A DNA stretch of 64,000 nucleotides from Prevotella sp. (lineage in GTDB: Bacteria > Bacteroidota > Bacteroidia > Bacteroidales > Dysgonomonadaceae): assembly GCA_031285625.1 (NCBI GenBank), contig JAITVV010000011.1, positions 21,644-85,643 of the forward strand, given 5' to 3'. How positions within the stretch are numbered: the first letter of the stretch is position 1; each line of letters opens with the position of its first letter. The notes below the pieces were generated by a model. It worked only from the letters and a program-made list of their open reading frames with translations. It did not search any database and was not told the DNA's origin. Positions 1 to 64,000 of this stretch are shown piece by piece. The position numbers and the translations under genes are program-made.

Positions 1-754
1 TCTCAGTCAAATACTTCCAAAACCGTCTTGGCATATGCTGCCTTTGTAGTTTTAAATTTATACGTTCCTTGATAGTCATTGATTTAAAATAGCCTTTCCA
101 TAATTCCTGAAATAACTTTTCATCATCGGCCATTAGCTTTTCATCCAGCTTCCCACTCAACAAATGTTCATCATTATCAAGGGTCATTTCGACCATTGTA
201 TCCAGATCATAATAATACCCATACTTTCGTTTAATATCATAGATAACCCATTTCTGGTCAGAAAACCGGTCTTTAAAATGCTCGACAGCAAGAGGTAAGG
301 CATTATATTGCGGAGATATAGGTGCAAAGAAAATATCATCAGCAGCTTTCTGGAAACGGACAAACTGTATTATGTAATGTTTTTCGTGAGACACTTTTTT
401 TGCCAACTGATGAACTTCAAGAACATCTATATCTGCAAAGTTGGTTTCTATCGACACCTTACTGTCAAATGTCTTCTTTATATAGCGAAACAATAACTCA
501 TCACTACCTTCTGCTTCCGACAACCATGTATATGTGAGCATATTACGTGCAAGCTTACTCATCTTATTCTCTAACGACTTCCATACACGTGCAGATTTAT
601 CTTCTGCTGTAGTTACAGTATACTCTTCAGTCATAAACATAGGTGCAATTTCTCCAATACCCAAAAGCCTGTCAGGAAATGTTTTCCGGCTATAGGCATC
701 AAAAACTGCAGTCAGCAAGCCTTCAAAGGTTTTATCATAAAAGAATACCAACAT
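1..754 (-). CDS. DUF4130 / TIGR03915-type putative DNA metabolism protein, partial
   Basis: The minus-strand frame opens at an ATG at 752-754 (protein begins MLVFFYDKTFEGLLTAVFDA) and stays open for 251 codons to the left edge, so the C-terminal end is cut. The start and the late motif RRFWKYLTE match the family linked to radical SAM proteins (DUF4130), which is usually about 250 residues long, so little is probably missing unless a uracil-DNA-glycosylase-like domain is fused beyond the edge, as happens in some members. It starts 2 bases after the stop of the radical SAM gene and is surely cotranscribed with it. Its biochemical role is unknown; DNA modification or repair is inferred from the partnership. 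The family call rests on recalled motifs. Confidence 0.82.
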   Translation of the reverse strand, partial: MLVFFYDKTFEGLLTAVFDAYSRKTFPDRLLGIGEIAPMFMTEEYTVTTAEDKSARVWKSLENKMSKLARNMLTYTWLSEAEGSDELLFRYIKKTFDSKVSIETNFADIDVLEVHQLAKKVSHEKHYIIQFVRFQKAADDIFFAPISPQYNALPLAVEHFKDRFSDQKWVIYDIKRKYGYYYDLDTMVEMTLDNDEHLLSGKLDEKLMADDEKLFQELWKGYFKSMTIKERINLKLQRQHMPRRFWKYLTE

Positions 755-756
755 AT

Positions 757-2022
757 TTAACTATCAGGAAAAATTATTGACAATTGGCTGTCATCTTTCT
801 TCTTTTTCTTAGGTTCAGTCAGTATTTTACGTACATATTCGGGTGTAGCCTCATTTACTGTATACATAGGCAGTTCATTGCATGTCATAAAATACTGCGC
901 TTTTTTCATCACTACACCTATTTTCTTCAGATGAGTAGCATTCAGTCGCCCATGCCTGCGAGACATTACAATAAATTTTGCTGACTTCACCCCAATACCG
1001 GGTATACGCAATATCATAGAATAATCCGCCTTATTTATATCCACCGGAAACATTTCAGGATGACGAAGTGCCCATGCAAGTTTCGGATCAATTTCAAGGT
1101 CGAGGTCAGGATACGAATCATCTACAATTTCATCCGCTCTGTATTCATAAAACCTCATGAGCCAATCTGCCTGATACAGACGATTTTCCCGTACCAACGG
1201 AGCCTGCTTCAAAGCCGGCAAACGACTATCGTAACTATTAACGGGAATAAAACCGGAATAATACACCCGCCGCATCTGAGTCTGCTGATAAAGTATGGAA
1301 GAAACCCGTAAAATATCTTTATCTTTTTCATTCGTAGCCCCTACTATCATTTGTGTACTTTGTCCGGCAGGAACAAAACGGGGTGCCTTCCTGAATTTTT
1401 TACGGTCTTCGATACTTTGTTGCATTCCCTGTTGAATATAGCGCATTGGTTTATACACGCTACGATGATCTTTTTCGGGAGCTAATAACTTCAAGTTCGC
1501 TTCGGTTGGTATTTCCAGATTTACGCTCATACGATCGGCATACAGTCCGGCTTCGTTTACCAGTTCCGGACTCGATCCGGGAATACTTTTCATATGAATA
1601 TACCCGTTAAAACGATGAGTCTCACGAAGATTCTTTACCACACGTACCATCCGCTCCATAGTATAATCAGGATTATTGATCACTCCTGAACTAAGGAAAA
1701 GCCCCTCGATATAATTCCTCCTATAAAATTCAATTGTCAGATCGACCAGTTCGTTCACCGTGAAAGTAGCTCTTCTTATATCATTACTTCTGCGATTGAT
1801 ACAGTAAGCACAATCATAGATGCAGAAATTAGTAAGCATTATTTTCAGTAATGAGACACATCGCCCATCCTCTGTAAAGCTGTGGCATATACCCATTCCA
1901 CCTACCGTATTGCCCAGTCCGCCCGCTTTATTATTGCGGACAGTGCCACTGGAAGAACAGGAAACATCATATTTTGCTGATTCTGCCAATACTTTCAGTT
2001 TTTCGAGTACATTATCGTTCAT
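757..2022 (-). CDS. putative DNA modification/repair radical SAM protein (TIGR03916 type)
   Basis: This 421-residue protein has the radical SAM cluster motif CxxxCxxC (CIYDCAYC), which binds a 4Fe-4S cluster and S-adenosylmethionine. Near the C-terminus a helix-hairpin-helix-like stretch (RIPGIGVKSAKFIVMSRR) suggests DNA contact. The length and combination match the radical SAM family that travels with DUF4130 and uracil-glycosylase-like partners; the partner gene starts 2 bases downstream. The family is thought to repair or modify DNA, but the reaction is not known to me. The C-terminal tail is lysine-rich. A CAAAAATA stretch at 2073-2080 reads as TATTTTTG on the minus strand and could be its -7 box. 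Confidence 0.88.
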   Translation of the reverse strand: MNDNVLEKLKVLAESAKYDVSCSSSGTVRNNKAGGLGNTVGGMGICHSFTEDGRCVSLLKIMLTNFCIYDCAYCINRRSNDIRRATFTVNELVDLTIEFYRRNYIEGLFLSSGVINNPDYTMERMVRVVKNLRETHRFNGYIHMKSIPGSSPELVNEAGLYADRMSVNLEIPTEANLKLLAPEKDHRSVYKPMRYIQQGMQQSIEDRKKFRKAPRFVPAGQSTQMIVGATNEKDKDILRVSSILYQQTQMRRVYYSGFIPVNSYDSRLPALKQAPLVRENRLYQADWLMRFYEYRADEIVDDSYPDLDLEIDPKLAWALRHPEMFPVDINKADYSMILRIPGIGVKSAKFIVMSRRHGRLNATHLKKIGVVMKKAQYFMTCNELPMYTVNEATPEYVRKILTEPKKKKKDDSQLSIIFPDS

Positions 2023-2256
2023 AAAATCGAAGACACTTTTTGATAAATGAGTAATAATAAGTGATTATGATTCAAAAATATATGATCAAGTACTTATTGC
2101 ATTTTCTTCTTACAAAGAAAGAAATTTTGATCGAGAGGCAGCAACAAAAAACATTAAAAGATTACAGCCTGTTGAAAAGTTTATTTTCCATAAAAAGCAA
2201 CAAATAAAATGATACTTCAATAAATATAACTTACTATAAATCAACTATAAAATATA

Positions 2257-2311
2257 AAAAAGTGACAAAAGTAACAGTTTTTAGTCCGTTTTCAATTGTT
2301 ACATTATCATC
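2257..2311. repeat. 55-bp palindromic element, copy A
   Basis: The stretch contains AGTGACAAAAGTAACAG followed about 17 bases later by ATTGTTAC, giving a GTAACA/TGTTAC dyad. The same arrangement recurs at 22927, 28371 and 44572, each time in a promoter region. The 5' half is the well conserved half in this copy; in the 22927 and 28371 copies the 3' half is. Function unknown; an operator is one possibility. Confidence 0.55.
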
Positions 2312-2370
2312 TAAACAAAGAGCTCTTTATATAAGATAATAATTGGATTATAAGTTAAAAATCATATAAT

Positions 2371-2500
2371 GAGGTTGTCTCGAAAGTATCTTCATTCTTT
2401 GTCATGTTGAACGGAGTGAATTGAAAATCGGCAGAGCGAAGCGGAGCCAAACTCTCGTGTCTGGAGGATCGAGATTCTTCACTACATTCAGAATGACAAA
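2371..2500 (+). repeat. MITE-like dispersed repeat, copy 1
   Basis: The core at 2398-2500 begins TTTGTCATGTTGAACG and ends in ATGACAAA, an 8-bp inverted terminal pair. It is nearly identical to 19509-19612 and to the reverse complement of the core inside 28102-28286. The bases at 2371-2390 (GAGGTTGTCTCGAAAGTATC) match the outer inverted repeat of the 28102 copy at about 15 of 20 positions, but a matching right arm is not visible here. It has no coding capacity. Confidence 0.7.
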
Positions 2501-2688
2501 GATCGTATCACAGAATCTTAATATTTCATGCGAATCAGTATTTGAATAAAAGCAAAGTGTGCAGTATATTTTAAAGAATATATAAATTCATTATAGGATA
2601 TTTTTAATTAGATACATATTTTCAATTATTTTAACCTAAAGTGAAAAAAAATAAGATTGAAAATATAGTTAAAAACACTAGTTTTACT

Positions 2689-2696
2689 TATATTTG
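2689..2696 (+). promoter_or_regulatory. -7 box of the NlpC/P60 operon
   Basis: TATATTTG fits the Bacteroidota -7 consensus TAnnTTTG and lies 40 bases before the ATG at 2736. No good -33 TTTG is seen at the usual 19-21 base spacing. Confidence 0.45.
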
Positions 2697-2735
2697 TATT
2701 ATCACATCGATAATATTTACAGCAAATCAACAATT

Positions 2736-3935
2736 ATGAATAAACTATATATATTCTTCATTATAATATTGTGTTCTAACATATTATATGCACAAGACAA
2801 ACCTGTATATAAACATTCCGAATTAGACATTATTGTCAACAATGTCAAAGAGCAATATATTCCCGATAAAAGAATAAAAGTTTTTGATGTAAAAGTCGAT
2901 GATAGCAACAGAAGACCAACTCTACAAGGAGTAACTTCCGATGTAACTGCATATAATGAAGTGATCAGACAAGCCAAAGAAGCTTACGGATCGGACTTTG
3001 TAGATAAAATAAAATTATTACCTGAGAGTGACTTGGGAGATAAAACATATGGTGTAATCACTCTATCGGTTGCAGATATACGCGTCGAAGGCAAATTTTC
3101 GGCAGAGATGGCCACTCAGGCTACACTAGGAACCCCAATCAGAATACTGCAAAAAGACAGATGGAGCCGGATACAGACTCCCGACGGATATATAGCATGG
3201 ACACAGGAGATAAACTACCAACCAATGACAAAACCGGAATATGAAAGCTGGAAAAAATCTGAAAAGGTAATATTCACAGACTATTTTGGTTTCTCATATA
3301 AAGAACCGGATACAAAAAGCCAAACTGTATCTGATCTGGTTAGTAATAATATCATGAAACTTGAAGGAGATAGTGGAGACTTTTACAAAGTTTCATATCC
3401 CGACGGCCGTATTGGTTATATCTTAAAAAATCAGAGCAAACCTTACAATGAATGGCTAGCTTCTGTTAACATTACAGGAGATAGTTTTGTACAAAAAGCT
3501 TATACACTGATGGGAATCCCATATGTATGGGGAGGAACATCTGTTAAAGGAATGGACTGTAGCGGGTTTACTAAAACAATAATGCTCATGCATGGCATCA
3601 TACTCATGCGCGACGCCTCACAACAAGCATATACGGGGATTCCTGTAGATATAAGCAAAGGATATAAAAACCTACAAGTAGGAGATCTTATGTTCTTTGG
3701 TAAAAAAGCAGAAAAAGATAAAAAGGAACGTGTACGTCATGTTGCCTTTTATATAGGCAATAATAAATTTATTCATGCTTCGGGATATATCAGAATAAGC
3801 AGCCTAAACCCTGCAGACCCTGATTATGATGAAACAAACACTAAAGAATTTATCAGGGCATCACGTATTATCGGAGCTGTAGATAAGGAAGGATCAGGCA
3901 TCTGGTCTATTTCAGGTAATTCTTTTTACAAATAA
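2736..3935 (+). CDS. NlpC/P60 murein peptide endopeptidase (YkfC-like)
   Basis: The likely start is the ATG at 2736, where a signal peptide begins (MNKLYIFFIIILCSNILYAQ); the frame upstream opens only with a TTG lying inside the predicted promoter. The 399-residue exported protein has two SH3b-like segments (about 110-260) and a C-terminal NlpC/P60 domain with Cys275 (MDCSGF), His335 (RHVAFYIG) and His347 (FIHASG) as the apparent catalytic triad. The architecture matches gamma-D-glutamyl-L-diamino acid endopeptidases such as Bacillus YkfC, which cut L-Ala-D-Glu from freed murein peptides. The dipeptide epimerase follows after 17 bases, exactly the partner expected. Exact substrate preference is inferred. 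Confidence 0.88.
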   Translation: MNKLYIFFIIILCSNILYAQDKPVYKHSELDIIVNNVKEQYIPDKRIKVFDVKVDDSNRRPTLQGVTSDVTAYNEVIRQAKEAYGSDFVDKIKLLPESDLGDKTYGVITLSVADIRVEGKFSAEMATQATLGTPIRILQKDRWSRIQTPDGYIAWTQEINYQPMTKPEYESWKKSEKVIFTDYFGFSYKEPDTKSQTVSDLVSNNIMKLEGDSGDFYKVSYPDGRIGYILKNQSKPYNEWLASVNITGDSFVQKAYTLMGIPYVWGGTSVKGMDCSGFTKTIMLMHGIILMRDASQQAYTGIPVDISKGYKNLQVGDLMFFGKKAEKDKKERVRHVAFYIGNNKFIHASGYIRISSLNPADPDYDETNTKEFIRASRIIGAVDKEGSGIWSISGNSFYK

Positions 3936-3952
3936 ACCTAATACTATAAATC

Positions 3953-5098
3953 ATGCCTCAATCAAGACGGAAATTTCTAAAAGCGGCTGCATTTACAGCC
4001 ATTGGAACAGGAATTTTAGCAGGAAATCCTTTAGAAGCATTTTCCTTGAATAACAAGAAAACAGTTTCTCTGAATAAGAAAATGAAGCTAAGCTTCAAAT
4101 CTTATGATTTACAGTTGCGTCATGTATTCACAATAGCCAATTCATCACGCACCACAACCCCTGTTGTGCTGACAGAAATCACATATGATGGCATAACCGG
4201 CTATGGGGAAGCATCCCTCCCACCCTATTTGGGAGAAACACAGGCCTCCGTAATCGAATTTCTAAAAAAAGTAAATCTGGAACAATTCTCGAGTCCATTC
4301 GAACTGGAAGATATACTTAACTATATAGACAAAATAACAGAAAACAATACTGCTGCAAAAGCATCAATCGACATTGCTTTGCACGATCTGGCAGGTAAAA
4401 TAATGGGACAACCCTGGTATAAAATATGGGGACTTGATAAAGAAAAAACACCGTCTACAACCTTCACAATAGGAATTGATACAGATGAAGTTGTAAAACA
4501 AAAAACAAGAGAAGCTGCCCCATTGTATAATATACTGAAAGTAAAGCTGGGACGTGATAATGATAAGCAGATGATCGAGGCCATACGCAGTGTAACCGAT
4601 AAACCGATTGCTGTAGATGCCAATCAGGGCTGGAAAGATAAACATTATGCTCTGGATATGATAAACTGGCTGAAAGAACGTGGTATAGTCATGGTAGAGC
4701 AACCGATGCCCAAGTATAACCTGGAAGATGCAGCCTGGGTTACAGAGCGGAGTCCATTACCTATATTTGCCGACGAATCATTCCAGCGCTTACACGATGT
4801 ACTGCGGCTAAAAGGGGCATTTACAGGTGTAAATATAAAACTGATGAAATGTACCGGAATGCGCGAAGCCTGGAAAATCCTTACTGTTGCACGTGCCGCC
4901 AATATGCAGGTAATGGTAGGTTGTATGACCGAAACTTCGTGTGCTATATCAGCAGCAACACAGATTTCGCCAGCTGTAGACTGGGCAGACCTGGATGGTA
5001 ATTTACTTATAAGTAACGACTGTTTCAAAGGTGCGACTGTGATAAAAGGCAAACTCCATCTGGATGATACTCCGGGTATTGGTGTTGAGAAGCTTTGA
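3953..5098 (+). CDS. L-Ala-D/L-Glu (dipeptide) epimerase, enolase superfamily
   Basis: This 381-residue protein starts with a twin-arginine type leader (SRRKFLKAAAF). The enolase-superfamily active site is complete: K196-V-K198 (LKVKLG), metal ligands D222 (VDANQGW), E249 (VEQPMP) and D274 (FADESF), the second-face lysine K296 (NIKLMK) and the dipeptide-binding D346-L-D348 (ADLDGN). Such enzymes convert L-Ala-D-Glu to L-Ala-L-Glu so that ordinary peptidases can finish murein peptide degradation. It follows the NlpC/P60 gene by 17 bases, the same pairing as ykfB/ykfC in Bacillus. A Tat leader on this normally cytoplasmic enzyme implies that dipeptide epimerization happens in the periplasm. The next gene has its own promoter. 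Confidence 0.9.
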   Translation: MPQSRRKFLKAAAFTAIGTGILAGNPLEAFSLNNKKTVSLNKKMKLSFKSYDLQLRHVFTIANSSRTTTPVVLTEITYDGITGYGEASLPPYLGETQASVIEFLKKVNLEQFSSPFELEDILNYIDKITENNTAAKASIDIALHDLAGKIMGQPWYKIWGLDKEKTPSTTFTIGIDTDEVVKQKTREAAPLYNILKVKLGRDNDKQMIEAIRSVTDKPIAVDANQGWKDKHYALDMINWLKERGIVMVEQPMPKYNLEDAAWVTERSPLPIFADESFQRLHDVLRLKGAFTGVNIKLMKCTGMREAWKILTVARAANMQVMVGCMTETSCAISAATQISPAVDWADLDGNLLISNDCFKGATVIKGKLHLDDTPGIGVEKL

Positions 5099-5145
5099 TA
5101 ATTTTATTTAGATATAAAGATAGATTCCTGTATTTTATTTTGTTC

Positions 5146-5153
5146 TATCTTTG
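5146..5153 (+). promoter_or_regulatory. -7 box of the BadF-type kinase gene
   Basis: TATCTTTG is a perfect match to TAnnTTTG, 32 bases before the GTG start at 5185. No clear -33 TTTG lies at normal spacing. Confidence 0.55.
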
Positions 5154-5184
5154 CGCATATTTACCATAACTAATATAAAAATAC

Positions 5185-6033
5185 GTGATATTATTAGCTG
5201 AAAGTGGCTCTACAAAAACCGAATGGTGCATGGTTGACAGAAGTGGAATTGCAGAACATTTCTTGTCGGACGGTGTTAATCCTTTTTTCCAAACAAGAAA
5301 AGAGATCAGCCGTTTGATCCGTTTGCAATTGCCACCTATATTCTTTAAGACAAAATTCAGTAACATTTATTTTTATGGTGCAGGTTGCTCCTCCATTGAA
5401 AAGAAAGGTCTTGTAAAGGCATCATTAGAGGCACAATTCAAAACACCATCTATTATCGAAAGTGATTTACTAGGCTCCGCCCGTTCATTGTTTCAGGATG
5501 AAGCAGGCATAGCATGCATTTTAGGCACAGGCTCAAATTCCTGTTTTTATGATGGAAATGAAATCGTTAAGAATGTCAAATCATTAGGATATATACTTGG
5601 TGATGAAGGAAGTGGAGCATCATTAGGCAAAGCCTTTTTATCCGATTGTTTAAAGGGATTGGCACCCAAGGAATTAATAGACCCATTCTATAAGAAATAC
5701 AAGATCGAGCCAGATGAAATAATGGATTACATCTACTCTAAACCATTCCCCAACAAGCTTTTATCAGTCCTTTCTTTTTTCTTATACGAATATCTCGAAC
5801 ACCCTTATGTGAACAATCTCGTTCGCAAGAACTTAAGATCTTTTTTTGAAAGAAATATTCTACAATATGAATATACTGAATATCCGATACGCTTTGTTGG
5901 CTCGGTTGCCAAAATGTATTCATTCATACTGAGGGAAATAGCACAGGACATTGGCATCTATATAGATGTGATAATTGAGAACCCTATAAAGGGGCTGATT
6001 GAATACCACCGCGAAAACGGGCAATTATTATAA
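5185..6033 (+). CDS. BadF/BadG-type amino-sugar kinase (GlcNAc or MurNAc kinase), paralog 1
   Basis: A GTG start gives MILLAESGSTKTEW, the phosphate-1 loop of the ASKHA kinase fold. ILGTGSNSCFYDG (phosphate 2) and GYILGDEGSGASLGK follow, all typical of the 280-residue N-acetylglucosamine / N-acetylmuramic acid kinases of Bacteroidota; 282 residues is full length. The protein is clearly homologous to the kinase at 24243-25103, which sits in the murT-murK-murQ operon. Two kinases in one salvage locus suggest one for GlcNAc and one for MurNAc, this copy being the better GlcNAc candidate because the other adjoins murQ. That division is inference. The gene is cytoplasmic and followed directly by a bidirectional terminator. 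Confidence 0.8.
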   Translation: MILLAESGSTKTEWCMVDRSGIAEHFLSDGVNPFFQTRKEISRLIRLQLPPIFFKTKFSNIYFYGAGCSSIEKKGLVKASLEAQFKTPSIIESDLLGSARSLFQDEAGIACILGTGSNSCFYDGNEIVKNVKSLGYILGDEGSGASLGKAFLSDCLKGLAPKELIDPFYKKYKIEPDEIMDYIYSKPFPNKLLSVLSFFLYEYLEHPYVNNLVRKNLRSFFERNILQYEYTEYPIRFVGSVAKMYSFILREIAQDIGIYIDVIIENPIKGLIEYHRENGQLL

Positions 6034-6038
6034 GATAA

Positions 6039-6066
6039 AAAAGGACACATTTACATGTGTCCTTTT
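6039..6066. terminator. bidirectional rho-independent terminator
   Basis: AAAAGGACACAT and ATGTGTCCTTTT form a perfect 12-bp stem with a 4-base loop. It lies between the convergent kinase (plus) and amidase (minus) genes and has A/T tracts on both sides, so it can serve both. Confidence 0.9.
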
Positions 6067-6085
6067 CAGTTTAGATATCAACCAT

Positions 6086-9000
6086 TTATTTAAATATGAA
6101 TGAAAGAATATTTGACATAAGATCATATCGTTCTTTCTCATCTTTAATTACCTCAAAAGGGAATCCCAATACACATGTCTTATAACTTCCATTATAAGCA
6201 ACACCCGCACTCAGATTATTTTCCGAGTACCTGAATATTGTATAGCTATTCTCGCCCACAGGCTCTATGGCATCAGGAGATTCTACAGCATAGCAATCGG
6301 CATTCAGCTTCGAATGGAACTCGTAGTTTCCTGATAATACAGGAAGTGGAGAGGCAATACATTTCACTTTACCTTCTACAGCAGCCCTGTCAACACGCCA
6401 TTTATATTTCAATATATCAGCAGCAAACTGCTGATCTTCTTTCAATGGGTTTTCAGTATCCCACAAATCAGAGGCTACATAGGCCCCACTAATAAATATA
6501 TTACCTCCCTGCTTACAATATTCAGTGATCTTATTTTGTAATTCTACAGGGAAAGTTTTAAACTCAGCAGGATAAACACCTCTTCCTATTTTTGTTTGTT
6601 TTTGCTTTCCTAATATAAGGTCAACCAGTTTATATGATTTCATATCCACTTTATCAGAAACAATGGCATCGCGGCTCGCTGATACAAAAGAATACCCGGC
6701 ATAGGCAATAGCAGCACCATGAATAGAAGGAAAATCGAATGTATTTCCTGCAACTACCTTTGACTCAAAATTAGCATTACTGGCACCAAATCCGGGAGCA
6801 TCATCATCCATCCAGGGAATAATCCTTCTGAATTCGTACTGGTTACCAATATAATTATACTCTACCTTATCAGGCACACCATGATCTATAAAGTCTAAGA
6901 ATCCTGCAATACTATCTGTAGATGCGAAACTATATGGTGCTGATATACGATCAAAACCATTCACAATCAACACTTGTCCTTTTTCGTTTGATTTACGGCA
7001 AACCGAGAGTATCTCTGAAGGGAAACTCTCACCTCCGTCATTTACAGCAGCTATTTTATAACTATAAATCTTATCTTTTTCTATCGGCAAAATAGCATTG
7101 GATTTACTTACAATCTGTCCATTGTCAAAGTCACCATCACCAATACGGGTATAAATAATATATCTATCCGGCGTTGCTGTCGGTTCCGACACATCATTCA
7201 CAGGAACCCAGTTTAGCTTTACTTGTGTATCACCTGAAAATTCTGCACTGAAAGATGTAACAGGTAATGGTTGTACGACAAAATCATTTCCATATTGATA
7301 AGCCACAAACTTAAGCATCCCCTTATAAATAGATCTGCTAACAGTAAACCTGAAACGTGGATCAAGACCATATTTCATATCAGCAAAATTCTGATGCGAT
7401 AATAGCTCAAGAAGCATAGTAGGCACATTGGGTACACGGGCCTCACTGTATGACCTGTTCCACATATGCCTGCGTGTCCATTCCGGTTCGTATTTTAACC
7501 GTATATCTTTCACAATCTCATCCATAATAATATTAGTGAGATCGCGGGATGCCCAGCGAGACTTACCATTATCAAATATCTCTTCATTATGATGTGTCAT
7601 ATATATACCCAATGTCCCAATAATAGAATCATTAAATGTTGTTCCCGCATCGGTATGAAAGGCCATTGCCAGATCGACCGGAATATTCAACCCATCGCTC
7701 TTAGGTAAAACAGAAGAACCTCCTGCTATATAGTTCACCCAGAAGCCCCGGCTTTGATAGTCATCGGTATAATCATTCTTACTTTCACTCTTATTATAAA
7801 CACTATCCGGTGCCCCAGCCCACTGTAGCCAATATCTGGCTCCTTCGGTATACCGCGGATAACCACTTATTTCCGGTTTATAGTCTATAACAGGAAGCTT
7901 CTTTATATTGTCAGCATCAATAGATTCAGAACTTTTTGCATTATCAGTAACTACACCACTTGAATGAGGTAAGCGGGCAATATTACCCATTCCCCCTCCT
8001 ATCTTTACAGCATCTGCCGTAATTACGCGTCCGGCTTTATTACTTTTATTGCTAAGAACAATCTTTAGATTTTCATTTACTCCTTTGTCAAAAGAGAAAA
8101 AGCCCAGGAATATCCATGTTCCACCACCCATTTTCTGGTTAATACTAAATTCGGTTTTTCCCCCTAAGTGATAAACTGTATATTTGGCATCATCTGCACT
8201 GTTTTTTAAAGTTTTATATGAAATATACACCCCATATTGGCCTTTTTCCGGTATATCGGGAATCCACTCACAAAAGCTTTCATCACCTTTGCTTATTGTT
8301 TTCACCTGACGATAAGAGCCCGATCTGAATGGATTTTCTCCATCCAGATATGACTCTTTCAAATTTGCAAACCCTTCTAGTAAGCCAGCTGTCCAGCTGT
8401 CTTTTCCATTTTCTTCTCTATAAATGGAATTACTTTTAACCTTATCGTTGTCTACTATTATTTCATGTTTTTGAATATCTCTTTCGCGTGGCAATAATAC
8501 ATTTGCCCCTGCATTTTCCAGCATAGGTACTAAATATGGCAATACATAACTTTGCGTATACAAGTCTTCCACCGTTTGCAGTACACGAGCGCGTTGCCAT
8601 TCCCATCGTGCCAGTTTTTGCTCATAATACCATCCATGACTCTGCCACAATGCCAAGTGATGGTTTTCTAATCCTTTCCCGGCTGTATATGGTTTTGATA
8701 AATTCCTAATCAGAGGTTTGTCTAATTTATTCGCGAATAAATCTTTTTTGTTTCGGGCAAATAAAACAAGATCTTCAATCTTTTGAGTATCAGTTATGAG
8801 TTCTAATTTATATTTTTTATATTCAGATGGGAGGATATCCCTTATTCGGGAATAGACATCCTCTACATCCTTTTGATTAACAGGTATATATGACAAATTA
8901 ACTCCGGCAAATAAACTGATTGTTTTCTTTTTTATGTCAACCGAATCTATTTTCACCTTACCGACAGTTACATCTTTATTAGCAAACCCTGTAAGGTAGT

Positions 9001-9109
9001 TTCCTATCTCGGAACGAATATGTTCTGAAATATCCTGTGCTTTTATTTCATGGATTGAAAAACATGAGATAAATAAAATAGAAGTAAGTAAAGCTAAACT
9101 TTTTTTCAT
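6086..9109 (-). CDS. N-acetylmuramoyl-L-alanine amidase-like protein with inserted golvesin C-like domain
   Basis: This exported protein of 1007 residues has the signal peptide MKKSLALLTSILFISCF... ending near KAQ. Residues about 145-215 (LALWQSHGWYYEQK, H158) and 470-620 (AMAFHTDAGT, H485; VPTMLLELLSHQN, E568) look like the two halves of an Amidase_3 zinc fold. They are separated by a golvesin C-terminal-like beta domain at about 240-385. An FN3-like domain (about 612-705) and a large alpha/beta C-terminal region follow. Relatives are often labelled xanthan lyase because of the golvesin domain, but the split amidase and the locus point to cutting the MurNAc-L-Ala bond. It lies 68 bases downstream of susD with a hairpin between. 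The amidase call is motif-based. Confidence 0.72.
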   Translation of the reverse strand: MKKSLALLTSILFISCFSIHEIKAQDISEHIRSEIGNYLTGFANKDVTVGKVKIDSVDIKKKTISLFAGVNLSYIPVNQKDVEDVYSRIRDILPSEYKKYKLELITDTQKIEDLVLFARNKKDLFANKLDKPLIRNLSKPYTAGKGLENHHLALWQSHGWYYEQKLARWEWQRARVLQTVEDLYTQSYVLPYLVPMLENAGANVLLPRERDIQKHEIIVDNDKVKSNSIYREENGKDSWTAGLLEGFANLKESYLDGENPFRSGSYRQVKTISKGDESFCEWIPDIPEKGQYGVYISYKTLKNSADDAKYTVYHLGGKTEFSINQKMGGGTWIFLGFFSFDKGVNENLKIVLSNKSNKAGRVITADAVKIGGGMGNIARLPHSSGVVTDNAKSSESIDADNIKKLPVIDYKPEISGYPRYTEGARYWLQWAGAPDSVYNKSESKNDYTDDYQSRGFWVNYIAGGSSVLPKSDGLNIPVDLAMAFHTDAGTTFNDSIIGTLGIYMTHHNEEIFDNGKSRWASRDLTNIIMDEIVKDIRLKYEPEWTRRHMWNRSYSEARVPNVPTMLLELLSHQNFADMKYGLDPRFRFTVSRSIYKGMLKFVAYQYGNDFVVQPLPVTSFSAEFSGDTQVKLNWVPVNDVSEPTATPDRYIIYTRIGDGDFDNGQIVSKSNAILPIEKDKIYSYKIAAVNDGGESFPSEILSVCRKSNEKGQVLIVNGFDRISAPYSFASTDSIAGFLDFIDHGVPDKVEYNYIGNQYEFRRIIPWMDDDAPGFGASNANFESKVVAGNTFDFPSIHGAAIAYAGYSFVSASRDAIVSDKVDMKSYKLVDLILGKQKQTKIGRGVYPAEFKTFPVELQNKITEYCKQGGNIFISGAYVASDLWDTENPLKEDQQFAADILKYKWRVDRAAVEGKVKCIASPLPVLSGNYEFHSKLNADCYAVESPDAIEPVGENSYTIFRYSENNLSAGVAYNGSYKTCVLGFPFEVIKDEKERYDLMSNILSFIFK

Positions 9110-9126
9110 TGTATATTATTAAAAGA

Positions 9127-9148
9127 ACAGAGGGACGAATCCCTCTGT
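9127..9148 (-). terminator. hairpin between susD and the amidase gene (attenuator-like)
   Basis: ACAGAGGGA and TCCCTCTGT pair perfectly over 9 bp with a 4-base loop. On the minus strand the stem is followed by TTCTTTTAAT, a weak terminator tail. It could set a lower expression of the amidase relative to susC/susD. Confidence 0.6.
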
Positions 9149-9177
9149 AAATATTCTAAAATGAAAAATAACAAAAT

Positions 9178-10659
9178 TTATCTTGGGTTTTGAGTAATGA
9201 TACCATTATTTTTATCAATTTCATCTTGAGGTATAGGCAATATTTCATCTCGATTGGCTACAAATCCTTTAAATAATTGAGGGCCTTTACCAAAACGAAC
9301 CACATCCCAGAAACGGAATCCTTCCATTGCAAGTTCCAGACGTCTTTCTTTCAGAATATCTTCAACTAACTGATCTCCTGATGATGTAATAGCCGGTAAT
9401 CCAACCCTGTCGCGCAACAGTTTCAAATACTTCTTCGCCTCCCCTTCGTTCTTTGTTGCACCTCTGGTACAAGCCTCTGCATAATTTAAATATACCTCAG
9501 CCAAACGGATAAGCTGGATATTCAGTGGATTATTTCTAATTTCTTTAGAGCGTTCACTTGGAGGCAAATAATATTTTTGATTAAAATAACCAGTTCTGTT
9601 ACGTTCCAGTTTCGCAAAATCTTCTGCAGACTCCCATGCTTTCAGGTCATCTTCGGTCAACAAAGTTGCATCTTTTCTCTCTGTATCACCAATTGCATCA
9701 AATGCATCTGCCAGAGCCTGATATGGCTGATTGATTCCGTAACCGTAAGTTACTCCGAACGGCATCATCATCAACACATGGAAATTACCGTTATTACTTG
9801 TTGCAGCCGATTGTGAAGGCGAATCGTAATGATTTATCTCCAGAATAGATTCAGTACTATGCTCTCCAGCCAAAGTAAACTGATAACCATAATCATCTAC
9901 AAGTTTGTAATCACCGGATTCTATTACTTTCAATGCAGCCGTTTTAGCTTCATCAAACTTTTCTTCATACAGATATACTCTGGAAAGCATTGCATAAGCA
10001 GCACCTTGTGTAATACGACCTGCATAATCTGCATAGTTAACTTCAGAGCGACGTGGCAATGCTGCTGCAGCTGCATTCAGGTCAATTTCAATCTGAGCAT
10101 ATACTTCAGCTTTAGGTGTCCGGGGTTTCCCTTTATCCGCAACAGTAGGAGTTGCAGTCAATAAAGGTACATCACCAAAACATTTTACTAATTCGTGATA
10201 GAAATATCCTCTGAGAAAAAGAGCCTCGCCTAGTAATGCATTTTTCTTGTAAACAGAGAATAATGCATCATCCATCTTGTTAATGCCATCTATGGTTTGA
10301 TTAGCCTTATTTATAGCCCTGTAGCATAACATATATCTATTTAATATACGTCCATTATCAGCAGGATAATCGTAAGCTTCCATACGTGCATACCCGGAAA
10401 CGTCGGCATCGGAACCACTATAAGTAGCGTCATCGGATAATATATCACCAAATGCCCACAATGTCCATGTATACCGGTAGTCTTTCATATCTGAATAAGC
10501 TGCGGTCAAAGATTGGAAAGCTTCTTCTTCTGTTTTGAAAAAATTATCGGTAGTAAGGCTTCCTAACTTACTTTTATCTAGGGCATCATCACAGCTATTC
10601 ATCAGGAACATACTGAGTCCGATAAATAAACATAATATTTTATTTGTTTTCATTGTCAT
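9178..10659 (-). CDS. RagB/SusD family nutrient-uptake outer-membrane lipoprotein
   Basis: The 493-residue protein begins with a lipoprotein signal (MKTNKILCLFIGLSMFLMNS then Cys-Asp-Asp) and shows SusD features: an N-terminal NFFKTEEEAFQSLTAAYSDM segment, TPR-like helices, and a C-terminal LKERRLELAMEGFRFWDVVRFG block. SusD proteins cap the SusC channel and bind the ligand at the cell surface. susC lies 12 bases upstream. Given the amidase downstream and the salvage genes around, peptidoglycan fragments are the likely ligand; that is inference from context. Translation may begin at the first or second in-frame ATG (10659 or 10653). Confidence 0.92.
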   Translation of the reverse strand: MTMKTNKILCLFIGLSMFLMNSCDDALDKSKLGSLTTDNFFKTEEEAFQSLTAAYSDMKDYRYTWTLWAFGDILSDDATYSGSDADVSGYARMEAYDYPADNGRILNRYMLCYRAINKANQTIDGINKMDDALFSVYKKNALLGEALFLRGYFYHELVKCFGDVPLLTATPTVADKGKPRTPKAEVYAQIEIDLNAAAAALPRRSEVNYADYAGRITQGAAYAMLSRVYLYEEKFDEAKTAALKVIESGDYKLVDDYGYQFTLAGEHSTESILEINHYDSPSQSAATSNNGNFHVLMMMPFGVTYGYGINQPYQALADAFDAIGDTERKDATLLTEDDLKAWESAEDFAKLERNRTGYFNQKYYLPPSERSKEIRNNPLNIQLIRLAEVYLNYAEACTRGATKNEGEAKKYLKLLRDRVGLPAITSSGDQLVEDILKERRLELAMEGFRFWDVVRFGKGPQLFKGFVANRDEILPIPQDEIDKNNGIITQNPR

Positions 10660-10671
10660 ATTCCTTTTTAA

Positions 10672-13600
10672 TTAAAATGTTATACTCACGCCACCTGTTA
10701 TAGTCATAGCCTGTGGATATGTACCGATATCAACACCTCTACTTAAATAGTTAGTTGAAGTAATCTGTCCAACTTCAGGGTCTGCTCCGCTATAGTCCGT
10801 AAATGTAAACAGGTTTTGTCCTGTTACATATATTCTCAACTTCTGCATATAAGCTTTCTTTGAAAAAGACACAGGGAATGTATAGCCTAATTGGATATTA
10901 CGCAAACGCAAATATGATCCATCCTCTACATAGCGGTCAGAAATACGCATATTATCATTCACATCACTACCAGCCAGACGAGGTATATTTGTATTTGTAT
11001 TGTCCGGTCTCCAATAGTTTAATACAGCCACATCTTTATTTGTCACAGAAGAAAGATCATATGTATAATAACGCATAGCATTAAATATATCATTACCATA
11101 TGTACCTCCCCATTGCATATTCAGGTCAAATCCTTTATAACCGAATCCTAGATTGATACCATAAATAAAATCAGGAATAGGATTTCCTATTACAACCTTA
11201 TCTTGGTCATTTAATGATTCATCTCCATTTGTATTTACAAAAACGACATCTCCTAGTTGTGCATTTGGTTGTAGTTTCCTTACTTCAGTAAGTTGTGCTT
11301 CAGTTTGTACCAGTCCATTTGTCTTATAACCGTAGAATGCTCCTATAGGATCTCCCACACGGGTTAATGTTGCATTACCATTTCTTAAAGCGCCCCCTGT
11401 TATTGGAGAACCACTACCAATACTTAACATTTTGTTTTTAATTGTAGAGATATTAAATCCGACATTGTAACTGAAATCTCCGATCTGATCGCGCCAATCT
11501 ATATTGAATTCAAATCCTTTATTTTCAGCACTACCAATATTCGTCATCGGACCAGTTTCAAATCCTAAGTAATTAGGGATAGGTTCGGTAATTAACATGT
11601 CCTTTGTTTTCTTATAATAATATTCACCACTAAATGTCAAGCGACCACTTAAGAAGTTTGCATCAAGTCCGATATTGGTTGACTCTGTCGTTTCCCATTT
11701 TACATTTGCATTACCCATTTTTACGGCAACCAAGCCCTGATATAATTGTTGAGCCGAACCATTACCAAATAAATATGAATATTGAATATTAGAAGATAAT
11801 AAGTTCTGATACATATAGTTATCTATATTCTGATTACCTATACGTCCCCAACCGGCTCTCAATTTTAAAGAAGACACCCATCCTGCATTCAGGTTTTTAA
11901 AGAAATCTTCATTCGAAACTTTCCATCCTAAAGCAAATGAAGGGAAGTTACCATATTGATGATCACTACCAAATCTGGAAGAACCATCGCGACGAATAGA
12001 AGCCGTAAACAGATAACGATCATCGAAATCATAGTTGATACGTCCCAGATAAGAAATCAAAGCAGACTCATATGCAGTACCTACAGCTGTTGCTGAAGAT
12101 CCATCTTGTGCTGCATCCAGATATTGTAAATCAAAATCATTATTTGGTGTATTCTTTTTCGAGCCTTCTAGTGTTTCTGTGCGTCCCCATTCTCTGGTGT
12201 AACCGACAAGAGCGTTCACACTGTGTTTTTCAGCAAATGTCCTTGTATAATTTAATGTGTTTTCCCAAACAAAATAATCAGATTTAAGATAACCGCGAGT
12301 AACCATATTCACAGGATTTTTCTGATAACTGGAAACTTCGTAGGTAGGATTAAATATATAATCATCGGTTTTTCTCATATCCACACCGAAACTTGATTTG
12401 AACTTAAAGTATTTCAAAAAATTCAGGTCAGCATATATATTTCCAACGATACTGGTTGTTTTACTTTTATTATTTGTAAAGTCAATATCAGCTACAGGGT
12501 TATTATAGTCTACATATGGAGAAAATCCATAATTTCCATCCTCATCACGTACAGGAATTACAGGTTCTAGCTTGATTGCAGAGTTTACAATACCGACAGT
12601 ATTACTTCCTTCCAGAATTTTATTCGTTCTGGATTGAGATATATTCAGATTTGTCCCTAATACCAGAGTCTTTTTAATAATCGTTTTCTCTATATTTTGT
12701 CTAAAAGAAAGACGTTGATAGTCTGTTTTTTTAATCGTACCTTCCTGATCAATATATCCTACCCCCAAATTGTATGTATATTCATCAACCATACCACCTG
12801 ATATTCCCAGATTATAACTTTGAATAGCAGCAGTACGTGTAATTTCTTTCATCCAGTCTGTAGAAGTGTTGCGATCTACCTTAGAAAGATCGATAGGAGC
12901 ACTTCCTCTTACTTTATTTATCTCTGTCTGTAGATCATACCATTGAGGTCCATCCAGTAAGTCGAGTTTATTAACAACCTTACTTGCCCCATAATATGCA
13001 TCCAATGTTACAGTTGTTTTACCCGCTTTCCCTTGTTTAGTCGTGATCAACACCACACCATTTGCACCTCTGGCTCCATAAATAGCTGTAGCCGAGGCAT
13101 CTTTTAAGATTTCCATCGACTGTATGTCTGACGTACTAAGGTAATCGATGTTACTTACAGGCATTCCATCGACTACATATAATGGGTCTGAATTATTAAC
13201 AGTACCAATACCTCTGATACGTACATTTATAGAACCACCTGGAGCTCCTGAATTTGATGTAACGATAACACCCGGAACTTGTCCCTGCAAGGCCTGTGCT
13301 ACATTGGCTACAGGTTGTCTTGATATCGCATCGGATTTTACTGAAGATATAGCTCCTGTAACATCACTCTTTTTCATCACTCCATATCCTACAACAATTA
13401 CCTCATCCATCATCTGGGCATCTTCTTCCATTGTTATACTGATATTTGTCTGATTACCTACAGCAATCGATTGAGCTTTGTATCCTATATAAGTAAACAC
13501 TAATGTAGCATCAGAAGTCGTTGCAATACTATATGCCCCATCTATATCAGTCATAGTTCCATTAGTAGTTCCCTTTATCGTTACACTAACTCCCACTAAG

Positions 13601-13770
13601 GGTTCTCCCTGTGAATCTATAACTTTCCCTTGAACTGTAACTCTTGCTTGTTGTTGTTCCACAACACCATCTGATTTCAGACTGTAAGCATATATATTTC
13701 CTACAGACGAGCAAATTAGCCCGATGGCCAACAAACAAAGAATTTTCATGTGTGTTTTTGAGTTATTCAT
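10672..13770 (-). CDS. SusC/RagA family TonB-dependent outer-membrane receptor
   Basis: This 1032-residue protein has a signal peptide, a CarboxypepD_reg-like beta domain (VQGKVIDSQGEPLVGVSVTI, about 45-120), the SusC-type TonB box region (MDEVIVVGYGVMKKSDVTGA), a plug with DPLYVVDGMPV and KDASATAIYGARGANGVVLI, and a beta barrel ending GGVSITF. It should import ligand across the outer membrane with energy from TonB. It is the first gene of the minus-strand unit susC-susD-amidase. A -7 box (CAAATATA on the plus strand, 14024-14031) lies about 254 bases upstream, giving a long leader. The substrate is inferred to be a muropeptide or glycan fragment from the locus. Confidence 0.93.
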   Translation of the reverse strand: MNNSKTHMKILCLLAIGLICSSVGNIYAYSLKSDGVVEQQQARVTVQGKVIDSQGEPLVGVSVTIKGTTNGTMTDIDGAYSIATTSDATLVFTYIGYKAQSIAVGNQTNISITMEEDAQMMDEVIVVGYGVMKKSDVTGAISSVKSDAISRQPVANVAQALQGQVPGVIVTSNSGAPGGSINVRIRGIGTVNNSDPLYVVDGMPVSNIDYLSTSDIQSMEILKDASATAIYGARGANGVVLITTKQGKAGKTTVTLDAYYGASKVVNKLDLLDGPQWYDLQTEINKVRGSAPIDLSKVDRNTSTDWMKEITRTAAIQSYNLGISGGMVDEYTYNLGVGYIDQEGTIKKTDYQRLSFRQNIEKTIIKKTLVLGTNLNISQSRTNKILEGSNTVGIVNSAIKLEPVIPVRDEDGNYGFSPYVDYNNPVADIDFTNNKSKTTSIVGNIYADLNFLKYFKFKSSFGVDMRKTDDYIFNPTYEVSSYQKNPVNMVTRGYLKSDYFVWENTLNYTRTFAEKHSVNALVGYTREWGRTETLEGSKKNTPNNDFDLQYLDAAQDGSSATAVGTAYESALISYLGRINYDFDDRYLFTASIRRDGSSRFGSDHQYGNFPSFALGWKVSNEDFFKNLNAGWVSSLKLRAGWGRIGNQNIDNYMYQNLLSSNIQYSYLFGNGSAQQLYQGLVAVKMGNANVKWETTESTNIGLDANFLSGRLTFSGEYYYKKTKDMLITEPIPNYLGFETGPMTNIGSAENKGFEFNIDWRDQIGDFSYNVGFNISTIKNKMLSIGSGSPITGGALRNGNATLTRVGDPIGAFYGYKTNGLVQTEAQLTEVRKLQPNAQLGDVVFVNTNGDESLNDQDKVVIGNPIPDFIYGINLGFGYKGFDLNMQWGGTYGNDIFNAMRYYTYDLSSVTNKDVAVLNYWRPDNTNTNIPRLAGSDVNDNMRISDRYVEDGSYLRLRNIQLGYTFPVSFSKKAYMQKLRIYVTGQNLFTFTDYSGADPEVGQITSTNYLSRGVDIGTYPQAMTITGGVSITF

Positions 13771-14023
13771 AATACTTTGTTTATTAATTATTTTGATACT
13801 TTCCCTATTTACTGTGAATTAATAGCACTGAGCTATCATACATTTTATGAGCAGATTCCCGATTCAACAATAAGTACTAAAACATGAGAAGATTTAAAGA
13901 CTAGACTAGACCAGATTCAAAGCTTTTTTTTCATAAGTTCGTTTTATAGAGGTTATACATATTTTGAGAAATGAGTCTTAAACTATTGGAATAATTAAGA
14001 TCGCTATTCGATTTAGAGCTTTA

Positions 14024-14031
14024 CAAATATA
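14024..14031 (-). promoter_or_regulatory. -7 box of the susC operon
   Basis: CAAATATA on the plus strand reads TATATTTG on the minus strand, a perfect TAnnTTTG. It implies a leader of about 250 bases before the susC start at 13770. Confidence 0.5.
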
Positions 14032-14331
14032 AAATGTTTTTATATATCTTTTTAGAGTCATTTAATTATTTTAATATTTATTATATTTAGTTTGTATATT
14101 TTTACATTAATAAAACTATGAATTATATATAAATATCTAATTAAAAGTATTTTAATATACAAATAATAAATACAATAAGAATTATATTTTTATATCATAC
14201 ATATATTTTCACATTTATTAAATACAATATGCATTAAAATTAGAACATAGAAGAACACAGAAGCCTGAAAAGAAATCTATATATAGAAATATTTAGCAAT
14301 AATCAGATTCAATAAATATAAATAATTAAAT

Positions 14332-14351
14332 ATTTGTATATAAATACAAAT
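14332..14351. promoter_or_regulatory. operator-like dyad
   Basis: ATTTGTAT and ATACAAAT form a perfect 8-bp inverted repeat with a 4-base spacer, about 140 bases upstream of the plus-strand -7 box. In such AT-rich DNA it could be chance. Confidence 0.3.
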
Positions 14352-14469
14352 TATTGTTAATTTAATGATTTTAACAAAGTAGAAATTATTCAATTTAAAT
14401 ATATCATCTTATATTTGCTCAATAATCCAACAAAATAAGAACCACATATCATTATAATCTCTAATCTTT

Positions 14470-14477
14470 TATCTTTG
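14470..14477 (+). promoter_or_regulatory. -7 box of the first namZ-like gene
   Basis: TATCTTTG matches TAnnTTTG exactly and lies 31 bases before the ATG at 14508. A second candidate, TATATTTG, lies at 14410-14417. Neither has a clear -33 TTTG. Confidence 0.5.
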
Positions 14478-14507
14478 GCAATTAAAAACAAATTAAAGGA
14501 TTAAACT

Positions 14508-15674
14508 ATGAAAAGATTAATTAATATAACACTGCTATTCTTATGCACATTGGTTATTAATGCGCAAAATGGTCAAGTCATAACAGGAGCAGAATCTATA
14601 AATGAGTACTTCCCCTTAATAAAAGGGAAAAGAGTTGCTCTGGTTTCTAATCACACCGGTATGATAAAGGATCAGCATGTAGTAGATATATTAGTAAAAG
14701 AGAATATAAATGTAACAGCTATATTTTCTCCGGAACACGGATTCAGAGGAAATGCCGATGCAGGAGAACATGTTGCCAGTTCTGTTGACAAAAAAACAGG
14801 AATTCCAATTCGTTCACTGTATGATGGAAAAAGTAGAAAACCCAGCAAACAATCAATGGAACTTTTCGATGTTCTTTTATTTGATATTCAAGATGTAGGC
14901 CTAAGATTTTACACCTATTATATAACAATGTTCAGATTGATGGACGTGTGCGCAGAATATAACAAAGCGATGATCATACTTGACAGACCAAATCCAAACG
15001 GGCATTATGTAGATGGTCCCATAATGAATATGAAATACAAATCAGGTGTAGGATACCTGCCAATCCCCGTAGTACATGGTATGACTCTGGGAGAACTGGC
15101 TCTAATGATCAATGGAGAAGGTTGGCTGCCCGAGTCGAAAAAATGTGATATAACAATAGTGAAATGCAAAAACTATACGCATAAGACAATGTACCAACTA
15201 CCGATAGCACCTTCGCCTAATCTGCCAAATATGAAATCAATATATCTGTATCCATCCACATGCTTATTTGAAGGCACACCTGTGAGCCTGGGTAGAGGGA
15301 CATCTTATCCGTTCCAGGTATATGGACACCCTCAAATGAAAGGATATACATTTAGTTTTACACCCAAAAGCATCCCCGGAGCAAAGAATCCTCCTCTGCT
15401 AAATCAAAAATGTTTTGGAGTAGATTTAAGAAATATACCTGACGAAAATATATATACAAAAGGTATCGATCTTTCCTACATAATAGACGCTTATAAGAAT
15501 CTGAAAATGGGAAATAAATTTTTCACCTCATTCTTTGAGAATCTGATTGGCGTTGATTATGTAAGGAAAATGATTGTACAAGGTAAATCAGCAGATGAAA
15601 TTAAGGAAATGTGGAAAGATGATGTTGAAAAGTTCAAACAACAGCGTAAACCATATTTATTATATGAAGAATAA
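14508..15674 (+). CDS. exo-beta-N-acetylmuramidase, NamZ/DUF1343 (GH171) family, paralog 1
   Basis: This exported 388-residue protein (signal MKRLINITLLFLCTLVINAQ) carries the DUF1343 hallmarks: VALVSNHTG, the SPEHGFRGNADAGEH block, LFDIQDVGLRFYTY and LDRPNPNG. Characterized members (NamZ of Bacillus and Tannerella) remove MurNAc from the non-reducing end of peptide-free glycan. It opens the long plus-strand salvage run and has its own -7 box. A second member lies at 21641-22876, and the two differ in the middle region (for example LYDGKSRKPSKQSM versus LHGKTKIPTADML), so they may act on different chain ends or substrates; that is inference. The next gene starts 25 bases on. Confidence 0.88.
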   Translation: MKRLINITLLFLCTLVINAQNGQVITGAESINEYFPLIKGKRVALVSNHTGMIKDQHVVDILVKENINVTAIFSPEHGFRGNADAGEHVASSVDKKTGIPIRSLYDGKSRKPSKQSMELFDVLLFDIQDVGLRFYTYYITMFRLMDVCAEYNKAMIILDRPNPNGHYVDGPIMNMKYKSGVGYLPIPVVHGMTLGELALMINGEGWLPESKKCDITIVKCKNYTHKTMYQLPIAPSPNLPNMKSIYLYPSTCLFEGTPVSLGRGTSYPFQVYGHPQMKGYTFSFTPKSIPGAKNPPLLNQKCFGVDLRNIPDENIYTKGIDLSYIIDAYKNLKMGNKFFTSFFENLIGVDYVRKMIVQGKSADEIKEMWKDDVEKFKQQRKPYLLYEE

Positions 15675-15699
15675 TCACAATCTAAATAAATAACCAAAA

Positions 15700-17157
15700 A
15701 TGAAAATCAATTGTTTTATACCTTTTCAAAGCACGGACCAAGTTAGAGCAACTATAGCTTCTTTAAAATCATCCAGTCTTGTTGGTAAAGTATTTTTACT
15801 AACAGATAACAACTGTAAAGATATGGTAGATGACTGTGAGATAATCAATATAGATTCATTACGGTCGACCGAAACAATAAAGAAAATAGCATCTAAAGCA
15901 AATACTGAATATACATTAATCTATACCAAACCGGCAGATCTTCGATTAGGCATGTTTGCTCTCGATCGCATGCTGCAAATAGCCAAAGACTCGGGTGCAG
16001 GATTAGTATATGCAGACCATTATCAGTCGGCAAACGACGAAAAGAAAAACAGCCCTGTTATTGCTTATCAGAAGGGTAGTCTGCGCGATGATTTCAATTT
16101 TGGTTCTGTACTGATATATAAATCAGAAAGCCTGAAAAAGGCTGTTTCTGAAATGGATACAGCGTATAAGTTTGCAGGATTATATGACCTGCGCTTAAAA
16201 GTATCACAAGGAGCTGAACTTGTACATATCAACGAATATTTGTATACAGAGGTGGAGAACGACACCCGTAAAAGTGGGGAGAAAATATTCGACTATGTAG
16301 ACCCGAAAAACAGGGATATGCAAATAGAAATGGAGAAAGTCTGTACCGATCATCTGAAGAAAATAGGTGCATACCTTGTTCCTGAATTCAAGAAAGTAGA
16401 GTTCAACCAATCTGAATTTGAATATGAAGCTTCCGTTATTATCCCAGTAAGAGATCGTATACGAACAGTTGCTGATGCGATAAAATCAGTGTTAAATCAA
16501 AAGACCAATTTTAAGTTCAACCTTATTGTGGTAGACAATTATTCTACTGACGGAACAACAGAAGCGATAGATAAATTCGCTTCCGACGAGCGCTTAATCC
16601 ACGTTATCCCTGAGAATAAAGAATTAGGAATCGGCGGGTGTTGGAATGCGGGTGTTCACCATCCTAAATGCGGTAAATTTGCTATACAATTAGATAGTGA
16701 TGATGTATATTCCGATGAAAATACTTTACAAAAAATAGTGGATGCATTTTACGCACAAAATTGTGCTATGGTAGTTGGGACATATATGCTTACCGACTTC
16801 GATATGAATATGATACCTCCGGGAATTATCGACCATAAAGAATGGACACCCGAAAATGGAAGAAACAATGCTTTAAGAATCAACGGACTTGGAGCTCCCC
16901 GCGCTTTCTATACTCCGGTACTGAGAGATATAAAAGTACCAAATACCAGCTATGGTGAAGATTATGCATTGGGATTGTATTTCTCCAGAGAGTATCAGAT
17001 AGGACGCATATATGATGTATTATATCTATGCCGCCGTTGGGATGATAACTCAGATGCCTCGCTGGATATCGTAAAAATGAATGCACACAATACATATAAA
17101 GACAGAATCCGTACATGGGAAGTAGAAGCTCGTATTGCTTTAAATAAGAGCAAGTGA
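15700..17157 (+). CDS. glycosyltransferase family 2-like protein with duplicated GT-A-like halves
   Basis: The C-terminal half (about 243-460) is a clear GT2 domain: ASVIIPVRDRIRTVADAIKS, IVVDNYSTDGT and the DxD metal motif D332-S-D334 in IQLDSDDVYSDE. The N-terminal half (about 1-200) also looks like a GT-A fold (CFIPFQSTDQVRATIASL, LLTDNN, LVYADHYQ) but lacks an evident DxD and may be a degenerate duplicate. No signal peptide or membrane helix is seen, so it is cytoplasmic. It lies in the salvage locus, followed by a strong terminator and then a GalT-like gene. The acceptor and donor cannot be read from sequence; a sugar nucleotide made by its neighbours is one idea. Confidence 0.75.
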   Translation: MKINCFIPFQSTDQVRATIASLKSSSLVGKVFLLTDNNCKDMVDDCEIINIDSLRSTETIKKIASKANTEYTLIYTKPADLRLGMFALDRMLQIAKDSGAGLVYADHYQSANDEKKNSPVIAYQKGSLRDDFNFGSVLIYKSESLKKAVSEMDTAYKFAGLYDLRLKVSQGAELVHINEYLYTEVENDTRKSGEKIFDYVDPKNRDMQIEMEKVCTDHLKKIGAYLVPEFKKVEFNQSEFEYEASVIIPVRDRIRTVADAIKSVLNQKTNFKFNLIVVDNYSTDGTTEAIDKFASDERLIHVIPENKELGIGGCWNAGVHHPKCGKFAIQLDSDDVYSDENTLQKIVDAFYAQNCAMVVGTYMLTDFDMNMIPPGIIDHKEWTPENGRNNALRINGLGAPRAFYTPVLRDIKVPNTSYGEDYALGLYFSREYQIGRIYDVLYLCRRWDDNSDASLDIVKMNAHNTYKDRIRTWEVEARIALNKSK

Positions 17158-17181
17158 CAAATTGTAGTTAAACAAGTTTTG

Positions 17182-17229
17182 AAAAAGTGAGAGTCAGAAA
17201 AACTACTCATGATAAGGCTCTCACTTTTT
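17182..17229 (+). terminator. rho-independent terminator
   Basis: AAAAAGTGAGAG and CTCTCACTTTTT pair perfectly over 12 bp around a 24-base loop. It separates the glycosyltransferase gene from the DUF4922 gene, so the latter may need its own promoter or read-through. Confidence 0.8.
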
Positions 17230-17248
17230 GATCTAAACAAAAAAAAGT

Positions 17249-18181
17249 ATGAACTTAACTTCAAAAATAGCGAAAGATTTACTCCGGGATCAACTTGATG
17301 AATGGCCTCTGGCTAAAACCAATTTTGATGCACTGAAAGGTGTAAAATCCAAAGAATTCCAATTCGATGATTTTATTATCAAAGTACAGTTTAATCCTGC
17401 CCGTATTCAATCATCAGCAGCTAAAGTGGATGCAAAGTCTATTCAGGAGAGAAAATGCTTTTTGTGTCCGGCTAACTTACCTAAGGAGCAAAAAGGAATT
17501 CCATTTGGTGATTATCAGCTACTCGTTAATCCGTTTCCTATATTTCCGGAGCATTTTACTATACCTGCTTATGAGCATACTGACCAATTGATCTTAAACA
17601 GATATGGCGATATGCTTGATCTGGCTAAAAGCCTGGATAAATATACTGTATTTTATAACGGACCAAAATGTGGAGCTTCGGCACCGGATCATGTGCATTT
17701 TCAAGCCGGAAGCAGAGGTTTTCTACCCTTAGAAATTGAAATAGAGAACATACCCAGAGAAATAATATACAGAACGAATGAACTCAATGTATTTATCATC
17801 CACAACTATCTGAGAAATAGTTTCTTTATAGAGACTAAAAATAGAGAGCAAGCCATACAGTTCTTTAAACAGCTATACTCTTTACTTGAAATAAAAGAAG
17901 GTGATAACGAGCCGATGATGAATATTCTGACATGGTACGAAAATGGAATATGGTACAGTTACATTATACCTCGCGAAAAACACCGTCCTGCCTGCTTCTT
18001 CGCAGAAGGAGATGATAATATACTGATCAGTCCTGCTGCTGTAGATCTGGGAGGTGTGTTCATTACTCCTTTAGAAAAGGATTTTAATAAAATCACCTCG
18101 GATGATATAAAAGGAATTCTAAAAGAAATATGCATCAGCAATCAAAAGATGCGCTCAATCATTGAAAAATTAAAACGATAA
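17249..18181 (+). CDS. DUF4922 protein, GalT/HIT-like nucleotidyltransferase or phosphorylase fold
   Basis: This 310-residue cytoplasmic protein shows C70-F-L-C73 (KCFLCPANLP), like the zinc-binding CxxC of galactose-1-phosphate uridylyltransferases. It also has H148-V-H150-F-Q152 in SAPDHVHFQAG, which resembles the HxHxQ active site of GalT, Ap4A phosphorylase and GDP-hexose phosphorylases. The spacing and the phrase NPFPIFPEHFTIP also fit that superfamily. The family has only a DUF name as far as I know, so the substrate is open. Its place between a glycosyltransferase and a SpoIID-like gene, inside a MurNAc/GlcNAc salvage locus, suggests work on an amino-sugar 1-phosphate or nucleotide sugar (inference). 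The next gene starts 5 bases downstream. Confidence 0.8.
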   Translation: MNLTSKIAKDLLRDQLDEWPLAKTNFDALKGVKSKEFQFDDFIIKVQFNPARIQSSAAKVDAKSIQERKCFLCPANLPKEQKGIPFGDYQLLVNPFPIFPEHFTIPAYEHTDQLILNRYGDMLDLAKSLDKYTVFYNGPKCGASAPDHVHFQAGSRGFLPLEIEIENIPREIIYRTNELNVFIIHNYLRNSFFIETKNREQAIQFFKQLYSLLEIKEGDNEPMMNILTWYENGIWYSYIIPREKHRPACFFAEGDDNILISPAAVDLGGVFITPLEKDFNKITSDDIKGILKEICISNQKMRSIIEKLKR

Positions 18182-18186
18182 TAAAC

Positions 18187-19482
18187 ATGGAACCAAAAGT
18201 AAGTGTCGGCATCTTATGGAATAACAGAATATCATTTATTCTGAGTTCTGGTTACTTATATCAGGGAAAACAAGTCTCTGACGTAAATACTGTTTCATAC
18301 ATAGATGGAAAAATATTATGGAATGGGAAAACGTATGATGAATTATATTTTGAACCAACAGCTAATAATGCCTCATTTATCATTAAGGATGTTGTTATTG
18401 GTATTAATTTTCATTGGGAACGCAAAGAAGACCAGGAATTTCAGGGAGCACTGAAATTGATAGTTGAAAACAATATGATAACAGCTATCAACATCATCAA
18501 AGTAGAAGACTACCTTACCAGTGTTATATCATCAGAAATGAGTGCGACGGCTTCGCTGGAGCTACTTAAAGCACATGCTGTAATATCGCGTAGCTGGCTT
18601 TTGGCACAGATAGAAAAGAATAAAGAAATTGTTGCAAGCAAAGAACAATACACAACATTTACCGAAACCGAAAATGAACGTATCCGCTGGTATGACAGGG
18701 AAGACCATACAAACTTTGATGTATGTGCCGATGACCATTGTCAGCGATACCAAGGAATAACACGTACTTTTGCCAATATAGAAGTGGTAAAGAAAGCCAT
18801 AAACGAAACAAGAGGACAGGTATTAAAATCGGAAAATAAAATATGCGATGCCCGTTTTTCCAAATGCTGCGGAGGAATTGCAGAAGAGTTTCAAAACTGT
18901 TGGGAAGATATCAAATTCCCCTATCTGGTAAAACTCAGGGATGACGATAAAATTCAGGATATACCCGATCTTACACAGGAAAGCGAATCTGTAAAATGGA
19001 TTCAAACCCGCCCTTCGGCTTTCTGTAATACCAAAGACAAAAAAATACTAGAACAGGTCTTAAATAATTACGATCAGGAAACGACTGATTTTTATCGTTG
19101 GCAAGTTGTTTATAGCCAAAAAGAATTATCTGAACTGGCTTATAAACGCTCAGGAATAGATTTTGGAACCATAGAAGAGTTGATTCCTGTTGAGAGGGGT
19201 ACATCAGGACGCCTTATAAAGCTAAAGATAGTAGGTTCAAAAAAAACTATGACCATTGGTAAAGAACTGGAAATACGCCGTACATTATCTACCTCGCACT
19301 TATATAGCTCTGCATTTATTGTTGACAAAAAAGATGATAAATTCATCCTTACTGGTGGAGGTTGGGGGCATGGTGTAGGACTATGTCAGATAGGTGCAGC
19401 AGTTATGGGCGAAAAAGGATATTCATACGATAAGATTTTATTGCATTACTATATTGATGCAACCATTGAGAATTTATATTAA
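18187..19482 (+). CDS. SpoIID/LytB-domain protein lacking a signal peptide
   Basis: The 431-residue protein has the SpoIID core: VEDYLTSVISSEMS with E117 in the place of the catalytic glutamate, LLKAHAVISRSWLL, a cysteine-rich FSKCCGGIAEEF and the C-terminal GWGHGVGLCQIGAAVM. SpoIID cleaves peptide-free glycan strands as a lytic transglycosylase. Unlike exported relatives, the N-terminus (MEPKVSVGILWNNRISFILS) has no evident signal peptide, and the 5-base gap to the cytoplasmic DUF4922 gene argues for translation as a pair. It may therefore process imported saccharides in the cytoplasm; that is inference. An upstream start with a signal would need to lie inside the DUF4922 gene, and I see none. 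A MITE-like repeat follows its stop. Confidence 0.82.
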   Translation: MEPKVSVGILWNNRISFILSSGYLYQGKQVSDVNTVSYIDGKILWNGKTYDELYFEPTANNASFIIKDVVIGINFHWERKEDQEFQGALKLIVENNMITAINIIKVEDYLTSVISSEMSATASLELLKAHAVISRSWLLAQIEKNKEIVASKEQYTTFTETENERIRWYDREDHTNFDVCADDHCQRYQGITRTFANIEVVKKAINETRGQVLKSENKICDARFSKCCGGIAEEFQNCWEDIKFPYLVKLRDDDKIQDIPDLTQESESVKWIQTRPSAFCNTKDKKILEQVLNNYDQETTDFYRWQVVYSQKELSELAYKRSGIDFGTIEELIPVERGTSGRLIKLKIVGSKKTMTIGKELEIRRTLSTSHLYSSAFIVDKKDDKFILTGGGWGHGVGLCQIGAAVMGEKGYSYDKILLHYYIDATIENLY

Positions 19483-19508
19483 GAGTTGTTTAAAATATTT
19501 CCGTTTCT

Positions 19509-19612
19509 TTTGTCATGTTGAACGCAGTGAATTGAAAATCGGCAGAGCGAAGGGGAGCCAAACTCTCGTGTTAATTAGGATCGAGATTCTATGTTACACT
19601 CAGAATGACAAA
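19509..19612 (+). repeat. MITE-like dispersed repeat, copy 2
   Basis: TTTGTCAT (19509-19516) and ATGACAAA (19605-19612) bound a 104-base core nearly identical to 2398-2500. It fills most of the gap between the SpoIID-like gene and ampG. The degenerate AAGAGTTGTTTAAAA at 19481 may be what remains of the outer inverted repeat. Confidence 0.7.
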
Positions 19613-19678
19613 GAAGATAAACTTTAAATAATGTGATATCACTTTTAAGAAAGCCAAAATACAACTAAACATAAAATC

Positions 19679-21550
19679 ATGAAAGAAAATAAGAAATCGC
19701 CGTGGGCATGGATACCGTCACTTTATCTGGCAGAAGGGTTACCATATGTTGCAGTAATGACCATTTCGGTGATCATGTACAAGCGCATGGGTATATCCAA
19801 TACCGATATAGCACTATATACCAGCTGGTTGTACCTACCTTGGGTTATTAAACCATTCTGGAGTCCCTTCGTTGATTTACTGAAAACAAAGCGCTGGTGG
19901 ATTGTAACCATGCAAATACTCATTGGCGCAGGGTTTGCCGGTATAGCATTTACAATACCCCTACCCTTCTTCTTTCAGGCTACTTTAGCATTCTTTTGGC
20001 TATTAGCTTTTAGCTCGGCAACACACGATATTGCTGCCGACGGATTCTATATGTTGGGATTAAATACGAATCAGCAAGCCAAATATGTAGGTATAAGAAG
20101 TACATTTTACCGTGTTGCTACCATTATGGGACAAGGTGTACTTATTATTCTGGCTGGTTTTTTAGAAAGTACCTCAGGGTGTGAACCTGTAAAAATAAAT
20201 ATAGATGCCTCGCCACAATATACACAGTCGACACTAATCTTACCACAAACACCAGATATTGCAGCTCAGGATGTAGAAATTCATTTTATAGTAGACAAAG
20301 ATATTGTGCAGATAGGTACACATGGTGTTGATAAAGACAGTCTGCAGTCTTTTTTAGATAAGGTAATAGCCTTAAACCAGGATAACGGATTTGTGGCAAA
20401 AGAACATACTTCCGATGCAAATATAACTGAAAAGAAAGAAAGCGTATGGACAAGGAATGTATCTAAACCCTTCGGTGACTGGATAAAAAGTAACTTTGGA
20501 GAGAAACGCTATGTTACAGAATCGGAACATACAGGGAATGTTGCTGTTGCTGCAGTAAGACTATCCAAACAGCCAGAAGATAATAAAGAAATGATACTAA
20601 ACACAACCATGAACAGAGGTGATAATAGTATAGCCCTGTTACATGGTGAACGTCTGGCTTTCAACAATACAAACTGGAACAAACCAGCTTATCTTATTTT
20701 CCAGATCGATCCGAAACTAACTACTACCAGTACAGCCGAATATAAAGGACTGTCGGGAAATATACCATTTGCATGGTCTATCACATTCTTTGTATTGGCC
20801 GGATTGTTTATATTCTTTAGTTTCTATCACAGGGTAGTACTCCCTAAACCAGATTCAGACAAGGCTCATGCACATATAACAGCGAAATCTATTTTTACTG
20901 AGTTTGGTCAAACATTCAAAAGTTTCTTTAAGAAACCACAGGCTGCCGCCGCTATATTCTTTATGCTTACCTTCCGCTTTTCAGAAGCGCAATTGCTTAA
21001 ACTCATCAATCCGTTCCTACTAGATTCGAGGGACATCGGAGGGTTAGGTTTAACGACAGGTGAAGTAGGACTTGTATATGGAACAATTGGTATTATAGGG
21101 CTTACATTAGGCGGTATTATCGGAGGTTTTGTTGCTGCCAAAGGCGGACTAAAAAGATGGGTATGGCCTATGACACTAAGCATGTTGCTGACTATCGCCA
21201 CTTTCCTCTATTTGAGCTTCACACAAACAGATAGCCTGATCATCATCAATATTTGCGTATTTATTGAACAATTCGGGTATGGATTCGGATTTACAGCATA
21301 TATGCTATACCTTATCTATTTCTCGGAAGGAACACATAAAACAGCTCATTATGCCTTCTGTACCGGATTTATGGCGTTGGGTATGATGGTTCCGGGTATG
21401 TTTGCCGGATGGCTGCAAGAACAATTAGGATATAACCACTTCTTTATTTGGGTAATGATATGCTCTATTGTTCCTATCATCGCTGTTTCGCTGTTGAAGA
21501 TCGATCCTAATTATGGAAAGGCGAAAGAAGAAACTGGAAATGAACAATAA
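19679..21550 (+). CDS. AmpG-like muropeptide permease (MFS) with large extra domain
   Basis: This 623-residue inner-membrane transporter begins with the AmpG-type WIPSLYLAEGLPYVAVM and has about a dozen hydrophobic segments. Relatives carry GlcNAc-anhydroMurNAc peptides into the cytoplasm. It is much longer than the approximately 490-residue E. coli AmpG because of about 195 hydrophilic residues (165-362) between membrane segments, probably a periplasmic domain; this includes GCEPVKINIDASPQYTQSTL and a region predicted to be beta-rich. The role of the insert is unknown, perhaps docking with the periplasmic hydrolases. It lies between the SpoIID-like gene and the second namZ-like gene, with MITE-like repeats in both gaps. 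Confidence 0.85.
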   Translation: MKENKKSPWAWIPSLYLAEGLPYVAVMTISVIMYKRMGISNTDIALYTSWLYLPWVIKPFWSPFVDLLKTKRWWIVTMQILIGAGFAGIAFTIPLPFFFQATLAFFWLLAFSSATHDIAADGFYMLGLNTNQQAKYVGIRSTFYRVATIMGQGVLIILAGFLESTSGCEPVKINIDASPQYTQSTLILPQTPDIAAQDVEIHFIVDKDIVQIGTHGVDKDSLQSFLDKVIALNQDNGFVAKEHTSDANITEKKESVWTRNVSKPFGDWIKSNFGEKRYVTESEHTGNVAVAAVRLSKQPEDNKEMILNTTMNRGDNSIALLHGERLAFNNTNWNKPAYLIFQIDPKLTTTSTAEYKGLSGNIPFAWSITFFVLAGLFIFFSFYHRVVLPKPDSDKAHAHITAKSIFTEFGQTFKSFFKKPQAAAAIFFMLTFRFSEAQLLKLINPFLLDSRDIGGLGLTTGEVGLVYGTIGIIGLTLGGIIGGFVAAKGGLKRWVWPMTLSMLLTIATFLYLSFTQTDSLIIINICVFIEQFGYGFGFTAYMLYLIYFSEGTHKTAHYAFCTGFMALGMMVPGMFAGWLQEQLGYNHFFIWVMICSIVPIIAVSLLKIDPNYGKAKEETGNEQ

Positions 21551-21554
21551 ATAT

Positions 21555-21627
21555 TTTGTCATGCTGAGGTAACGAAGCATCTCGTCTCCTTTCAGGCAAG
21601 AAATTTCACTCCGTTCAAAATGACAAA
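21555..21627 (+). repeat. MITE-like dispersed repeat, short variant (copy 3)
   Basis: TTTGTCATGCTGAGG at the left and CGTTCAAAATGACAAA at the right give the same ends as the other copies, but the interior is shorter (73 bases) and different. Its right end supplies an ATG that is in frame with the downstream namZ-like gene, which could mislead start prediction. Confidence 0.6.
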
Positions 21628-21640
21628 AAATAAAAAAGTT

Positions 21641-22876
21641 ATGAAAAAAACATCAATTATATTATCTGTATTCTGCTTACTCTCATTCACCTGTTTTGCA
21701 CAAAAGATAAAAATCAAAACAGGGATTGAGGTACTGAAAGAACAGAACTTTAAAGTACTGGAAGGCAAGCGTGTAGGACTTATCACCAATCCTACCGGGG
21801 TAGATAATAATATGAAATCTACAATTGACATCTTACACGAAGCCAGAAATGTGCAATTAGTAGCCCTTTTCGCTCCCGAACATGGAGTGAGAGGTGATGC
21901 CCATGCCGGAGACCATGTGGATAATGTAAAAGATCCAAACACCGGACTCCCGGTATACTCATTACATGGAAAAACTAAAATTCCCACTGCAGATATGCTC
22001 AAGGGAATTGATGCTTTGGTGTATGATATTCAGGATATAGGTTGCCGCTCATTTACCTATGTAAGCACAATGGGGCTTGGGATGCAGGCCGCTGCTGAAA
22101 ACAATATCGAATTTATTGTCCTCGACAGGCCAAACCCTCTTGGAGGATTAAAGGTAGAAGGTGGCTTGGTTGACGAAAAATTTATTTCCTTTGTAAGCCA
22201 ATTCAAAATACCTTATGTATACGGATTGACTTGTGGCGAACTGGCTCAGTTGCTTAACGGAGAAAATATGCTCAGTAAACAATGTAAGCTACAAGTAGTA
22301 AAAATGAAAAGTTGGAAACGCAAAATGACATATGAACAAACAGGACTGCAATGGATCCCATCGTCTCCGCATATCCCCCAGCCCATTTCTGCAGTGATGT
22401 ATCCTGTATCGGGCATTTTGGGTGAACTAGGTTATATGTCTATTGGTGTTGGATATACAATCCCGTTTCAGATGTTTGCTACCGAATGGATAAAAGCGGA
22501 CGAACTGGCAAACAGTCTCAACAGACTACGTTTACCCGGAATTCATTTCCGGCCTCTCTACATCAAACCATTCTACTCTGTGGGGCAAGGTAAACAACTG
22601 GAAGGGGTACAGGTACATATAATGGATTATGAAAAAGCCCGCTTATCTGAAATACAATTCTATGTTATGCAGGAAGTAGCACGGTTATACCCTGATAAAG
22701 CAGTATTTGATAATGCAAATGATAAACGCTACAGAATGTTTGATCAGGTGTGCGGCAGTGATTATGTCAGGCTTACTTTTGCAAAGAATAATAAATTCGA
22801 AGATATTAAAGATTTTTGGTACAAAGAAACCGAACCATTTAAAAAGATATCAAAGAAATACTATCTGTATAAATAA
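21641..22876 (+). CDS. exo-beta-N-acetylmuramidase, NamZ/DUF1343 (GH171) family, paralog 2
   Basis: The ATG at 21641 is preferred because it begins a good signal peptide (MKKTSIILSVFCLLSFTCFAQ); the in-frame ATG at 21620 belongs to the repeat element. The mature protein shows the family blocks VGLITNPTG, APEHGVRGDAHAGDH, VYDIQDIGCRSFTYV and LDRPNPLGG, and 411 residues is a normal length. It should release MurNAc from the non-reducing end of peptide-free peptidoglycan fragments in the periplasm. Downstream lie murT, murK and murQ, which import, phosphorylate and cleave MurNAc, so product and pathway match. It probably shares a transcript with ampG, as only 90 bases containing the repeat separate them. 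Confidence 0.9.
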   Translation: MKKTSIILSVFCLLSFTCFAQKIKIKTGIEVLKEQNFKVLEGKRVGLITNPTGVDNNMKSTIDILHEARNVQLVALFAPEHGVRGDAHAGDHVDNVKDPNTGLPVYSLHGKTKIPTADMLKGIDALVYDIQDIGCRSFTYVSTMGLGMQAAAENNIEFIVLDRPNPLGGLKVEGGLVDEKFISFVSQFKIPYVYGLTCGELAQLLNGENMLSKQCKLQVVKMKSWKRKMTYEQTGLQWIPSSPHIPQPISAVMYPVSGILGELGYMSIGVGYTIPFQMFATEWIKADELANSLNRLRLPGIHFRPLYIKPFYSVGQGKQLEGVQVHIMDYEKARLSEIQFYVMQEVARLYPDKAVFDNANDKRYRMFDQVCGSDYVRLTFAKNNKFEDIKDFWYKETEPFKKISKKYYLYK

Positions 22877-22926
22877 CTGAACACAATTTTATCTATATAA
22901 TGCAGATAACAAGTAGATTATCCGAT

Positions 22927-22979
22927 AAAAAAGGTTACAATAAAAAGTAACTGAAATGTGTTACTTTTGTCACCTTTTA
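22927..22979. repeat. 55-bp palindromic element, copy B
   Basis: AAAAGGTTACAATAAAAAGT and GTTACTTTTGTCACCTTTT form an imperfect dyad with a loop of about 8 bases. It lies about 95 bases upstream of murT. Its right half is almost identical to that of 28371-28427 and to the reverse complement of the left half of 2257-2311. Confidence 0.6.
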
Positions 22980-23073
22980 ATATATAATAATATGATTATA
23001 AGCAATATAACAATTTAATAATTGTGTTACCTTTTATTAAAATACAGATCCTAACGAATAAAGAAATAGTATT

Positions 23074-24246
23074 ATGACCCAGAAACCCAATAATAATAGA
23101 TTATTATCTCTTGATATACTAAGGGGAATCACCATTGCCGGCATGATAATGGTAAACAATCCTGGATCATGGAATTATGTATATGAGCCGTTAAGGCATG
23201 CTGCATGGAACGGGCTTACCCCTACCGACTTGGTTTTTCCATTCTTCATGTTCATTATGGGGATATCTACCTTTATTTCTTTACGGAAATTCAATTTCGA
23301 GTTTAGTAAGCCTACCTTATTCAAAATAATAAAAAGAACGATTATTATATTCCTTATTGGTCTTGGTTTAGGTTGGCTATCTCTTTCATTCAGAACATTC
23401 GGTAACCTATCCGGTGAAGAATTAGGGTTCTTCGAAAGATTCTTCAAAGCCATTACCGATTTTGAACATATACGCATACTGGGTGTAATGCAACGCCTAG
23501 CCATTACATACGGAGCTACAGCCTTGATAGCTATTCTGGTTAAGCATAAATATATACCTTATATTATTGTGGTTACACTATTCGGCTATTTCTTGCTCCT
23601 GCTATTTGGAAACGGATTCGAATTTAGTGAAGATAATATTATTTCTGTTCTCGACAGAGCTATACTTGGAACGAATCATATGTACAAGGATAGTGGTCTG
23701 GCAATTGATCCGGAAGGATTATTAAGTACAATTCCGGCCATCTGTCATGTATTGATAGGATTCTGTTGCGGAGAACTGCTATTGTCAACAAAGGATAATC
23801 ACGAACGGATACAACGACTATTTATAATTGGTGCTATAATGACATTTCTTGGTTTTCTACTTAGTTATGGTTGCCCGATCAATAAAAAGATATGGTCACC
23901 GACATTTGTTATAGCTACATGCGGACTGGCAGCTACACTATTAGCTTTATTAATATGGATAATAGACATCAAGGGATATAAAAAATGGAGTGTATTCTTT
24001 GAATCATTCGGTGTGAACCCTCTGTTTATATATGTAGCAGCAGGCGTATTCTCGGTATTATTAGCCAATATTCAATTCACATATTATGGAAACTTAATAA
24101 GTATTAAAGATTTCGCATATCAAAAATGTATACATCCACTTTTCGGAAATTATTTAGGATCATTGGTGTATGCATTATTATTTGTCGGATTCAACTGGGT
24201 GATAGGTAATATATTGTATAAAAAGAAAATCTATATAAAGATATGA
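23074..24246 (+). CDS. murT: MurNAc transporter MurT-like membrane protein (DUF5009/HGSNAT-related)
   Basis: This 390-residue polytopic protein starts RLLSLDILRGITIAGMIMVNNPG and carries NGLTPTDLVFPFFMFIMGIS, the signatures of the DUF5009 / heparan-alpha-glucosaminide acetyltransferase-like family. About ten hydrophobic segments follow. In Tannerella forsythia the homologous gene, in the same order murT-murK-murQ, was shown to be the inner-membrane MurNAc transporter, so the same role is assigned here by family and synteny. The stop codon overlaps the start of murK (ATGA), indicating translational coupling. The palindromic element and a TACCTTTT box (23028-23035) upstream suggest its own promoter. 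An acyltransferase activity cannot be excluded from sequence. Confidence 0.85.
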   Translation: MTQKPNNNRLLSLDILRGITIAGMIMVNNPGSWNYVYEPLRHAAWNGLTPTDLVFPFFMFIMGISTFISLRKFNFEFSKPTLFKIIKRTIIIFLIGLGLGWLSLSFRTFGNLSGEELGFFERFFKAITDFEHIRILGVMQRLAITYGATALIAILVKHKYIPYIIVVTLFGYFLLLLFGNGFEFSEDNIISVLDRAILGTNHMYKDSGLAIDPEGLLSTIPAICHVLIGFCCGELLLSTKDNHERIQRLFIIGAIMTFLGFLLSYGCPINKKIWSPTFVIATCGLAATLLALLIWIIDIKGYKKWSVFFESFGVNPLFIYVAAGVFSVLLANIQFTYYGNLISIKDFAYQKCIHPLFGNYLGSLVYALLFVGFNWVIGNILYKKKIYIKI

Positions 24247-25103
24247 TATTACTAGCGGACGGAGGATCTACCAAAGTCGATTGGCGTTTGGTAGATGGTA
24301 GCAAAGAGATAAAACAGATTTCCACAAAAGGGTCTAATCCGTTTTTTCGTACGAGAGAAGATATTAGTGACGAAATAAAGGCTGTTATAAAACCGGCTGT
24401 GGAAAACTATGTAATCGATGCTGTATTCTTTTTTGGAGCAGGGTGTGCCACTCCTGAAAAAAGTATGGTAATAAAGAATGCAATAGCCGATAATATAAAA
24501 ACTCCCTATATAGAAGTTGACAGTGATCTGCTTGCTGCGGCAAAAGGCCTCTGTGGTACAAATGAAGGCATAGCCTGTATCCTGGGTACAGGATCAAACT
24601 CGTGCTTCTATGACGGAATAGCCATAAAAGAAAATATCTCACCTTTGGGTTATATACTTGGGGATGAGGGAAGCGGTGCTGTCCTGGGCAGACTGTTTAT
24701 AGGAGCATGTTTGAAAAACCAACTAACAAAAGGACTTAAAGAGAAGTTCCTCAAGGAGTTTGATCTTACACCGGCTACTATTCTGGATACTGTATATAAA
24801 CAACCAATGGCTAACCGCTTTCTGGCAAGTCTCTCTCCTTTCCTGATAGAGAACATACAGGACGAAAGCGTCTATAATCTTGTCTATAATGCATTTAAAG
24901 ATTTCTTTGTAAAGAACGTAATGCAATATGACTATAAAAATAATGATGTACATTTTACAGGATCTGTGGCATACCACTACAAAGACATATTACATAAAGT
25001 AGGTTCTGACATCGGCATCAAAATAGGTACTATTGCACAATCGCCAATGGAAGGCCTTATCAGATACTATGCAGGAGAATGTCAAACAATATATAACAGA
25101 TAA
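24243..25103 (+). CDS. murK: MurNAc kinase MurK (BadF/BadG type), paralog 2
   Basis: This 286-residue ASKHA-fold kinase has MILLADGGSTKVDW, CILGTGSNSCFYDG and GYILGDEGSGAVLG, and aligns along its length with the kinase at 5185-6033. It overlaps the end of murT by 4 bases and is followed after 4 bases by murQ, the arrangement of the T. forsythia murTKQ operon, where MurK makes MurNAc 6-phosphate in the cytoplasm. Family enzymes often also accept GlcNAc. The annotation therefore rests on synteny plus motifs. Confidence 0.9.
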   Translation: MILLADGGSTKVDWRLVDGSKEIKQISTKGSNPFFRTREDISDEIKAVIKPAVENYVIDAVFFFGAGCATPEKSMVIKNAIADNIKTPYIEVDSDLLAAAKGLCGTNEGIACILGTGSNSCFYDGIAIKENISPLGYILGDEGSGAVLGRLFIGACLKNQLTKGLKEKFLKEFDLTPATILDTVYKQPMANRFLASLSPFLIENIQDESVYNLVYNAFKDFFVKNVMQYDYKNNDVHFTGSVAYHYKDILHKVGSDIGIKIGTIAQSPMEGLIRYYAGECQTIYNR

Positions 25104-25107
25104 TAAA

Positions 25108-25932
25108 ATGACTTTTGTAAAAATCACAGAACAACCTTCACTATATGATAATCTGGAAGATAAATCCGTTTTGGAGTTACTGACAGATATAAACAACGAA
25201 GATAAGAAAGTCGCACTTGCAGTAGAAAAAGCAATACCACAGATAGAAAAGTTGGTTTTACAAATAGTTCCACGGATACAGCAGGGAGGGCGTATTTTCT
25301 ATATGGGAGCAGGAACCAGCGGTCGTCTCGGTGTGCTTGATGCATCAGAGATTCCACCTACATTTGGCATGCCCAATACGCTGGTTATAGGACTAATAGC
25401 CGGAGGCGATACTGCATTACGCAATCCGGTGGAAAAAGCTGAAGATAATATGGAAACCGGATGGAAAGAATTAGAAGCTCATAATATAAATGAGAAAGAT
25501 ACTGTGATAGGTATTGCGGCTTCAGGTACTACCCCGTATGTAGTAGGAGTTCTCCGTGAAGCCCGCAAACATGGGATACTCACAGCATCTATATCGAGTA
25601 ATCCCGATTCCCCGATTGCACAGGAAGCAGAGATTCCTATCGAGATGATTGTCGGTCCGGAGTTTGTTACAGGTAGTTCTCGTATGAAGTCGGGTACAGG
25701 GCAGAAAATGATACTGAATATGATAACTACATCAACAATGATAAAACTCGGCCGTGTAAAGGGTAACCGCATGGTTAACATGCAATTATCCAATGCAAAA
25801 TTGGTAGACAGAGGTACGCGTATGGTATCAGAAGAACTCGGTCTTGATTACGATCAGGCCAACAGGTTATTACTATTACACGGCTCAGTAAAAAAGGCTG
25901 TTGATGCATACAAAGCAGACAACAAGCAGTGA
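25108..25932 (+). CDS. murQ: N-acetylmuramic acid 6-phosphate etherase
   Basis: The ATG at 25108, 4 bases after murK, gives a 274-residue protein beginning MTFVKITEQPSLYDNLEDKS, the normal N-terminus; the longer frame that starts inside murK is rejected. The SIS-domain signature GAGTSGRLGVLDASEIPPTF is intact, as are SGTTPYVVG and SSRMKSGTGQKMILNM. MurQ splits the D-lactyl ether of MurNAc 6-phosphate to give GlcNAc 6-phosphate and lactate, the last dedicated step of MurNAc catabolism. It closes the murT-murK-murQ operon and is followed at once by a terminator. Confidence 0.96.
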   Translation: MTFVKITEQPSLYDNLEDKSVLELLTDINNEDKKVALAVEKAIPQIEKLVLQIVPRIQQGGRIFYMGAGTSGRLGVLDASEIPPTFGMPNTLVIGLIAGGDTALRNPVEKAEDNMETGWKELEAHNINEKDTVIGIAASGTTPYVVGVLREARKHGILTASISSNPDSPIAQEAEIPIEMIVGPEFVTGSSRMKSGTGQKMILNMITTSTMIKLGRVKGNRMVNMQLSNAKLVDRGTRMVSEELGLDYDQANRLLLLHGSVKKAVDAYKADNKQ

Positions 25933-25936
25933 AAGG

Positions 25937-25969
25937 AAAAGGAATAGTCAGATATGGTTATTCCTTTTT
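25937..25969. terminator. bidirectional rho-independent terminator after murQ
   Basis: AAAAGGAATA and TATTCCTTTT pair over 10 bp around a loop of about 12 bases, between the convergent murQ and HAD genes, with T and A tracts on either side. Confidence 0.85.
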
Positions 25970-26621
25970 AACTAAATAAAAGATCAGATAATCCTTTAAT
26001 GTCCTCGACAATATAAGTAGCTCCTGCGAGATTCAATTCATCATAATCACCATATCCGTATAATACACCAACAGAGTCAATTCCTACATTTTTAGCTCCG
26101 ATAATGTCATGTTTACGGTCTCCTATCATTATCGTTTGTGAGAGATCAGTTATATTATTTATTTGCAGGACATGCTCTATTACAGCCGTTTTTGTATTAC
26201 GTGAATTGTCTAAGCTACTGCCACCTATAAATGTAAAGTAATTTATCAGATTAAAGTGGTCAAGTATTCTTTCGGCAAAAACCGTCGGTTTTGAGGTAGC
26301 CAGATAGAGTTTAAACCCAGATGAGTCCAGATACTCAAGAATGTCCTTCATTCCCTCATAAAGATAGTTCTCGTACAACCCTATTTCTGAGTATCTTTCG
26401 CGGTATTTTGCCAATGCAATTTCTATTTGGTCATCGGATAAGCTATAAAATTCCCTGAACGAATCTTTTAAGGGAGGTCCGATAAAAGGACACAGATCGG
26501 TCAGATCATTTACATCGATACCTAAATGGTTCAAAGCAAACTCTACAGATTTTGTGATTCCAATCATAGGATCGGTAATAGTACCATCCAGATCAAAGAG
26601 AATATGTTTATAATTTCCCAT
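25968..26621 (-). CDS. HAD-family phosphatase (phosphoglycolate phosphatase-like)
   Basis: The ATG at 26621 gives MGNYKHILFDLDGTITDP, with the HAD nucleophile motif DLDGT right at the start. The frame is open upstream but carries no HAD sequence there. The 217-residue protein also has YLATSKPTVFAERIL (motif II/III region) and IMIGDRKHDIIGAKNVGI (motif IV). Family members dephosphorylate small phosphoesters such as 2-phosphoglycolate. Next to murQ it could be a MurNAc 6-phosphate phosphatase like MupP, which is also a PGP-type HAD protein, but nothing in the sequence settles this. It is convergent to murQ, so it is not in that operon. Confidence 0.85.
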   Translation of the reverse strand: MGNYKHILFDLDGTITDPMIGITKSVEFALNHLGIDVNDLTDLCPFIGPPLKDSFREFYSLSDDQIEIALAKYRERYSEIGLYENYLYEGMKDILEYLDSSGFKLYLATSKPTVFAERILDHFNLINYFTFIGGSSLDNSRNTKTAVIEHVLQINNITDLSQTIMIGDRKHDIIGAKNVGIDSVGVLYGYGDYDELNLAGATYIVEDIKGLSDLLFS

Positions 26622-26795
26622 AAAGATTAAACTCTGCGAAATTAATATTTTACAATAACATAATATCGAATGAATGGCAAAATTCTTATATATATTTACA
26701 GTATCAGAACAGATTATCTCATTTGATAATGTATCAGGAACACACATTTTTATTATCTTTACCCTCTGTATTTTATTTATTAAACCTAAATCAAT

Positions 26796-28085
26796 ATGAT
26801 GTTTACAGTAAAAAAAATGATGATGAAAAGCCTTTTGGTATGCTCTGTAGCTGCCTTATCTTTTACATCCTGCGATGGTGGAGGTCAGCCCAATACTCTC
26901 ACCGAACAAGAAAAAGCAGACGGATGGCAACTTTTATTTGATGGAACCACGATGACCGGATGGCGGGACTATAACGGGACAAGCCTTACCGAGCCATGGC
27001 ATGTAGTAGACGGATGCATACAAGCCAAGGGAGATGGAAGTGATGCCAGTGGTTATATTGTTACAGACAAACAATATGAAAACTTTGAACTTTCATGGGA
27101 CTGGAAGCTATCAAAAGGTGGAAATAGCGGTATGCTATATCATGTTGTAGAAAGGCCTCAGTATAAAGTACCTTATGTAACAGGACCTGAGTACCAGCTT
27201 ATCGATACTCCTAATTTTCCTGAAAAGCTGGAAGATTGGCAAGATATGGGTGCTGACTATGCAATGTATGTTCCGGATAAAGCCAAGATGAAAGTTAACC
27301 CTCAGGGAGAATGGAATAATTCTAAGATTGTGTTTGATAATGGCCATGTAGAACATTGGTTGAATGGAGTTAAGATAGTAGAATTTGAAGCATGGACAGA
27401 AGACTGGTTCGCCCGTAAAAATAGCGGAAAATGGAATGATGCTCCTGAATATGGTTTAGCAAGAAAAGGCGTATTGTGCTTACAAGATCATGGATATCCG
27501 GCATCTTTCCGCAATATTAAAATAAAAGAGCTTCCTCGTAAGAATAAAGAAGTAAATCTTTTTAATGGAAAAGATTTAGATGGATGGCAAGCATACGGAA
27601 CAGAGAAATGGTATGTAAAAGATGACCTGCTAATATGCGAAAGTGGCCCGGATAAACAATATGGCTATCTTGCCACTCGTGAATACTATGATGATTTTGA
27701 TCTGACAGTTGAGTTTAAGCAAGAAGCTGACGGTAACTCAGGTGTATTTATCCGTTCGTTTATTGAAGAAGGAGTTAAAGTAAACGGATGGCAGGTAGAA
27801 GTGGCTCCAAAAGGACATGGCACCGGTGGTATCTATGAATCTTATGGAAGAGGCTGGCTGATACAAATACCAAAAGAAAAAGAAGAGTTTCTTAAAGTAG
27901 GAGACTGGAACACCATGCGTATCCTTGTACAAGGCGATAAAGTAACCACTTGGCTGAACGGACAAGAGATGGTTAACTTCCAGGATGATAAAATAGGTGC
28001 GGGTCAAGGCCGCATTGCATTACAAATCCATGATGGAGGAGGTATAAAAGTATTATGGCGTAACTTGAAACTGAAAACACTGTAA
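26796..28085 (+). CDS. lipoprotein with two DUF1080 (3-keto-disaccharide hydrolase-like) domains
   Basis: The 429-residue protein has a lipoprotein signal (SLLVCSVAALSFTSC, then DGGG). Two repeats of the concanavalin-like DUF1080 domain follow, each with the pattern WQLLFDGTTMTGWRDYNG / VNLFNGKDLDGWQAYG, then a GNSGMLYHV / GNSGVFIRS strand and a terminal RNIKIKELP / RNLKLKTL strand. Some DUF1080 members hydrolyse 3-keto-glycosides or bind glycans, so a periplasmic sugar-related role is plausible, though not specifically peptidoglycan. The start at 26796 is followed by an in-frame ATG triplet at 26817 that could be the true start. Confidence 0.85.
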   Translation: MMFTVKKMMMKSLLVCSVAALSFTSCDGGGQPNTLTEQEKADGWQLLFDGTTMTGWRDYNGTSLTEPWHVVDGCIQAKGDGSDASGYIVTDKQYENFELSWDWKLSKGGNSGMLYHVVERPQYKVPYVTGPEYQLIDTPNFPEKLEDWQDMGADYAMYVPDKAKMKVNPQGEWNNSKIVFDNGHVEHWLNGVKIVEFEAWTEDWFARKNSGKWNDAPEYGLARKGVLCLQDHGYPASFRNIKIKELPRKNKEVNLFNGKDLDGWQAYGTEKWYVKDDLLICESGPDKQYGYLATREYYDDFDLTVEFKQEADGNSGVFIRSFIEEGVKVNGWQVEVAPKGHGTGGIYESYGRGWLIQIPKEKEEFLKVGDWNTMRILVQGDKVTTWLNGQEMVNFQDDKIGAGQGRIALQIHDGGGIKVLWRNLKLKTL

Positions 28086-28101
28086 CTATATTCTCATAAT
28101 A

Positions 28102-28286
28102 AAGAAGGTGTGTCAAAAGTAAAACAGCACAATCAAAGTGTTAGCCTCTTTGTCATCCTGAGTGTAACGAAGAATCTCGATCCTAATTAACACGAGAGTT
28201 TGGCTCCGCTTCGCTCTGCCGATTTTCAATTCACTGCGTTCAACATGACAAAAAGAAAGTGAAAATTACTTTTGACACAGCCTCTT
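28102..28286 (-). repeat. MITE-like element with outer terminal inverted repeats, copy 4
   Basis: This is the most complete copy: the outer ends AAGAAGGTGTGTCAAAAGTA (28102) and the reverse complement of 28266-28286 agree at 19 of 21 positions. The inner core (about 28149-28254) is the reverse complement of the 2398 and 19509 cores. At 185 bases without coding capacity it has the build of a MITE. It lies in the gap between the DUF1080 and S9 peptidase genes. Confidence 0.75.
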
Positions 28287-28370
28287 ATTTTCAACTCTTC
28301 CCTTTCAATTCTTTCGAAGTTTATAAAGTTCAATATTAATTATCTTATTATACAACTTCACTAATTTGTG

Positions 28371-28427
28371 AAAAGAAAAGTAACAAGTTCAAAATAATAA
28401 AATACCTGTTACTTTTGTCACCTTTTG
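28371..28427. repeat. 55-bp palindromic element, copy C
   Basis: AAAAGTAACA and TGTTACTTTT form a perfect 10-bp dyad with a spacer of about 21 bases, followed by TGTCACCTTTT as in copy B. It ends about 38 bases upstream of the -33 box of the S9 peptidase gene, a position suited to a regulator. Confidence 0.6.
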
Positions 28428-28463
28428 TAATCGAGTTTAAGGTTTATTCACCGTCAATTAAAA

Positions 28464-28495
28464 GTTGTATGTATTACAAAAAACTGATACCTTTG
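28464..28495 (+). promoter_or_regulatory. promoter of the S9 peptidase gene
   Basis: TTG at 28465-28467 (-33 element) and TACCTTTG at 28488-28495 (-7 element) are exactly 20 bases apart, the ideal Bacteroidota spacing. The start codon is 24 bases further on. The TTG that could be read as an upstream start is this -33 box. Confidence 0.75.
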
Positions 28496-28518
28496 AAGCC
28501 ATAAAAATAACTGAATAT

Positions 28519-30612
28519 ATGAAATACAAATCAATTATGGTATTAATTTTTGGTGCGGCATTAGTATCCTGTAACTCAACTAAAAAAGAGAATACGGAAC
28601 CGGAAGCACCTATTATTGGTAAATCAAACGTCAAGGTGGAGAATAGTATAATGACACCCGAGATCCTGTACAGTTTTGGACGAGTATCAGATCTTCAGGT
28701 ATCTCCGGATAAATCTAAGATATTGTATGGAGTAACATATATTAGTATTGATCAGAATAAGACTAATCGTGAGTTATTTACGATGAACGTAGATGGTTCT
28801 GAGAAAAAACAGATAACTCAAACACCCAAAAGTGAGAATAATGCAATATGGGTAAAGGGCGGAGCTAAAATAGCATTTCTGTCAGGAGAAAGCGGCTCGT
28901 CCCAAATATGGGAAATGAATGCCGATGGTACTGAACGTATGCAAATCAGTAATATTGAAGGAGACATTAACGGCTTCTCATATTCGCCTGACGGAAACAA
29001 GATAATGTACATCAAAAACATAAAGTTCGGAGAACGTACCAGTGATCGTTATAGTGACTTGCCTAAAGCTTCAGGCCGTATTATAGATGACCTGATGTAT
29101 AAGCACTGGTCTGAATGGGTAGAAGAAATACCTCATACCTTCATTGCAGACTTTGATGGCACTAAAATATCTGAGGGAATAGATATCCTTGGTGATGAGC
29201 CATACGAATGCCCAATGCTTCCTTTTGGAGGGGTTGAACAATTAGCTTGGAGCCCCGACAGTAAAACAGTTGCTTATACCTGCCGTAAGAAAAAAGGTTT
29301 AGAATACGCCCTATCTACTAACTCTGATATTTATCTATATAATATAGAGACCAAGCAAACATCTAACCTGACAGAAGGAATGATGGGCTATGATACCAAT
29401 CCTGTCTTTTCACCTGATGGAAAATACATAGCATGGCAAAGTATGGAGCGTGATGGTTATGAGTCTGATAAGAACAGAATGTTTGTAATGAATCTTGCTA
29501 CCAATGAAAAGATGTATGTAACTGAAAATTTTGATTACAACACTGACTACTTGGCTTGGAATGAAGATAATCAAAGTATCTACTTCGTTTCGTGCGTAGA
29601 AGCGAAAACTCATTTGTTTCAAGTATATATACATACTAAAGAAATTAAACAAATCACCAAAGGCGATTATGATTATGAATCATTTGGCATAGCAGGTGAT
29701 AAGCTGTTAGCCCTTCGTCACTCGATGTCGAAACCAAATGAAATTTATTCTGTTAATATAGTATCCGGAGAAGCTACAGAGCTAAGTTTTGAAAATAAGG
29801 AAATTCTAGACCAGCTTACAATGGGTAAAGTTGAAGAGCGTTGGATCCCAACTACTGATGGTAAAAAGATGCTGACATGGGTTGTGTATCCACCAAACTT
29901 TGACCCGAATAAGAAATACCCTACCCTACTCTATTGCCAGGGTGGTCCACAAAGTACAGTGAGCCAGTTTTGGTCGTATCGTTGGAATCTACAGATGATG
30001 GCTGCGAACGGTTACATAATTGTTGCTCCTAACCGCAGAGGCTTACCGGGTTTTGGTCAAGAGTGGCTGGAACAGATCAGCAAAGATTATGGTGGTCAAA
30101 ATATGAAGGATTACTTATCGGCCATCGATACTATGTCTAAAGAACCTTTTGTCAATACCGACAAATTAGGTTGTACAGGAGCTAGTTATGGTGGTTTTTC
30201 AGTGTATTGGCTAGCTGGTAATCATAACAAACGCTTCAAAGCATTTCTCGCCCATGCAGGTATATTCAATCTGGAAGCTCAATATCTGGAAACGGAAGAG
30301 ATGTGGTTTGCAAACTGGGATTTAGGCGGATCGTTCTGGGACAGGAGTAACACTATAGCTCAACGTTCTTATGCTAACTCGCCTCACAAGTTTGTCGATA
30401 AATGGGATACTCCTATAATGATAACACATGGAGAACGGGATTACCGTATCCTCGCATCACAAGGGATGATGGCTTTCAATGCTGCCAAATTGAGAGGTAT
30501 TCCAGCCCGTATGCTCATTTATCCGAACGAAAACCACTGGATAGCGCAACCTCAGAACGGAATACTATTCCAAAGAGAGTTCTTCCGCTGGTTTGATACA
30601 TATTTAAAATAA
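28519..30612 (+). CDS. S9-family prolyl oligopeptidase-type peptidase, lipoprotein
   Basis: The start at 28519 follows the promoter and begins a lipoprotein signal (MKYKSIMVLIFGAALVSC). The 697-residue protein has an N-terminal beta-propeller of PD40-like repeats (LQVSPDKSKILYGV, FSYSPDGNKIMYI, LAWSPDSKTVAYT) and a C-terminal alpha/beta hydrolase. Its triad reads Ser556 in GASYGGFSVYW, Asp641 in GERDYRI and His673 in NENHWI. It resembles dipeptidyl or acylaminoacyl peptidases that trim short peptides in the periplasm. It could help to digest peptides but its link to the murein locus is only positional. A perfect terminator follows. Confidence 0.92.
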   Translation: MKYKSIMVLIFGAALVSCNSTKKENTEPEAPIIGKSNVKVENSIMTPEILYSFGRVSDLQVSPDKSKILYGVTYISIDQNKTNRELFTMNVDGSEKKQITQTPKSENNAIWVKGGAKIAFLSGESGSSQIWEMNADGTERMQISNIEGDINGFSYSPDGNKIMYIKNIKFGERTSDRYSDLPKASGRIIDDLMYKHWSEWVEEIPHTFIADFDGTKISEGIDILGDEPYECPMLPFGGVEQLAWSPDSKTVAYTCRKKKGLEYALSTNSDIYLYNIETKQTSNLTEGMMGYDTNPVFSPDGKYIAWQSMERDGYESDKNRMFVMNLATNEKMYVTENFDYNTDYLAWNEDNQSIYFVSCVEAKTHLFQVYIHTKEIKQITKGDYDYESFGIAGDKLLALRHSMSKPNEIYSVNIVSGEATELSFENKEILDQLTMGKVEERWIPTTDGKKMLTWVVYPPNFDPNKKYPTLLYCQGGPQSTVSQFWSYRWNLQMMAANGYIIVAPNRRGLPGFGQEWLEQISKDYGGQNMKDYLSAIDTMSKEPFVNTDKLGCTGASYGGFSVYWLAGNHNKRFKAFLAHAGIFNLEAQYLETEEMWFANWDLGGSFWDRSNTIAQRSYANSPHKFVDKWDTPIMITHGERDYRILASQGMMAFNAAKLRGIPARMLIYPNENHWIAQPQNGILFQREFFRWFDTYLK

Positions 30613-30627
30613 GAAACTATCAGATAC

Positions 30628-30658
30628 AAAAAGGATTGTCTATTGGACAATCCTTTTT
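30628..30658. terminator. bidirectional rho-independent terminator
   Basis: AAAAAGGATTGTC and GACAATCCTTTTT make a perfect 13-bp stem with a 5-base loop, between the S9 peptidase gene and the convergent lipoprotein gene. Confidence 0.9.
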
Positions 30659-30739
30659 CATTTTTATATAGACAGAGAGGTCGCCCTGAAACAAGGCGAC
30701 CTCAAAAATAATACTAATAATAACCAGAATCCCTAGCGC

Positions 30740-31576
30740 TTATTTCTTAGGTACAAACACCCAGAAGTAACAGTCGCCCCATGCTTTTGTACCTGCCGGA
30801 GAGTAAGCTAAAATAAGTTCATCTTCTGTAAGTTTGATAATATCATATGTGCTTACCATTTCTATAGGATCTGAGTTTAAGAAATATGGACAAAGAACTG
30901 TTGTCCCTATCGTATTCAGTTCCCCTTTAGCCCATACTGTCTTCTCATCTTCCATTAGCTTAATTTTGGTCATATCTAAAGTAAAACGTCCGGTTTCCTC
31001 TGTTCCATTATTCCTTAGTTTAGTTAAGGCAGCCTTCTTTATAGAAAACACCAAGCTAGCTCCTATCGTTTCTCCTGGAGCGTCTTGCTCCCCTCTTTCG
31101 GATCCCGGTTGCCACCACCAACCAGGTTCTACAGTACCCAGATAGCCGGCCAGTCCCCAACTTAGGTCAGATTTCCAAGTCCATTCTTTTTCACCTTCAC
31201 CAAAAAGCATAGCATATTCCGGAGGAACGGAAAAAGACATTTCTTCAACATCAACAGTTAGAGTTTTAGTGATTTTAGTACCATCTGCATTAAGTCCAGT
31301 AAATTCTATTTCATTAAGTCCTTGTTTGAAAAGTAACACTGTATCGGTTTGTTTACTGCTAGATAAAACACCACACTCCCAATTAGATAAGACAGGGCTG
31401 TGATTAACAACTATCACTTTATTGGCTCTTTTTCCATCTACTGTTACTAATGTTGCAGAAACATCCAATTGGTCTACAGTTATTGCCCCACTAATAGTCT
31501 CTCTATCTACAACCGGATCACATGCCATAAATGTCATGACAGCTAACAGTATGAAATATATAATTGATTTATTCAT
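30740..31576 (-). CDS. SusE/F-position surface lipoprotein, ligand-binding candidate
   Basis: The likely start is 31576 (MNKSIIYFILLAVMTFMAC), giving a lipoprotein of 278 residues. An Ig-like N-terminal part (about 25-115, ending TKTLTVDVEEMSF) is followed by a C-terminal domain rich in tryptophan (GEKEWTWKSDLSWGLAG, PGWWWQPGSERGEQ), a pattern that often marks carbohydrate-binding surfaces. It is the third gene of the unit susC-susD-lipoprotein, 33 bases after susD, where SusE/SusF-like surface glycan-binding proteins sit. I do not recognise a specific family; ligand binding is inferred from position and aromatic content. Confidence 0.75.
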   Translation of the reverse strand: MNKSIIYFILLAVMTFMACDPVVDRETISGAITVDQLDVSATLVTVDGKRANKVIVVNHSPVLSNWECGVLSSSKQTDTVLLFKQGLNEIEFTGLNADGTKITKTLTVDVEEMSFSVPPEYAMLFGEGEKEWTWKSDLSWGLAGYLGTVEPGWWWQPGSERGEQDAPGETIGASLVFSIKKAALTKLRNNGTEETGRFTLDMTKIKLMEDEKTVWAKGELNTIGTTVLCPYFLNSDPIEMVSTYDIIKLTEDELILAYSPAGTKAWGDCYFWVFVPKK

Positions 31577-31609
31577 AATCTTATAATTAAGTATTAACAT
31601 TATTAAATA

Positions 31610-33328
31610 TTACCATCCCGTAAATTCAGCCTCAGGTATTCCCCATCCTTTATTCTGAAGTAACACACCCTCAGATAAAGATATTTGAGTTTCGGGAATT
31701 GGCCAGAATCCGCCAGTCGCTTCATATCGAGCTTTATAACCGCCACCAAATGCTTTATTAACAGCATCAACATTTTTATTCTTGAATGATACACCTTCTT
31801 GTTTTGCTAGTAATGCCGGAGCATCTCCCCAACGCATAATATCAAACCAGCGCAAACCCTCAAAAGCTAATTCAAACCGACGTTCTCTCTTTATAGCATC
31901 AAGAGAATATGCGACAGCAGGTAAACCGACACGTGCACGTACCAAGTTCAAGTTTGCAGCATCTTGTTTTAATTCTGAATGCATTAATAATACATCAGCA
32001 AAGCGGATTAGTACTAAATCCTGAGTATTTGCTAACTGATAATCTCCACCCTGATAATTATCTTTCTGGACTGAATATGATATATCAAGTTTTCCCGTCT
32101 GCTTATTATAGGCCTTTATTGGCATATACTTTTTTTGCCAAAAGCCTGTTTCCTCCATCTGATTATCAGCACCCCATGAATAATCTGCTAATTCAGTAGT
32201 AATATCCAGAATAGAAGCTACGCGCCTTATATCATTAGGCTCAGCACTTCTCCAGTCGTTCCATAAGGTTGTATTTACAGTTCCAGCCCCCCATCCTACA
32301 CCATAAGGGAATGTGTTTACTTCTCCGTTAGGACCGCGAAGGCCAAAATGTAATGCAAGCTGATTAGACTGACCTATCGAATTTTCATTTCCCCAAGCTC
32401 CTTTGATTGAAAACTTTATAGCAAATACTGTCTCTTTATTACCGTCTCCTGCCCATAGCAAATTGTTATCTTTAGCATATTTGTAATCAGAATTAGTAAA
32501 TTCATTGCCATAAGGCCATAGATTCCGAAAATCTGAGATCAAACCATGTCCACTATTAGATATACAATCCTCGAGCCAACTTATTACTTGTGTTTTTGTA
32601 ACGCTTCCACCACTTTCACCGGCAACAGAGATAGCCTCTTTATTATAATAACCGGTATAGAATAAAAATACTCGTGCCATTAATGCTTCCGCAGCCCATT
32701 TTGTGGCATGTCCAGATTCCGCAGCAGTAGAAGGCCTGTTATACATCAGGTCAATAGCTTGAATCAAATCATAAGCAATTTGGGCATAGATTTCATCAGC
32801 AGATGCCTTTGGTAAATTTACAGGTTCTGTAGTGATTACTAAAGGCACTTCTCCAAACATCTGAGCCAATTCGAAATAGAACAATGCTCTCAAAAAATAT
32901 GCTTCACCCAAAAATTGTTTTTTCTGGTCATCAGTACACTCTATACACTTATCCATTCCTGTAATGGCCAAATTCGCGCGATAGATTCCCTGATAGCGAG
33001 CAGACCAGAAATTAGCAAAACGATCCGGTTTTGTATTCATTAAACGGTCAAGCCCCTGCATATCTTTATCATTTTCACCTCCGCCTCCAAATCGTTCATC
33101 TGAAGCTAGCTCTGCCATATAGAAATGGGTCTCTACCGGAAATTCAACAGCTTTTTGTAAAGTAGAATAAATACCTGTAAGCATTTGCTCTGCATCCTTT
33201 ACTGTGGTAGGAACGTTTCCACTATCTTTTTTTGTATAATTCTGAGAATCCAAAAAACTCTCACAACCCCAAAAAGATAATGTGGTGAATATAACCAATC
33301 CTGTATATATTATTTTTTTCATAATCAT
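31610..33328 (-). CDS. RagB/SusD family outer-membrane lipoprotein (second locus)
   Basis: This 572-residue lipoprotein (MKKIIYTGLVIFTTLSFWGC) has SusD blocks: a DAEQMLTGIYSTLQKA start, FLGEAYFLRALFYFELAQMFGEVPLV, and a C-terminal IKRERRFELAFEGLRWFDIMRWG. It captures ligand over its SusC partner, whose gene ends 6 bases upstream. No glycoside hydrolase is in this operon, so the ligand cannot be guessed from enzymes. The regulator upstream is a TPR/LuxR-type protein rather than a hybrid two-component system. Confidence 0.93.
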   Translation of the reverse strand: MIMKKIIYTGLVIFTTLSFWGCESFLDSQNYTKKDSGNVPTTVKDAEQMLTGIYSTLQKAVEFPVETHFYMAELASDERFGGGGENDKDMQGLDRLMNTKPDRFANFWSARYQGIYRANLAITGMDKCIECTDDQKKQFLGEAYFLRALFYFELAQMFGEVPLVITTEPVNLPKASADEIYAQIAYDLIQAIDLMYNRPSTAAESGHATKWAAEALMARVFLFYTGYYNKEAISVAGESGGSVTKTQVISWLEDCISNSGHGLISDFRNLWPYGNEFTNSDYKYAKDNNLLWAGDGNKETVFAIKFSIKGAWGNENSIGQSNQLALHFGLRGPNGEVNTFPYGVGWGAGTVNTTLWNDWRSAEPNDIRRVASILDITTELADYSWGADNQMEETGFWQKKYMPIKAYNKQTGKLDISYSVQKDNYQGGDYQLANTQDLVLIRFADVLLMHSELKQDAANLNLVRARVGLPAVAYSLDAIKRERRFELAFEGLRWFDIMRWGDAPALLAKQEGVSFKNKNVDAVNKAFGGGYKARYEATGGFWPIPETQISLSEGVLLQNKGWGIPEAEFTGW

Positions 33329-33334
33329 AATTAA

Positions 33335-36300
33335 TTAAAATTTAAGATTAACACCTATAAGATAAGTTCTTGGAGTCGAATAAAATCCCAGATCTATACC
33401 TCTGGCCCAAGAAGCTGAATTACCATCAATCTCAGAACTATAGCCGACTTCCGGATCCTGTCCTTTATAACCGGTTATTGTAAACAGGTTTTGAGCAGTT
33501 AGGTATACCCTAGCTTGTCCCAATGGCATACGAGGAAATAGTCTTTTAAAATCATAGCCAAGAGTCAGATTCTGTAATTTTATATAGTCAGCATCTTCTA
33601 CATATAAATCTGATATATATTGTGTATTAGGATGGCTACCACTGATCAAACGAGGTATTCTATTTGATGTACCTTCACCATGCCATCTATCAAATATTTC
33701 TGTAGTATAATTATTATAAGGGCTATCTGCAAATGAACGGTAAGATCTGGCAATCTGATGGCCAAATGCACCATTTGCTGTGATCGATAAATCAAATCCT
33801 TTATAACCAAAATTCAAATTGATACCTAATATTACATCCGGATTTGGATCACCAATCATTGTTTTATCCTTATCTGTAATAAATCCATCACCATCGTTAT
33901 CCACAAAAATAACGTCTCCAGCTTGTGCACCAGATAGCTTAGCTTTTGTAGATGCTACTTGTTCTGCATTCTGGAATATACCAGCTGTTTTATATCCATA
34001 GAAATAGCCTATAGGAAAACCTTCTTCGAAGCGGGATATAAAATTTGTGGACTGACTCAATACATCAGTTGGGCCATTTATGTATCCAGCACCGTTATTT
34101 ACAGTTGTAACCTTATTTTTATTATAACTAAAGTTAATACCTGCACCATATGTGAAGTCTCCAATATTATCATTCCAAGTTAAGCCTAACTCCACTCCCT
34201 TATTTTCAACATCACCTGCATTTCTCCAAGGTGCATCTGCACCCCATGACGCCAATATTTGAGGAACAAATAATAAATCCTTATTTTTCTTTACATAATA
34301 ATCAAAAACAACTCCGAATCTGCCATTAAGGAATCTGGAATCAAAGCCTAAGTCGAGCTGCTCAGATGTTTCCCACTTCAAATCTGGATTTGGTATTAAA
34401 GTCGGGAATAATCCGATATTAGGATTCGATTTATCGTCACCGAAGAAATACTGGCTCTTATTATTAGATGAATAAGTAGCTAAATATTGTAAATTTGGTG
34501 TATTTGATATATTTGCATTCTGTCCCCAACTGCCCCTTAGTTTGAAAAAATCTAACCAACTACGAGTACCTTCCATAAAGGATTCGTTGGTCAATACCCA
34601 ACCCAAAGATACTGAAGGATAATAACCCCATCTGTTACCTCTGGCAAACTTAGAAGAACCATCAGCACGGAAAATTACTGTTGCCAGATATGTTTCTTTA
34701 AAGTTATAGTTTATACGCCCAAAGAATGAAGCTAACATTCCATCTTCCCATGGAGCGCCATTAATAGTTGATGATGCAGAAACTGGTTGAGTATTGTCTA
34801 TCCATGCATGATCCCAAGAACCTGGAAAGTTTGAATTTAAGTTACCAATGGATAAACCTTCTCCAAGCCCCCATTTTTCAGCTGATTGCCCAACAACAAC
34901 ATCGAAGTTATGCTCATTAGTTTTAAATGCATATGAAATAGTATTATCTAATGTCCAGCTACGCCCTGAACTTTGATTCTGATTTACGACGTCATTTGTA
35001 TTAACAGTACTGGAAGAAAGATTATATGCAGGAACATAAGAACGATAACTGTTAGCTTCCATCTTATAACCATAACTACTCCTGAATTTTAAATTCTTGA
35101 TAGGTTGTATTTCCAAATAAACGTTTGCAAATAGATTATGATTCTTACTTATATTCTGTCCACGTCTGTAAACCATGTCTGCAACAGGATTTACGGCTGT
35201 ATTATCAAATGTCCATTTATCACCGGTCTTACTTGGTTGGTCGTAATACCCGCCATTACTATTATATACCGGCATTAACGGATTTGCGATTAAAGCATTA
35301 TGAATATCATTCCAGTATATATCGCCAATACCGATACCTGATTTCTCAGAATATGTATATGTAATGTTTTCTCCAATCTTTATTGCATCAAAATCTTTTA
35401 TCTTTAGGACAACATGCTCTGAATTAACACGTAATGTATATCGTTCAAATTTAGGCTCAACTGGCTTACCATATATACCATCTTGTCTGGAATATGAAAA
35501 ACCACCTGAGAATCTGGACATCTCATTTCCTCCGGTCAAACCAATAGCATGATTGTGAGTTATAGCATTCTTATTACGTATTTCTTCTAACCAGTTCGTA
35601 CCGTTCCATGTACCATCCATTATTGATTGATATTGATTTGGAATAAGGGTAGCAAAGTCATATGGCGCTTTTCCTTCATTAAACATTCTCTCATTTTGCA
35701 TTTGCATATATTCTTTAGCATTCAGCAAAGAGGGTTCTCTATATGGATTCTGCCAACCAAAATATCCGTCATAAGTTAATTGCATTTTTCCGGCTTTCCC
35801 TTGCTTGGTAGTAATTAAGATCACACCATTAGCAGCACGGGCACCATATATTGCAGCTGAAGCAGCATCTTTTAAGACGTCAATAGATTCAATATCCGAA
35901 GGATTTATATTATTTATATTACCTCCAGCAACACCATCAATTACATAAAGGGGTTGATATCCACCATTTGTACCAAGACCACGTATTACAACACGAAAAT
36001 CTTCGCCCGGCATACCCGAGCTCTGTGTGATATTCATTCCAGGAGCCATCGTTTTCAATGCATCTAAAGCATTAGTCGTACTCATTTTAGACAAATCATC
36101 ACCTTTAACTTGCACTGTTGCACCTGTTATCAATTTTTTCTTTTGCACCCCATAACCAACCACCACCACTTCTTCGAGAAAAGCATCCTTACTTTTCATT
36201 ACTATTGAGATATCAGTTTTATTATTAACTGCAATCTCCTGTGTATCAAAACCAACATAAGTAAAAACAAGAACAGTGTTATTGTTAGGAATAGATAGTG

Positions 36301-36550
36301 AATACCGACCGTCCATGTCAGTCATTGTACCGGTAGTAGTACCTTTTATACTTACACTTACTCCAATTAGTGGATCTCCAAGATCATCAGTAACTGTACC
36401 AGAAATAGTCCTTTCTTGCTTTACACCATTATTTTCATAATTTTCGGCAAAAGCACAAGGTACACTTATCAATAAAAATAAGATCATCAATGTTGTAAAT
36501 CGACTAATCTTTTTCTTCGATTTTTCATGTAAAACTTGTATGTTCTTCAT
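33335..36550 (-). CDS. SusC/RagA family TonB-dependent outer-membrane receptor (second locus)
   Basis: The 1071-residue protein has an N-terminal signal region (FTTLMILFLLISVPCAFA), a CarboxypepD_reg-like domain (ISGTVTDDLGDPLIGVSVSI), the TonB box segment LEEVVVVGYGVQKKKLITGA, plug motifs (PLYVIDGVAG, KDAASAAIYGARAANGVILI) and a barrel ending TYLIGVNLKF. It leads a susC-susD-lipoprotein operon with 6-base spacing. Its upstream region carries a (CT)33 tract 242-307 bases before the start, about where the first susC of this window has its promoter, so its expression could vary with tract length (inference). The substrate is unknown. Confidence 0.93.
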   Translation of the reverse strand: MKNIQVLHEKSKKKISRFTTLMILFLLISVPCAFAENYENNGVKQERTISGTVTDDLGDPLIGVSVSIKGTTTGTMTDMDGRYSLSIPNNNTVLVFTYVGFDTQEIAVNNKTDISIVMKSKDAFLEEVVVVGYGVQKKKLITGATVQVKGDDLSKMSTTNALDALKTMAPGMNITQSSGMPGEDFRVVIRGLGTNGGYQPLYVIDGVAGGNINNINPSDIESIDVLKDAASAAIYGARAANGVILITTKQGKAGKMQLTYDGYFGWQNPYREPSLLNAKEYMQMQNERMFNEGKAPYDFATLIPNQYQSIMDGTWNGTNWLEEIRNKNAITHNHAIGLTGGNEMSRFSGGFSYSRQDGIYGKPVEPKFERYTLRVNSEHVVLKIKDFDAIKIGENITYTYSEKSGIGIGDIYWNDIHNALIANPLMPVYNSNGGYYDQPSKTGDKWTFDNTAVNPVADMVYRRGQNISKNHNLFANVYLEIQPIKNLKFRSSYGYKMEANSYRSYVPAYNLSSSTVNTNDVVNQNQSSGRSWTLDNTISYAFKTNEHNFDVVVGQSAEKWGLGEGLSIGNLNSNFPGSWDHAWIDNTQPVSASSTINGAPWEDGMLASFFGRINYNFKETYLATVIFRADGSSKFARGNRWGYYPSVSLGWVLTNESFMEGTRSWLDFFKLRGSWGQNANISNTPNLQYLATYSSNNKSQYFFGDDKSNPNIGLFPTLIPNPDLKWETSEQLDLGFDSRFLNGRFGVVFDYYVKKNKDLLFVPQILASWGADAPWRNAGDVENKGVELGLTWNDNIGDFTYGAGINFSYNKNKVTTVNNGAGYINGPTDVLSQSTNFISRFEEGFPIGYFYGYKTAGIFQNAEQVASTKAKLSGAQAGDVIFVDNDGDGFITDKDKTMIGDPNPDVILGINLNFGYKGFDLSITANGAFGHQIARSYRSFADSPYNNYTTEIFDRWHGEGTSNRIPRLISGSHPNTQYISDLYVEDADYIKLQNLTLGYDFKRLFPRMPLGQARVYLTAQNLFTITGYKGQDPEVGYSSEIDGNSASWARGIDLGFYSTPRTYLIGVNLKF

Positions 36551-36789
36551 ATAACTATTATTTGTTTGTGAAACTTCGCATTTCCATTAGGTATTAGAAA
36601 ATACTTTAAATAATTTACTTAGGGATCTGTGATAAAAACAATCAAGTTATCTAATTTACAAAAGAATACACTCAATAATTAATACAAAAAGCCTATCTCC
36701 AATAACTATATATTATTAGGAATAAGCAATAGAAAATTGAGACAAAATATATTTTGATATTTGCCTTTTATACTTGTTTGTGAATGTAT

Positions 36790-36858
<69 letters not shown>

Positions 36859-37498
36859 ATAAAATACACTTAACCACCAAATTATCAAGCGAAAAAATGG
36901 CAGACATATATGTTATATTTTGCTGTTTATTTGACATATTAATATGATCTTATCATCAATTTAATAATTTAGTTTCTGTAGTAAATGTGATTTGCGATCT
37001 TTTGTATTAGACTTACTGAATTTACGTTGTATTATTTGTACTATTCATTCATAAGCTCTCAGAATTTTGGTTAAACAATATTACTATTTGGTAGTATTAA
37101 TATTAAAAATGTATCATTAAGCTAACACTTCTTTTTCCAGAATCAATGATTTTGCTTATAACACATATAAACAAATCTATTCTTTCAAAATGACAGAAAA
37201 GAAGTAAAATAATTGCATATATATTGATCAGTCATAGCTTCAATCACAAGTTAAACATAGTTTGATCCAAAATAGTTCACATTTTTTAATAAATCGATTA
37301 AAAAATGTTTATACAAACATACACTTTTATTTTAAATGCAAACAGTATTTTAATATAAAAAAGAGCAGATATGCTAAAAAAGCATCATTTTTAACATTAA
37401 GTTTGTATCAGTTATTAAAATAGAAATTACAGCATATGGAATAATTACCTAAAAATAAGAAAATTATCACATATAAGATAAAATTAACAAAATCCACA

Positions 37499-37518
37499 CA
37501 TATGTTAAATAACATATG
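37499..37518. promoter_or_regulatory. operator-like palindrome upstream of the regulator gene
   Basis: CATATGTTA and TAACATATG are perfect inverted 9-bp arms with a 2-base spacer, about 74 bases upstream of the predicted -7 box at 37592. The size and symmetry suit a dimeric DNA-binding protein, possibly the regulator encoded downstream. Confidence 0.4.
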
Positions 37519-37591
37519 ATCAGTAAATTTCTTACATTAAAAAAAATAATCTTTATCTCATCCAAGATTCGTATTAACAGAATTTTAAGAG

Positions 37592-37599
37592 TAACTTTG
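37592..37599 (+). promoter_or_regulatory. -7 box of the regulator gene
   Basis: TAACTTTG matches TAnnTTTG and lies 23 bases before the ATG at 37622. No -33 TTTG is seen at normal spacing. Confidence 0.45.
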
Positions 37600-37621
37600 C
37601 GATTATAGAAATTTGCAAACA

Positions 37622-39295
37622 ATGAAACATACCAGAACATATTGTATTACAATTATATCTATTATATGCCTGGCCTGCAATACAAAACACAATACTGCAG
37701 ATCAATATCTAAAAGAAGCGGAGCAAATAGTAGAGATAAATCCTGATAGCACTTTATCTTTATTGGATTCTATTCTCATACCAGAAAATCTAAAAGGCAA
37801 AAGATATTATGACTTTTTGCTTCTGCAGGTGAAGGCAAAAGATAAATCAAACAAAAACATATCTGAAGATACTACCATCTTTGATGTAAAAAACTATTAT
37901 ATAAAAAATAATGACTTGGATAAAGCTACAATGGCTAGCTTTTACTCCGGCCGAGTATTAGAAGTTCAGAAAAAACATAAAGAAGCAATGGCTGCTTATA
38001 TAGAGGCCGAATCATACGCAGACAAAACAACTGAGAATTACAACTTAAAAGGTTTGATTCAATCTTATATTGGATATTTATATTATGACCAATTATTACA
38101 GGATGAAGCTCTTGTGAGATTTAAAAAAGCTGCTGATTATTTTCAACAAGCCGAAAACTATAGAAATGAAGCCTATACATTCAGAGACATAGGGAGCAGT
38201 TTTTTACTCAAAAAGGAAACAGATAGTGCATATTATTACTACCAGAAAGGAATAGAGATAGCTAATACAGCCAATGACTCTGTATGCCAATCTAGTATAA
38301 GACAAAATATAGGGCTAATATTCAGGAAACAAGGAAATTATAAGAAATCGAAGGAATATCTTGCACAAGCGATTCCTTTTGCAACTAATAATATAACCAG
38401 AGCAAAGATATATTCAAATATAGCTCAAGTTCTCTACACAGAAAATAAAACTGACTCGGCTGTATTATATTTTCAAAAATCGCTAGTATTATTAGACAAT
38501 AGTGACGATTCTTTTTTAAAAGCTAAAATATACGAATTCCTATCAAATATAGAAGCTGCGAGAGGAAACCATAAAATATCATTAGATCATAATAAAAATC
38601 GCATTGAAAATTTAAAAAATATCTTTGATAAAAACGAAAGTCAAACAATTCTAAATATACAAAAGAAGTATAATTACGAATTAGTAAAAAACACAAATAA
38701 TAAACTATTAATTCAACGGCAATTTTTATTCATTGTATTATTGGCTTTGGGGCTGGCCATAGTTGTAATTATATTTTTATATCGTCAAAAAAGCCTAAAG
38801 AAAGAGCGAGATTTATTTGAAGCAGAGCAAAAAATAAGCCAACTAAGCCAAATGGCAAAGAGTTATGATAAAAAAGAAGATTCTTTCAGGAGTAAGTTAC
38901 TACATCATTTTGATATATTAAAAAAATCCGCTTTACTGGAAGGATTCCTTAGAGAGGATGAAAAAAAACATGGACAAAAATTATTAAAGAAATTCAACGA
39001 GATTGTATATAATCAGGCATCTTTAGATTGGAATCTCCTATATCAAACAATGAATGAATTGCATAATGGATTTTTCGATTCTCTTCGGGAAACTTTTCCA
39101 CAATTAGATGAATCTGAATTCAAGATATGTTGTCTCATCTATTCTGATTTTACAAATGCAGAGATTGCTATAATTATAGGACAAAGTATTAATACAATTA
39201 CAGCAAAACGATCTTCAATCAGGAAGAAAATAGGAGTAAAAGACTATGGAAATATTGTCGATTATCTCAATAATAATGTAAAAAAGAAAAAATAA
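37622..39295 (+). CDS. membrane-anchored TPR protein with LuxR-like C-terminal helix-turn-helix
   Basis: Starting at the ATG at 37622, the 557-residue protein has a lipoprotein-like leader (ITIISIICLAC). It then has TPR repeats (about 25-345), one transmembrane helix near 365-385 (FLFIVLLALGLAIVVIIFLY) and a coiled-coil stretch. The C-terminal domain has a LuxR-like helix-turn-helix (LDESEFKICCLIYSDFTNAEIAIIIGQSINTITAKRSSIRKKI). Such TPR-TM-HTH proteins are common in Bacteroidota beside SusC/SusD operons and presumably relay a periplasmic signal to DNA. It is divergent from the second susC operon and likely controls it (inference from position). Confidence 0.85.
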   Translation: MKHTRTYCITIISIICLACNTKHNTADQYLKEAEQIVEINPDSTLSLLDSILIPENLKGKRYYDFLLLQVKAKDKSNKNISEDTTIFDVKNYYIKNNDLDKATMASFYSGRVLEVQKKHKEAMAAYIEAESYADKTTENYNLKGLIQSYIGYLYYDQLLQDEALVRFKKAADYFQQAENYRNEAYTFRDIGSSFLLKKETDSAYYYYQKGIEIANTANDSVCQSSIRQNIGLIFRKQGNYKKSKEYLAQAIPFATNNITRAKIYSNIAQVLYTENKTDSAVLYFQKSLVLLDNSDDSFLKAKIYEFLSNIEAARGNHKISLDHNKNRIENLKNIFDKNESQTILNIQKKYNYELVKNTNNKLLIQRQFLFIVLLALGLAIVVIIFLYRQKSLKKERDLFEAEQKISQLSQMAKSYDKKEDSFRSKLLHHFDILKKSALLEGFLREDEKKHGQKLLKKFNEIVYNQASLDWNLLYQTMNELHNGFFDSLRETFPQLDESEFKICCLIYSDFTNAEIAIIIGQSINTITAKRSSIRKKIGVKDYGNIVDYLNNNVKKKK

Positions 39296-39462
39296 AAGTC
39301 ATATTTTGAGCTCACAACAAACATAGTAAATACTTAATAAATAAATATTTACATAAAATTTAAAGTAAAAAAAAGTCATATCACCTCTTCTGACATCAAC
39401 AACCATCATATATCCTGTTTAATTTTATAGTGTGGAACACTAAAATTAAACAAGGGCATATT

Positions 39463-39840
39463 ATGAAAAAGTCAATTTATTTTTTTACAGCTATTCTTTT
39501 AATGGTTTCTTTATCAATCAGTGCTGGTATAAAGAACGACGATCACAAAATAGATATAATGGGAGATATATCTAGTGAGGACAGAACAAAATCTTACATT
39601 GAAAATCCGATAGAAATATTTAAAACATCTTCATCGATAGATGTATATTTCTATGTTAACACGAATTTCAAAATAGATGTATACACTAACACCGGAGCAT
39701 TACTTTATACCAAAACTGTAAACAGGTATGGAGGGCAAATATTAAATATAAACACGAAAGGCTGGAGTGCAGGTAAATATAAAATAGTTATAACTAATAT
39801 AACTGATAATAAAACAGCCTACGGACAATTTAATATATAG
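39463..39840 (+). CDS. small exported DUF3244 protein
   Basis: Starting at 39463, the 125-residue protein has a signal peptide (MKKSIYFFTAILLMVSLSIS) and a single beta-sandwich domain (IDVYFYVNTNFKIDVYTN ... LNINTKGWSAGKYKIVITN), typical of the short DUF3244 proteins. The C-terminal strands resemble the Por secretion tail fold. DUF3244 genes are often found next to TPR/LuxR-type regulators in Bacteroidales, as here, which hints at a sensor-ligand or secreted signal relationship; the function is not known. Confidence 0.78.
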   Translation: MKKSIYFFTAILLMVSLSISAGIKNDDHKIDIMGDISSEDRTKSYIENPIEIFKTSSSIDVYFYVNTNFKIDVYTNTGALLYTKTVNRYGGQILNINTKGWSAGKYKIVITNITDNKTAYGQFNI

Positions 39841-39868
39841 AATATAAAGTAGTTTTTCTGATTTTCAT

Positions 39869-39936
39869 ACCGTAGTGCTGGTACTTACTTTGCTTTTCAA
39901 CACTTCTTATTTACAACCATGCACTACGGTTATTTT
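39869..39936 (+). ncRNA. long-loop hairpin, possible terminator or small RNA 3' end
   Basis: ACCGTAGTGC (39869) and GCACTACGGT (39921) form a perfect 10-bp stem around a 42-base loop, followed by TATTTTT. A second, compact terminator lies only 30 bases on, so this one is redundant as a simple terminator. It could mark the end of a small RNA, but no promoter is evident. Confidence 0.3.
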
Positions 39937-39965
39937 TGAGGAAGGAAATAAAGAATATTGTATTC

Positions 39966-39994
39966 AGTCTGGCATATCAATGCCAGACTTTTTA
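39966..39994. terminator. bidirectional rho-independent terminator
   Basis: AGTCTGGCAT and ATGCCAGACT form a perfect 10-bp stem with a 4-base loop, followed by TTTTTATTTT. It sits between the convergent DUF3244 and copper chaperone genes. Confidence 0.9.
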
Positions 39995-39996
39995 TT

Positions 39997-40215
39997 TTAA
40001 ACTGTTTCTATTTTAAAACCTGCATTTTGTACAATTTTCATAATCTCGCCTTCTGGTATCCCATCTGATACAACCGTTAATATTTTATCTTTATTTGCTG
40101 TATCTACTTTCCAACTGGATATTCCTTTAGCAGAATCAAGAAATGGAGTAACTTTAGCTATACATCCACCACAATTGATATTGGTCTTAAACGTAAAAAT
40201 CTTGTTCTTTTCCAT
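39997..40215 (-). CDS. HMA-domain copper chaperone-like protein
   Basis: Using the ATG at 40215, a 72-residue single-domain protein begins MEKNKIFTFKTNINCGGC; the frame also opens at 40251, which would overlap the upstream ATPase gene by 13 bases. The metal-binding motif is CGGC within the beta-alpha-beta HMA fold (ending IMKIVQNAGFKIETV). Such proteins hand Cu(I) to P-type ATPases. It is the last gene of a minus-strand copper unit and ends at a strong terminator. Confidence 0.82.
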   Translation of the reverse strand: MEKNKIFTFKTNINCGGCIAKVTPFLDSAKGISSWKVDTANKDKILTVVSDGIPEGEIMKIVQNAGFKIETV

Positions 40216-40238
40216 AATTTCATTATTTAATTTGTAAT

Positions 40239-42449
40239 TTATTTTTTCCATTTTAGTCTCAAACTATTACTGACAACACTTACACTACTCAAAGCCATTG
40301 CAGCCCCGGCAATCATCGGATTTAGAAGAAATCCGGTAAAAGGATAAAGGATCCCTGCTGCGACCGGAATTCCTATAAGATTATATATAAAAGCCCAAAA
40401 TAGATTCTGTTTTATAGTATTTACTGTCTGTTTCGAAAGTTTTATGGCTTCGGGTATCTTGTTTAAATCTGATGATATTATAGTCATTTTAGCTACATCC
40501 ATTGCTATATCACTCCCCTTTCCCATTGCAATACTCAGATCTGCCTGAGCTAATGCCGTACTATCGTTAATTCCATCACCTACCATGGCAACCATTTTCC
40601 CCTCAGCCTGCAATTGCTTGATAAATTCAGACTTCTCATGTGGCAAAACCTCTGCTTTATAATGCTTAATTCCTGTAGCTTTAGCGATCTCCTGTGCAGT
40701 AGATTCATTATCACCGGTCAACATATACACCTCTATCTTAGAAGATTGAAGCTGTTGTATAGCTGCTTTCGATGTTGATTTCACTTTATCTGCAATAGCA
40801 ATAGAAGCAAGGGCATGGTCACTATTTGCAAACCAAATAATAGTCTTTGATTGATCACTTGATTTTTGAACTTTATCCTTTAACTGATTATCAATAGAAA
40901 TGTTATTCTCAAGCAACAATTTATAATTTCCTACAAAATAAGTTTGTCCATCAATAACACCTTTTGCTCCTTTGCCTGTAATACTTTCAAAATCTGTCAT
41001 AGGGACAGGCAGTATATCATTAAAATAGAGACTAACAGCATCAGCCAATGGATGCTCCGATTGCTTTTCCAGACTAAGTAAAAATACACTCTTACTATCA
41101 TCTCCATTCAACCACGAAATGTCTGTAACAACAGGTCTTCCTTCTGTTATTGTTCCGGTTTTATCTAGCACTATTGCATTTACTTTTTTTGCCAATTCCA
41201 AGCTTTCTGCATCTTTTATCAGAATTCCATTTTCTGCGCCCTTACCTACTCCAACCATTATTGCTGTTGGCGTAGCCAATCCCAGAGCACAAGGACAAGC
41301 TATAATCAACACAGTTACTAAAGCCAATAACCCTTGAGTAAATCCATTTGTGCCTCCCAATATTAACCAGAAAACAAAGGAAAGGATAGCAATACTAATA
41401 ACAACAGGAACAAATATCCCAGCTATTTTATCAACTAGTTTCTGCACTGGAGCTTTGCTTCCCTGTGCCTCCTGTACCATTTTGATAATGTGAGCCAACA
41501 TTGTATCAGAACCTACTTTTTCTGCCTTAAACTGAAAACTTCCTTTCTGATTGATCGTTCCTGCAAAAACTCTGTCATTCTCTTGTTTCAAGACGGGTAT
41601 TGGTTCCCCACTTAACATACTTTCATCAACATATGATGTACCCTCAGTAACAAGTCCGTCAACTGCAATCTTTTCACCGGGTTTCACAAGTAAAATATCA
41701 TCAATACCTATCCTTTCTACAGGCAATTGCACATGAGTACCATCTTGAATAAGTGTCACTGTCTTAGGCTGCAATCCCATTAATCTTTTTATTGCAGAAG
41801 ATGTATTTCCCTTTGCTTTTTCTTCTAATAACCGACCTAGTAATATAAATGCAATAATAACACTTGCTGCCTCAAAGTATACATGAGGCTGAATTCCTCT
41901 TTGTAACCAAAAAACAGGAAACAATGTATTGAATACACTAAACAGATAGGCTACACTGGTACTTAATGCGACAAGAGTATCCATATTGGCAGAACGATGT
42001 TTAGCCTGTTTCCATGCATTCACAAAGAAATCTTTACCAAGCCAGAATATAACAGGAGTAGAAAGTATCCACATTATTTCGTTCGCATATGGGATATCCA
42101 TAAAGAACATACCTATAATAACAACTGGTAATGACAGTATTATAGCCCAGATAGTGCGACGTTTTAAACTATCAAACTTCTTTGTATGAATCTCATCTAA
42201 AATATCTGTTTTATCACCTTCATCATTCTCAATGAGTAAGTCATATCCCCCATCCTGTACAGCCTTACGTATTTCCTTCGGAGAAATAACATCAGGAGCA
42301 TATTCTACAGCAACACTTTCTGTTGCAAAATTAACAGAAGCAGCAGTAACTCCCTCAAGTCCCTTTATTATACTTTCGGCACTGATAGCACATGAAGCAC
42401 AAGACATCTGAAGTACCGGAAATGTTTTCTTTATTGTGGTAGTGTTCAT
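40239..42449 (-). CDS. copA: copper-translocating P1B-type ATPase
   Basis: The start at 42449 gives a 736-residue protein beginning with one HMA domain ([20 protein letters not shown]). Eight membrane helices, the Cu(I)-specific CPC motif ([13 protein letters not shown]), the phosphorylation site [20 protein letters not shown] and GDGINDS complete the P1B-1 signature. It pumps Cu(I) out of the cytoplasm. The chaperone-like gene follows directly, and a regulator with its own HMA domain lies 84 bases upstream. CAAAGATC at 42474-42481 reads GATCTTTG on the minus strand, a near-match -7 box. Confidence 0.94.
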
Positions 42450-42533
42450 AATCAATCTATTATAATTATGATACAAAGATCGTAACAAACTCATCCGAAT
42501 CTGTTATATTATTATTTGAAAAAGTTATGAGAT

Positions 42534-43103
42534 TTACACCTTATCCAAAGGCTTGCGTTTATTGGTCTTTATTTGCTTAAAATGTGTTGGGGTTAGCCCT
42601 GTCACTTTTTTAAACTGAGTACTTAGATGCGCCACACTTGAATAATTCAGTTTAAATGTTATCTCATTCAATGTAAGTTCATCATAAACAAGCAGTTCCT
42701 TTACTTTTTCCACTTTCTGGGCAATGAAATATTTCTCAATAGTGGTACCCTCTACCTCCGAGAATAAATTACTCACATAATTATAATCATGGTGAACCTT
42801 CTCACTAATATAATCCGATAAATTAATTTTCAGATCATTATTATTATAATGAACCAACTCAACAATAAGAGTTTTTACCTGTTCTATTAATCGGGCTTTC
42901 TTATCATCTATAAGTGCAAAACCTAGAGATTCCAACACTCCATTTAATTCCTCTTTCTGCGAGCTATCCAAAGCTTTGGATAAAGTAACCTCTCCAAGTT
43001 CAATAGATATAGGTTCTATTCCCAATTTTTCCAGTTCAGACCTGACAACCATTATACAACGGTTGCAAACCATATTCTTTATATATATCTTTTCCTCTGA
43101 CAT
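42534..43103 (-). CDS. HMA-AraC fusion regulator, probable copper sensor
   Basis: This 189-residue protein joins an N-terminal HMA-like metal-binding region (IKNMVCNRCIMVVRSELEKL, C13-x-x-C16) to a C-terminal AraC-type helix-turn-helix domain (about 95-180: ISEKVHHDYNYVSNLFSEV ... YSSVAHLSTQFKKVTGLTP). The fold suggests direct sensing of Cu(I) and control of the adjacent copA and chaperone genes. It follows the YpfJ-like peptidase gene by 6 bases, so those two share a transcript. Metal specificity is inferred from the neighbours. Confidence 0.85.
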   Translation of the reverse strand: MSEEKIYIKNMVCNRCIMVVRSELEKLGIEPISIELGEVTLSKALDSSQKEELNGVLESLGFALIDDKKARLIEQVKTLIVELVHYNNNDLKINLSDYISEKVHHDYNYVSNLFSEVEGTTIEKYFIAQKVEKVKELLVYDELTLNEITFKLNYSSVAHLSTQFKKVTGLTPTHFKQIKTNKRKPLDKV

Positions 43104-43109
43104 AATAAA

Positions 43110-43967
43110 TTACAACTGAGAATAAGGAACGGAGAAAGTATCTCCATCAGCAATATTGCCAGTTTGAAGTCCTTTTTTGAGCCAACGGCTACGCTGAGCA
43201 GAAGTACCATGATTGAAGGAATCGGGAACGGTATATCCTTGTGATTGCATTTGCAACCTGTCATCCCCTATTTGTGATGCAGCATTCAGTCCTTCCTCAA
43301 TATCACCGTCTTCTATCGAATTAAAATTTTTGTTATCATAAAAAGCCCAAATACCAGCATAGAAATCAGCCTGTAATTCTAATCTTACATTCAGTTGGTT
43401 GCTTTCTTTTTCACTCATTCGTTGTTGCTGTTCATGCACCTTATCCAATGTTCCCAATAGATTTTGTACATGATGACCGACTTCATGAGCAATAACATAA
43501 GCATAAGCAAAATCTCCACCTGCATTTAACTGTTTATCCATTTCGTCAAAAAAAGATAAATCTATATATACGGTTTTATCGGCCGGACAATAGAACGGCC
43601 CGGTTGAAGATGACGCATTCCCACATCCCGATTGGGTAGCACCACTAAACAATACCATCTTGGGAGGAACATATGTCATATTGTTTTGCTGAAATACAGC
43701 TGTCCAAACATCTTCGGTTCCGGCAAGAATTGTTTTTGCAAATGTAGCAGCTTTTTCTTCCTCAGCAGTAGGTGTATAATTACCATTTGTTGTTGTAATA
43801 CCATCTACAGCCTGTTGAGTTAAAAAACTCACAGGGTTTCCACCCATAAACCAGATAATCAATCCGACAACAATGGTACCTCCAATACCCAATGAGATCT
43901 TGCCGGAAGGTCTTTTCCCCCGACGGTCATCTACATTATCACTCGTTCTGCGTCCATCAAGTCTCAT
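43110..43967 (-). CDS. YpfJ-type neutral zinc metallopeptidase, membrane-anchored
   Basis: The 285-residue protein has a charged N-terminus (MRLDGRRTSDNVDDRRGKRP), one transmembrane segment (about 25-42) and a zincin domain with HExxH (H161-E162-V-G-H165, IAHEVGHHVQNLLG). It ends with the family features GTSAQRSRWLKKGLQTGN and GDTFSV. The catalytic domain probably faces the periplasm. Its role is unknown in most species. Its gene precedes the HMA-AraC regulator gene by 6 bases, hinting that it belongs to the copper or envelope stress response here. Confidence 0.9.
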   Translation of the reverse strand: MRLDGRRTSDNVDDRRGKRPSGKISLGIGGTIVVGLIIWFMGGNPVSFLTQQAVDGITTTNGNYTPTAEEEKAATFAKTILAGTEDVWTAVFQQNNMTYVPPKMVLFSGATQSGCGNASSSTGPFYCPADKTVYIDLSFFDEMDKQLNAGGDFAYAYVIAHEVGHHVQNLLGTLDKVHEQQQRMSEKESNQLNVRLELQADFYAGIWAFYDNKNFNSIEDGDIEEGLNAASQIGDDRLQMQSQGYTVPDSFNHGTSAQRSRWLKKGLQTGNIADGDTFSVPYSQL

Positions 43968-44101
43968 AGCTATTCAGTTTATAAAGTATACAAAGATGCA
44001 AAAAACAATTTTAGATTTAAACAGTTATCTTTTTCTTTTGTTCGAAACCATCTTTTTACGATTATCATATGGACCGTGATAGTTTTCTAAATTTTAAATT
44101 A

Positions 44102-44428
44102 TCAACCTCTAATCATGGTCAATAACATCTTAAATCTTTCCACTGCAAACAATGCATGTGAAATATTGGCAGGCATAATAATGGTTTCCCCTTGTTTTAA
44201 TAATACCGGATTGCCTGCTATTTTAATTTCCACCTCTCCGTCTAACACCTGCACCATAGCATCGAATGGTGCTGTATGTTCACTCAAGCCCTGTCCTTTG
44301 TCGAAAGAGAATAAGGTAATATTTCCTGCATTGCTTTTTAGTATCTGTTTGCTGACAACTCCTCCATCAGAATAATCAACAAGTTGTGATAAACTTAGAA
44401 TCTTCCCTTTTTCGAATATATCATTCAT
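44102..44428 (-). CDS. small cupin-domain protein
   Basis: The 108-residue protein is a single cupin barrel: FSFDKGQGLSEHTAPFDAMVQVLDGEVEI carries motif 1 and LKQGETIIMPANISHALFA carries motif 2. The metal-ligand positions appear partly kept (one histidine in each motif), so it may be a binding rather than a catalytic protein. It stands alone between the metallopeptidase operon and a long divergent gap, and its specific role cannot be read. Confidence 0.85.
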   Translation of the reverse strand: MNDIFEKGKILSLSQLVDYSDGGVVSKQILKSNAGNITLFSFDKGQGLSEHTAPFDAMVQVLDGEVEIKIAGNPVLLKQGETIIMPANISHALFAVERFKMLLTMIRG

Positions 44429-44571
44429 AATTTTATTAATTAAGAGTTTTATAATGTGAAGATATTAAGATAAGACTGAAAAATTTGTCGCATTTGTTAC
44501 AATCTGCATGTTGAGCCGAAATACTAATTTTTTCTACTTTTATAATCTTCTGTTTTTCTGTACAATACGAA

Positions 44572-44630
44572 TAAAAAGTGACAAAGGTGACAGTTTTTAC
44601 GCATTTCTGTATTGTAACTTTTTCGTCACC
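44572..44630. repeat. 55-bp palindromic element, copy D
   Basis: AAAAAGTGACAAAGGTGACA at the left and GTAACTTTTTCGTCACC at the right form the same dyad as the copies at 2257, 22927 and 28371. It lies about 140 bases upstream of the predicted rhamnosidase promoter and about 144 bases from the divergent cupin start. Confidence 0.55.
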
Positions 44631-44771
44631 TAATATTACATAGAACTATTTATATACAGACAATTAAATATACTATTTGTAACATGAGTACGATATAAAA
44701 AGTTCTGAAATATTACATATATAAAATGATATCAATGTCATTTTTTTAAATATATATATCAAAAACAGTAA

Positions 44772-44800
44772 TTGCTTATTACTTAGAGATATTAAATTTG
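44772..44800 (+). promoter_or_regulatory. promoter of the rhamnosidase gene
   Basis: TTG at 44772-44774 and TAAATTTG at 44793-44800 are 18 bases apart, close to the usual 19-21. The leader to the ATG would be about 70 bases. Confidence 0.5.
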
Positions 44801-44876
44801 TATGATATAATACTAGCAAAAATCAATTAATACCAAATCTATCAGAAAAAAACAATATAATAATCAACAATTTACA

Positions 44877-47501
44877 ATGAAACATTTTCTTGTTTACTTA
44901 TTTATGTTGTTCTCAATAACAACATTAGTGGCACAACCTATCAACCTGCGTTGTGAACATCTTAACAATCCCCTAGGTATCGACGAAAAAGAGCCACGGC
45001 TTACATGGATGATTGAAGACACACGTTCCGGAGCCATGCAAACTGCTTTTCGGGTAATAGTTGACACAGACTCTTCAGCCATTGTTAACGGACAAGGTAG
45101 TATGTGGGATACGGGTAAATTAGATTCAAATAATATTCTTATTACATATGCAGGTAAGAAGCTAGTTCCTTTCACCAAATATTATTGGAAAGTTATCAGC
45201 TGGGATCAGGATTCAAAGCAAAGTTCTTCGCAGATCAATACCTTTGAGACAGGGATGATGGATATGAGAAACTGGCAAGGGTCATGGATTGGAGATGGAA
45301 AAGATATTGATTACAAGCCTGCCCCCTATTTCCGGAAGAAATTTGCAACAAAGAAAACTGTAAAATCTGCCAGGGCATATATTGCTGTAGCCGGACTTTA
45401 CGAACTATATATCAATGGAGAAAAGATAGGAAATCATCGTCTTGATCCGATGTATACACGCTTCGACAGAAGAAATTTATATGTAACATATGATGTTACC
45501 GACCAACTTCAAAACGGGGATAATGCTATCGGAGTACTTCTGGGAAATGGTTGGTACAATCATCAATCGATGGGAGTATGGGATTTTCACCGCGCACCTT
45601 GGCGCAATCGTCCAACCTTCTGCCTCGACCTGCGGGTTACATATACTGACGGAACCGTAGAAACAATAACAACCGGCAGAGACTGGAAAACAGCGTCCGG
45701 TCCTCTGGTACTGAATAGTATATATACGGCTGAGCATTACGATGCACGGCTGGAACAGAAAGGGTGGAATACAGTATCTTTCGACGACTCGAAATGGCAT
45801 GGTGTAGGATACAGGGCTGCACCATCCGAAAATGTAAGAGCACAACAAGTACAACCAATACGTAATGTATTGACCTTTCCTGCAAAATCAGTAAAAAAAC
45901 TAAATGAAAATACTTATTTATTTGATTTTGGACAAAATATGTCAGGTGTAACAAAGCTTAAAATATCAGGAGAGGAAGGTACAATACTTAAACTCAAGCA
46001 TGGAGAACGTCTATCAGAAAACGGACATATTGATATGTCAAATATAGATGTATATTATCGGGGAGATAATGAGAAAGAGCCTTTCCAGACCGACATTGTA
46101 ACTCTGAGTGGTGGCGAAGATGAATTTATGGCCAAGTTTAACTATAAAGGATTTCGCTATGTGGAAGTAACCAGTAGTAAGTCTATCGAACTCAACACAA
46201 ATAATCTCACAGCCTATTTTATGCATAGTGATGTATCATCTGTTGGAAGTATAAAAACATCTAGCGACCTTGTAAATAGGATATGGTGGGCTACCAATAA
46301 TGCTTATTTATCAAATCTGATGGGCTTCCCTACCGATTGCCCTCAGCGTGAAAAGAATGGCTGGACAGGTGACGGACATTTTGCTATAGAAACGGCACTC
46401 TACAACTTCGATGGAGTTACTGTATATGAAAAATGGCTTGCCGACCATAGGGATGAGCAACAGCCCAACGGTGTACTTCCTGATATAATTCCTACTGGAG
46501 GATGGGGCTACGGAACAGATAACGGATTGGATTGGACCAGTACAATAGCTATTATCCCATGGAATATATATCTTTTCTATGGAGATAGTAAGCTCTTAAA
46601 AGATTGCTATGATAATATTAAAAGTTATGTAGACTATGTAGATCGTATAAGTCCAAACGGATTAACATCATGGGGGCGCGGCGACTGGGTTCCTGTTAAA
46701 TCCCAGTCAAACAAGGAGCTAACCTCTTCTGTTTACTTCTATGTGGATGCAAAGATATTAGTCAATGCGGCCAGATTATTCAATAAACAGGACGATTACC
46801 AGTATTATACAGCATTAGCTGAAAAAATTAAAAATGCAATCAATACTAAATTTCTGGATAGAGAGAAAGGTATCTACGCAAGCGGAACCCAAACAGAGTT
46901 AAGTGTACCATTGCAGTGGAAAGTTGTTCCTGAAGATATGATACCTGTAGTTGCACAGAATCTGGCTAATAAGGTAAAAGATACGGGATTTCACCTTGAT
47001 GTCGGTGTACTGGGAGCTAAAGCAATATTGAATGCATTGAGCGAAAACGGTTATGCAGAAACTGCCTATAAAGTAGCATCACAAGATACATATCCATCCT
47101 GGGGATGGTGGATTGTTAACGGAGCCACTACATTACTGGAAAACTGGGATTTGAAGGCAGAACGGGATATCTCTGATAATCATATGATGTTTGGTGAAGT
47201 TGGCGGTTGGTTTTATAAGGGATTAGGAGGTATTTTTCCTGATCCGGAGCAACCCGGCTTCAAGCATACTATTCTTCGTCCTAATTTCGTAGACGGCTTA
47301 ACCAACTTCGAAGCCAAGTTTAAATCTCCATATGGTGAAATTTCATCTAAATGGGAAATAAAAAAGAAGAACGTAACCTATGAGGTAGTAATACCAGCCA
47401 ATAGTAATGCAACCCTTTATTTACCGGATAATATCAGTGGAGAGAAAATAAGACAGCTGGATGCAGGTAAGCATGTTTTGATGTTAATCAAAACCAAATA
47501 A
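44877..47501 (+). CDS. alpha-L-rhamnosidase, GH78 family
   Basis: This exported 874-residue enzyme (signal MKHFLVYLFMLFSITTLVAQ) shows the bacterial rhamnosidase domains in order: an Ig-like N-terminal domain (INLRCEHLNNPLGIDEKEPR), the Bac_rhamnosid_N lectin-like domain (ARAYIAVAGLYELYINGEKI, LLGNGWYNHQ), a beta domain, the (alpha/alpha)6 catalytic barrel with FPTDCPQREKNGWTGDGHFA, and a C-terminal beta domain. It releases L-rhamnose from plant glycosides or polysaccharides. There is no SusC/SusD pair or rhamnose pathway beside it, so it is an orphan of any utilization locus. A strong terminator follows. Confidence 0.93.
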   Translation: MKHFLVYLFMLFSITTLVAQPINLRCEHLNNPLGIDEKEPRLTWMIEDTRSGAMQTAFRVIVDTDSSAIVNGQGSMWDTGKLDSNNILITYAGKKLVPFTKYYWKVISWDQDSKQSSSQINTFETGMMDMRNWQGSWIGDGKDIDYKPAPYFRKKFATKKTVKSARAYIAVAGLYELYINGEKIGNHRLDPMYTRFDRRNLYVTYDVTDQLQNGDNAIGVLLGNGWYNHQSMGVWDFHRAPWRNRPTFCLDLRVTYTDGTVETITTGRDWKTASGPLVLNSIYTAEHYDARLEQKGWNTVSFDDSKWHGVGYRAAPSENVRAQQVQPIRNVLTFPAKSVKKLNENTYLFDFGQNMSGVTKLKISGEEGTILKLKHGERLSENGHIDMSNIDVYYRGDNEKEPFQTDIVTLSGGEDEFMAKFNYKGFRYVEVTSSKSIELNTNNLTAYFMHSDVSSVGSIKTSSDLVNRIWWATNNAYLSNLMGFPTDCPQREKNGWTGDGHFAIETALYNFDGVTVYEKWLADHRDEQQPNGVLPDIIPTGGWGYGTDNGLDWTSTIAIIPWNIYLFYGDSKLLKDCYDNIKSYVDYVDRISPNGLTSWGRGDWVPVKSQSNKELTSSVYFYVDAKILVNAARLFNKQDDYQYYTALAEKIKNAINTKFLDREKGIYASGTQTELSVPLQWKVVPEDMIPVVAQNLANKVKDTGFHLDVGVLGAKAILNALSENGYAETAYKVASQDTYPSWGWWIVNGATTLLENWDLKAERDISDNHMMFGEVGGWFYKGLGGIFPDPEQPGFKHTILRPNFVDGLTNFEAKFKSPYGEISSKWEIKKKNVTYEVVIPANSNATLYLPDNISGEKIRQLDAGKHVLMLIKTK

Positions 47502-47513
47502 TTCGAGGGTAGT

Positions 47514-47549
47514 AAAGGATCTCACTTGTCAAGAAGTGAGATCCTTTAT
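47514..47549. terminator. bidirectional rho-independent terminator
   Basis: AAAGGATCTCACTT and AAGTGAGATCCTTT make a perfect 14-bp stem with a 6-base loop between the convergent rhamnosidase and MATE genes. Confidence 0.92.
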
Positions 47550-47553
47550 TATA

Positions 47554-48888
47554 TCAGAATCTTAAGCATTCTTTGAAGTTTTCAGTTGAATGAAAACGTT
47601 TAAGGTATAGCAAAGATAATACAAGTAAAACAATTACATATAGCTGCTCAGCTGTCCAATATACAGCAAGTGGAATATTTGATGAGCATGACAGTATATA
47701 CAGATAAAGTAAGTAGATAGTTATATTTATCATTTGGAATAGAAATGCTATTCTTGTATTACCTGTACCAATGACAGTATTACAATAGATATAAGCCGGA
47801 ACGGAAATAATAAATGTTGATAACATCACACAAAATGGATAAAATGCAGTCTGAACAACTGCTATATCATTAGTAAACAACCCCAAAAGACTTTCTGAAA
47901 AAAGAAAAGATAGCATTATAAAAGGGATACCAGTTGCATAATTCAATATAATAACACGGCGACAGACCGGCATCACTTTTATAGCTTGCCCTGCTCCAAT
48001 GAGATTACTTACCAATGAAATAGTCGTTGTAGCAAAGGAATTTACAATAATAAAGAAAAGCATAGAGATACTTCTTACAACATTAGCGGCAGCAAGTTCA
48101 CATTCCCCTAAATGTTCAATCGCAACAAAGAAAAGAAACCAGGGCGCTATGCAAAAGAATGACCGGATCATAGTCCAAACGGATATACTAAGAAGATGGA
48201 GTGATAATTTTAAGTTGAATGCAAATTGTATTCCATACCGATTCTTATCTACATGCCGCCACATGTAATAAACAAGAAACAACAATCCAATCAGCCCCGC
48301 TAAAGATGAACCGATGGCAGCCCCGCTAATTCCAAGCCGGGGGAACCCAGCCTTTCCAAAAATCAATAGGTAGTTAAACAGGGTGTTACATATCACCATT
48401 AAAATGGAGCTGACTGTTAAAATCTTAGTATTGGTAGTTCCAATAAAAAAAGCACGAATGGCTAATAAAGGAAAGGCGAAAAGATAACTATAATCCCTCC
48501 ACTCCATATATTGTATTGTTGCCTGATACACGTTATCCGAAGAAATTACTAAACGAAGTAATACTGGAGAGAATAACTTGGACAAAATAAAAATGATAAT
48601 GGCAAAAACGGATAAAAAGATCAGAGCCTGATAGAAAACTTTGCCAACTTCCGTATATCGTTCTTCTCCGTTTCGTCTAGCAATAACAACTTGCGCCCCA
48701 AGACTAAAGCCAAAGCCTAACATATAAATAGCGGTGTAATACATTGTAGCCAAGGCTGATGCGCCAAGGTCTATTTGACTGACATGGCCCAGAAAAATAG
48801 AATCTGTCAAATTAATTAACTGTTCCATTAGTAAGCTCACCATAATGGGCAGGTTGATGAGCCAGATTTGTTTATATGTATAATTCAT
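47554..48888 (-). CDS. MATE-family multidrug exporter
   Basis: This 444-residue inner-membrane protein has about twelve hydrophobic segments and MATE features: an early WLINLPIMVSLLMEQLINLTDSIFLGHV, the internally repeated halves, and GASALATMYYTAIYMLGFGFSLGAQVVIARRNGEE. Such proteins expel cationic drugs or metabolites using an ion gradient. It stands alone, ending at the shared terminator; no regulator is adjacent. Confidence 0.9.
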   Translation of the reverse strand: MNYTYKQIWLINLPIMVSLLMEQLINLTDSIFLGHVSQIDLGASALATMYYTAIYMLGFGFSLGAQVVIARRNGEERYTEVGKVFYQALIFLSVFAIIIFILSKLFSPVLLRLVISSDNVYQATIQYMEWRDYSYLFAFPLLAIRAFFIGTTNTKILTVSSILMVICNTLFNYLLIFGKAGFPRLGISGAAIGSSLAGLIGLLFLVYYMWRHVDKNRYGIQFAFNLKLSLHLLSISVWTMIRSFFCIAPWFLFFVAIEHLGECELAAANVVRSISMLFFIIVNSFATTTISLVSNLIGAGQAIKVMPVCRRVIILNYATGIPFIMLSFLFSESLLGLFTNDIAVVQTAFYPFCVMLSTFIISVPAYIYCNTVIGTGNTRIAFLFQMINITIYLLYLYILSCSSNIPLAVYWTAEQLYVIVLLVLSLLYLKRFHSTENFKECLRF

Positions 48889-49119
48889 TTTGTTTTTATG
48901 AAAAAGACATGCTTATGCAACACATCGAAAATGCTGCAAAAACATTAATAATTTTATTGATTAAACTCTGTAAAAGATATGGGCATAGTAGTTTAATGCT
49001 GAAGAGATATTCCCCAACATGCCCAATGCTGAATAGCTATATACAGAGTTGCCACTTCATAAGTCAATAAATTGAATTATAGATACAAAGATAATTTAAT
49101 TTTTAAATATGGTATTACT

Positions 49120-49512
49120 TTATTCAGGTTCGTCGGTATCGAGACAGAAAGGATGTCCTGCCGGATCGATCATAGTTCTTGAAGTCCTGAAATATTGTTC
49201 GTCTGCAAGCTTAGCTCCTAATTCGATGGCATAAGTCACTGCTTCGTCCAAATTGTCAACATAAAAATCCAGATGTAGCATTTGACCTTGCTCTTCTTTT
49301 CTCCATGGCCATACAGGTGGTTGATAATCCTCAATTTCTTGAAAAGCCATTACCATACCTGTAGGAGAAGTTATCGCCGCCCATCCGTTTGCTTGAGGAT
49401 GTGTCCAATCCCAACCTAATAGTTTACTATAGAATTCAGCTAATACACCGGCATCTTTACAATCTATTACAACATTGATTTTTCTGATATTTATTTTTGA
49501 TTTTTGGTCCAT
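49120..49512 (-). CDS. VOC-superfamily (glyoxalase/bleomycin resistance-like) protein
   Basis: The ATG at 49512 (MDQKSKINIRKINVVIDCKD) is chosen; an ATG 12 bases further out is equally possible. The 130-residue protein has the paired beta-alpha-beta-beta-beta modules of the VOC fold (VIDCKDAGVLAEFYSKLLGW, then LHLDFYVDNLDEAVTYAIELG) and ends PAGHPFCL. Members bind small molecules or metal and include antibiotic-binding and lyase enzymes; the specific role is not recognisable. Confidence 0.87.
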   Translation of the reverse strand: MDQKSKINIRKINVVIDCKDAGVLAEFYSKLLGWDWTHPQANGWAAITSPTGMVMAFQEIEDYQPPVWPWRKEEQGQMLHLDFYVDNLDEAVTYAIELGAKLADEQYFRTSRTMIDPAGHPFCLDTDEPE

Positions 49513-49536
49513 AGTTATATACATCTTTTTAAAGAG

Positions 49537-49570
49537 GAACTACTCTCCTACTGGCAGAAGAGTAGTTCTT
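49537..49570 (-). terminator. rho-independent terminator after the GNAT gene
   Basis: GAACTACTCT and AGAGTAGTTC pair over 10 bp with a 12-base loop. It lies just after the minus-strand GNAT gene, with a short T-rich tail on that strand, and separates it from the VOC gene. Confidence 0.7.
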
Positions 49571-49584
49571 AATTATTTTATAAA

Positions 49585-50154
49585 TTACCTGTCGGATTCG
49601 TCATCTCTCCAGTGCTCAGGTTTGTTCAAGGCATCACAACACCTTATTTTACCTTTTTCTATGCCAAACCCCTCCTCACCTATTGGTAATACCATCCAGT
49701 AATCATCATTTTCGTCAGGAATCGGATATGGGGCCGGATAACCCAGACGTGTAGCCTGAGGTATAAATCCATATTTAGGGTAATACTCTTTATGACCCAA
49801 TACAAAGATAAAACTTGAGCCTCTTTCTTTTAATATCTGAATGCCTTTCTTTATAAGCTGCCCGCCAATACCCTGCCGTTGATATTCCGGCTTTACAGCC
49901 AATGGAGCAAGAATATGCATCATAGGTTGCTCACCCTGCCGATCAAAACAAACTCTGGTGAATAGAATATGTCCAACAGCTTCATGTCCATTAAAGGCCA
50001 AAAGTGATAACATCGGCTCCCCTGTCTTATCCTCTAATAAATCAGCTACGAGTTTTGCTTCCTTATCATACCCGAAGGCTAATCTTTCAACCTCCATGAT
50101 GTCGTTGAAATCATGCTGCACTGTTTCTCTAATTAAAATATTGTTTATATTCAT
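49585..50154 (-). CDS. GNAT-family N-acetyltransferase
   Basis: The 189-residue protein has a single GNAT domain with the acetyl-CoA loop LAVKPEYQRQGIGGQLIKKG and a following IFVLGHKEYYPKYGFIP, typical of the YhbS-like subgroup. The acceptor is unknown. It is followed by its own terminator and is transcribed alone. Confidence 0.9.
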   Translation of the reverse strand: MNINNILIRETVQHDFNDIMEVERLAFGYDKEAKLVADLLEDKTGEPMLSLLAFNGHEAVGHILFTRVCFDRQGEQPMMHILAPLAVKPEYQRQGIGGQLIKKGIQILKERGSSFIFVLGHKEYYPKYGFIPQATRLGYPAPYPIPDENDDYWMVLPIGEEGFGIEKGKIRCCDALNKPEHWRDDESDR

Positions 50155-50413
50155 TTCTTTTTTGCTTTTATGTAATAACCTCGACTTCAGAATTATTCTA
50201 AAATTCTGAATCAGTTATTGTTAATAATTAATATGAAATTGACTGACAATATTAAATGTCAGAAATGAATAAGGGATAATTTGTAATGGTATATTTACAA
50301 ATTATTTACTTCACCAATATCTTCTTAGATTTAGACATATTCCGTTATTTAATGCAAATATAATTTTTTTACTTTAATCAAACAATATGATTCCTCATAT
50401 AAAGGAAACTTTA

Positions 50414-50421
50414 TATCTTTG
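50414..50421 (+). promoter_or_regulatory. -7 box of the HAD phosphatase gene
   Basis: TATCTTTG is a perfect TAnnTTTG, with its last base only 13 bases before the ATG at 50434, so the mRNA leader would be 5-9 bases. No clear -33 TTTG is seen. Confidence 0.55.
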
Positions 50422-50433
50422 CAGAGAAAGAAT

Positions 50434-51108
50434 ATGATCAAAACTTATCCGGCAAACTCCCCACTGCCTGCCTTAAATAAAATAGACTCCCTGATATGGG
50501 ACTGGAATGGTACACTTCTTGATGATGTGGATGTAAACCTTAAAGTTATAAATAAAATTCTCTCCATAAGAGAACTAAAGCCCTTATATTTAGACAAGTA
50601 TAAAGATTCATTTTGCTTTCCGGTACAATTATTTCACCGTTCGATAGGATTAGATTTTGAAAAAGAATCCATTGAAGATATCTCCGCTGAATATCACATA
50701 ACATATAAATTGTATGAAAACAGCATCAAACTAAATGCCAACACCACTTTTGTATTGGATGCAATTCAGAATATGGGAATCAGACAATATATTCTATCTG
50801 CATCGATGAAAGATGATTTAATGAAAATGCTTCATTATTATAATCTAACAGATAAATTCACCGGAATATATGGAGCAGGCGATATTTGTGCAACAGGCAA
50901 AGTTGATATTGGAAAACAAATGATGCTGGATCACTCTTTAAATCCTAATAACACACTAATCATAGGTGATACACTACATGATGCAGAAGTAGCCAGGTCT
51001 TTAGGTGTACATCATTTATTATATTCAGGAGGTCATAACAGTTACGATCTATTAATAAAAAAGTCAAGGGTAATTACAAGTTTGAAAGAAATATTATCAC
51101 TTAGCTAA
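50434..51108 (+). CDS. HAD-family phosphatase
   Basis: The start is the ATG at 50434 (MIKTYPANSPLPALNKIDSL); an upstream TTG in the same frame lies inside the -7 box and is rejected. The 224-residue protein carries a variant nucleophile motif IWDWNGTLLDD (DxNGT rather than DxDGT), LSASMKDDL and LIIGDTLHDAEVARSLG. The asparagine-for-aspartate change beside the general acid position is found in a subset of HAD phosphatases. The substrate is unknown. It is followed by a dyad that overlaps the promoter of the next gene. Confidence 0.85.
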   Translation: MIKTYPANSPLPALNKIDSLIWDWNGTLLDDVDVNLKVINKILSIRELKPLYLDKYKDSFCFPVQLFHRSIGLDFEKESIEDISAEYHITYKLYENSIKLNANTTFVLDAIQNMGIRQYILSASMKDDLMKMLHYYNLTDKFTGIYGAGDICATGKVDIGKQMMLDHSLNPNNTLIIGDTLHDAEVARSLGVHHLLYSGGHNSYDLLIKKSRVITSLKEILSLS

Positions 51109-51128
51109 GATCGGAGTTATAATAAAAA

Positions 51129-51162
51129 TGACTATTTTGGACAACAATATCCAAAATAGTCA
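51129..51162. promoter_or_regulatory. perfect 13-bp dyad at the promoter of the zinc-ribbon/AraC gene
   Basis: TGACTATTTTGGA and TCCAAAATAGTCA are perfect inverted arms with an 8-base spacer, ending 4 bases before the -7 box at 51166. It could be an operator, or the terminator of the HAD gene 21 bases upstream, but it lacks a T-tract. Confidence 0.65.
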
Positions 51163-51165
51163 TTA

Positions 51166-51173
51166 TATATTTG
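51166..51173 (+). promoter_or_regulatory. -7 box giving a nearly leaderless transcript
   Basis: TATATTTG matches TAnnTTTG; its last base is 7 bases before the ATG at 51180, so transcription should begin at or next to the start codon. A TTTG at 51136-51139 is 26 bases upstream, longer than normal spacing. Confidence 0.55.
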
Positions 51174-51179
51174 TACATC

Positions 51180-52319
51180 ATGGATAATACAATAAATAGT
51201 CAATATTGCCAAAGTTGTGGAATGCCCCTGCGTTTTGATGTGGAAGAGTATCTCGGAACTAATACAGACCATTCTCAAAGTGATGAATTTTGCTATTACT
51301 GTCTGAAGGATGGAGAATACACTGTTGACATCCCTATGGAAGAGATGATAGATATCTGGATAAAATATACTGATAAATATAACGAATACTCTTCTACGAA
51401 TTATACTTCTCAGGAATTAAGAACTCTTCTGAACAAACGTCTTCCAACCCTGAAACGTTGGAGAAACAAGACCGCAACCCATGATATCCACTACGAAACA
51501 ATAAATAGAATAAAAGAGTACATTGATAAAAATCTATATAAAGAAATAAATGTCACTGAATTGTCTCAGATAGCTAACCTCTCTGTTTTTCATTTCAGAC
51601 GAATTTTCAAGGAGATTACAGGAGAGAATGTGGGAGCCTACACACAGCGAATTCGCCTCCAGGAAATTGCCCATATATTGATCTCTACAAATTATCCTAT
51701 CAGTGATATATTACAAAAAACAGCTTATCAAACAAAATTTAGTTTAGCCAAAGCATTTAAGAAGCACTATGGCATACCTATGTCGTTGTACAGAGAACGT
51801 TATAAGTATATTTCTGATAAAGAAATAGCCATGAAAACAATGTGGTGTCCGGAAATAAAAAAACTAAAACCACAAAAAGTTATTTGCTCACCATTAGATA
51901 ATATTCAAGGAAATAAAGAGAAATATATAGCATCTTGGCGAGAAATAATTCATTATAAAAAGAAACACATTAAAGAAGAAGAAAATAACAGGTTTATCAG
52001 TATCAGCATGGACAATCCGTTGGTTGCCCCCAATAATCAACGCCGCTTTTACATAGGCATAACCACAACTAAAGATATATGTCCAAAAGGGAAATTCTTC
52101 TTGCAGGAAATTCATGGAGGGCTCTATGCTATTTTCAGGTACAAAGGTAATTATGCATTATTGCCTGAGCTATACCGCTTTATTTCGGAAAAGTGGCTTC
52201 CTGAAAACAATTATTTCCAAAAACAACCTATGAGTTTTGAGGTATACCTAAATTCTCCCAGAGATACTGAGATTTCAGAGCTATTAACCGAAGTATATAT
52301 CCCAATCGAAAAACAATAA
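51180..52319 (+). CDS. zinc-ribbon / AraC-type / GyrI-like domain regulator
   Basis: Starting at 51180, the 380-residue protein combines three parts. The first is an N-terminal putative zinc ribbon (YCQSCGMPLRF ... DEFCYYCLKDGEYT, two CxxC pairs). The second is an AraC-type HTH domain (about 105-205: IKEYIDKNLYKEINVTELSQ, FKEITGENVGAYTQRIRLQE). The third is a GyrI-like effector-binding domain at the C-terminus. Such regulators sense small amphipathic or cationic compounds. It heads an operon with an Fpg-like glycosylase gene (12-base gap) and a separate GyrI-like gene (27-base gap). The perfect dyad over its promoter suggests autoregulation (inference). Confidence 0.85.
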   Translation: MDNTINSQYCQSCGMPLRFDVEEYLGTNTDHSQSDEFCYYCLKDGEYTVDIPMEEMIDIWIKYTDKYNEYSSTNYTSQELRTLLNKRLPTLKRWRNKTATHDIHYETINRIKEYIDKNLYKEINVTELSQIANLSVFHFRRIFKEITGENVGAYTQRIRLQEIAHILISTNYPISDILQKTAYQTKFSLAKAFKKHYGIPMSLYRERYKYISDKEIAMKTMWCPEIKKLKPQKVICSPLDNIQGNKEKYIASWREIIHYKKKHIKEEENNRFISISMDNPLVAPNNQRRFYIGITTTKDICPKGKFFLQEIHGGLYAIFRYKGNYALLPELYRFISEKWLPENNYFQKQPMSFEVYLNSPRDTEISELLTEVYIPIEKQ

Positions 52320-52331
52320 AAAAGAATTATT

Positions 52332-53156
52332 ATGTTGGAATTACCCGAAGTCGTAACACTCGCAAAACAAGCAAATGAAACATTAAAGGGCAAAAAAATA
52401 GCCCAGGTATTTAATGCTACAAAAGTTCATAAGTTTACATTCTATAATAGTGATCCGTTGGAATATGGTAAACTGTTGACCGGAAAAGTAATAAAATCTG
52501 CCAAGGGCTATGGCATGTTTGTAGATTTATTCCTCGATGATAATACCATTATAAGTATTGGTGACGGGGTTAGCCCACATTACTATAATGCAGGAGAGAA
52601 AATCCCTGACAATTACCAATTGCTGATTGCTTTTGAAGATGAATCTTTTCTTGTTTTTACTGTTGCAATGTATGGTTTCATTAATGTTTATTCTGATGGT
52701 ATTATTGAAAATGAATACCATATATTAAGTGAGAATAGTATATCACCCTTAGATGACAGGTATACGAAAGAGCAGTTTTTCAAACTATTTTCAGAGACAA
52801 AAAAGAATCTGACTGCCAAAGCTATATTGGCAACCGGGCAACGTATTCCCGGTGTTGGAAACGGAGTATTACAGGATATATTATTCAATGCTAAAATTCA
52901 CCCGAAACGGAAAATATCTACTCTATCGGATAATGAGAAACTGAATTTATACCATTCGTTGAAGAATACATTACAGGAAATAGCTTCAAAAAAAGGACGG
53001 GACACACAAAAAGATCTTTATGGCGATGCCGGAGATTACAAAACAATTCTCTCTGCTAAAACGTGGAAACAACCTTGTCCGATTTGTAATGGAGTAATTA
53101 TCAAAGAATCCTTTATGGGTGGAACTATTTATTTTTGCCCGACTTGTCAAAAATAA
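52332..53156 (+). CDS. Fpg/Nei-like DNA glycosylase homolog lacking the catalytic Pro2
   Basis: The 274-residue protein aligns with formamidopyrimidine-DNA glycosylases: MLELPEVVTLAKQ at the N-terminus, RIPGVGNGVLQDILFNAKIHP (H2TH) and a C-terminal zinc finger (CPICNGVI ... FCPTCQ). But residue 2 is Leu instead of the Pro that forms the Schiff base in active Fpg/Nei, and the zinc-finger arginine is replaced (FMGGTIYFCP). Glu3 is kept. So it is either a divergent enzyme or a DNA-binding relative. It is encoded between a zinc-ribbon/AraC/GyrI regulator and a GyrI-like gene, which suggests a response to a DNA-damaging or nucleic acid-binding compound. Confidence 0.85.
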   Translation: MLELPEVVTLAKQANETLKGKKIAQVFNATKVHKFTFYNSDPLEYGKLLTGKVIKSAKGYGMFVDLFLDDNTIISIGDGVSPHYYNAGEKIPDNYQLLIAFEDESFLVFTVAMYGFINVYSDGIIENEYHILSENSISPLDDRYTKEQFFKLFSETKKNLTAKAILATGQRIPGVGNGVLQDILFNAKIHPKRKISTLSDNEKLNLYHSLKNTLQEIASKKGRDTQKDLYGDAGDYKTILSAKTWKQPCPICNGVIIKESFMGGTIYFCPTCQK

Positions 53157-53183
53157 TATTGAATTATTATAAAAATATTTGTT

Positions 53184-53654
53184 ATGGCTAGAATTACAGA
53201 AATAATGCTGTTGGAACAAGCAGAACATACCGCCTTGGTTATAGAAAGACAAGGTAGTATGAGCACATTCAGTCAGTTGATAGGAGAAGGTTTCCTGAAA
53301 ATAGGTACCTATCTGAATGAATTAAACAAAGCACCCTGCGATATTCCTTTTGTCGAATATCCTGCTTATAATGAAATGACTGAAGAAAATATACGGATGG
53401 TCATTGGCTTTAATACCACAAAATCACTCCCTGCAAAAAATGATATTCAAAGTATCATCATTCCGGAAAGAAGGATAGTTGTTTGTCTCCATAAAGGTTC
53501 GTATGATGAACTTGCCAACCTCTATAACGAAATGGCTGAATGGATAAAAGAACAAGGTTATACACCAAGTGGAACTAGTATAGAACATTATTATACAGGC
53601 CCTGAGGTTCCTGAATCAGAACAGATCACCAGAATTGTTATGCCCTTAGAATAA
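53184..53654 (+). CDS. GyrI-like small-molecule-binding domain protein
   Basis: The 156-residue protein consists of one GyrI-like/SOUL-type fold (ALVIERQGSMSTFSQLIGEG, VVCLHKGSYDELANLYNEMAEWIKEQG, SGTSIEHYYTGPEVPESEQITRIVMPLE). Stand-alone members bind, and in some cases hydrolyse or sequester, small hydrophobic compounds. It is the last gene of the regulator-glycosylase operon, 27 bases after the glycosylase gene, followed by a terminator. It may complement the related C-terminal domain in the regulator. Confidence 0.86.
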   Translation: MARITEIMLLEQAEHTALVIERQGSMSTFSQLIGEGFLKIGTYLNELNKAPCDIPFVEYPAYNEMTEENIRMVIGFNTTKSLPAKNDIQSIIIPERRIVVCLHKGSYDELANLYNEMAEWIKEQGYTPSGTSIEHYYTGPEVPESEQITRIVMPLE

Positions 53655-53688
53655 TATTTCTATATAAGAAGTCTGTTAGATATAATAG

Positions 53689-53716
53689 AAAACGCGGCTA
53701 TAATAACCGCGTTTTT
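53689..53716. terminator. bidirectional rho-independent terminator
   Basis: AAAACGCGG and CCGCGTTTT form a 9-bp GC-rich stem with a 9-base loop between the convergent GyrI-like and DUF418 genes. Confidence 0.88.
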
Positions 53717-53730
53717 GAATATTAATATAA

Positions 53731-54984
53731 TTATATCTTACGCAGTGGTTGCCACTCAAGATAAGTACCTGATCTCCACAGCCATTCGAGTGGGCCATAC
53801 CGAAAATATTTCAGCCAATATTTACTTATTATAATTTGTATAATATATATTATCAGCCCTAATACAAAGACTTCTGTTGTACCCCAACCTCCAAAGATTG
53901 AGCCGAATCCCCACATTGAAAATATAATAGACCCTACTACTCCTTGCATTTCGTAATTTGTTAAACCCATACGCCCATAAGGTGTTAATACATCCAGATA
54001 TTTTCCAACAGATCTGATTTGATAAAGTACAATAAAGCCCATAGCCAAAACTCCCGAAAACACGATGATCTGAATATCATTTAAAGCTGTGACGGCCAGC
54101 ATAGCAAATGATATATCAAAGTCCGGCATCATAAGCATTCTGAAATTAAGTGGCTCTTGCGGAATCACATTAAGTATAAGACTAATCACTAAAGCCAGAA
54201 GTGCAAAACCAATAAAAAGAATAACATTTCTTTTCTGTGTGGTCTGGACACCTTCAAAAAAACGTAAGCGACCAACAACCAGGCCCATTATAAAAAGCGC
54301 CATTGTAATATATCCACGCCCGTACATTCCAAACTGATATCTTAGTTTCCCTTGCAATCCGGTAGTTAAGTTGGCTTTAGCCGATTCAAAATATGAAGGC
54401 TTTTCCATATTCGGATTTGGAGGCATATTTCTATTTGGTCGTTCAGGTGTATTTTGTTGCTGTGCATCTGTTTGTTCTGTTTTCACAACCTTATCGTAGC
54501 ATGCCATTATAACACGGGGAGTTCCCAATATTAAAAGACTGGCAATAATGATCAGTATCCAGTTTTTCAATGGAAAAAGAAAAACCATCAATACTCCAAA
54601 TACAGCATATATACACAAAATATCAGCTGTAAAAAAACTATTACCTATTATACCAATGACAAAGAGTATAGTCATACGCCACAAAAAACGTTTACGAAAA
54701 TCAATTCCTTTTCTTGCGGCTCTATCCATTTGTATAAAAAAACTCAGTCCAAATAAGAAAGCAAAAATATTGATAAACCGCCCCATTATCACATTCTGGG
54801 AAAGCCATTGGATAGCTTCATCCAAAACCGGGAATTGTGCTTCAGGCCTCATACCTGAGTATATACCAAAATGTTGTAGCGCATGCATAAGTATTACTCC
54901 CAATAGAGCAAAGCCTCTTAAAGCATCTATTACTGTTATTCTTCTACTTGTAGTTTCTTCGTTAGTTAAATTCACTGTTTGCAT
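53731..54984 (-). CDS. DUF418 (YeiB-family) membrane protein
   Basis: This 417-residue polytopic protein begins with RRITVIDALRGFALLGVILMHALQHF and contains the conserved FINIFAFLFGLSFFIQMDRAA and, near the end, GRMGLTNYEMQGVVGS, which mark the DUF418/YeiB family. About ten hydrophobic segments are present. The family is distantly related to acyltransferases and to the MurT-like protein at 23074; its transport or transfer substrate is unknown. CAAAGATT (55040-55047, AATCTTTG on the minus strand) is a possible weak -7 box. Confidence 0.9.
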   Translation of the reverse strand: MQTVNLTNEETTSRRITVIDALRGFALLGVILMHALQHFGIYSGMRPEAQFPVLDEAIQWLSQNVIMGRFINIFAFLFGLSFFIQMDRAARKGIDFRKRFLWRMTILFVIGIIGNSFFTADILCIYAVFGVLMVFLFPLKNWILIIIASLLILGTPRVIMACYDKVVKTEQTDAQQQNTPERPNRNMPPNPNMEKPSYFESAKANLTTGLQGKLRYQFGMYGRGYITMALFIMGLVVGRLRFFEGVQTTQKRNVILFIGFALLALVISLILNVIPQEPLNFRMLMMPDFDISFAMLAVTALNDIQIIVFSGVLAMGFIVLYQIRSVGKYLDVLTPYGRMGLTNYEMQGVVGSIIFSMWGFGSIFGGWGTTEVFVLGLIIYIIQIIISKYWLKYFRYGPLEWLWRSGTYLEWQPLRKI

Positions 54985-55124
54985 AATGAGTGTATATTAT
55001 TTTCAATTTAATTATTCGACCTGAATATTAACTCTACTACAAAGATTGAATAAATACAAATTACTTATATTGCATTATAGATCAACACGAAAAGATCAAT
55101 TCTTAAAGCGAATAAGAATAAATA

Positions 55125-55152
55125 AATCCTTTCATCTGATGACAAAAGGATT
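55125..55152 (-). terminator. rho-independent terminator of the two-component operon
   Basis: AATCCTTT and AAAGGATT pair over 8 bp with a 12-base loop; on the minus strand the stem is followed by TATTTATT. It ends the kinase/regulator transcript. Confidence 0.6.
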
Positions 55153-55177
55153 CCCGTTTATATAATAAATTGATAAC

Positions 55178-55927
55178 TTATTTACTCACCCATGCTTTAA
55201 AATCTGCCGCCTTATTCTTGCTGATATAAATACGCTCAGGCACATCTATATCAAGTGTAATAAGCAAACGATTATCAAACCAAATAGTTATATTCTTAAC
55301 ACTGTCTCTGGCAATAATATATTGTTTGTTTGCACGGTAAAAATTTGCGGGATCTAAAGATGAAAAAATCTGTTCTAATGTTTTAGAATAAGGATAGGAT
55401 TTGCCATCCCTTAAATAAACCTGTGTACTTTTATCCGTTGTATAAAAATAAGAAACATCACGCAAATCAATTGGAAGTAGTTTATCTTTCACCGGCAGTA
55501 ATAATTTGTTATTATAACGAGGTTGTGGTGCCAGTTGTGGTAATCGAGAAAGATATTCAAGAATATCTTTTCGCGTCCATCTACTAAATTTATGTAATGC
55601 CCGCTCCAATTCCTCTGATTTAATGGGTTTTAGTAAATAATCTACACTATTCAGTTTAAATGCATCAATTGCATACTCATCATAAGCCGTGGTAAAAATA
55701 ATAGGGGTTTCTACCTCTATACTTTCAAATATAAGGAAAGAGGAACCATCGGAAAGATGAATATCCATAAATATAATATCAGGTTCCGGATTATTATGTA
55801 ACCAATGAATAGTTTGACTGACACTCTCTGTATTTCCAACAACCTGTATAGCCGGATCAATATCTTTTAGGATATCAACTAAGCTTTCATATGCTGCTGT
55901 TTCATCTTCAACAATTAATACCTTCAT
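55178..55927 (-). CDS. LytTR-family response regulator
   Basis: The 249-residue protein has an N-terminal receiver domain (VLIVEDETAAYESLVDILKD, phosphoacceptor D55 in IIFMDIHLSDG, LLKPIKSEELERAL) and a C-terminal LytTR DNA-binding domain (LLPVKDKLLPIDLRDVSYFYT ... SLDPANFYRANKQYIIARDSVK). It follows the histidine kinase gene by 6 bases, the standard LytS/LytTR pair of Bacteroidota. Its targets are not evident; the adjacent DUF418 gene is a candidate. Confidence 0.95.
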   Translation of the reverse strand: MKVLIVEDETAAYESLVDILKDIDPAIQVVGNTESVSQTIHWLHNNPEPDIIFMDIHLSDGSSFLIFESIEVETPIIFTTAYDEYAIDAFKLNSVDYLLKPIKSEELERALHKFSRWTRKDILEYLSRLPQLAPQPRYNNKLLLPVKDKLLPIDLRDVSYFYTTDKSTQVYLRDGKSYPYSKTLEQIFSSLDPANFYRANKQYIIARDSVKNITIWFDNRLLITLDIDVPERIYISKNKAADFKAWVSK

Positions 55928-55933
55928 AGTAAG

Positions 55934-56947
55934 CTATTTTAACGGTAAATAAACAAAGAATGTAACCCCATCGTTCTCAGTTCTAATCTGCTTATTCATC
56001 AATAGAGAAAAACGGTTCTCCAAATTTCTTAAACCTGTTCCATTGGTCACCGGTGTAGATAATTTAGGATATATAGGATTGGTAACAACCAATTCTTCTT
56101 TCTCATTCATATAGATAGATATAATCATCTTATGATCGCTGTCAATCATATTATGGACAACAATATTATCAAGAAGTGGAAGAACAGACAAAACAGGTAA
56201 TTTATATGATAGTGCATTCTTATCTACTTTTATATGATATTCAAGTTTATTAGCAAAACGAACTTCCATCATATAGCGGAATGCATCTACAAATTCTAAT
56301 TCCTCTTCTAATGTTACAAGTCCCTTTTTATCACTCTGCAAAATATAACGGAATACATCTGATAAATTATTAACATAGATAAGCGTAACATTATCATCTT
56401 TTTTTCTGATCAATGATGTCAGACCATTTAAAGAATTGAAAAAGAAATGTGGATTAATCTGATTTGTTAATGCATCATAACGGCTCTGCAGATTTTCAAC
56501 TTTAAGCTGTTCTATCTCTCGTTCTTTCGCCTTCTGCTCTTTATATAAAAGAAAAATATATCCTATAAGAGTGGAAAGAATGCATATAATAACAAATTGA
56601 AATAAAATTAAACTACCCAGATGGCGTACCTTTGAGTGTAAGAAAAAAGAGATTCCACCATAAATAATAAAAGCAGCAGTACTGATCAGTATATTATACC
56701 ATAAACGTTTTTTAAAAGAAAAAGTCTTTATTTTTTGTAAATTGACTTTTACTAGTAGGAAAATGAGGGCTGTATAAAAGATACAACGAAAAATAAAGAA
56801 CATTATAAAACATGTTCGCTGAGGTCCTTCATGAAAATCGAGTTCCCAAGGCAACCATGTTATTTCAGGATATATGACAAATAAAGCACATATCAGGCTT
56901 ATAAAAGGTAATCTATTAGAGCTATATATTCCCAGTATATTTTTCAT
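55934..56947 (-). CDS. LytS/YehU-type membrane sensor histidine kinase
   Basis: The 337-residue protein has four predicted membrane helices in residues 10-135, a short coiled coil (KEQKAKEREIEQLKVENLQS) and the His_kinase domain with H167 (LTNQINPHFFFNSLNGL). The ATPase part is short, ending NGTGLRNLENRFSLLM. It senses an unknown cue, probably at the membrane, and phosphorylates the LytTR regulator encoded immediately downstream. Confidence 0.94.
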   Translation of the reverse strand: MKNILGIYSSNRLPFISLICALFVIYPEITWLPWELDFHEGPQRTCFIMFFIFRCIFYTALIFLLVKVNLQKIKTFSFKKRLWYNILISTAAFIIYGGISFFLHSKVRHLGSLILFQFVIICILSTLIGYIFLLYKEQKAKEREIEQLKVENLQSRYDALTNQINPHFFFNSLNGLTSLIRKKDDNVTLIYVNNLSDVFRYILQSDKKGLVTLEEELEFVDAFRYMMEVRFANKLEYHIKVDKNALSYKLPVLSVLPLLDNIVVHNMIDSDHKMIISIYMNEKEELVVTNPIYPKLSTPVTNGTGLRNLENRFSLLMNKQIRTENDGVTFFVYLPLK

Positions 56948-57059
56948 TCTTTATTTATCTTTCGCTACAATATACGAAAATAGATATTTCCGCCATTAGA
57001 TTATGAAAGAATTTAATCAAAACGAAAAAAAGGATATTAAGACGAAAAAAGTTGATGAT

Positions 57060-59123
57060 TCATTCAAAAGAGACGAATTCACTCAGTTTACCGTAATAAG
57101 TAAGACTTAATCCATGTAATGCTCTTGTTACAGCTACATATAGCATGCTTTTATCTATTTCTGAATGATAGTTTTTGTTATTAACCTGTGGTACAATCAC
57201 TTCATCAAACTCCAGTCCCTTTGCCATATGTGCAGATGTAATAATAATGCCTTGTATAAAGGCTGAACTTTGGCTTGATAGGAAATACACTTCATTAATA
57301 TATGTTTTCAGCCTTTCCGATAATTCCTTTGCCTGTAACTCGCTTTTACATATAATACCTAGTGATTTGTATGGGGATTTTTTGAATTTAGAAATCAAGT
57401 CAACTATACAGGAGACTTCCTCATCTTCGTTTTTAAATTTCAGTATCTGTGGCTGTTCCCCATGCCTTGCAATGGGTTCTAATTCATTATTTTTTCTTAT
57501 TTTTTGTGCAAAATCAGTTATCTCAAACGTTGAGCGATAACTTTTGCACATTTTCATCACATCCCCTGTTATAAATGTTTTCTGAATCATATCAGCTGTA
57601 GATGATCCGTAAGGATTGACAGATTGGTTGGCATCCCCCAAAATCGTTTTCCGGCAAGAATAAAGTTTTTGAATTACCTTATACTGAACAGGAGAATAAT
57701 CCTGCATCTCATCAATAAGCAAGTGCTTCACACTATTCGTATTATTCCCCTCCAGAGCTATATGAAGATACGTTATTGGAGCTAAATCAGCGTATTCCAG
57801 CATTCGGTTCTTCCGCATTTTAAACATATCAGGTTTGCCCAACCATTCATAGAAGTCTTTATAAAGCTGAATATCATTATTTCCCGCAAACATTTTCTTT
57901 ATCTCCTTTTTGAGGCTATTTCGCTCAGCAGTAGTAACCGTTATTTTATATTGAATTTCAGCCATATTCAAAATATAATCAGTCATTACTTCAAACCGCC
58001 GACGCATAGGATAGCGATTAAATCTACGGAATTGTTCATCAATAAAATCTCCGGGAATAGTAAAGAACCTTGTTAATTTAACATCTGTGGCTTTAAAATA
58101 TGTGTTTTCTACATGAAGGATAAAACGGTCAAGCTGTGCAATAAAATCAAAAGTTGCTTTATATTCAATCCGCTTGATAAAAGCCGATGAGGGTTTGTCC
58201 AGCAATTCATTCACCTGTTCGAAAAAAGTTTGAAATTTGTTTTTATTATCGAGTATTCCCGATAGTATCAGCTCCATACTTGTTTCAGGAACAGTATCTT
58301 CCCCTAGTTCGGGCAATACATTGGAGATATAATCAGCAAAAACTTTGTTAGGTGAAATAATAAGTATGTCCTCAGATGAAATACTCCCCTTCATAGCATA
58401 TAATAGATAGGCAATACGATGTAAGGCTATAGAAGTTTTTCCTGAACCTGCTACTCCCTGTATAATGAGCACCTGCGCCTCGTCGTTACGAATAATCCGG
58501 TTTTGTTCTCTCTGGATGGTTGCCACTATATTCCTCATTCTATCATCAGCACTGGTACTAAGCTCTTTTTGTAAAATATCATCATGTACGGTTATAGAGC
58601 TTTCAATCATAAATTCCATTCTACCCTTACGAATACGATACTGACGCTTCAATGAAATGTCTCCCCTGATTTCATCAGTAGGGGAATTATAGGAAGCTTC
58701 ACCAAGTTCATAGTCATAGAACATGCCTGAGATTGGAGCTCGCCAGTCATATATGAGATTCATCTTATTGATAGCATCATAGAATGTATGTATACCAATA
58801 TAAATGGGAATTGCTTTGAATTTTCCATTCTTCTCTTTAAAATCAATTCTTCCGAAATAGGGAATATCCAATATTTTCCCTAACCGTTTACGTTTATTTA
58901 TAACATTCTCTCCAACTGCAAAATGGTTAAGAATACTCTCTCTCATCGAACGTATTTCATGTGGATCGATATCTTTACTTGACCACAGGTAATCTTTATA
59001 TTCCTGCAATGTATCTACATGCTCTTTCACTGATACATCTGTTTGATTAATTGTACTCTTAATAAGGTCTATAATCTTTTGTAAATATCCTCTTTCCTGT
59101 TCTTCGGTTTTATTAAATATCAT
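57060..59123 (-). CDS. HelD-like UvrD/Rep-family helicase (RNA polymerase recycling factor candidate)
   Basis: The 687-residue protein has an N-terminal helical arm (about 1-200), Walker A in VIQGVAGSGKTSIALHRIAYL, Walker B in HLLIDEMQDYSPVQYKVIQ, an intervening helical insertion, and C-terminal helicase motifs (ITSAHMAKGLEFDEVIVP, LYVAVTRAL). This layout is that of HelD rather than UvrD proper: HelD frees stalled RNA polymerase from DNA. CAAAAGTA at 59149-59156 (TACTTTTG on the minus strand) is a good -7 box, with a leader of about 20 bases. Confidence 0.88.
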   Translation of the reverse strand: MIFNKTEEQERGYLQKIIDLIKSTINQTDVSVKEHVDTLQEYKDYLWSSKDIDPHEIRSMRESILNHFAVGENVINKRKRLGKILDIPYFGRIDFKEKNGKFKAIPIYIGIHTFYDAINKMNLIYDWRAPISGMFYDYELGEASYNSPTDEIRGDISLKRQYRIRKGRMEFMIESSITVHDDILQKELSTSADDRMRNIVATIQREQNRIIRNDEAQVLIIQGVAGSGKTSIALHRIAYLLYAMKGSISSEDILIISPNKVFADYISNVLPELGEDTVPETSMELILSGILDNKNKFQTFFEQVNELLDKPSSAFIKRIEYKATFDFIAQLDRFILHVENTYFKATDVKLTRFFTIPGDFIDEQFRRFNRYPMRRRFEVMTDYILNMAEIQYKITVTTAERNSLKKEIKKMFAGNNDIQLYKDFYEWLGKPDMFKMRKNRMLEYADLAPITYLHIALEGNNTNSVKHLLIDEMQDYSPVQYKVIQKLYSCRKTILGDANQSVNPYGSSTADMIQKTFITGDVMKMCKSYRSTFEITDFAQKIRKNNELEPIARHGEQPQILKFKNEDEEVSCIVDLISKFKKSPYKSLGIICKSELQAKELSERLKTYINEVYFLSSQSSAFIQGIIITSAHMAKGLEFDEVIVPQVNNKNYHSEIDKSMLYVAVTRALHGLSLTYYGKLSEFVSFE

Positions 59124-59148
59124 AAAGCATTAAAAATTTGAGAAAAGA

Positions 59149-59156
59149 CAAAAGTA
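59149..59156 (-). promoter_or_regulatory. -7 box of the HelD-like gene
   Basis: CAAAAGTA reads TACTTTTG on the minus strand, a perfect TAnnTTTG, 26 bases before the start codon at 59123. No good -33 element is seen. Confidence 0.5.
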
Positions 59157-59266
59157 GAATTCCAACTCAAAAAAGGATTGTAAAATTAGGACATTATTTG
59201 TGTGTCATAAATAGCTAATTATAGCTATTAAGTATGTATTTTTACGTTCAATAAAAGCATAAGAAT

Positions 59267-59737
59267 ATGACTGATATCACTATATTGCAAGCTAATCTGG
59301 AAGATTTGACTGAAATACTTCAACTCCAGAAACAGGCATTCAAAACTGAAGCTGAATTGCATGGAAATTATGATATAGAACCTCTAAAACAAACCTATGA
59401 TTCGATCTTGTCAGATTTCAGCACGCATTCATTTCTAAAAGGGATATATGAAAATAAGATTATCGGATCGATAAAGTACAGATCGGTAAACGATGCAACA
59501 TGGGTGGGAAAACTCATAGTAAGCCCCGACTTCAGGAGGCAAGGGCTTGGAAAAAGGTTGCTCCTGGAAGTTGAGAAAATCAATCCGGAAGCAAACAAGT
59601 TCCAGCTATTCACTGCCGCTTCAAGTATTCAGAATATAAGGTTATATGAGTCTATTGGATATAAGGTTTGTAATAAATACAAAGACGAAGCCCAGGCAGG
59701 CTTGGAGATGGTAGAAATGATCAAAATCATTAAATGA
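59267..59737 (+). CDS. GNAT-family N-acetyltransferase
   Basis: The 156-residue protein is a single GNAT domain with the acetyl-CoA-binding VSPDFRRQGLGKRLLLEVEK and a later SIQNIRLYESIGYK. The acceptor substrate is unknown. It lies alone between the HelD-like and PAS-LuxR genes and converges on the latter with only 5 bases between the stops. Confidence 0.9.
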   Translation: MTDITILQANLEDLTEILQLQKQAFKTEAELHGNYDIEPLKQTYDSILSDFSTHSFLKGIYENKIIGSIKYRSVNDATWVGKLIVSPDFRRQGLGKRLLLEVEKINPEANKFQLFTAASSIQNIRLYESIGYKVCNKYKDEAQAGLEMVEMIKIIK

Positions 59738-59742
59738 ATATT

Positions 59743-60513
59743 TCAACCAATAAGCCCCAGATTCTTGGCAAGATTAAGAGCTTCGATAGCATTATTCACT
59801 TTTAACTTAGATAATATATTCTTACGATGATTATTTACCGTATATATACTAAGATTAAGCCTACCAGCAATCTCCTTACTCAAATAACCACGATGTATTA
59901 GTAATAGGATTTCCTTTTCCCGGTTAGTTAACTGTACATCCTGATATATAAAAGGAGAAGAGATAATCTCCCCTGTTTTTTTATTTATAACAGTACATTT
60001 CACTCTTTCAAGAGGCATTTGGTCAGGGGATATATCCATTACACCCATAATGATCCATGCTTTATTATTTCTATCTTTTTGTATAACCTGCTGACGACTG
60101 ATAACATTTACATATTGTTGTTTTTCATTGAAAATTCGAATTTGAAATATCTGCTGATAGTCATTTCTGCATTCAGGTGGAAGAGAATATATAAAATTTC
60201 CATGGTCGATCTGATATTCTACTAATTGGTCCCTATCATCGGGATGGATTCTTTCTTCCAGTACATCACCTTGTTTTCTAATCGTTTTTATCCAACTGGA
60301 TTTATAACCCAAAAGCCTGGAAAAATTATCAGAAGCAAAATCATACCTTTCTTTGAATACATCAACAGTAAAAATACAACTGGAACTCATCTGAGAAAAT
60401 TCCCGGATAGAATTTCTCTTCTCATTCCAAAGATCATAGTCTACATCGGAACTGCTAATTTGCTGTTTCGACCAAAGTTCTCTGGGTGTAATTTTATTGG
60501 AAATCATATACAA
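59743..60513 (-). CDS. PAS-domain LuxR-family transcriptional regulator
   Basis: The 256-residue protein has a PAS-like sensor region (about 40-165: CIFTVDVFKERYDFASDNFSRLLGYKSS, IFNEKQQYVNVISRQQVIQK) and a C-terminal LuxR helix-turn-helix (QLTNREKEILLLIHRGYLSK, SIYTVNNHRKNILSKLKV). It is divergent from the TonB-dependent receptor gene, with a shared gap of 195 bases, and so probably regulates it (inference). No receiver domain is present, so it senses its signal directly. Confidence 0.9.
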   Translation of the reverse strand: MYMISNKITPRELWSKQQISSSDVDYDLWNEKRNSIREFSQMSSSCIFTVDVFKERYDFASDNFSRLLGYKSSWIKTIRKQGDVLEERIHPDDRDQLVEYQIDHGNFIYSLPPECRNDYQQIFQIRIFNEKQQYVNVISRQQVIQKDRNNKAWIIMGVMDISPDQMPLERVKCTVINKKTGEIISSPFIYQDVQLTNREKEILLLIHRGYLSKEIAGRLNLSIYTVNNHRKNILSKLKVNNAIEALNLAKNLGLIG

Positions 60514-60649
60514 TAATACGTATTTATTGGGGATTCTACTATTAAATATAATTGAAAATACTTAATAGGCTTTCTATACGAGGAAATAAAAATAACATTT
60601 TATCACTATATCTTGGTATAAGATAGCATATATATAATAATATATAGCG

Positions 60650-60681
60650 ATTGTCTACTATTGTCCATTCATGTAGGTTTG
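60650..60681 (+). promoter_or_regulatory. promoter of the siderophore-type receptor gene
   Basis: TTG at 60651-60653 and TAGGTTTG at 60674-60681 are exactly 20 bases apart. The ATG at 60709 lies 28 bases beyond the -7 box. Confidence 0.75.
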
Positions 60682-60708
60682 CATTATTTTTCACAAATAC
60701 TAAAAACA

Positions 60709-63090
60709 ATGAAAACATCTCGATTTTTACTCACCTTTATATTATTAATCACCAGTGCGTTTATGCATGCACAAAATAACCGTTCAACGGTATCAGGAAC
60801 AATTGTTTCTCCTGAAAAGACCCCATTAGAGAATATATCTGTATCAATAGAAGGCACTCATTATGGGGCTTCGAGTGACGAAGAAGGTAAGTTTCGTTTT
60901 AGCGGGCCAATAGGTCAGTATACACTTGTGGTATCATCACTGGATCATAATCCTTATAAATCGACCATACACCTCAAACGTGGAGAGAATACCTTCAATA
61001 TTATACTGGCAGAAAAAACGCATGAGCTAACCGAAGTCATCATTGAAGCAGGCATAAATAAATTTTCTAACAAAGAATCTGAATATATAGCCAGACTACC
61101 TATCAAGAATTTGGAAAATCCACAGGCATATTCAATAATTGGAAAAGACCTGATAAAAGAACAAATTATTGTAAATTTTGACGATGCTCTAAAAAACAGT
61201 TCAGGTATTGATAAACTCTGGTCATCAACCGGACGAGGTGGAGATGGAGCTGCCTACTTCTCATTAAGGGGATTTGCTACTCAGCCAACAATGGTAAATG
61301 GTATGGGAGGACAAACCAACGGGGGACTTGATCCGGCAAACATAGAACGGATAGAAGTATTAAAAGGTCCTTCCGGAACTCTATTCGGGAGTAGCCTTGT
61401 GTCGTTCGGTGGATTGATCAATGTAGTTACTAAAAAACCATTTGAATATTTAGCTGGCGATATATCTTATACAATGGGAAGTTATGGACTAAATCGTATT
61501 GCTGCCGATATAAATACACCTTTGGATAAAGAAAAGAAAATATTGCTTAGGACAAATGCAGCCTATCAATATGAAAATAGTTTTCAGGATGCTGGATTTA
61601 AGAAATCTATATTCTTTGCTCCATCGCTACTTTACAGAGCAAACGATAAATTGTCGTTTACACTGAATACTGAATTTTATACATCAGAGAGTACAAATCC
61701 ACTAATGGTCTTCCTCAACAGGACCCGGGAACTAGAATTTAAAACGCCTGACGAACTGGGGATGGATTATAAACGGTCATTTACAAGCAATGAGATAACA
61801 ATAAAAACACCTACCACCAAACTGTTTGGTATGATGGAATATAAATTATCTAATGAATGGACATCTCAGACTTCCGTTGCATACAGCAACCGCCAATCGA
61901 AAGGTCTATACTCTTATGTTATGTTTCTCGAGCCACTCAGGGATGATACATTAAGCCGGTATGTCGGATCACAGAATACAACAGGAACGACGATGGATAT
62001 CCAACAAAATTTTATTGGCGATTTTAAAATAGGGAATATGCGTAACCGTCTGGTAGTAGGAGTAGATTACTTTAATAATAAGTCGAATGGAAGCAGCAAT
62101 TATATATTATTTGATAAAATCAGCAGCACAGGAGCCGACAAAAATTATGCAAATTTGAGTGAAGCAGCCGTAAATGCCAAATTAGCAGGGAATACTCCTT
62201 CCAGATCAAACTCCAATTCAAATACTTATAGTGCATATTTTTCTGATATACTGAATATTACAGACAAACTACTATTAATGGCTAGCTTGCGACTCGATTA
62301 TTTCGATGATAAGGGCTACTATAATGTAAACAAAGATGAAACAACCGGAGACTATAATCAAACAGCATTATCTCCCAAATTTGGAGCTGTGTATCAAATA
62401 ATACCGGAGAAACTTTCTGTTTTTGCAAATTATATGAATGGATTTAAAAATGTAGGTTCCTCTACCCAGCCGGATGGCTCTGTACGTACATTCAAGCCAC
62501 AGCAGGCAAATCAGATGGAAGGAGGTATCAAAGCTTCATTGTTTGAGGGGAAATTAGTAGGTACAGTCAGCTACTATGATATATACGTAACAAAGGTCAC
62601 TCGTCCCGATCCTGATCAAGCCGGTTTTACTGTGCAGGACGGGGATGTCTATAGCCGTGGTTTCGAGCTTGATATTACAGCCAATCCCATTGCAGGACTC
62701 AGTTTAATTGCCGGATATAGTTACAATGACAGTGAAAATAAAAAGACAAGCGTGTCCATCGAAGGGCGCAGACCAATAAATGCAGGTCCTAAAAATTTAG
62801 TAAACGGATGGATAAGTTACACTATACAGAACGGGATGGCTAAAGGATTTGGTTTTGGATTTGGAGGTAATTATGCCAGTGAAAATGTAATAACTAATAG
62901 TGCAGAAACAGGTAAGTTTACAGTTCCATCATATACAATATTGAATGCTACGGCTTTCTATACCACAGGTTCATTTCATTTCGGACTGAAAGTAGATAAT
63001 CTGATCAATAAAAAATATTGGAAAGGATGGAGTACCGTTGAACCTCAAAAACTAAGACAGATAATAGGAAATATTTCATTTCACTTTTAA
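60709..63090 (+). CDS. TonB-dependent siderophore-type receptor
   Basis: From the ATG at 60709 the 793-residue protein has a signal peptide (MKTSRFLLTFILLITSAFMH), a CarboxypepD_reg-like domain (STVSGTIVSPEKTPLENISV), a plug with SLRGFATQPTMVNGMGG and IERIEVLKGPSGTLFGS, and a beta barrel ending in IGNISFHF. The length and plug resemble FhuA/FecA-type siderophore receptors more than SusC. There is no SusD partner. It likely takes up an iron chelate across the outer membrane. The divergent PAS-LuxR gene is a plausible regulator; I see no Fur box that I would trust. Confidence 0.9.
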   Translation: MKTSRFLLTFILLITSAFMHAQNNRSTVSGTIVSPEKTPLENISVSIEGTHYGASSDEEGKFRFSGPIGQYTLVVSSLDHNPYKSTIHLKRGENTFNIILAEKTHELTEVIIEAGINKFSNKESEYIARLPIKNLENPQAYSIIGKDLIKEQIIVNFDDALKNSSGIDKLWSSTGRGGDGAAYFSLRGFATQPTMVNGMGGQTNGGLDPANIERIEVLKGPSGTLFGSSLVSFGGLINVVTKKPFEYLAGDISYTMGSYGLNRIAADINTPLDKEKKILLRTNAAYQYENSFQDAGFKKSIFFAPSLLYRANDKLSFTLNTEFYTSESTNPLMVFLNRTRELEFKTPDELGMDYKRSFTSNEITIKTPTTKLFGMMEYKLSNEWTSQTSVAYSNRQSKGLYSYVMFLEPLRDDTLSRYVGSQNTTGTTMDIQQNFIGDFKIGNMRNRLVVGVDYFNNKSNGSSNYILFDKISSTGADKNYANLSEAAVNAKLAGNTPSRSNSNSNTYSAYFSDILNITDKLLLMASLRLDYFDDKGYYNVNKDETTGDYNQTALSPKFGAVYQIIPEKLSVFANYMNGFKNVGSSTQPDGSVRTFKPQQANQMEGGIKASLFEGKLVGTVSYYDIYVTKVTRPDPDQAGFTVQDGDVYSRGFELDITANPIAGLSLIAGYSYNDSENKKTSVSIEGRRPINAGPKNLVNGWISYTIQNGMAKGFGFGFGGNYASENVITNSAETGKFTVPSYTILNATAFYTTGSFHFGLKVDNLINKKYWKGWSTVEPQKLRQIIGNISFHF

Positions 63091-63106
63091 TGAATTAATA
63101 TCTCTG

Positions 63107-63136
63107 AAAGGGTGAGTCGCTCTGGCTCACCTTTTA
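63107..63136 (+). terminator. rho-independent terminator of the receptor gene
   Basis: AAAGGGTGAG and CTCACCTTTT pair over 9-10 bp around a 9-base loop, with a short T-run, 17 bases after the receptor stop. Confidence 0.85.
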
Positions 63137-63240
63137 TAATTTGATACATAATATTCATAATCAAAGATCTTATCTTAGCATATACTAAAATAAACTTCCA
63201 ACAAAAAAGCAGAAATAAGCAGAGTATAGCGAATTAGCTG

Positions 63241-63264
63241 ACAGAGCGTTCGTTACGCTCTGTT
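63241..63264. terminator. terminator-like hairpin near the element end
   Basis: ACAGAGCG and CGCTCTGT form a perfect 8-bp stem with a 7-base loop followed by TTT. It may insulate the integrase gene from outside transcription. Confidence 0.5.
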
Positions 63265-63389
63265 TTGCTTTATATGGCTATCTATGAAAAGCCGTATTTC
63301 GGCAAAGCAAAGCAAGAGATAAGTTACTATCCCGTTACTTGGGGTAGAGCGAAAAAACTTTGCTACATGGTTATTATTCAGTGTATTGC

Positions 63390-63399
63390 GTAAATTTGC
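63390..63399 (+). promoter_or_regulatory. integrase -7 box and CTnDOT-type core-like site
   Basis: GTAAATTTGC contains TAAATTTG (TAnnTTTG), 58 bases before the integrase ATG. The ten bases also fit GTANNTTTGC, which I recall as the conserved core of CTnDOT attachment sites. Whether it acts as promoter, attachment core or both cannot be told here. Confidence 0.45.
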
Positions 63400-63409
63400 A
63401 TACCGTCTT

Positions 63410-63457
63410 ATAACTCAATGATAACTAATTTTGTAACCAGAAAAAACATTGAGTTAT
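63410..63457 (+). promoter_or_regulatory. inverted repeat sequestering the integrase start codon
   Basis: ATAACTCAATG (63410-63420) and CATTGAGTTAT (63447-63457) are perfect 11-bp inverted arms. The right arm contains the first two bases of the integrase ATG at 63456. In mRNA starting near 63404 the stem would hide the start codon. Confidence 0.6.
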
Positions 63458-64000
63458 GAGGTCAACATTCAAGGTCTTATTTTATGTAAAGAAAGGCAGC
63501 GAGAAACCTAACGGCAACCTGCCTTTGATGTGCCGCGTCACCGTGGACGGCGAAGTCAAACAGTTCAGTTGCAAGACAGATGTTCCGCTCCGCCTGTGGG
63601 ATGTGAAGAACAACCGGGCATCAGGGAAAAGTACGGAAGCACAGAAAATCAATCTCGCCATCGACCGTATCCGTGTGGATGTAAACCGCCGTTATCAGGA
63701 ACTGATGCAGACAGACGGCTATGTTACCGCCGAAAAACTGAAAAACGCCTATCTCGGTATTGGTATCAAGCAGGAAACGTTGTTAAAACTGTTCGAGCAA
63801 CACAACGCCGAATTTGAAAAGAAGGTGGGGTACAGCAGGGCAAAGGGTACTTTCTCCCGTTACCGCACTGTCTGCAAACACATCCGGGAGTTCATGCCCT
63901 TGACATACCACAGGGAGGATATACCGCTAAAGGAACTTAGCCTTAGCTTCATCAACGACTTCGAGTATTTCCTGCGGACAGAGAAAGGATGCCGTACCAA
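63456..64000 (+). CDS. tyrosine recombinase/integrase of a CTnDOT-type element, partial
   Basis: The frame opens at the ATG at 63456 (MRSTFKVLFYVKKGSEKPNG) and runs off the right edge after 181 complete codons. The visible part is the N-terminal arm-type DNA-binding domain (PLMCRVTVDGEVKQFSCKTD, DVPLRLWDVKNNRASGKS) and the start of the SAM-like core-binding domain (FSRYRTVCKHIREFMPLTY, FINDFEYFLRTEKG). It matches Bacteroidota integrases of conjugative transposons. The catalytic R-H-R-Y domain is beyond the edge. The base composition is clearly richer in G+C than the host genes, a sign of transfer. Confidence 0.88.
   Translation, partial: MRSTFKVLFYVKKGSEKPNGNLPLMCRVTVDGEVKQFSCKTDVPLRLWDVKNNRASGKSTEAQKINLAIDRIRVDVNRRYQELMQTDGYVTAEKLKNAYLGIGIKQETLLKLFEQHNAEFEKKVGYSRAKGTFSRYRTVCKHIREFMPLTYHREDIPLKELSLSFINDFEYFLRTEKGCRT

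Follow-up and report, generated by a model that had tools for sequence, protein, structure and literature searches.

The closest described system is an operon of nine genes in T. forsythia, Tanf_08345-08385, whose labels run xanthan lyase, gtf, gtf, lytB, ampG, ybbC, murT, murK and murQ; according to the accessible text of PMC5388701, it forms one transcript, is activated by GppX, and encodes an AmpG whose function was shown in E. coli. Available sections of two further papers add that MurK is a MurNAc kinase and MurT is given two different superfamily names (PMC5790795), and that the kinase K1058 is encoded directly upstream of the operon (PMC10465942), a position in which the window, too, has a kinase gene. 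A second system belongs to a flavobacterial symbiont, Urechidicola, where a locus of ~27 kb with two susCD pairs is 'most' concerned with murein metabolism and, in the portion of PMC10199937 at hand, the authors leave the source of the substrate open. In the parts available of PMC6987092 and PMC10877868, no murein-centred SusCD locus is described.

The stretch of DNA analysed here (the window, 64,000 nucleotides) comes from a genome of the genus Dysgonomonas. Between 2736 and 28085 it carries the following features.

2736 to 3935, plus strand: NlpC/P60 endopeptidase with SH3 domains and a signal peptide (3npf, 335 bits; leader judged by eye)
3953 to 5098, plus strand: dipeptide-epimerase-type enzyme of the enolase superfamily, Tat-like leader (3iji, 584 bits)
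5185 to 6033, plus strand: sugar kinase closest to T. forsythia K1058 (8ow7, 372 bits, against 247 bits for MurK, 8ow9)
6041 to 6067, no strand: terminator-like inverted repeat where the kinase and amidase genes converge (by eye)
6086 to 9109, minus strand: divergent Amidase_3-like protein of 1007 aa with Golvesin_C, FN3 and a C-terminal GATase/ThuA-like part
9178 to 10659, minus strand: SusD-type outer-membrane lipoprotein, clade A
10672 to 13770, minus strand: SusC-type TonB-dependent transporter, clade A
14508 to 15674, plus strand: first NamZ-family exo-muramidase homologue (profile/sequence search)
15700 to 17157, plus strand: GT2-domain protein (profile search)
17249 to 18181, plus strand: DUF4922 protein, Ap4A-phosphorylase/GalT-like fold
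18187 to 19482, plus strand: SpoIID/LytB-domain protein, no signal peptide seen
19679 to 21550, plus strand: AmpG-family permease (158 bits, below the NCBIfam cut-off of 350)
21620 to 22876, plus strand: second NamZ-family exo-muramidase homologue (profile search)
23074 to 24246, plus strand: NagX/DUF5009-like membrane protein in the position of T. forsythia murT
24243 to 25103, plus strand: MurK-type BadF kinase (profile search)
25072 to 25932, plus strand: MurQ, MurNAc-6-phosphate etherase (TIGR00274, 316 bits, above the cut-off of 302; start codon set at 25072, downstream of the open reading frame's start at 25033)
26796 to 28085, plus strand: 3-keto-disaccharide-hydrolase-family protein with a lipoprotein-like leader, a possible extra member of the locus

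The sugar-side core of this locus is known, since from GT2 to MurQ its labels follow the order of the published T. forsythia operon, the first gene of 14508-25932 excepted. An AmpG-family permease, itself below cut-off, is followed by NamZ, a MurK-type kinase and MurQ, and the run of GT2, DUF4922 and SpoIID/LytB genes upstream of it, which the sequence-only reading had passed over, fits the 'gtf', 'gtf', lytB of the Fig. 2 legend in PMC5388701; by position, the DUF4922 gene would then correspond to the second 'gtf'. That reading had proposed two NamZ-type muramidases, an AmpG-like permease, murT-murK-murQ and two BadF kinases. The NamZ proteins held up and are the only two PF07075 matches in the genome, AmpG stands as a family match, and the BadF-type kinase, MurQ and the kinase at 5185-6033 (the structure codes being identified from the accessible part of PMC10465942) were likewise borne out. 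The label 'murT' for 23074-24246 was rejected as established: the gene is NagX/DUF5009-like, with scores under the cut-offs, and in two of the compared genomes (G002, G010) NamZ2 and MurK have no gene between them. Profile search also detected a HAD phosphatase. The window differs from T. forsythia in having a NamZ ahead of GT2, in an amidase that is inverted along with SusCD, and in the SusC/SusD pair itself, which a word search did not find in the available text of PMC5388701 and PMC10465942.

To this core are added two blocks, the first of which comprises the NlpC, epimerase and kinase genes at 2736-6033. The peptide-side enzymes were recognised by the sequence-only reading, and both assignments stand at the level of type, although the epimerase scores below both NCBIfam cut-offs (222 bits against 400 for DgcA, 156 against 343 for L-Ala-D/L-Glu epimerase); it is the one match at E<=1e-40 in this genome. 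An adjacent NlpC/P60-epimerase pair is also found in three other Bacteroidales genomes (G033, G034, G301), where, unlike in the window, no SusC/SusD adjoins it in the stretches compared.

The second block, on the minus strand at 6086-13770, holds SusC, SusD and the 1007-aa protein. The call of an amidase fared less evenly. Its Amidase_3 match misses the curated Pfam cut-off (E 0.0014, 19.1 bits against 27), yet H158, E181, H485 and E568 are invariant in 19 aligned sequences, in a catalytic part modelled at low confidence; they may have the zinc-binding and catalytic roles of such residues in the Amidase_3 family. All 19 aligned homologues match Amidase_3 at E<=10, the best at 8.7e-5. In profile comparison against six Amidase_3 reference proteins, the N-terminal half gave no match and the C-terminal half gave one of 46 columns around the conserved Glu (probability 54%, E 1.2e-4). 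The AlphaFold model has a mean pLDDT of 69, with stretches 156-185, 479-509 and 544-579 below 50; Foldseek and VIA-align recovered the Golvesin, FN3 and C-terminal GATase-like parts and no amidase among the matches listed, an outcome that is still compatible with an amidase fold. The leader, judged by eye, has a Cys in the window protein, and no Cys at a fixed place in the compared homologues. In the PDB the protein matches a xanthan lyase best, by way of its Golvesin part, and the T. forsythia 'xanthan lyase' is most likely a homologue of this protein. The first gene of that operon is a candidate for the suspected periplasmic amidase of PMC7670621, whose accessible text names no gene.

The predicted SusC and SusD were both confirmed by profile search, and their genes are adjacent, 12 bp apart, as in Sus-type PULs. 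As in such PULs, a SusC/SusD pair lies beside a dedicated degradation pathway; the difference lies in what accompanies it. Profile search and leaders judged by eye revealed neither a surface endo-hydrolase nor a surface glycan-binding lipoprotein in the block, and no regulator family was seen among 20 proteins scanned in 757-31600 (open reading frames of at least 100 aa); an unlinked regulator may exist. The proposal of a PUL-like unit is supported in part, by the link of SusCD to peptidoglycan genes across species and less so by these accessory parts. In three other genomes, an ECF sigma factor and FecR adjoin SusC (G034, G035 and G033, the last with FecR assigned by similarity cluster).

Could the pair import an unrelated glycan, its position being a coincidence in a genome with many SusCD pairs? 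SusC genes are indeed dense: hand-set spot-check regions (8 genomes, 400 kb, 285 genes; placed at round coordinates, not at random) hold 9 of them, and for 67 of the 285 genes a SusC lies no more than 10 kb away. Closeness to SusC was rejected as evidence by itself on this count, and the association rests instead on gene order across species. In the window, moreover, the SusC-SusD-amidase block runs on the strand opposite to the core (the divergent region between SusC and NamZ1 measures 737 bp), and the nearest solved SusC/SusD relatives carry no peptidoglycan label. A clade-A-like SusD is rare, occurring in 4 of 393 genomes of an order sample (E<=1e-75, three candidates scored per genome); G002, G010 and the Paludibacter genome discussed below are absent from the hits in that sample. 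In two of the four (G301, G421), these next relatives stand beside GH31/oxidoreductase and GH8 genes, with the epimerases elsewhere. Against chance placement, NamZ is the only glycoside-hydrolase family matched between 2736 and 25932, and the same clade travels with peptidoglycan genes in other species. In Dysgonomonas UBA5412, NlpC through MurQ occupy a single strand with SusC-SusD inside; in G002, SusC, SusD and amidase point the same way as the genes from NlpC to MurQ, and in G010 the same way as those from GT2 to MurQ. In a Paludibacter genome, the orthologous SusC and SusD are directly followed by NlpC and the epimerase, the only dipeptide epimerase found there. The clade is thus linked to peptidoglycan genes in all three Dysgonomonas genomes found with it, and in Paludibacter. 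In G051, the sole epimerase match lies ~4 kb from SusD and on the opposite strand; a SusC-like open reading frame (26%) and a DUF4249 protein separate the two. Overall, we regard import of an unrelated glycan as improbable.

The Paludibacter arrangement raises another possibility, namely that the pair imports the peptide part only, or short peptides generally, in the manner of RagAB: there NlpC and the epimerase are the only partners of SusCD, and the amidase is on a different contig. This, too, seems to us a poor prospect, as in Dysgonomonas the pair is coupled to the amidase and to sugar-side genes, and the window SusC scores 658 bits against the 'SusC homolog' 8aa4 and 316 against RagA. We return to import of soluble peptidoglycan fragments as the preferred reading.

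The synteny search across Bacteroidales proposed by the sequence-only reading showed the association to recur. SusC/SusD lie upstream in a same-strand run at 17 of 30 amidase loci, which are related and not independent, against 25 of the 285 spot-check genes; the 30 comprise the window plus loci from 29 further genomes, out of 31 in which an amidase match was seen, the two left out (G045, G048) having weak matches. Among the 13 loci with no SusC/SusD in the run, several end at contig edges, one carries the pair on that strand but set apart by a gap of ~1 kb (G018), two have a clade-B pair downstream (G015, G024), and one has a clade-B pair at its other salvage locus (G029). At these loci SusC is drawn from three clades, and pairs of the two clades not seen in the window occupy the same loci in many relatives. 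The importer has been exchanged whilst the salvage core has stayed constant, which makes SusCD an exchangeable add-on; gene families, gene order, conservation and this exchange are what we observe directly. Two genomes (G001, G009) carry two types of SusCD cassette at once, and the cassettes differ in their sets of GH9, deacetylase, GHL10, GH20 and sugar-kinase genes.

Taken together, the whole is, in our judgement, likely to be a peptidoglycan-scavenging locus, with a salvage core and an exchangeable SusCD pair that imports soluble fragments. We infer what the locus takes up, which way material flows and which reactions take place in this organism by giving each protein the activity known for its family, both generally and from the T. 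forsythia papers. SusC/SusD would take up soluble peptidoglycan fragments through the outer membrane. In the periplasm, stem peptides would be removed from the glycan chain by the Golvesin-containing amidase; the NlpC/P60 enzyme would cleave the peptide after D-Glu, and L-Ala-D-Glu would be converted to L-Ala-L-Glu by the epimerase, exported by the Tat route. MurNAc would be set free by the two NamZ enzymes, AmpG would transport sugar fragments inwards, and the kinases with MurQ would yield GlcNAc-6-phosphate and D-lactate.

Whose wall would supply these fragments? The locus could mainly recover the cell's own leaked turnover products, a question of source that is compatible with scavenging. 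In T. forsythia the core serves recycling, and the failure to recognise surface proteins in the block, noted above, suits such a role; repeated replacement of the importer suits foraging better. Furthermore, T. forsythia lacks MurA and MurB whilst this genome encodes both, so MurNAc can be made de novo and its recovery is not compulsory. Obligate MurNAc salvage as in T. forsythia is rejected on the same ground, and salvage here is probably nutritional. Recovery of own wall as the main role is a possibility that we hold to be somewhat doubtful.

A SusCD-murein locus is not unprecedented, given that of the Urechidicola symbiont: the sequence-only reading was fair in calling such loci little described, and, with that locus and the T. 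forsythia core already published (accessible text of PMC10199937 and PMC5388701), 'undescribed' would be wrong. As far as the available text and Fig. 5B legend of PMC10199937 go, the symbiont shares SusCD pairs, murQ, ampG, an L-Ala-D/L-Glu epimerase, an amidase (called ampD) and GH171. It differs in belonging to the Flavobacteriaceae and in listing GH3, GH18, GH10, nagB and a deoR regulator, and not the GT2-DUF4922-SpoIID run; the comparison is one of gene content, and the locus is an independent case from another order. A Caulobacter cluster likewise ties a TonB-dependent receptor to amino-sugar catabolism, although its substrate is GlcNAc, and SusD and MurNAc genes go unnamed in the accessible part of PMC13046382. 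The window's locus appears to join a known wall-recycling core to an outer-membrane importer that relatives have replaced with others.

The available text of the T. forsythia papers does not address the route by which larger peptidoglycan fragments pass the outer membrane of Bacteroidota; in it, the term 'outer membrane' occurs once in PMC5388701, as a legend abbreviation, and once in PMC7670621, in a reference title. More speculatively, and with rather less confidence than we attach to scavenging itself, Dysgonomonadaceae might forage peptidoglycan through a modular locus of fixed core and varying SusCD cassettes, each matched to a different wall chemistry or source. If SusCD pairs do import muropeptides, peptidoglycan would join the glycans foraged by Bacteroidota, and this would bear both on the levels of muropeptides sensed by the host and on the turnover of dead bacteria.

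The locus at 2736-25932, in a Dysgonomonas genome of 4.8 Mb, is a real, mostly known peptidoglycan-salvage system joined to a SusC/SusD importer. The murein gene set proposed by the sequence-only reading stands in large part; its 'murT' position holds a NagX-like gene. The genes, in order, are:

First genes of 2736-25932, plus strand: NlpC/P60, dipeptide-epimerase-type enzyme, K1058-type kinase
Middle of 2736-25932, minus strand: amidase-like protein, SusD, SusC
End of 2736-25932, plus strand: NamZ, GT2, DUF4922, SpoIID/LytB, AmpG, NamZ, NagX-like, MurK, MurQ

SusC and SusD are 12 bp apart. As a terminator-like inverted repeat separates the convergent kinase and amidase genes, the locus likely forms three transcription units.

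From GT2 to MurQ, the gene order is that of the T. forsythia operon (xanthan lyase, gtf, gtf, lytB, ampG, ybbC, murT, murK, murQ), which is described as a single transcript by RT-PCR, with GppX as activator and an AmpG whose function was demonstrated in E. coli (PMC5388701); a second kinase, K1058, lies directly upstream (PMC10465942). The 'xanthan lyase' is most likely a homologue of the window's 1007-aa amidase-like protein, since the best PDB match of the latter is a xanthan lyase, via its Golvesin part, and its homologue precedes GT2 in nine relatives (G025, G028, G030, G031, G032, G033, G034, G035 and G056; one small ORF intervenes in G031 and G032). This homologue would be a candidate for the strong periplasmic amidase activity inferred in T. 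forsythia (PMC7670621). At the murT position, the NagX/DUF5009-like protein (23074-24246) could be an acetylating enzyme for amino sugars and not a MurNAc transporter. By word search, SusC/SusD is absent from the text of PMC5388701 and PMC10465942, and the only hits in PMC7670621 and PMC5790795 are parts of the word 'susceptibility'.

Gene order and one published parallel give good support to a putative role of the SusCD pair in peptidoglycan uptake. A Urechidicola symbiont of mussels is reported to carry a ~27-kb locus with two susCD pairs, murQ, nagB, ampG, an L-Ala-D/L-Glu epimerase, an amidase, dacA and glycoside hydrolases of families GH3, 18, 171 and 10, most of its genes being assigned to murein metabolism (PMC10199937). 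This parallel backs the importer reading, and means that a locus earlier called little described is not the first of its kind.

Gene order among relatives shows a wider pattern. The amidase-like protein is present in 32 of 61 genomes, chiefly of the window's family, and surroundings were read in 29 of the 31 others, giving 30 loci with the window. Upstream of the amidase, within a same-strand run that has no break (gaps <=700 bp), SusC or SusD occurs at 17/30 loci (16/29 others, plus the window by coordinates). Of 285 genes in 20 spot-check regions, each 20 kb long, 25 satisfy this rule; no p-value is attached, because the amidase loci are mutually related.

The importers at these loci fall into three SusC clades: A, the window's (4 rows, support 100/100), B (14 rows, 100/100) and C (6 rows, 95/92), the last nested in a 7-row set (100/100) to which one termite-type Bacteroidales SusC from other surroundings also belongs. 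Clade B often occurs with GH9, polysaccharide deacetylase, GHL10, ROK kinase, MFS, SIS and creatininase-family genes, and with GH20 in G015. A ROK kinase, MFS, SIS-domain and creatininase-family cassette, a putative amino-sugar pathway, adjoins wall-salvage genes or clade-B SusCD in seven stretches (L030, L031, L034, L035, L036, L104 and L106), together with GH9 and, in L104, also GH20. In G003 and G019 a clade-C pair comes first, followed by NamZ, an SSF symporter, MurK, MurQ, beta-lactamase-like and phosphoesterase genes, amidase, NlpC and epimerase, while G001 and G009 hold B and C pairs in one locus. The window shares its layout (NamZ divergent, kinase convergent) with the clade-B species G017, G014 and G021, its clade-A pair occupying the position of their clade-B cassette. 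ECF sigma, FecR and SusC-SusD separate the DHFR gene from the amidase in G033, G034 and G035; in G026, G028, G031 and G032, by contrast, the amidase directly follows DHFR. This suggests that a cassette with an importer was gained or lost within a fixed core. Stretches with this cassette in the DHFR-amidase interval (L044, L047, L048) and without it (L045, L046, L049, L050) offer a natural before/after comparison.

In a tree of 33 rows, the window SusC groups with those of G002, G010 and a Paludibacter genome (support 100/100). G002 carries, on one strand, NlpC, epimerase, kinase, SusC, SusD, amidase, GT2, DUF4922, SpoIID, AmpG, NamZ, MurK, MurQ and a keto-disaccharide hydrolase, the NagX-like gene being missing; G010 has the same order from SusC, where its contig stops. 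Nine other Dysgonomonas genomes (G002, G003, G005, G010, G014, G015, G017, G018 and G019) have a counterpart of the window's 3-keto-disaccharide-hydrolase-family gene (26796-28085) close to murQ, namZ2 or ampG. Paludibacter has SusC, SusD, NlpC and epimerase in succession, this epimerase being the genome's sole match at E<=1e-40, and the amidase is on a different contig. The sole epimerase match of G051 (SusD 43%) lies ~4 kb off on the other strand, beyond a SusC-like ORF and a DUF4249 protein; perhaps G051 also belongs within the peptidoglycan link. The next SusD relatives, G301 and G421 (39%), adjoin GH31/oxidoreductase and GH8 genes, with epimerases elsewhere in the genome, and the peptidoglycan link of clade A is therefore limited to near relatives. 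By SusD, the clade is rare: 3/61 relatives exceed 70% identity, and 4/393 order-sample genomes match at E<=1e-75. The window also holds a second, unrelated SusD/SusC pair (31610-36550), with an ORF without family (30740-31600) and a TPR/LuxR-like gene (37613-39295).

By eye, leaders predict a periplasmic location for the amidase, NlpC and both NamZ, as does a Tat-like motif for the epimerase; none was visible in GT2, DUF4922 or SpoIID. Within the salvage run, the fold of the DUF4922 protein (17249-18181) resembles that of Ap4A phosphorylase/GalT and its HxHxQ is invariant, and the SpoIID/LytB-domain protein spans 18187-19482. Neither a surface hydrolase nor a surface glycan-binding lipoprotein nor a regulator could be recognised among the genes of the block, so the SusCD pair would import fragments solubilised beforehand, by other organisms, by lysozyme or by the cell's own turnover. 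T. forsythia needs outside MurNAc; the window organism, with adjacent MurB and MurA genes elsewhere in its genome, should be independent of it. What is new here is the view that, throughout a family, one salvage core works with interchangeable SusCD pairs.
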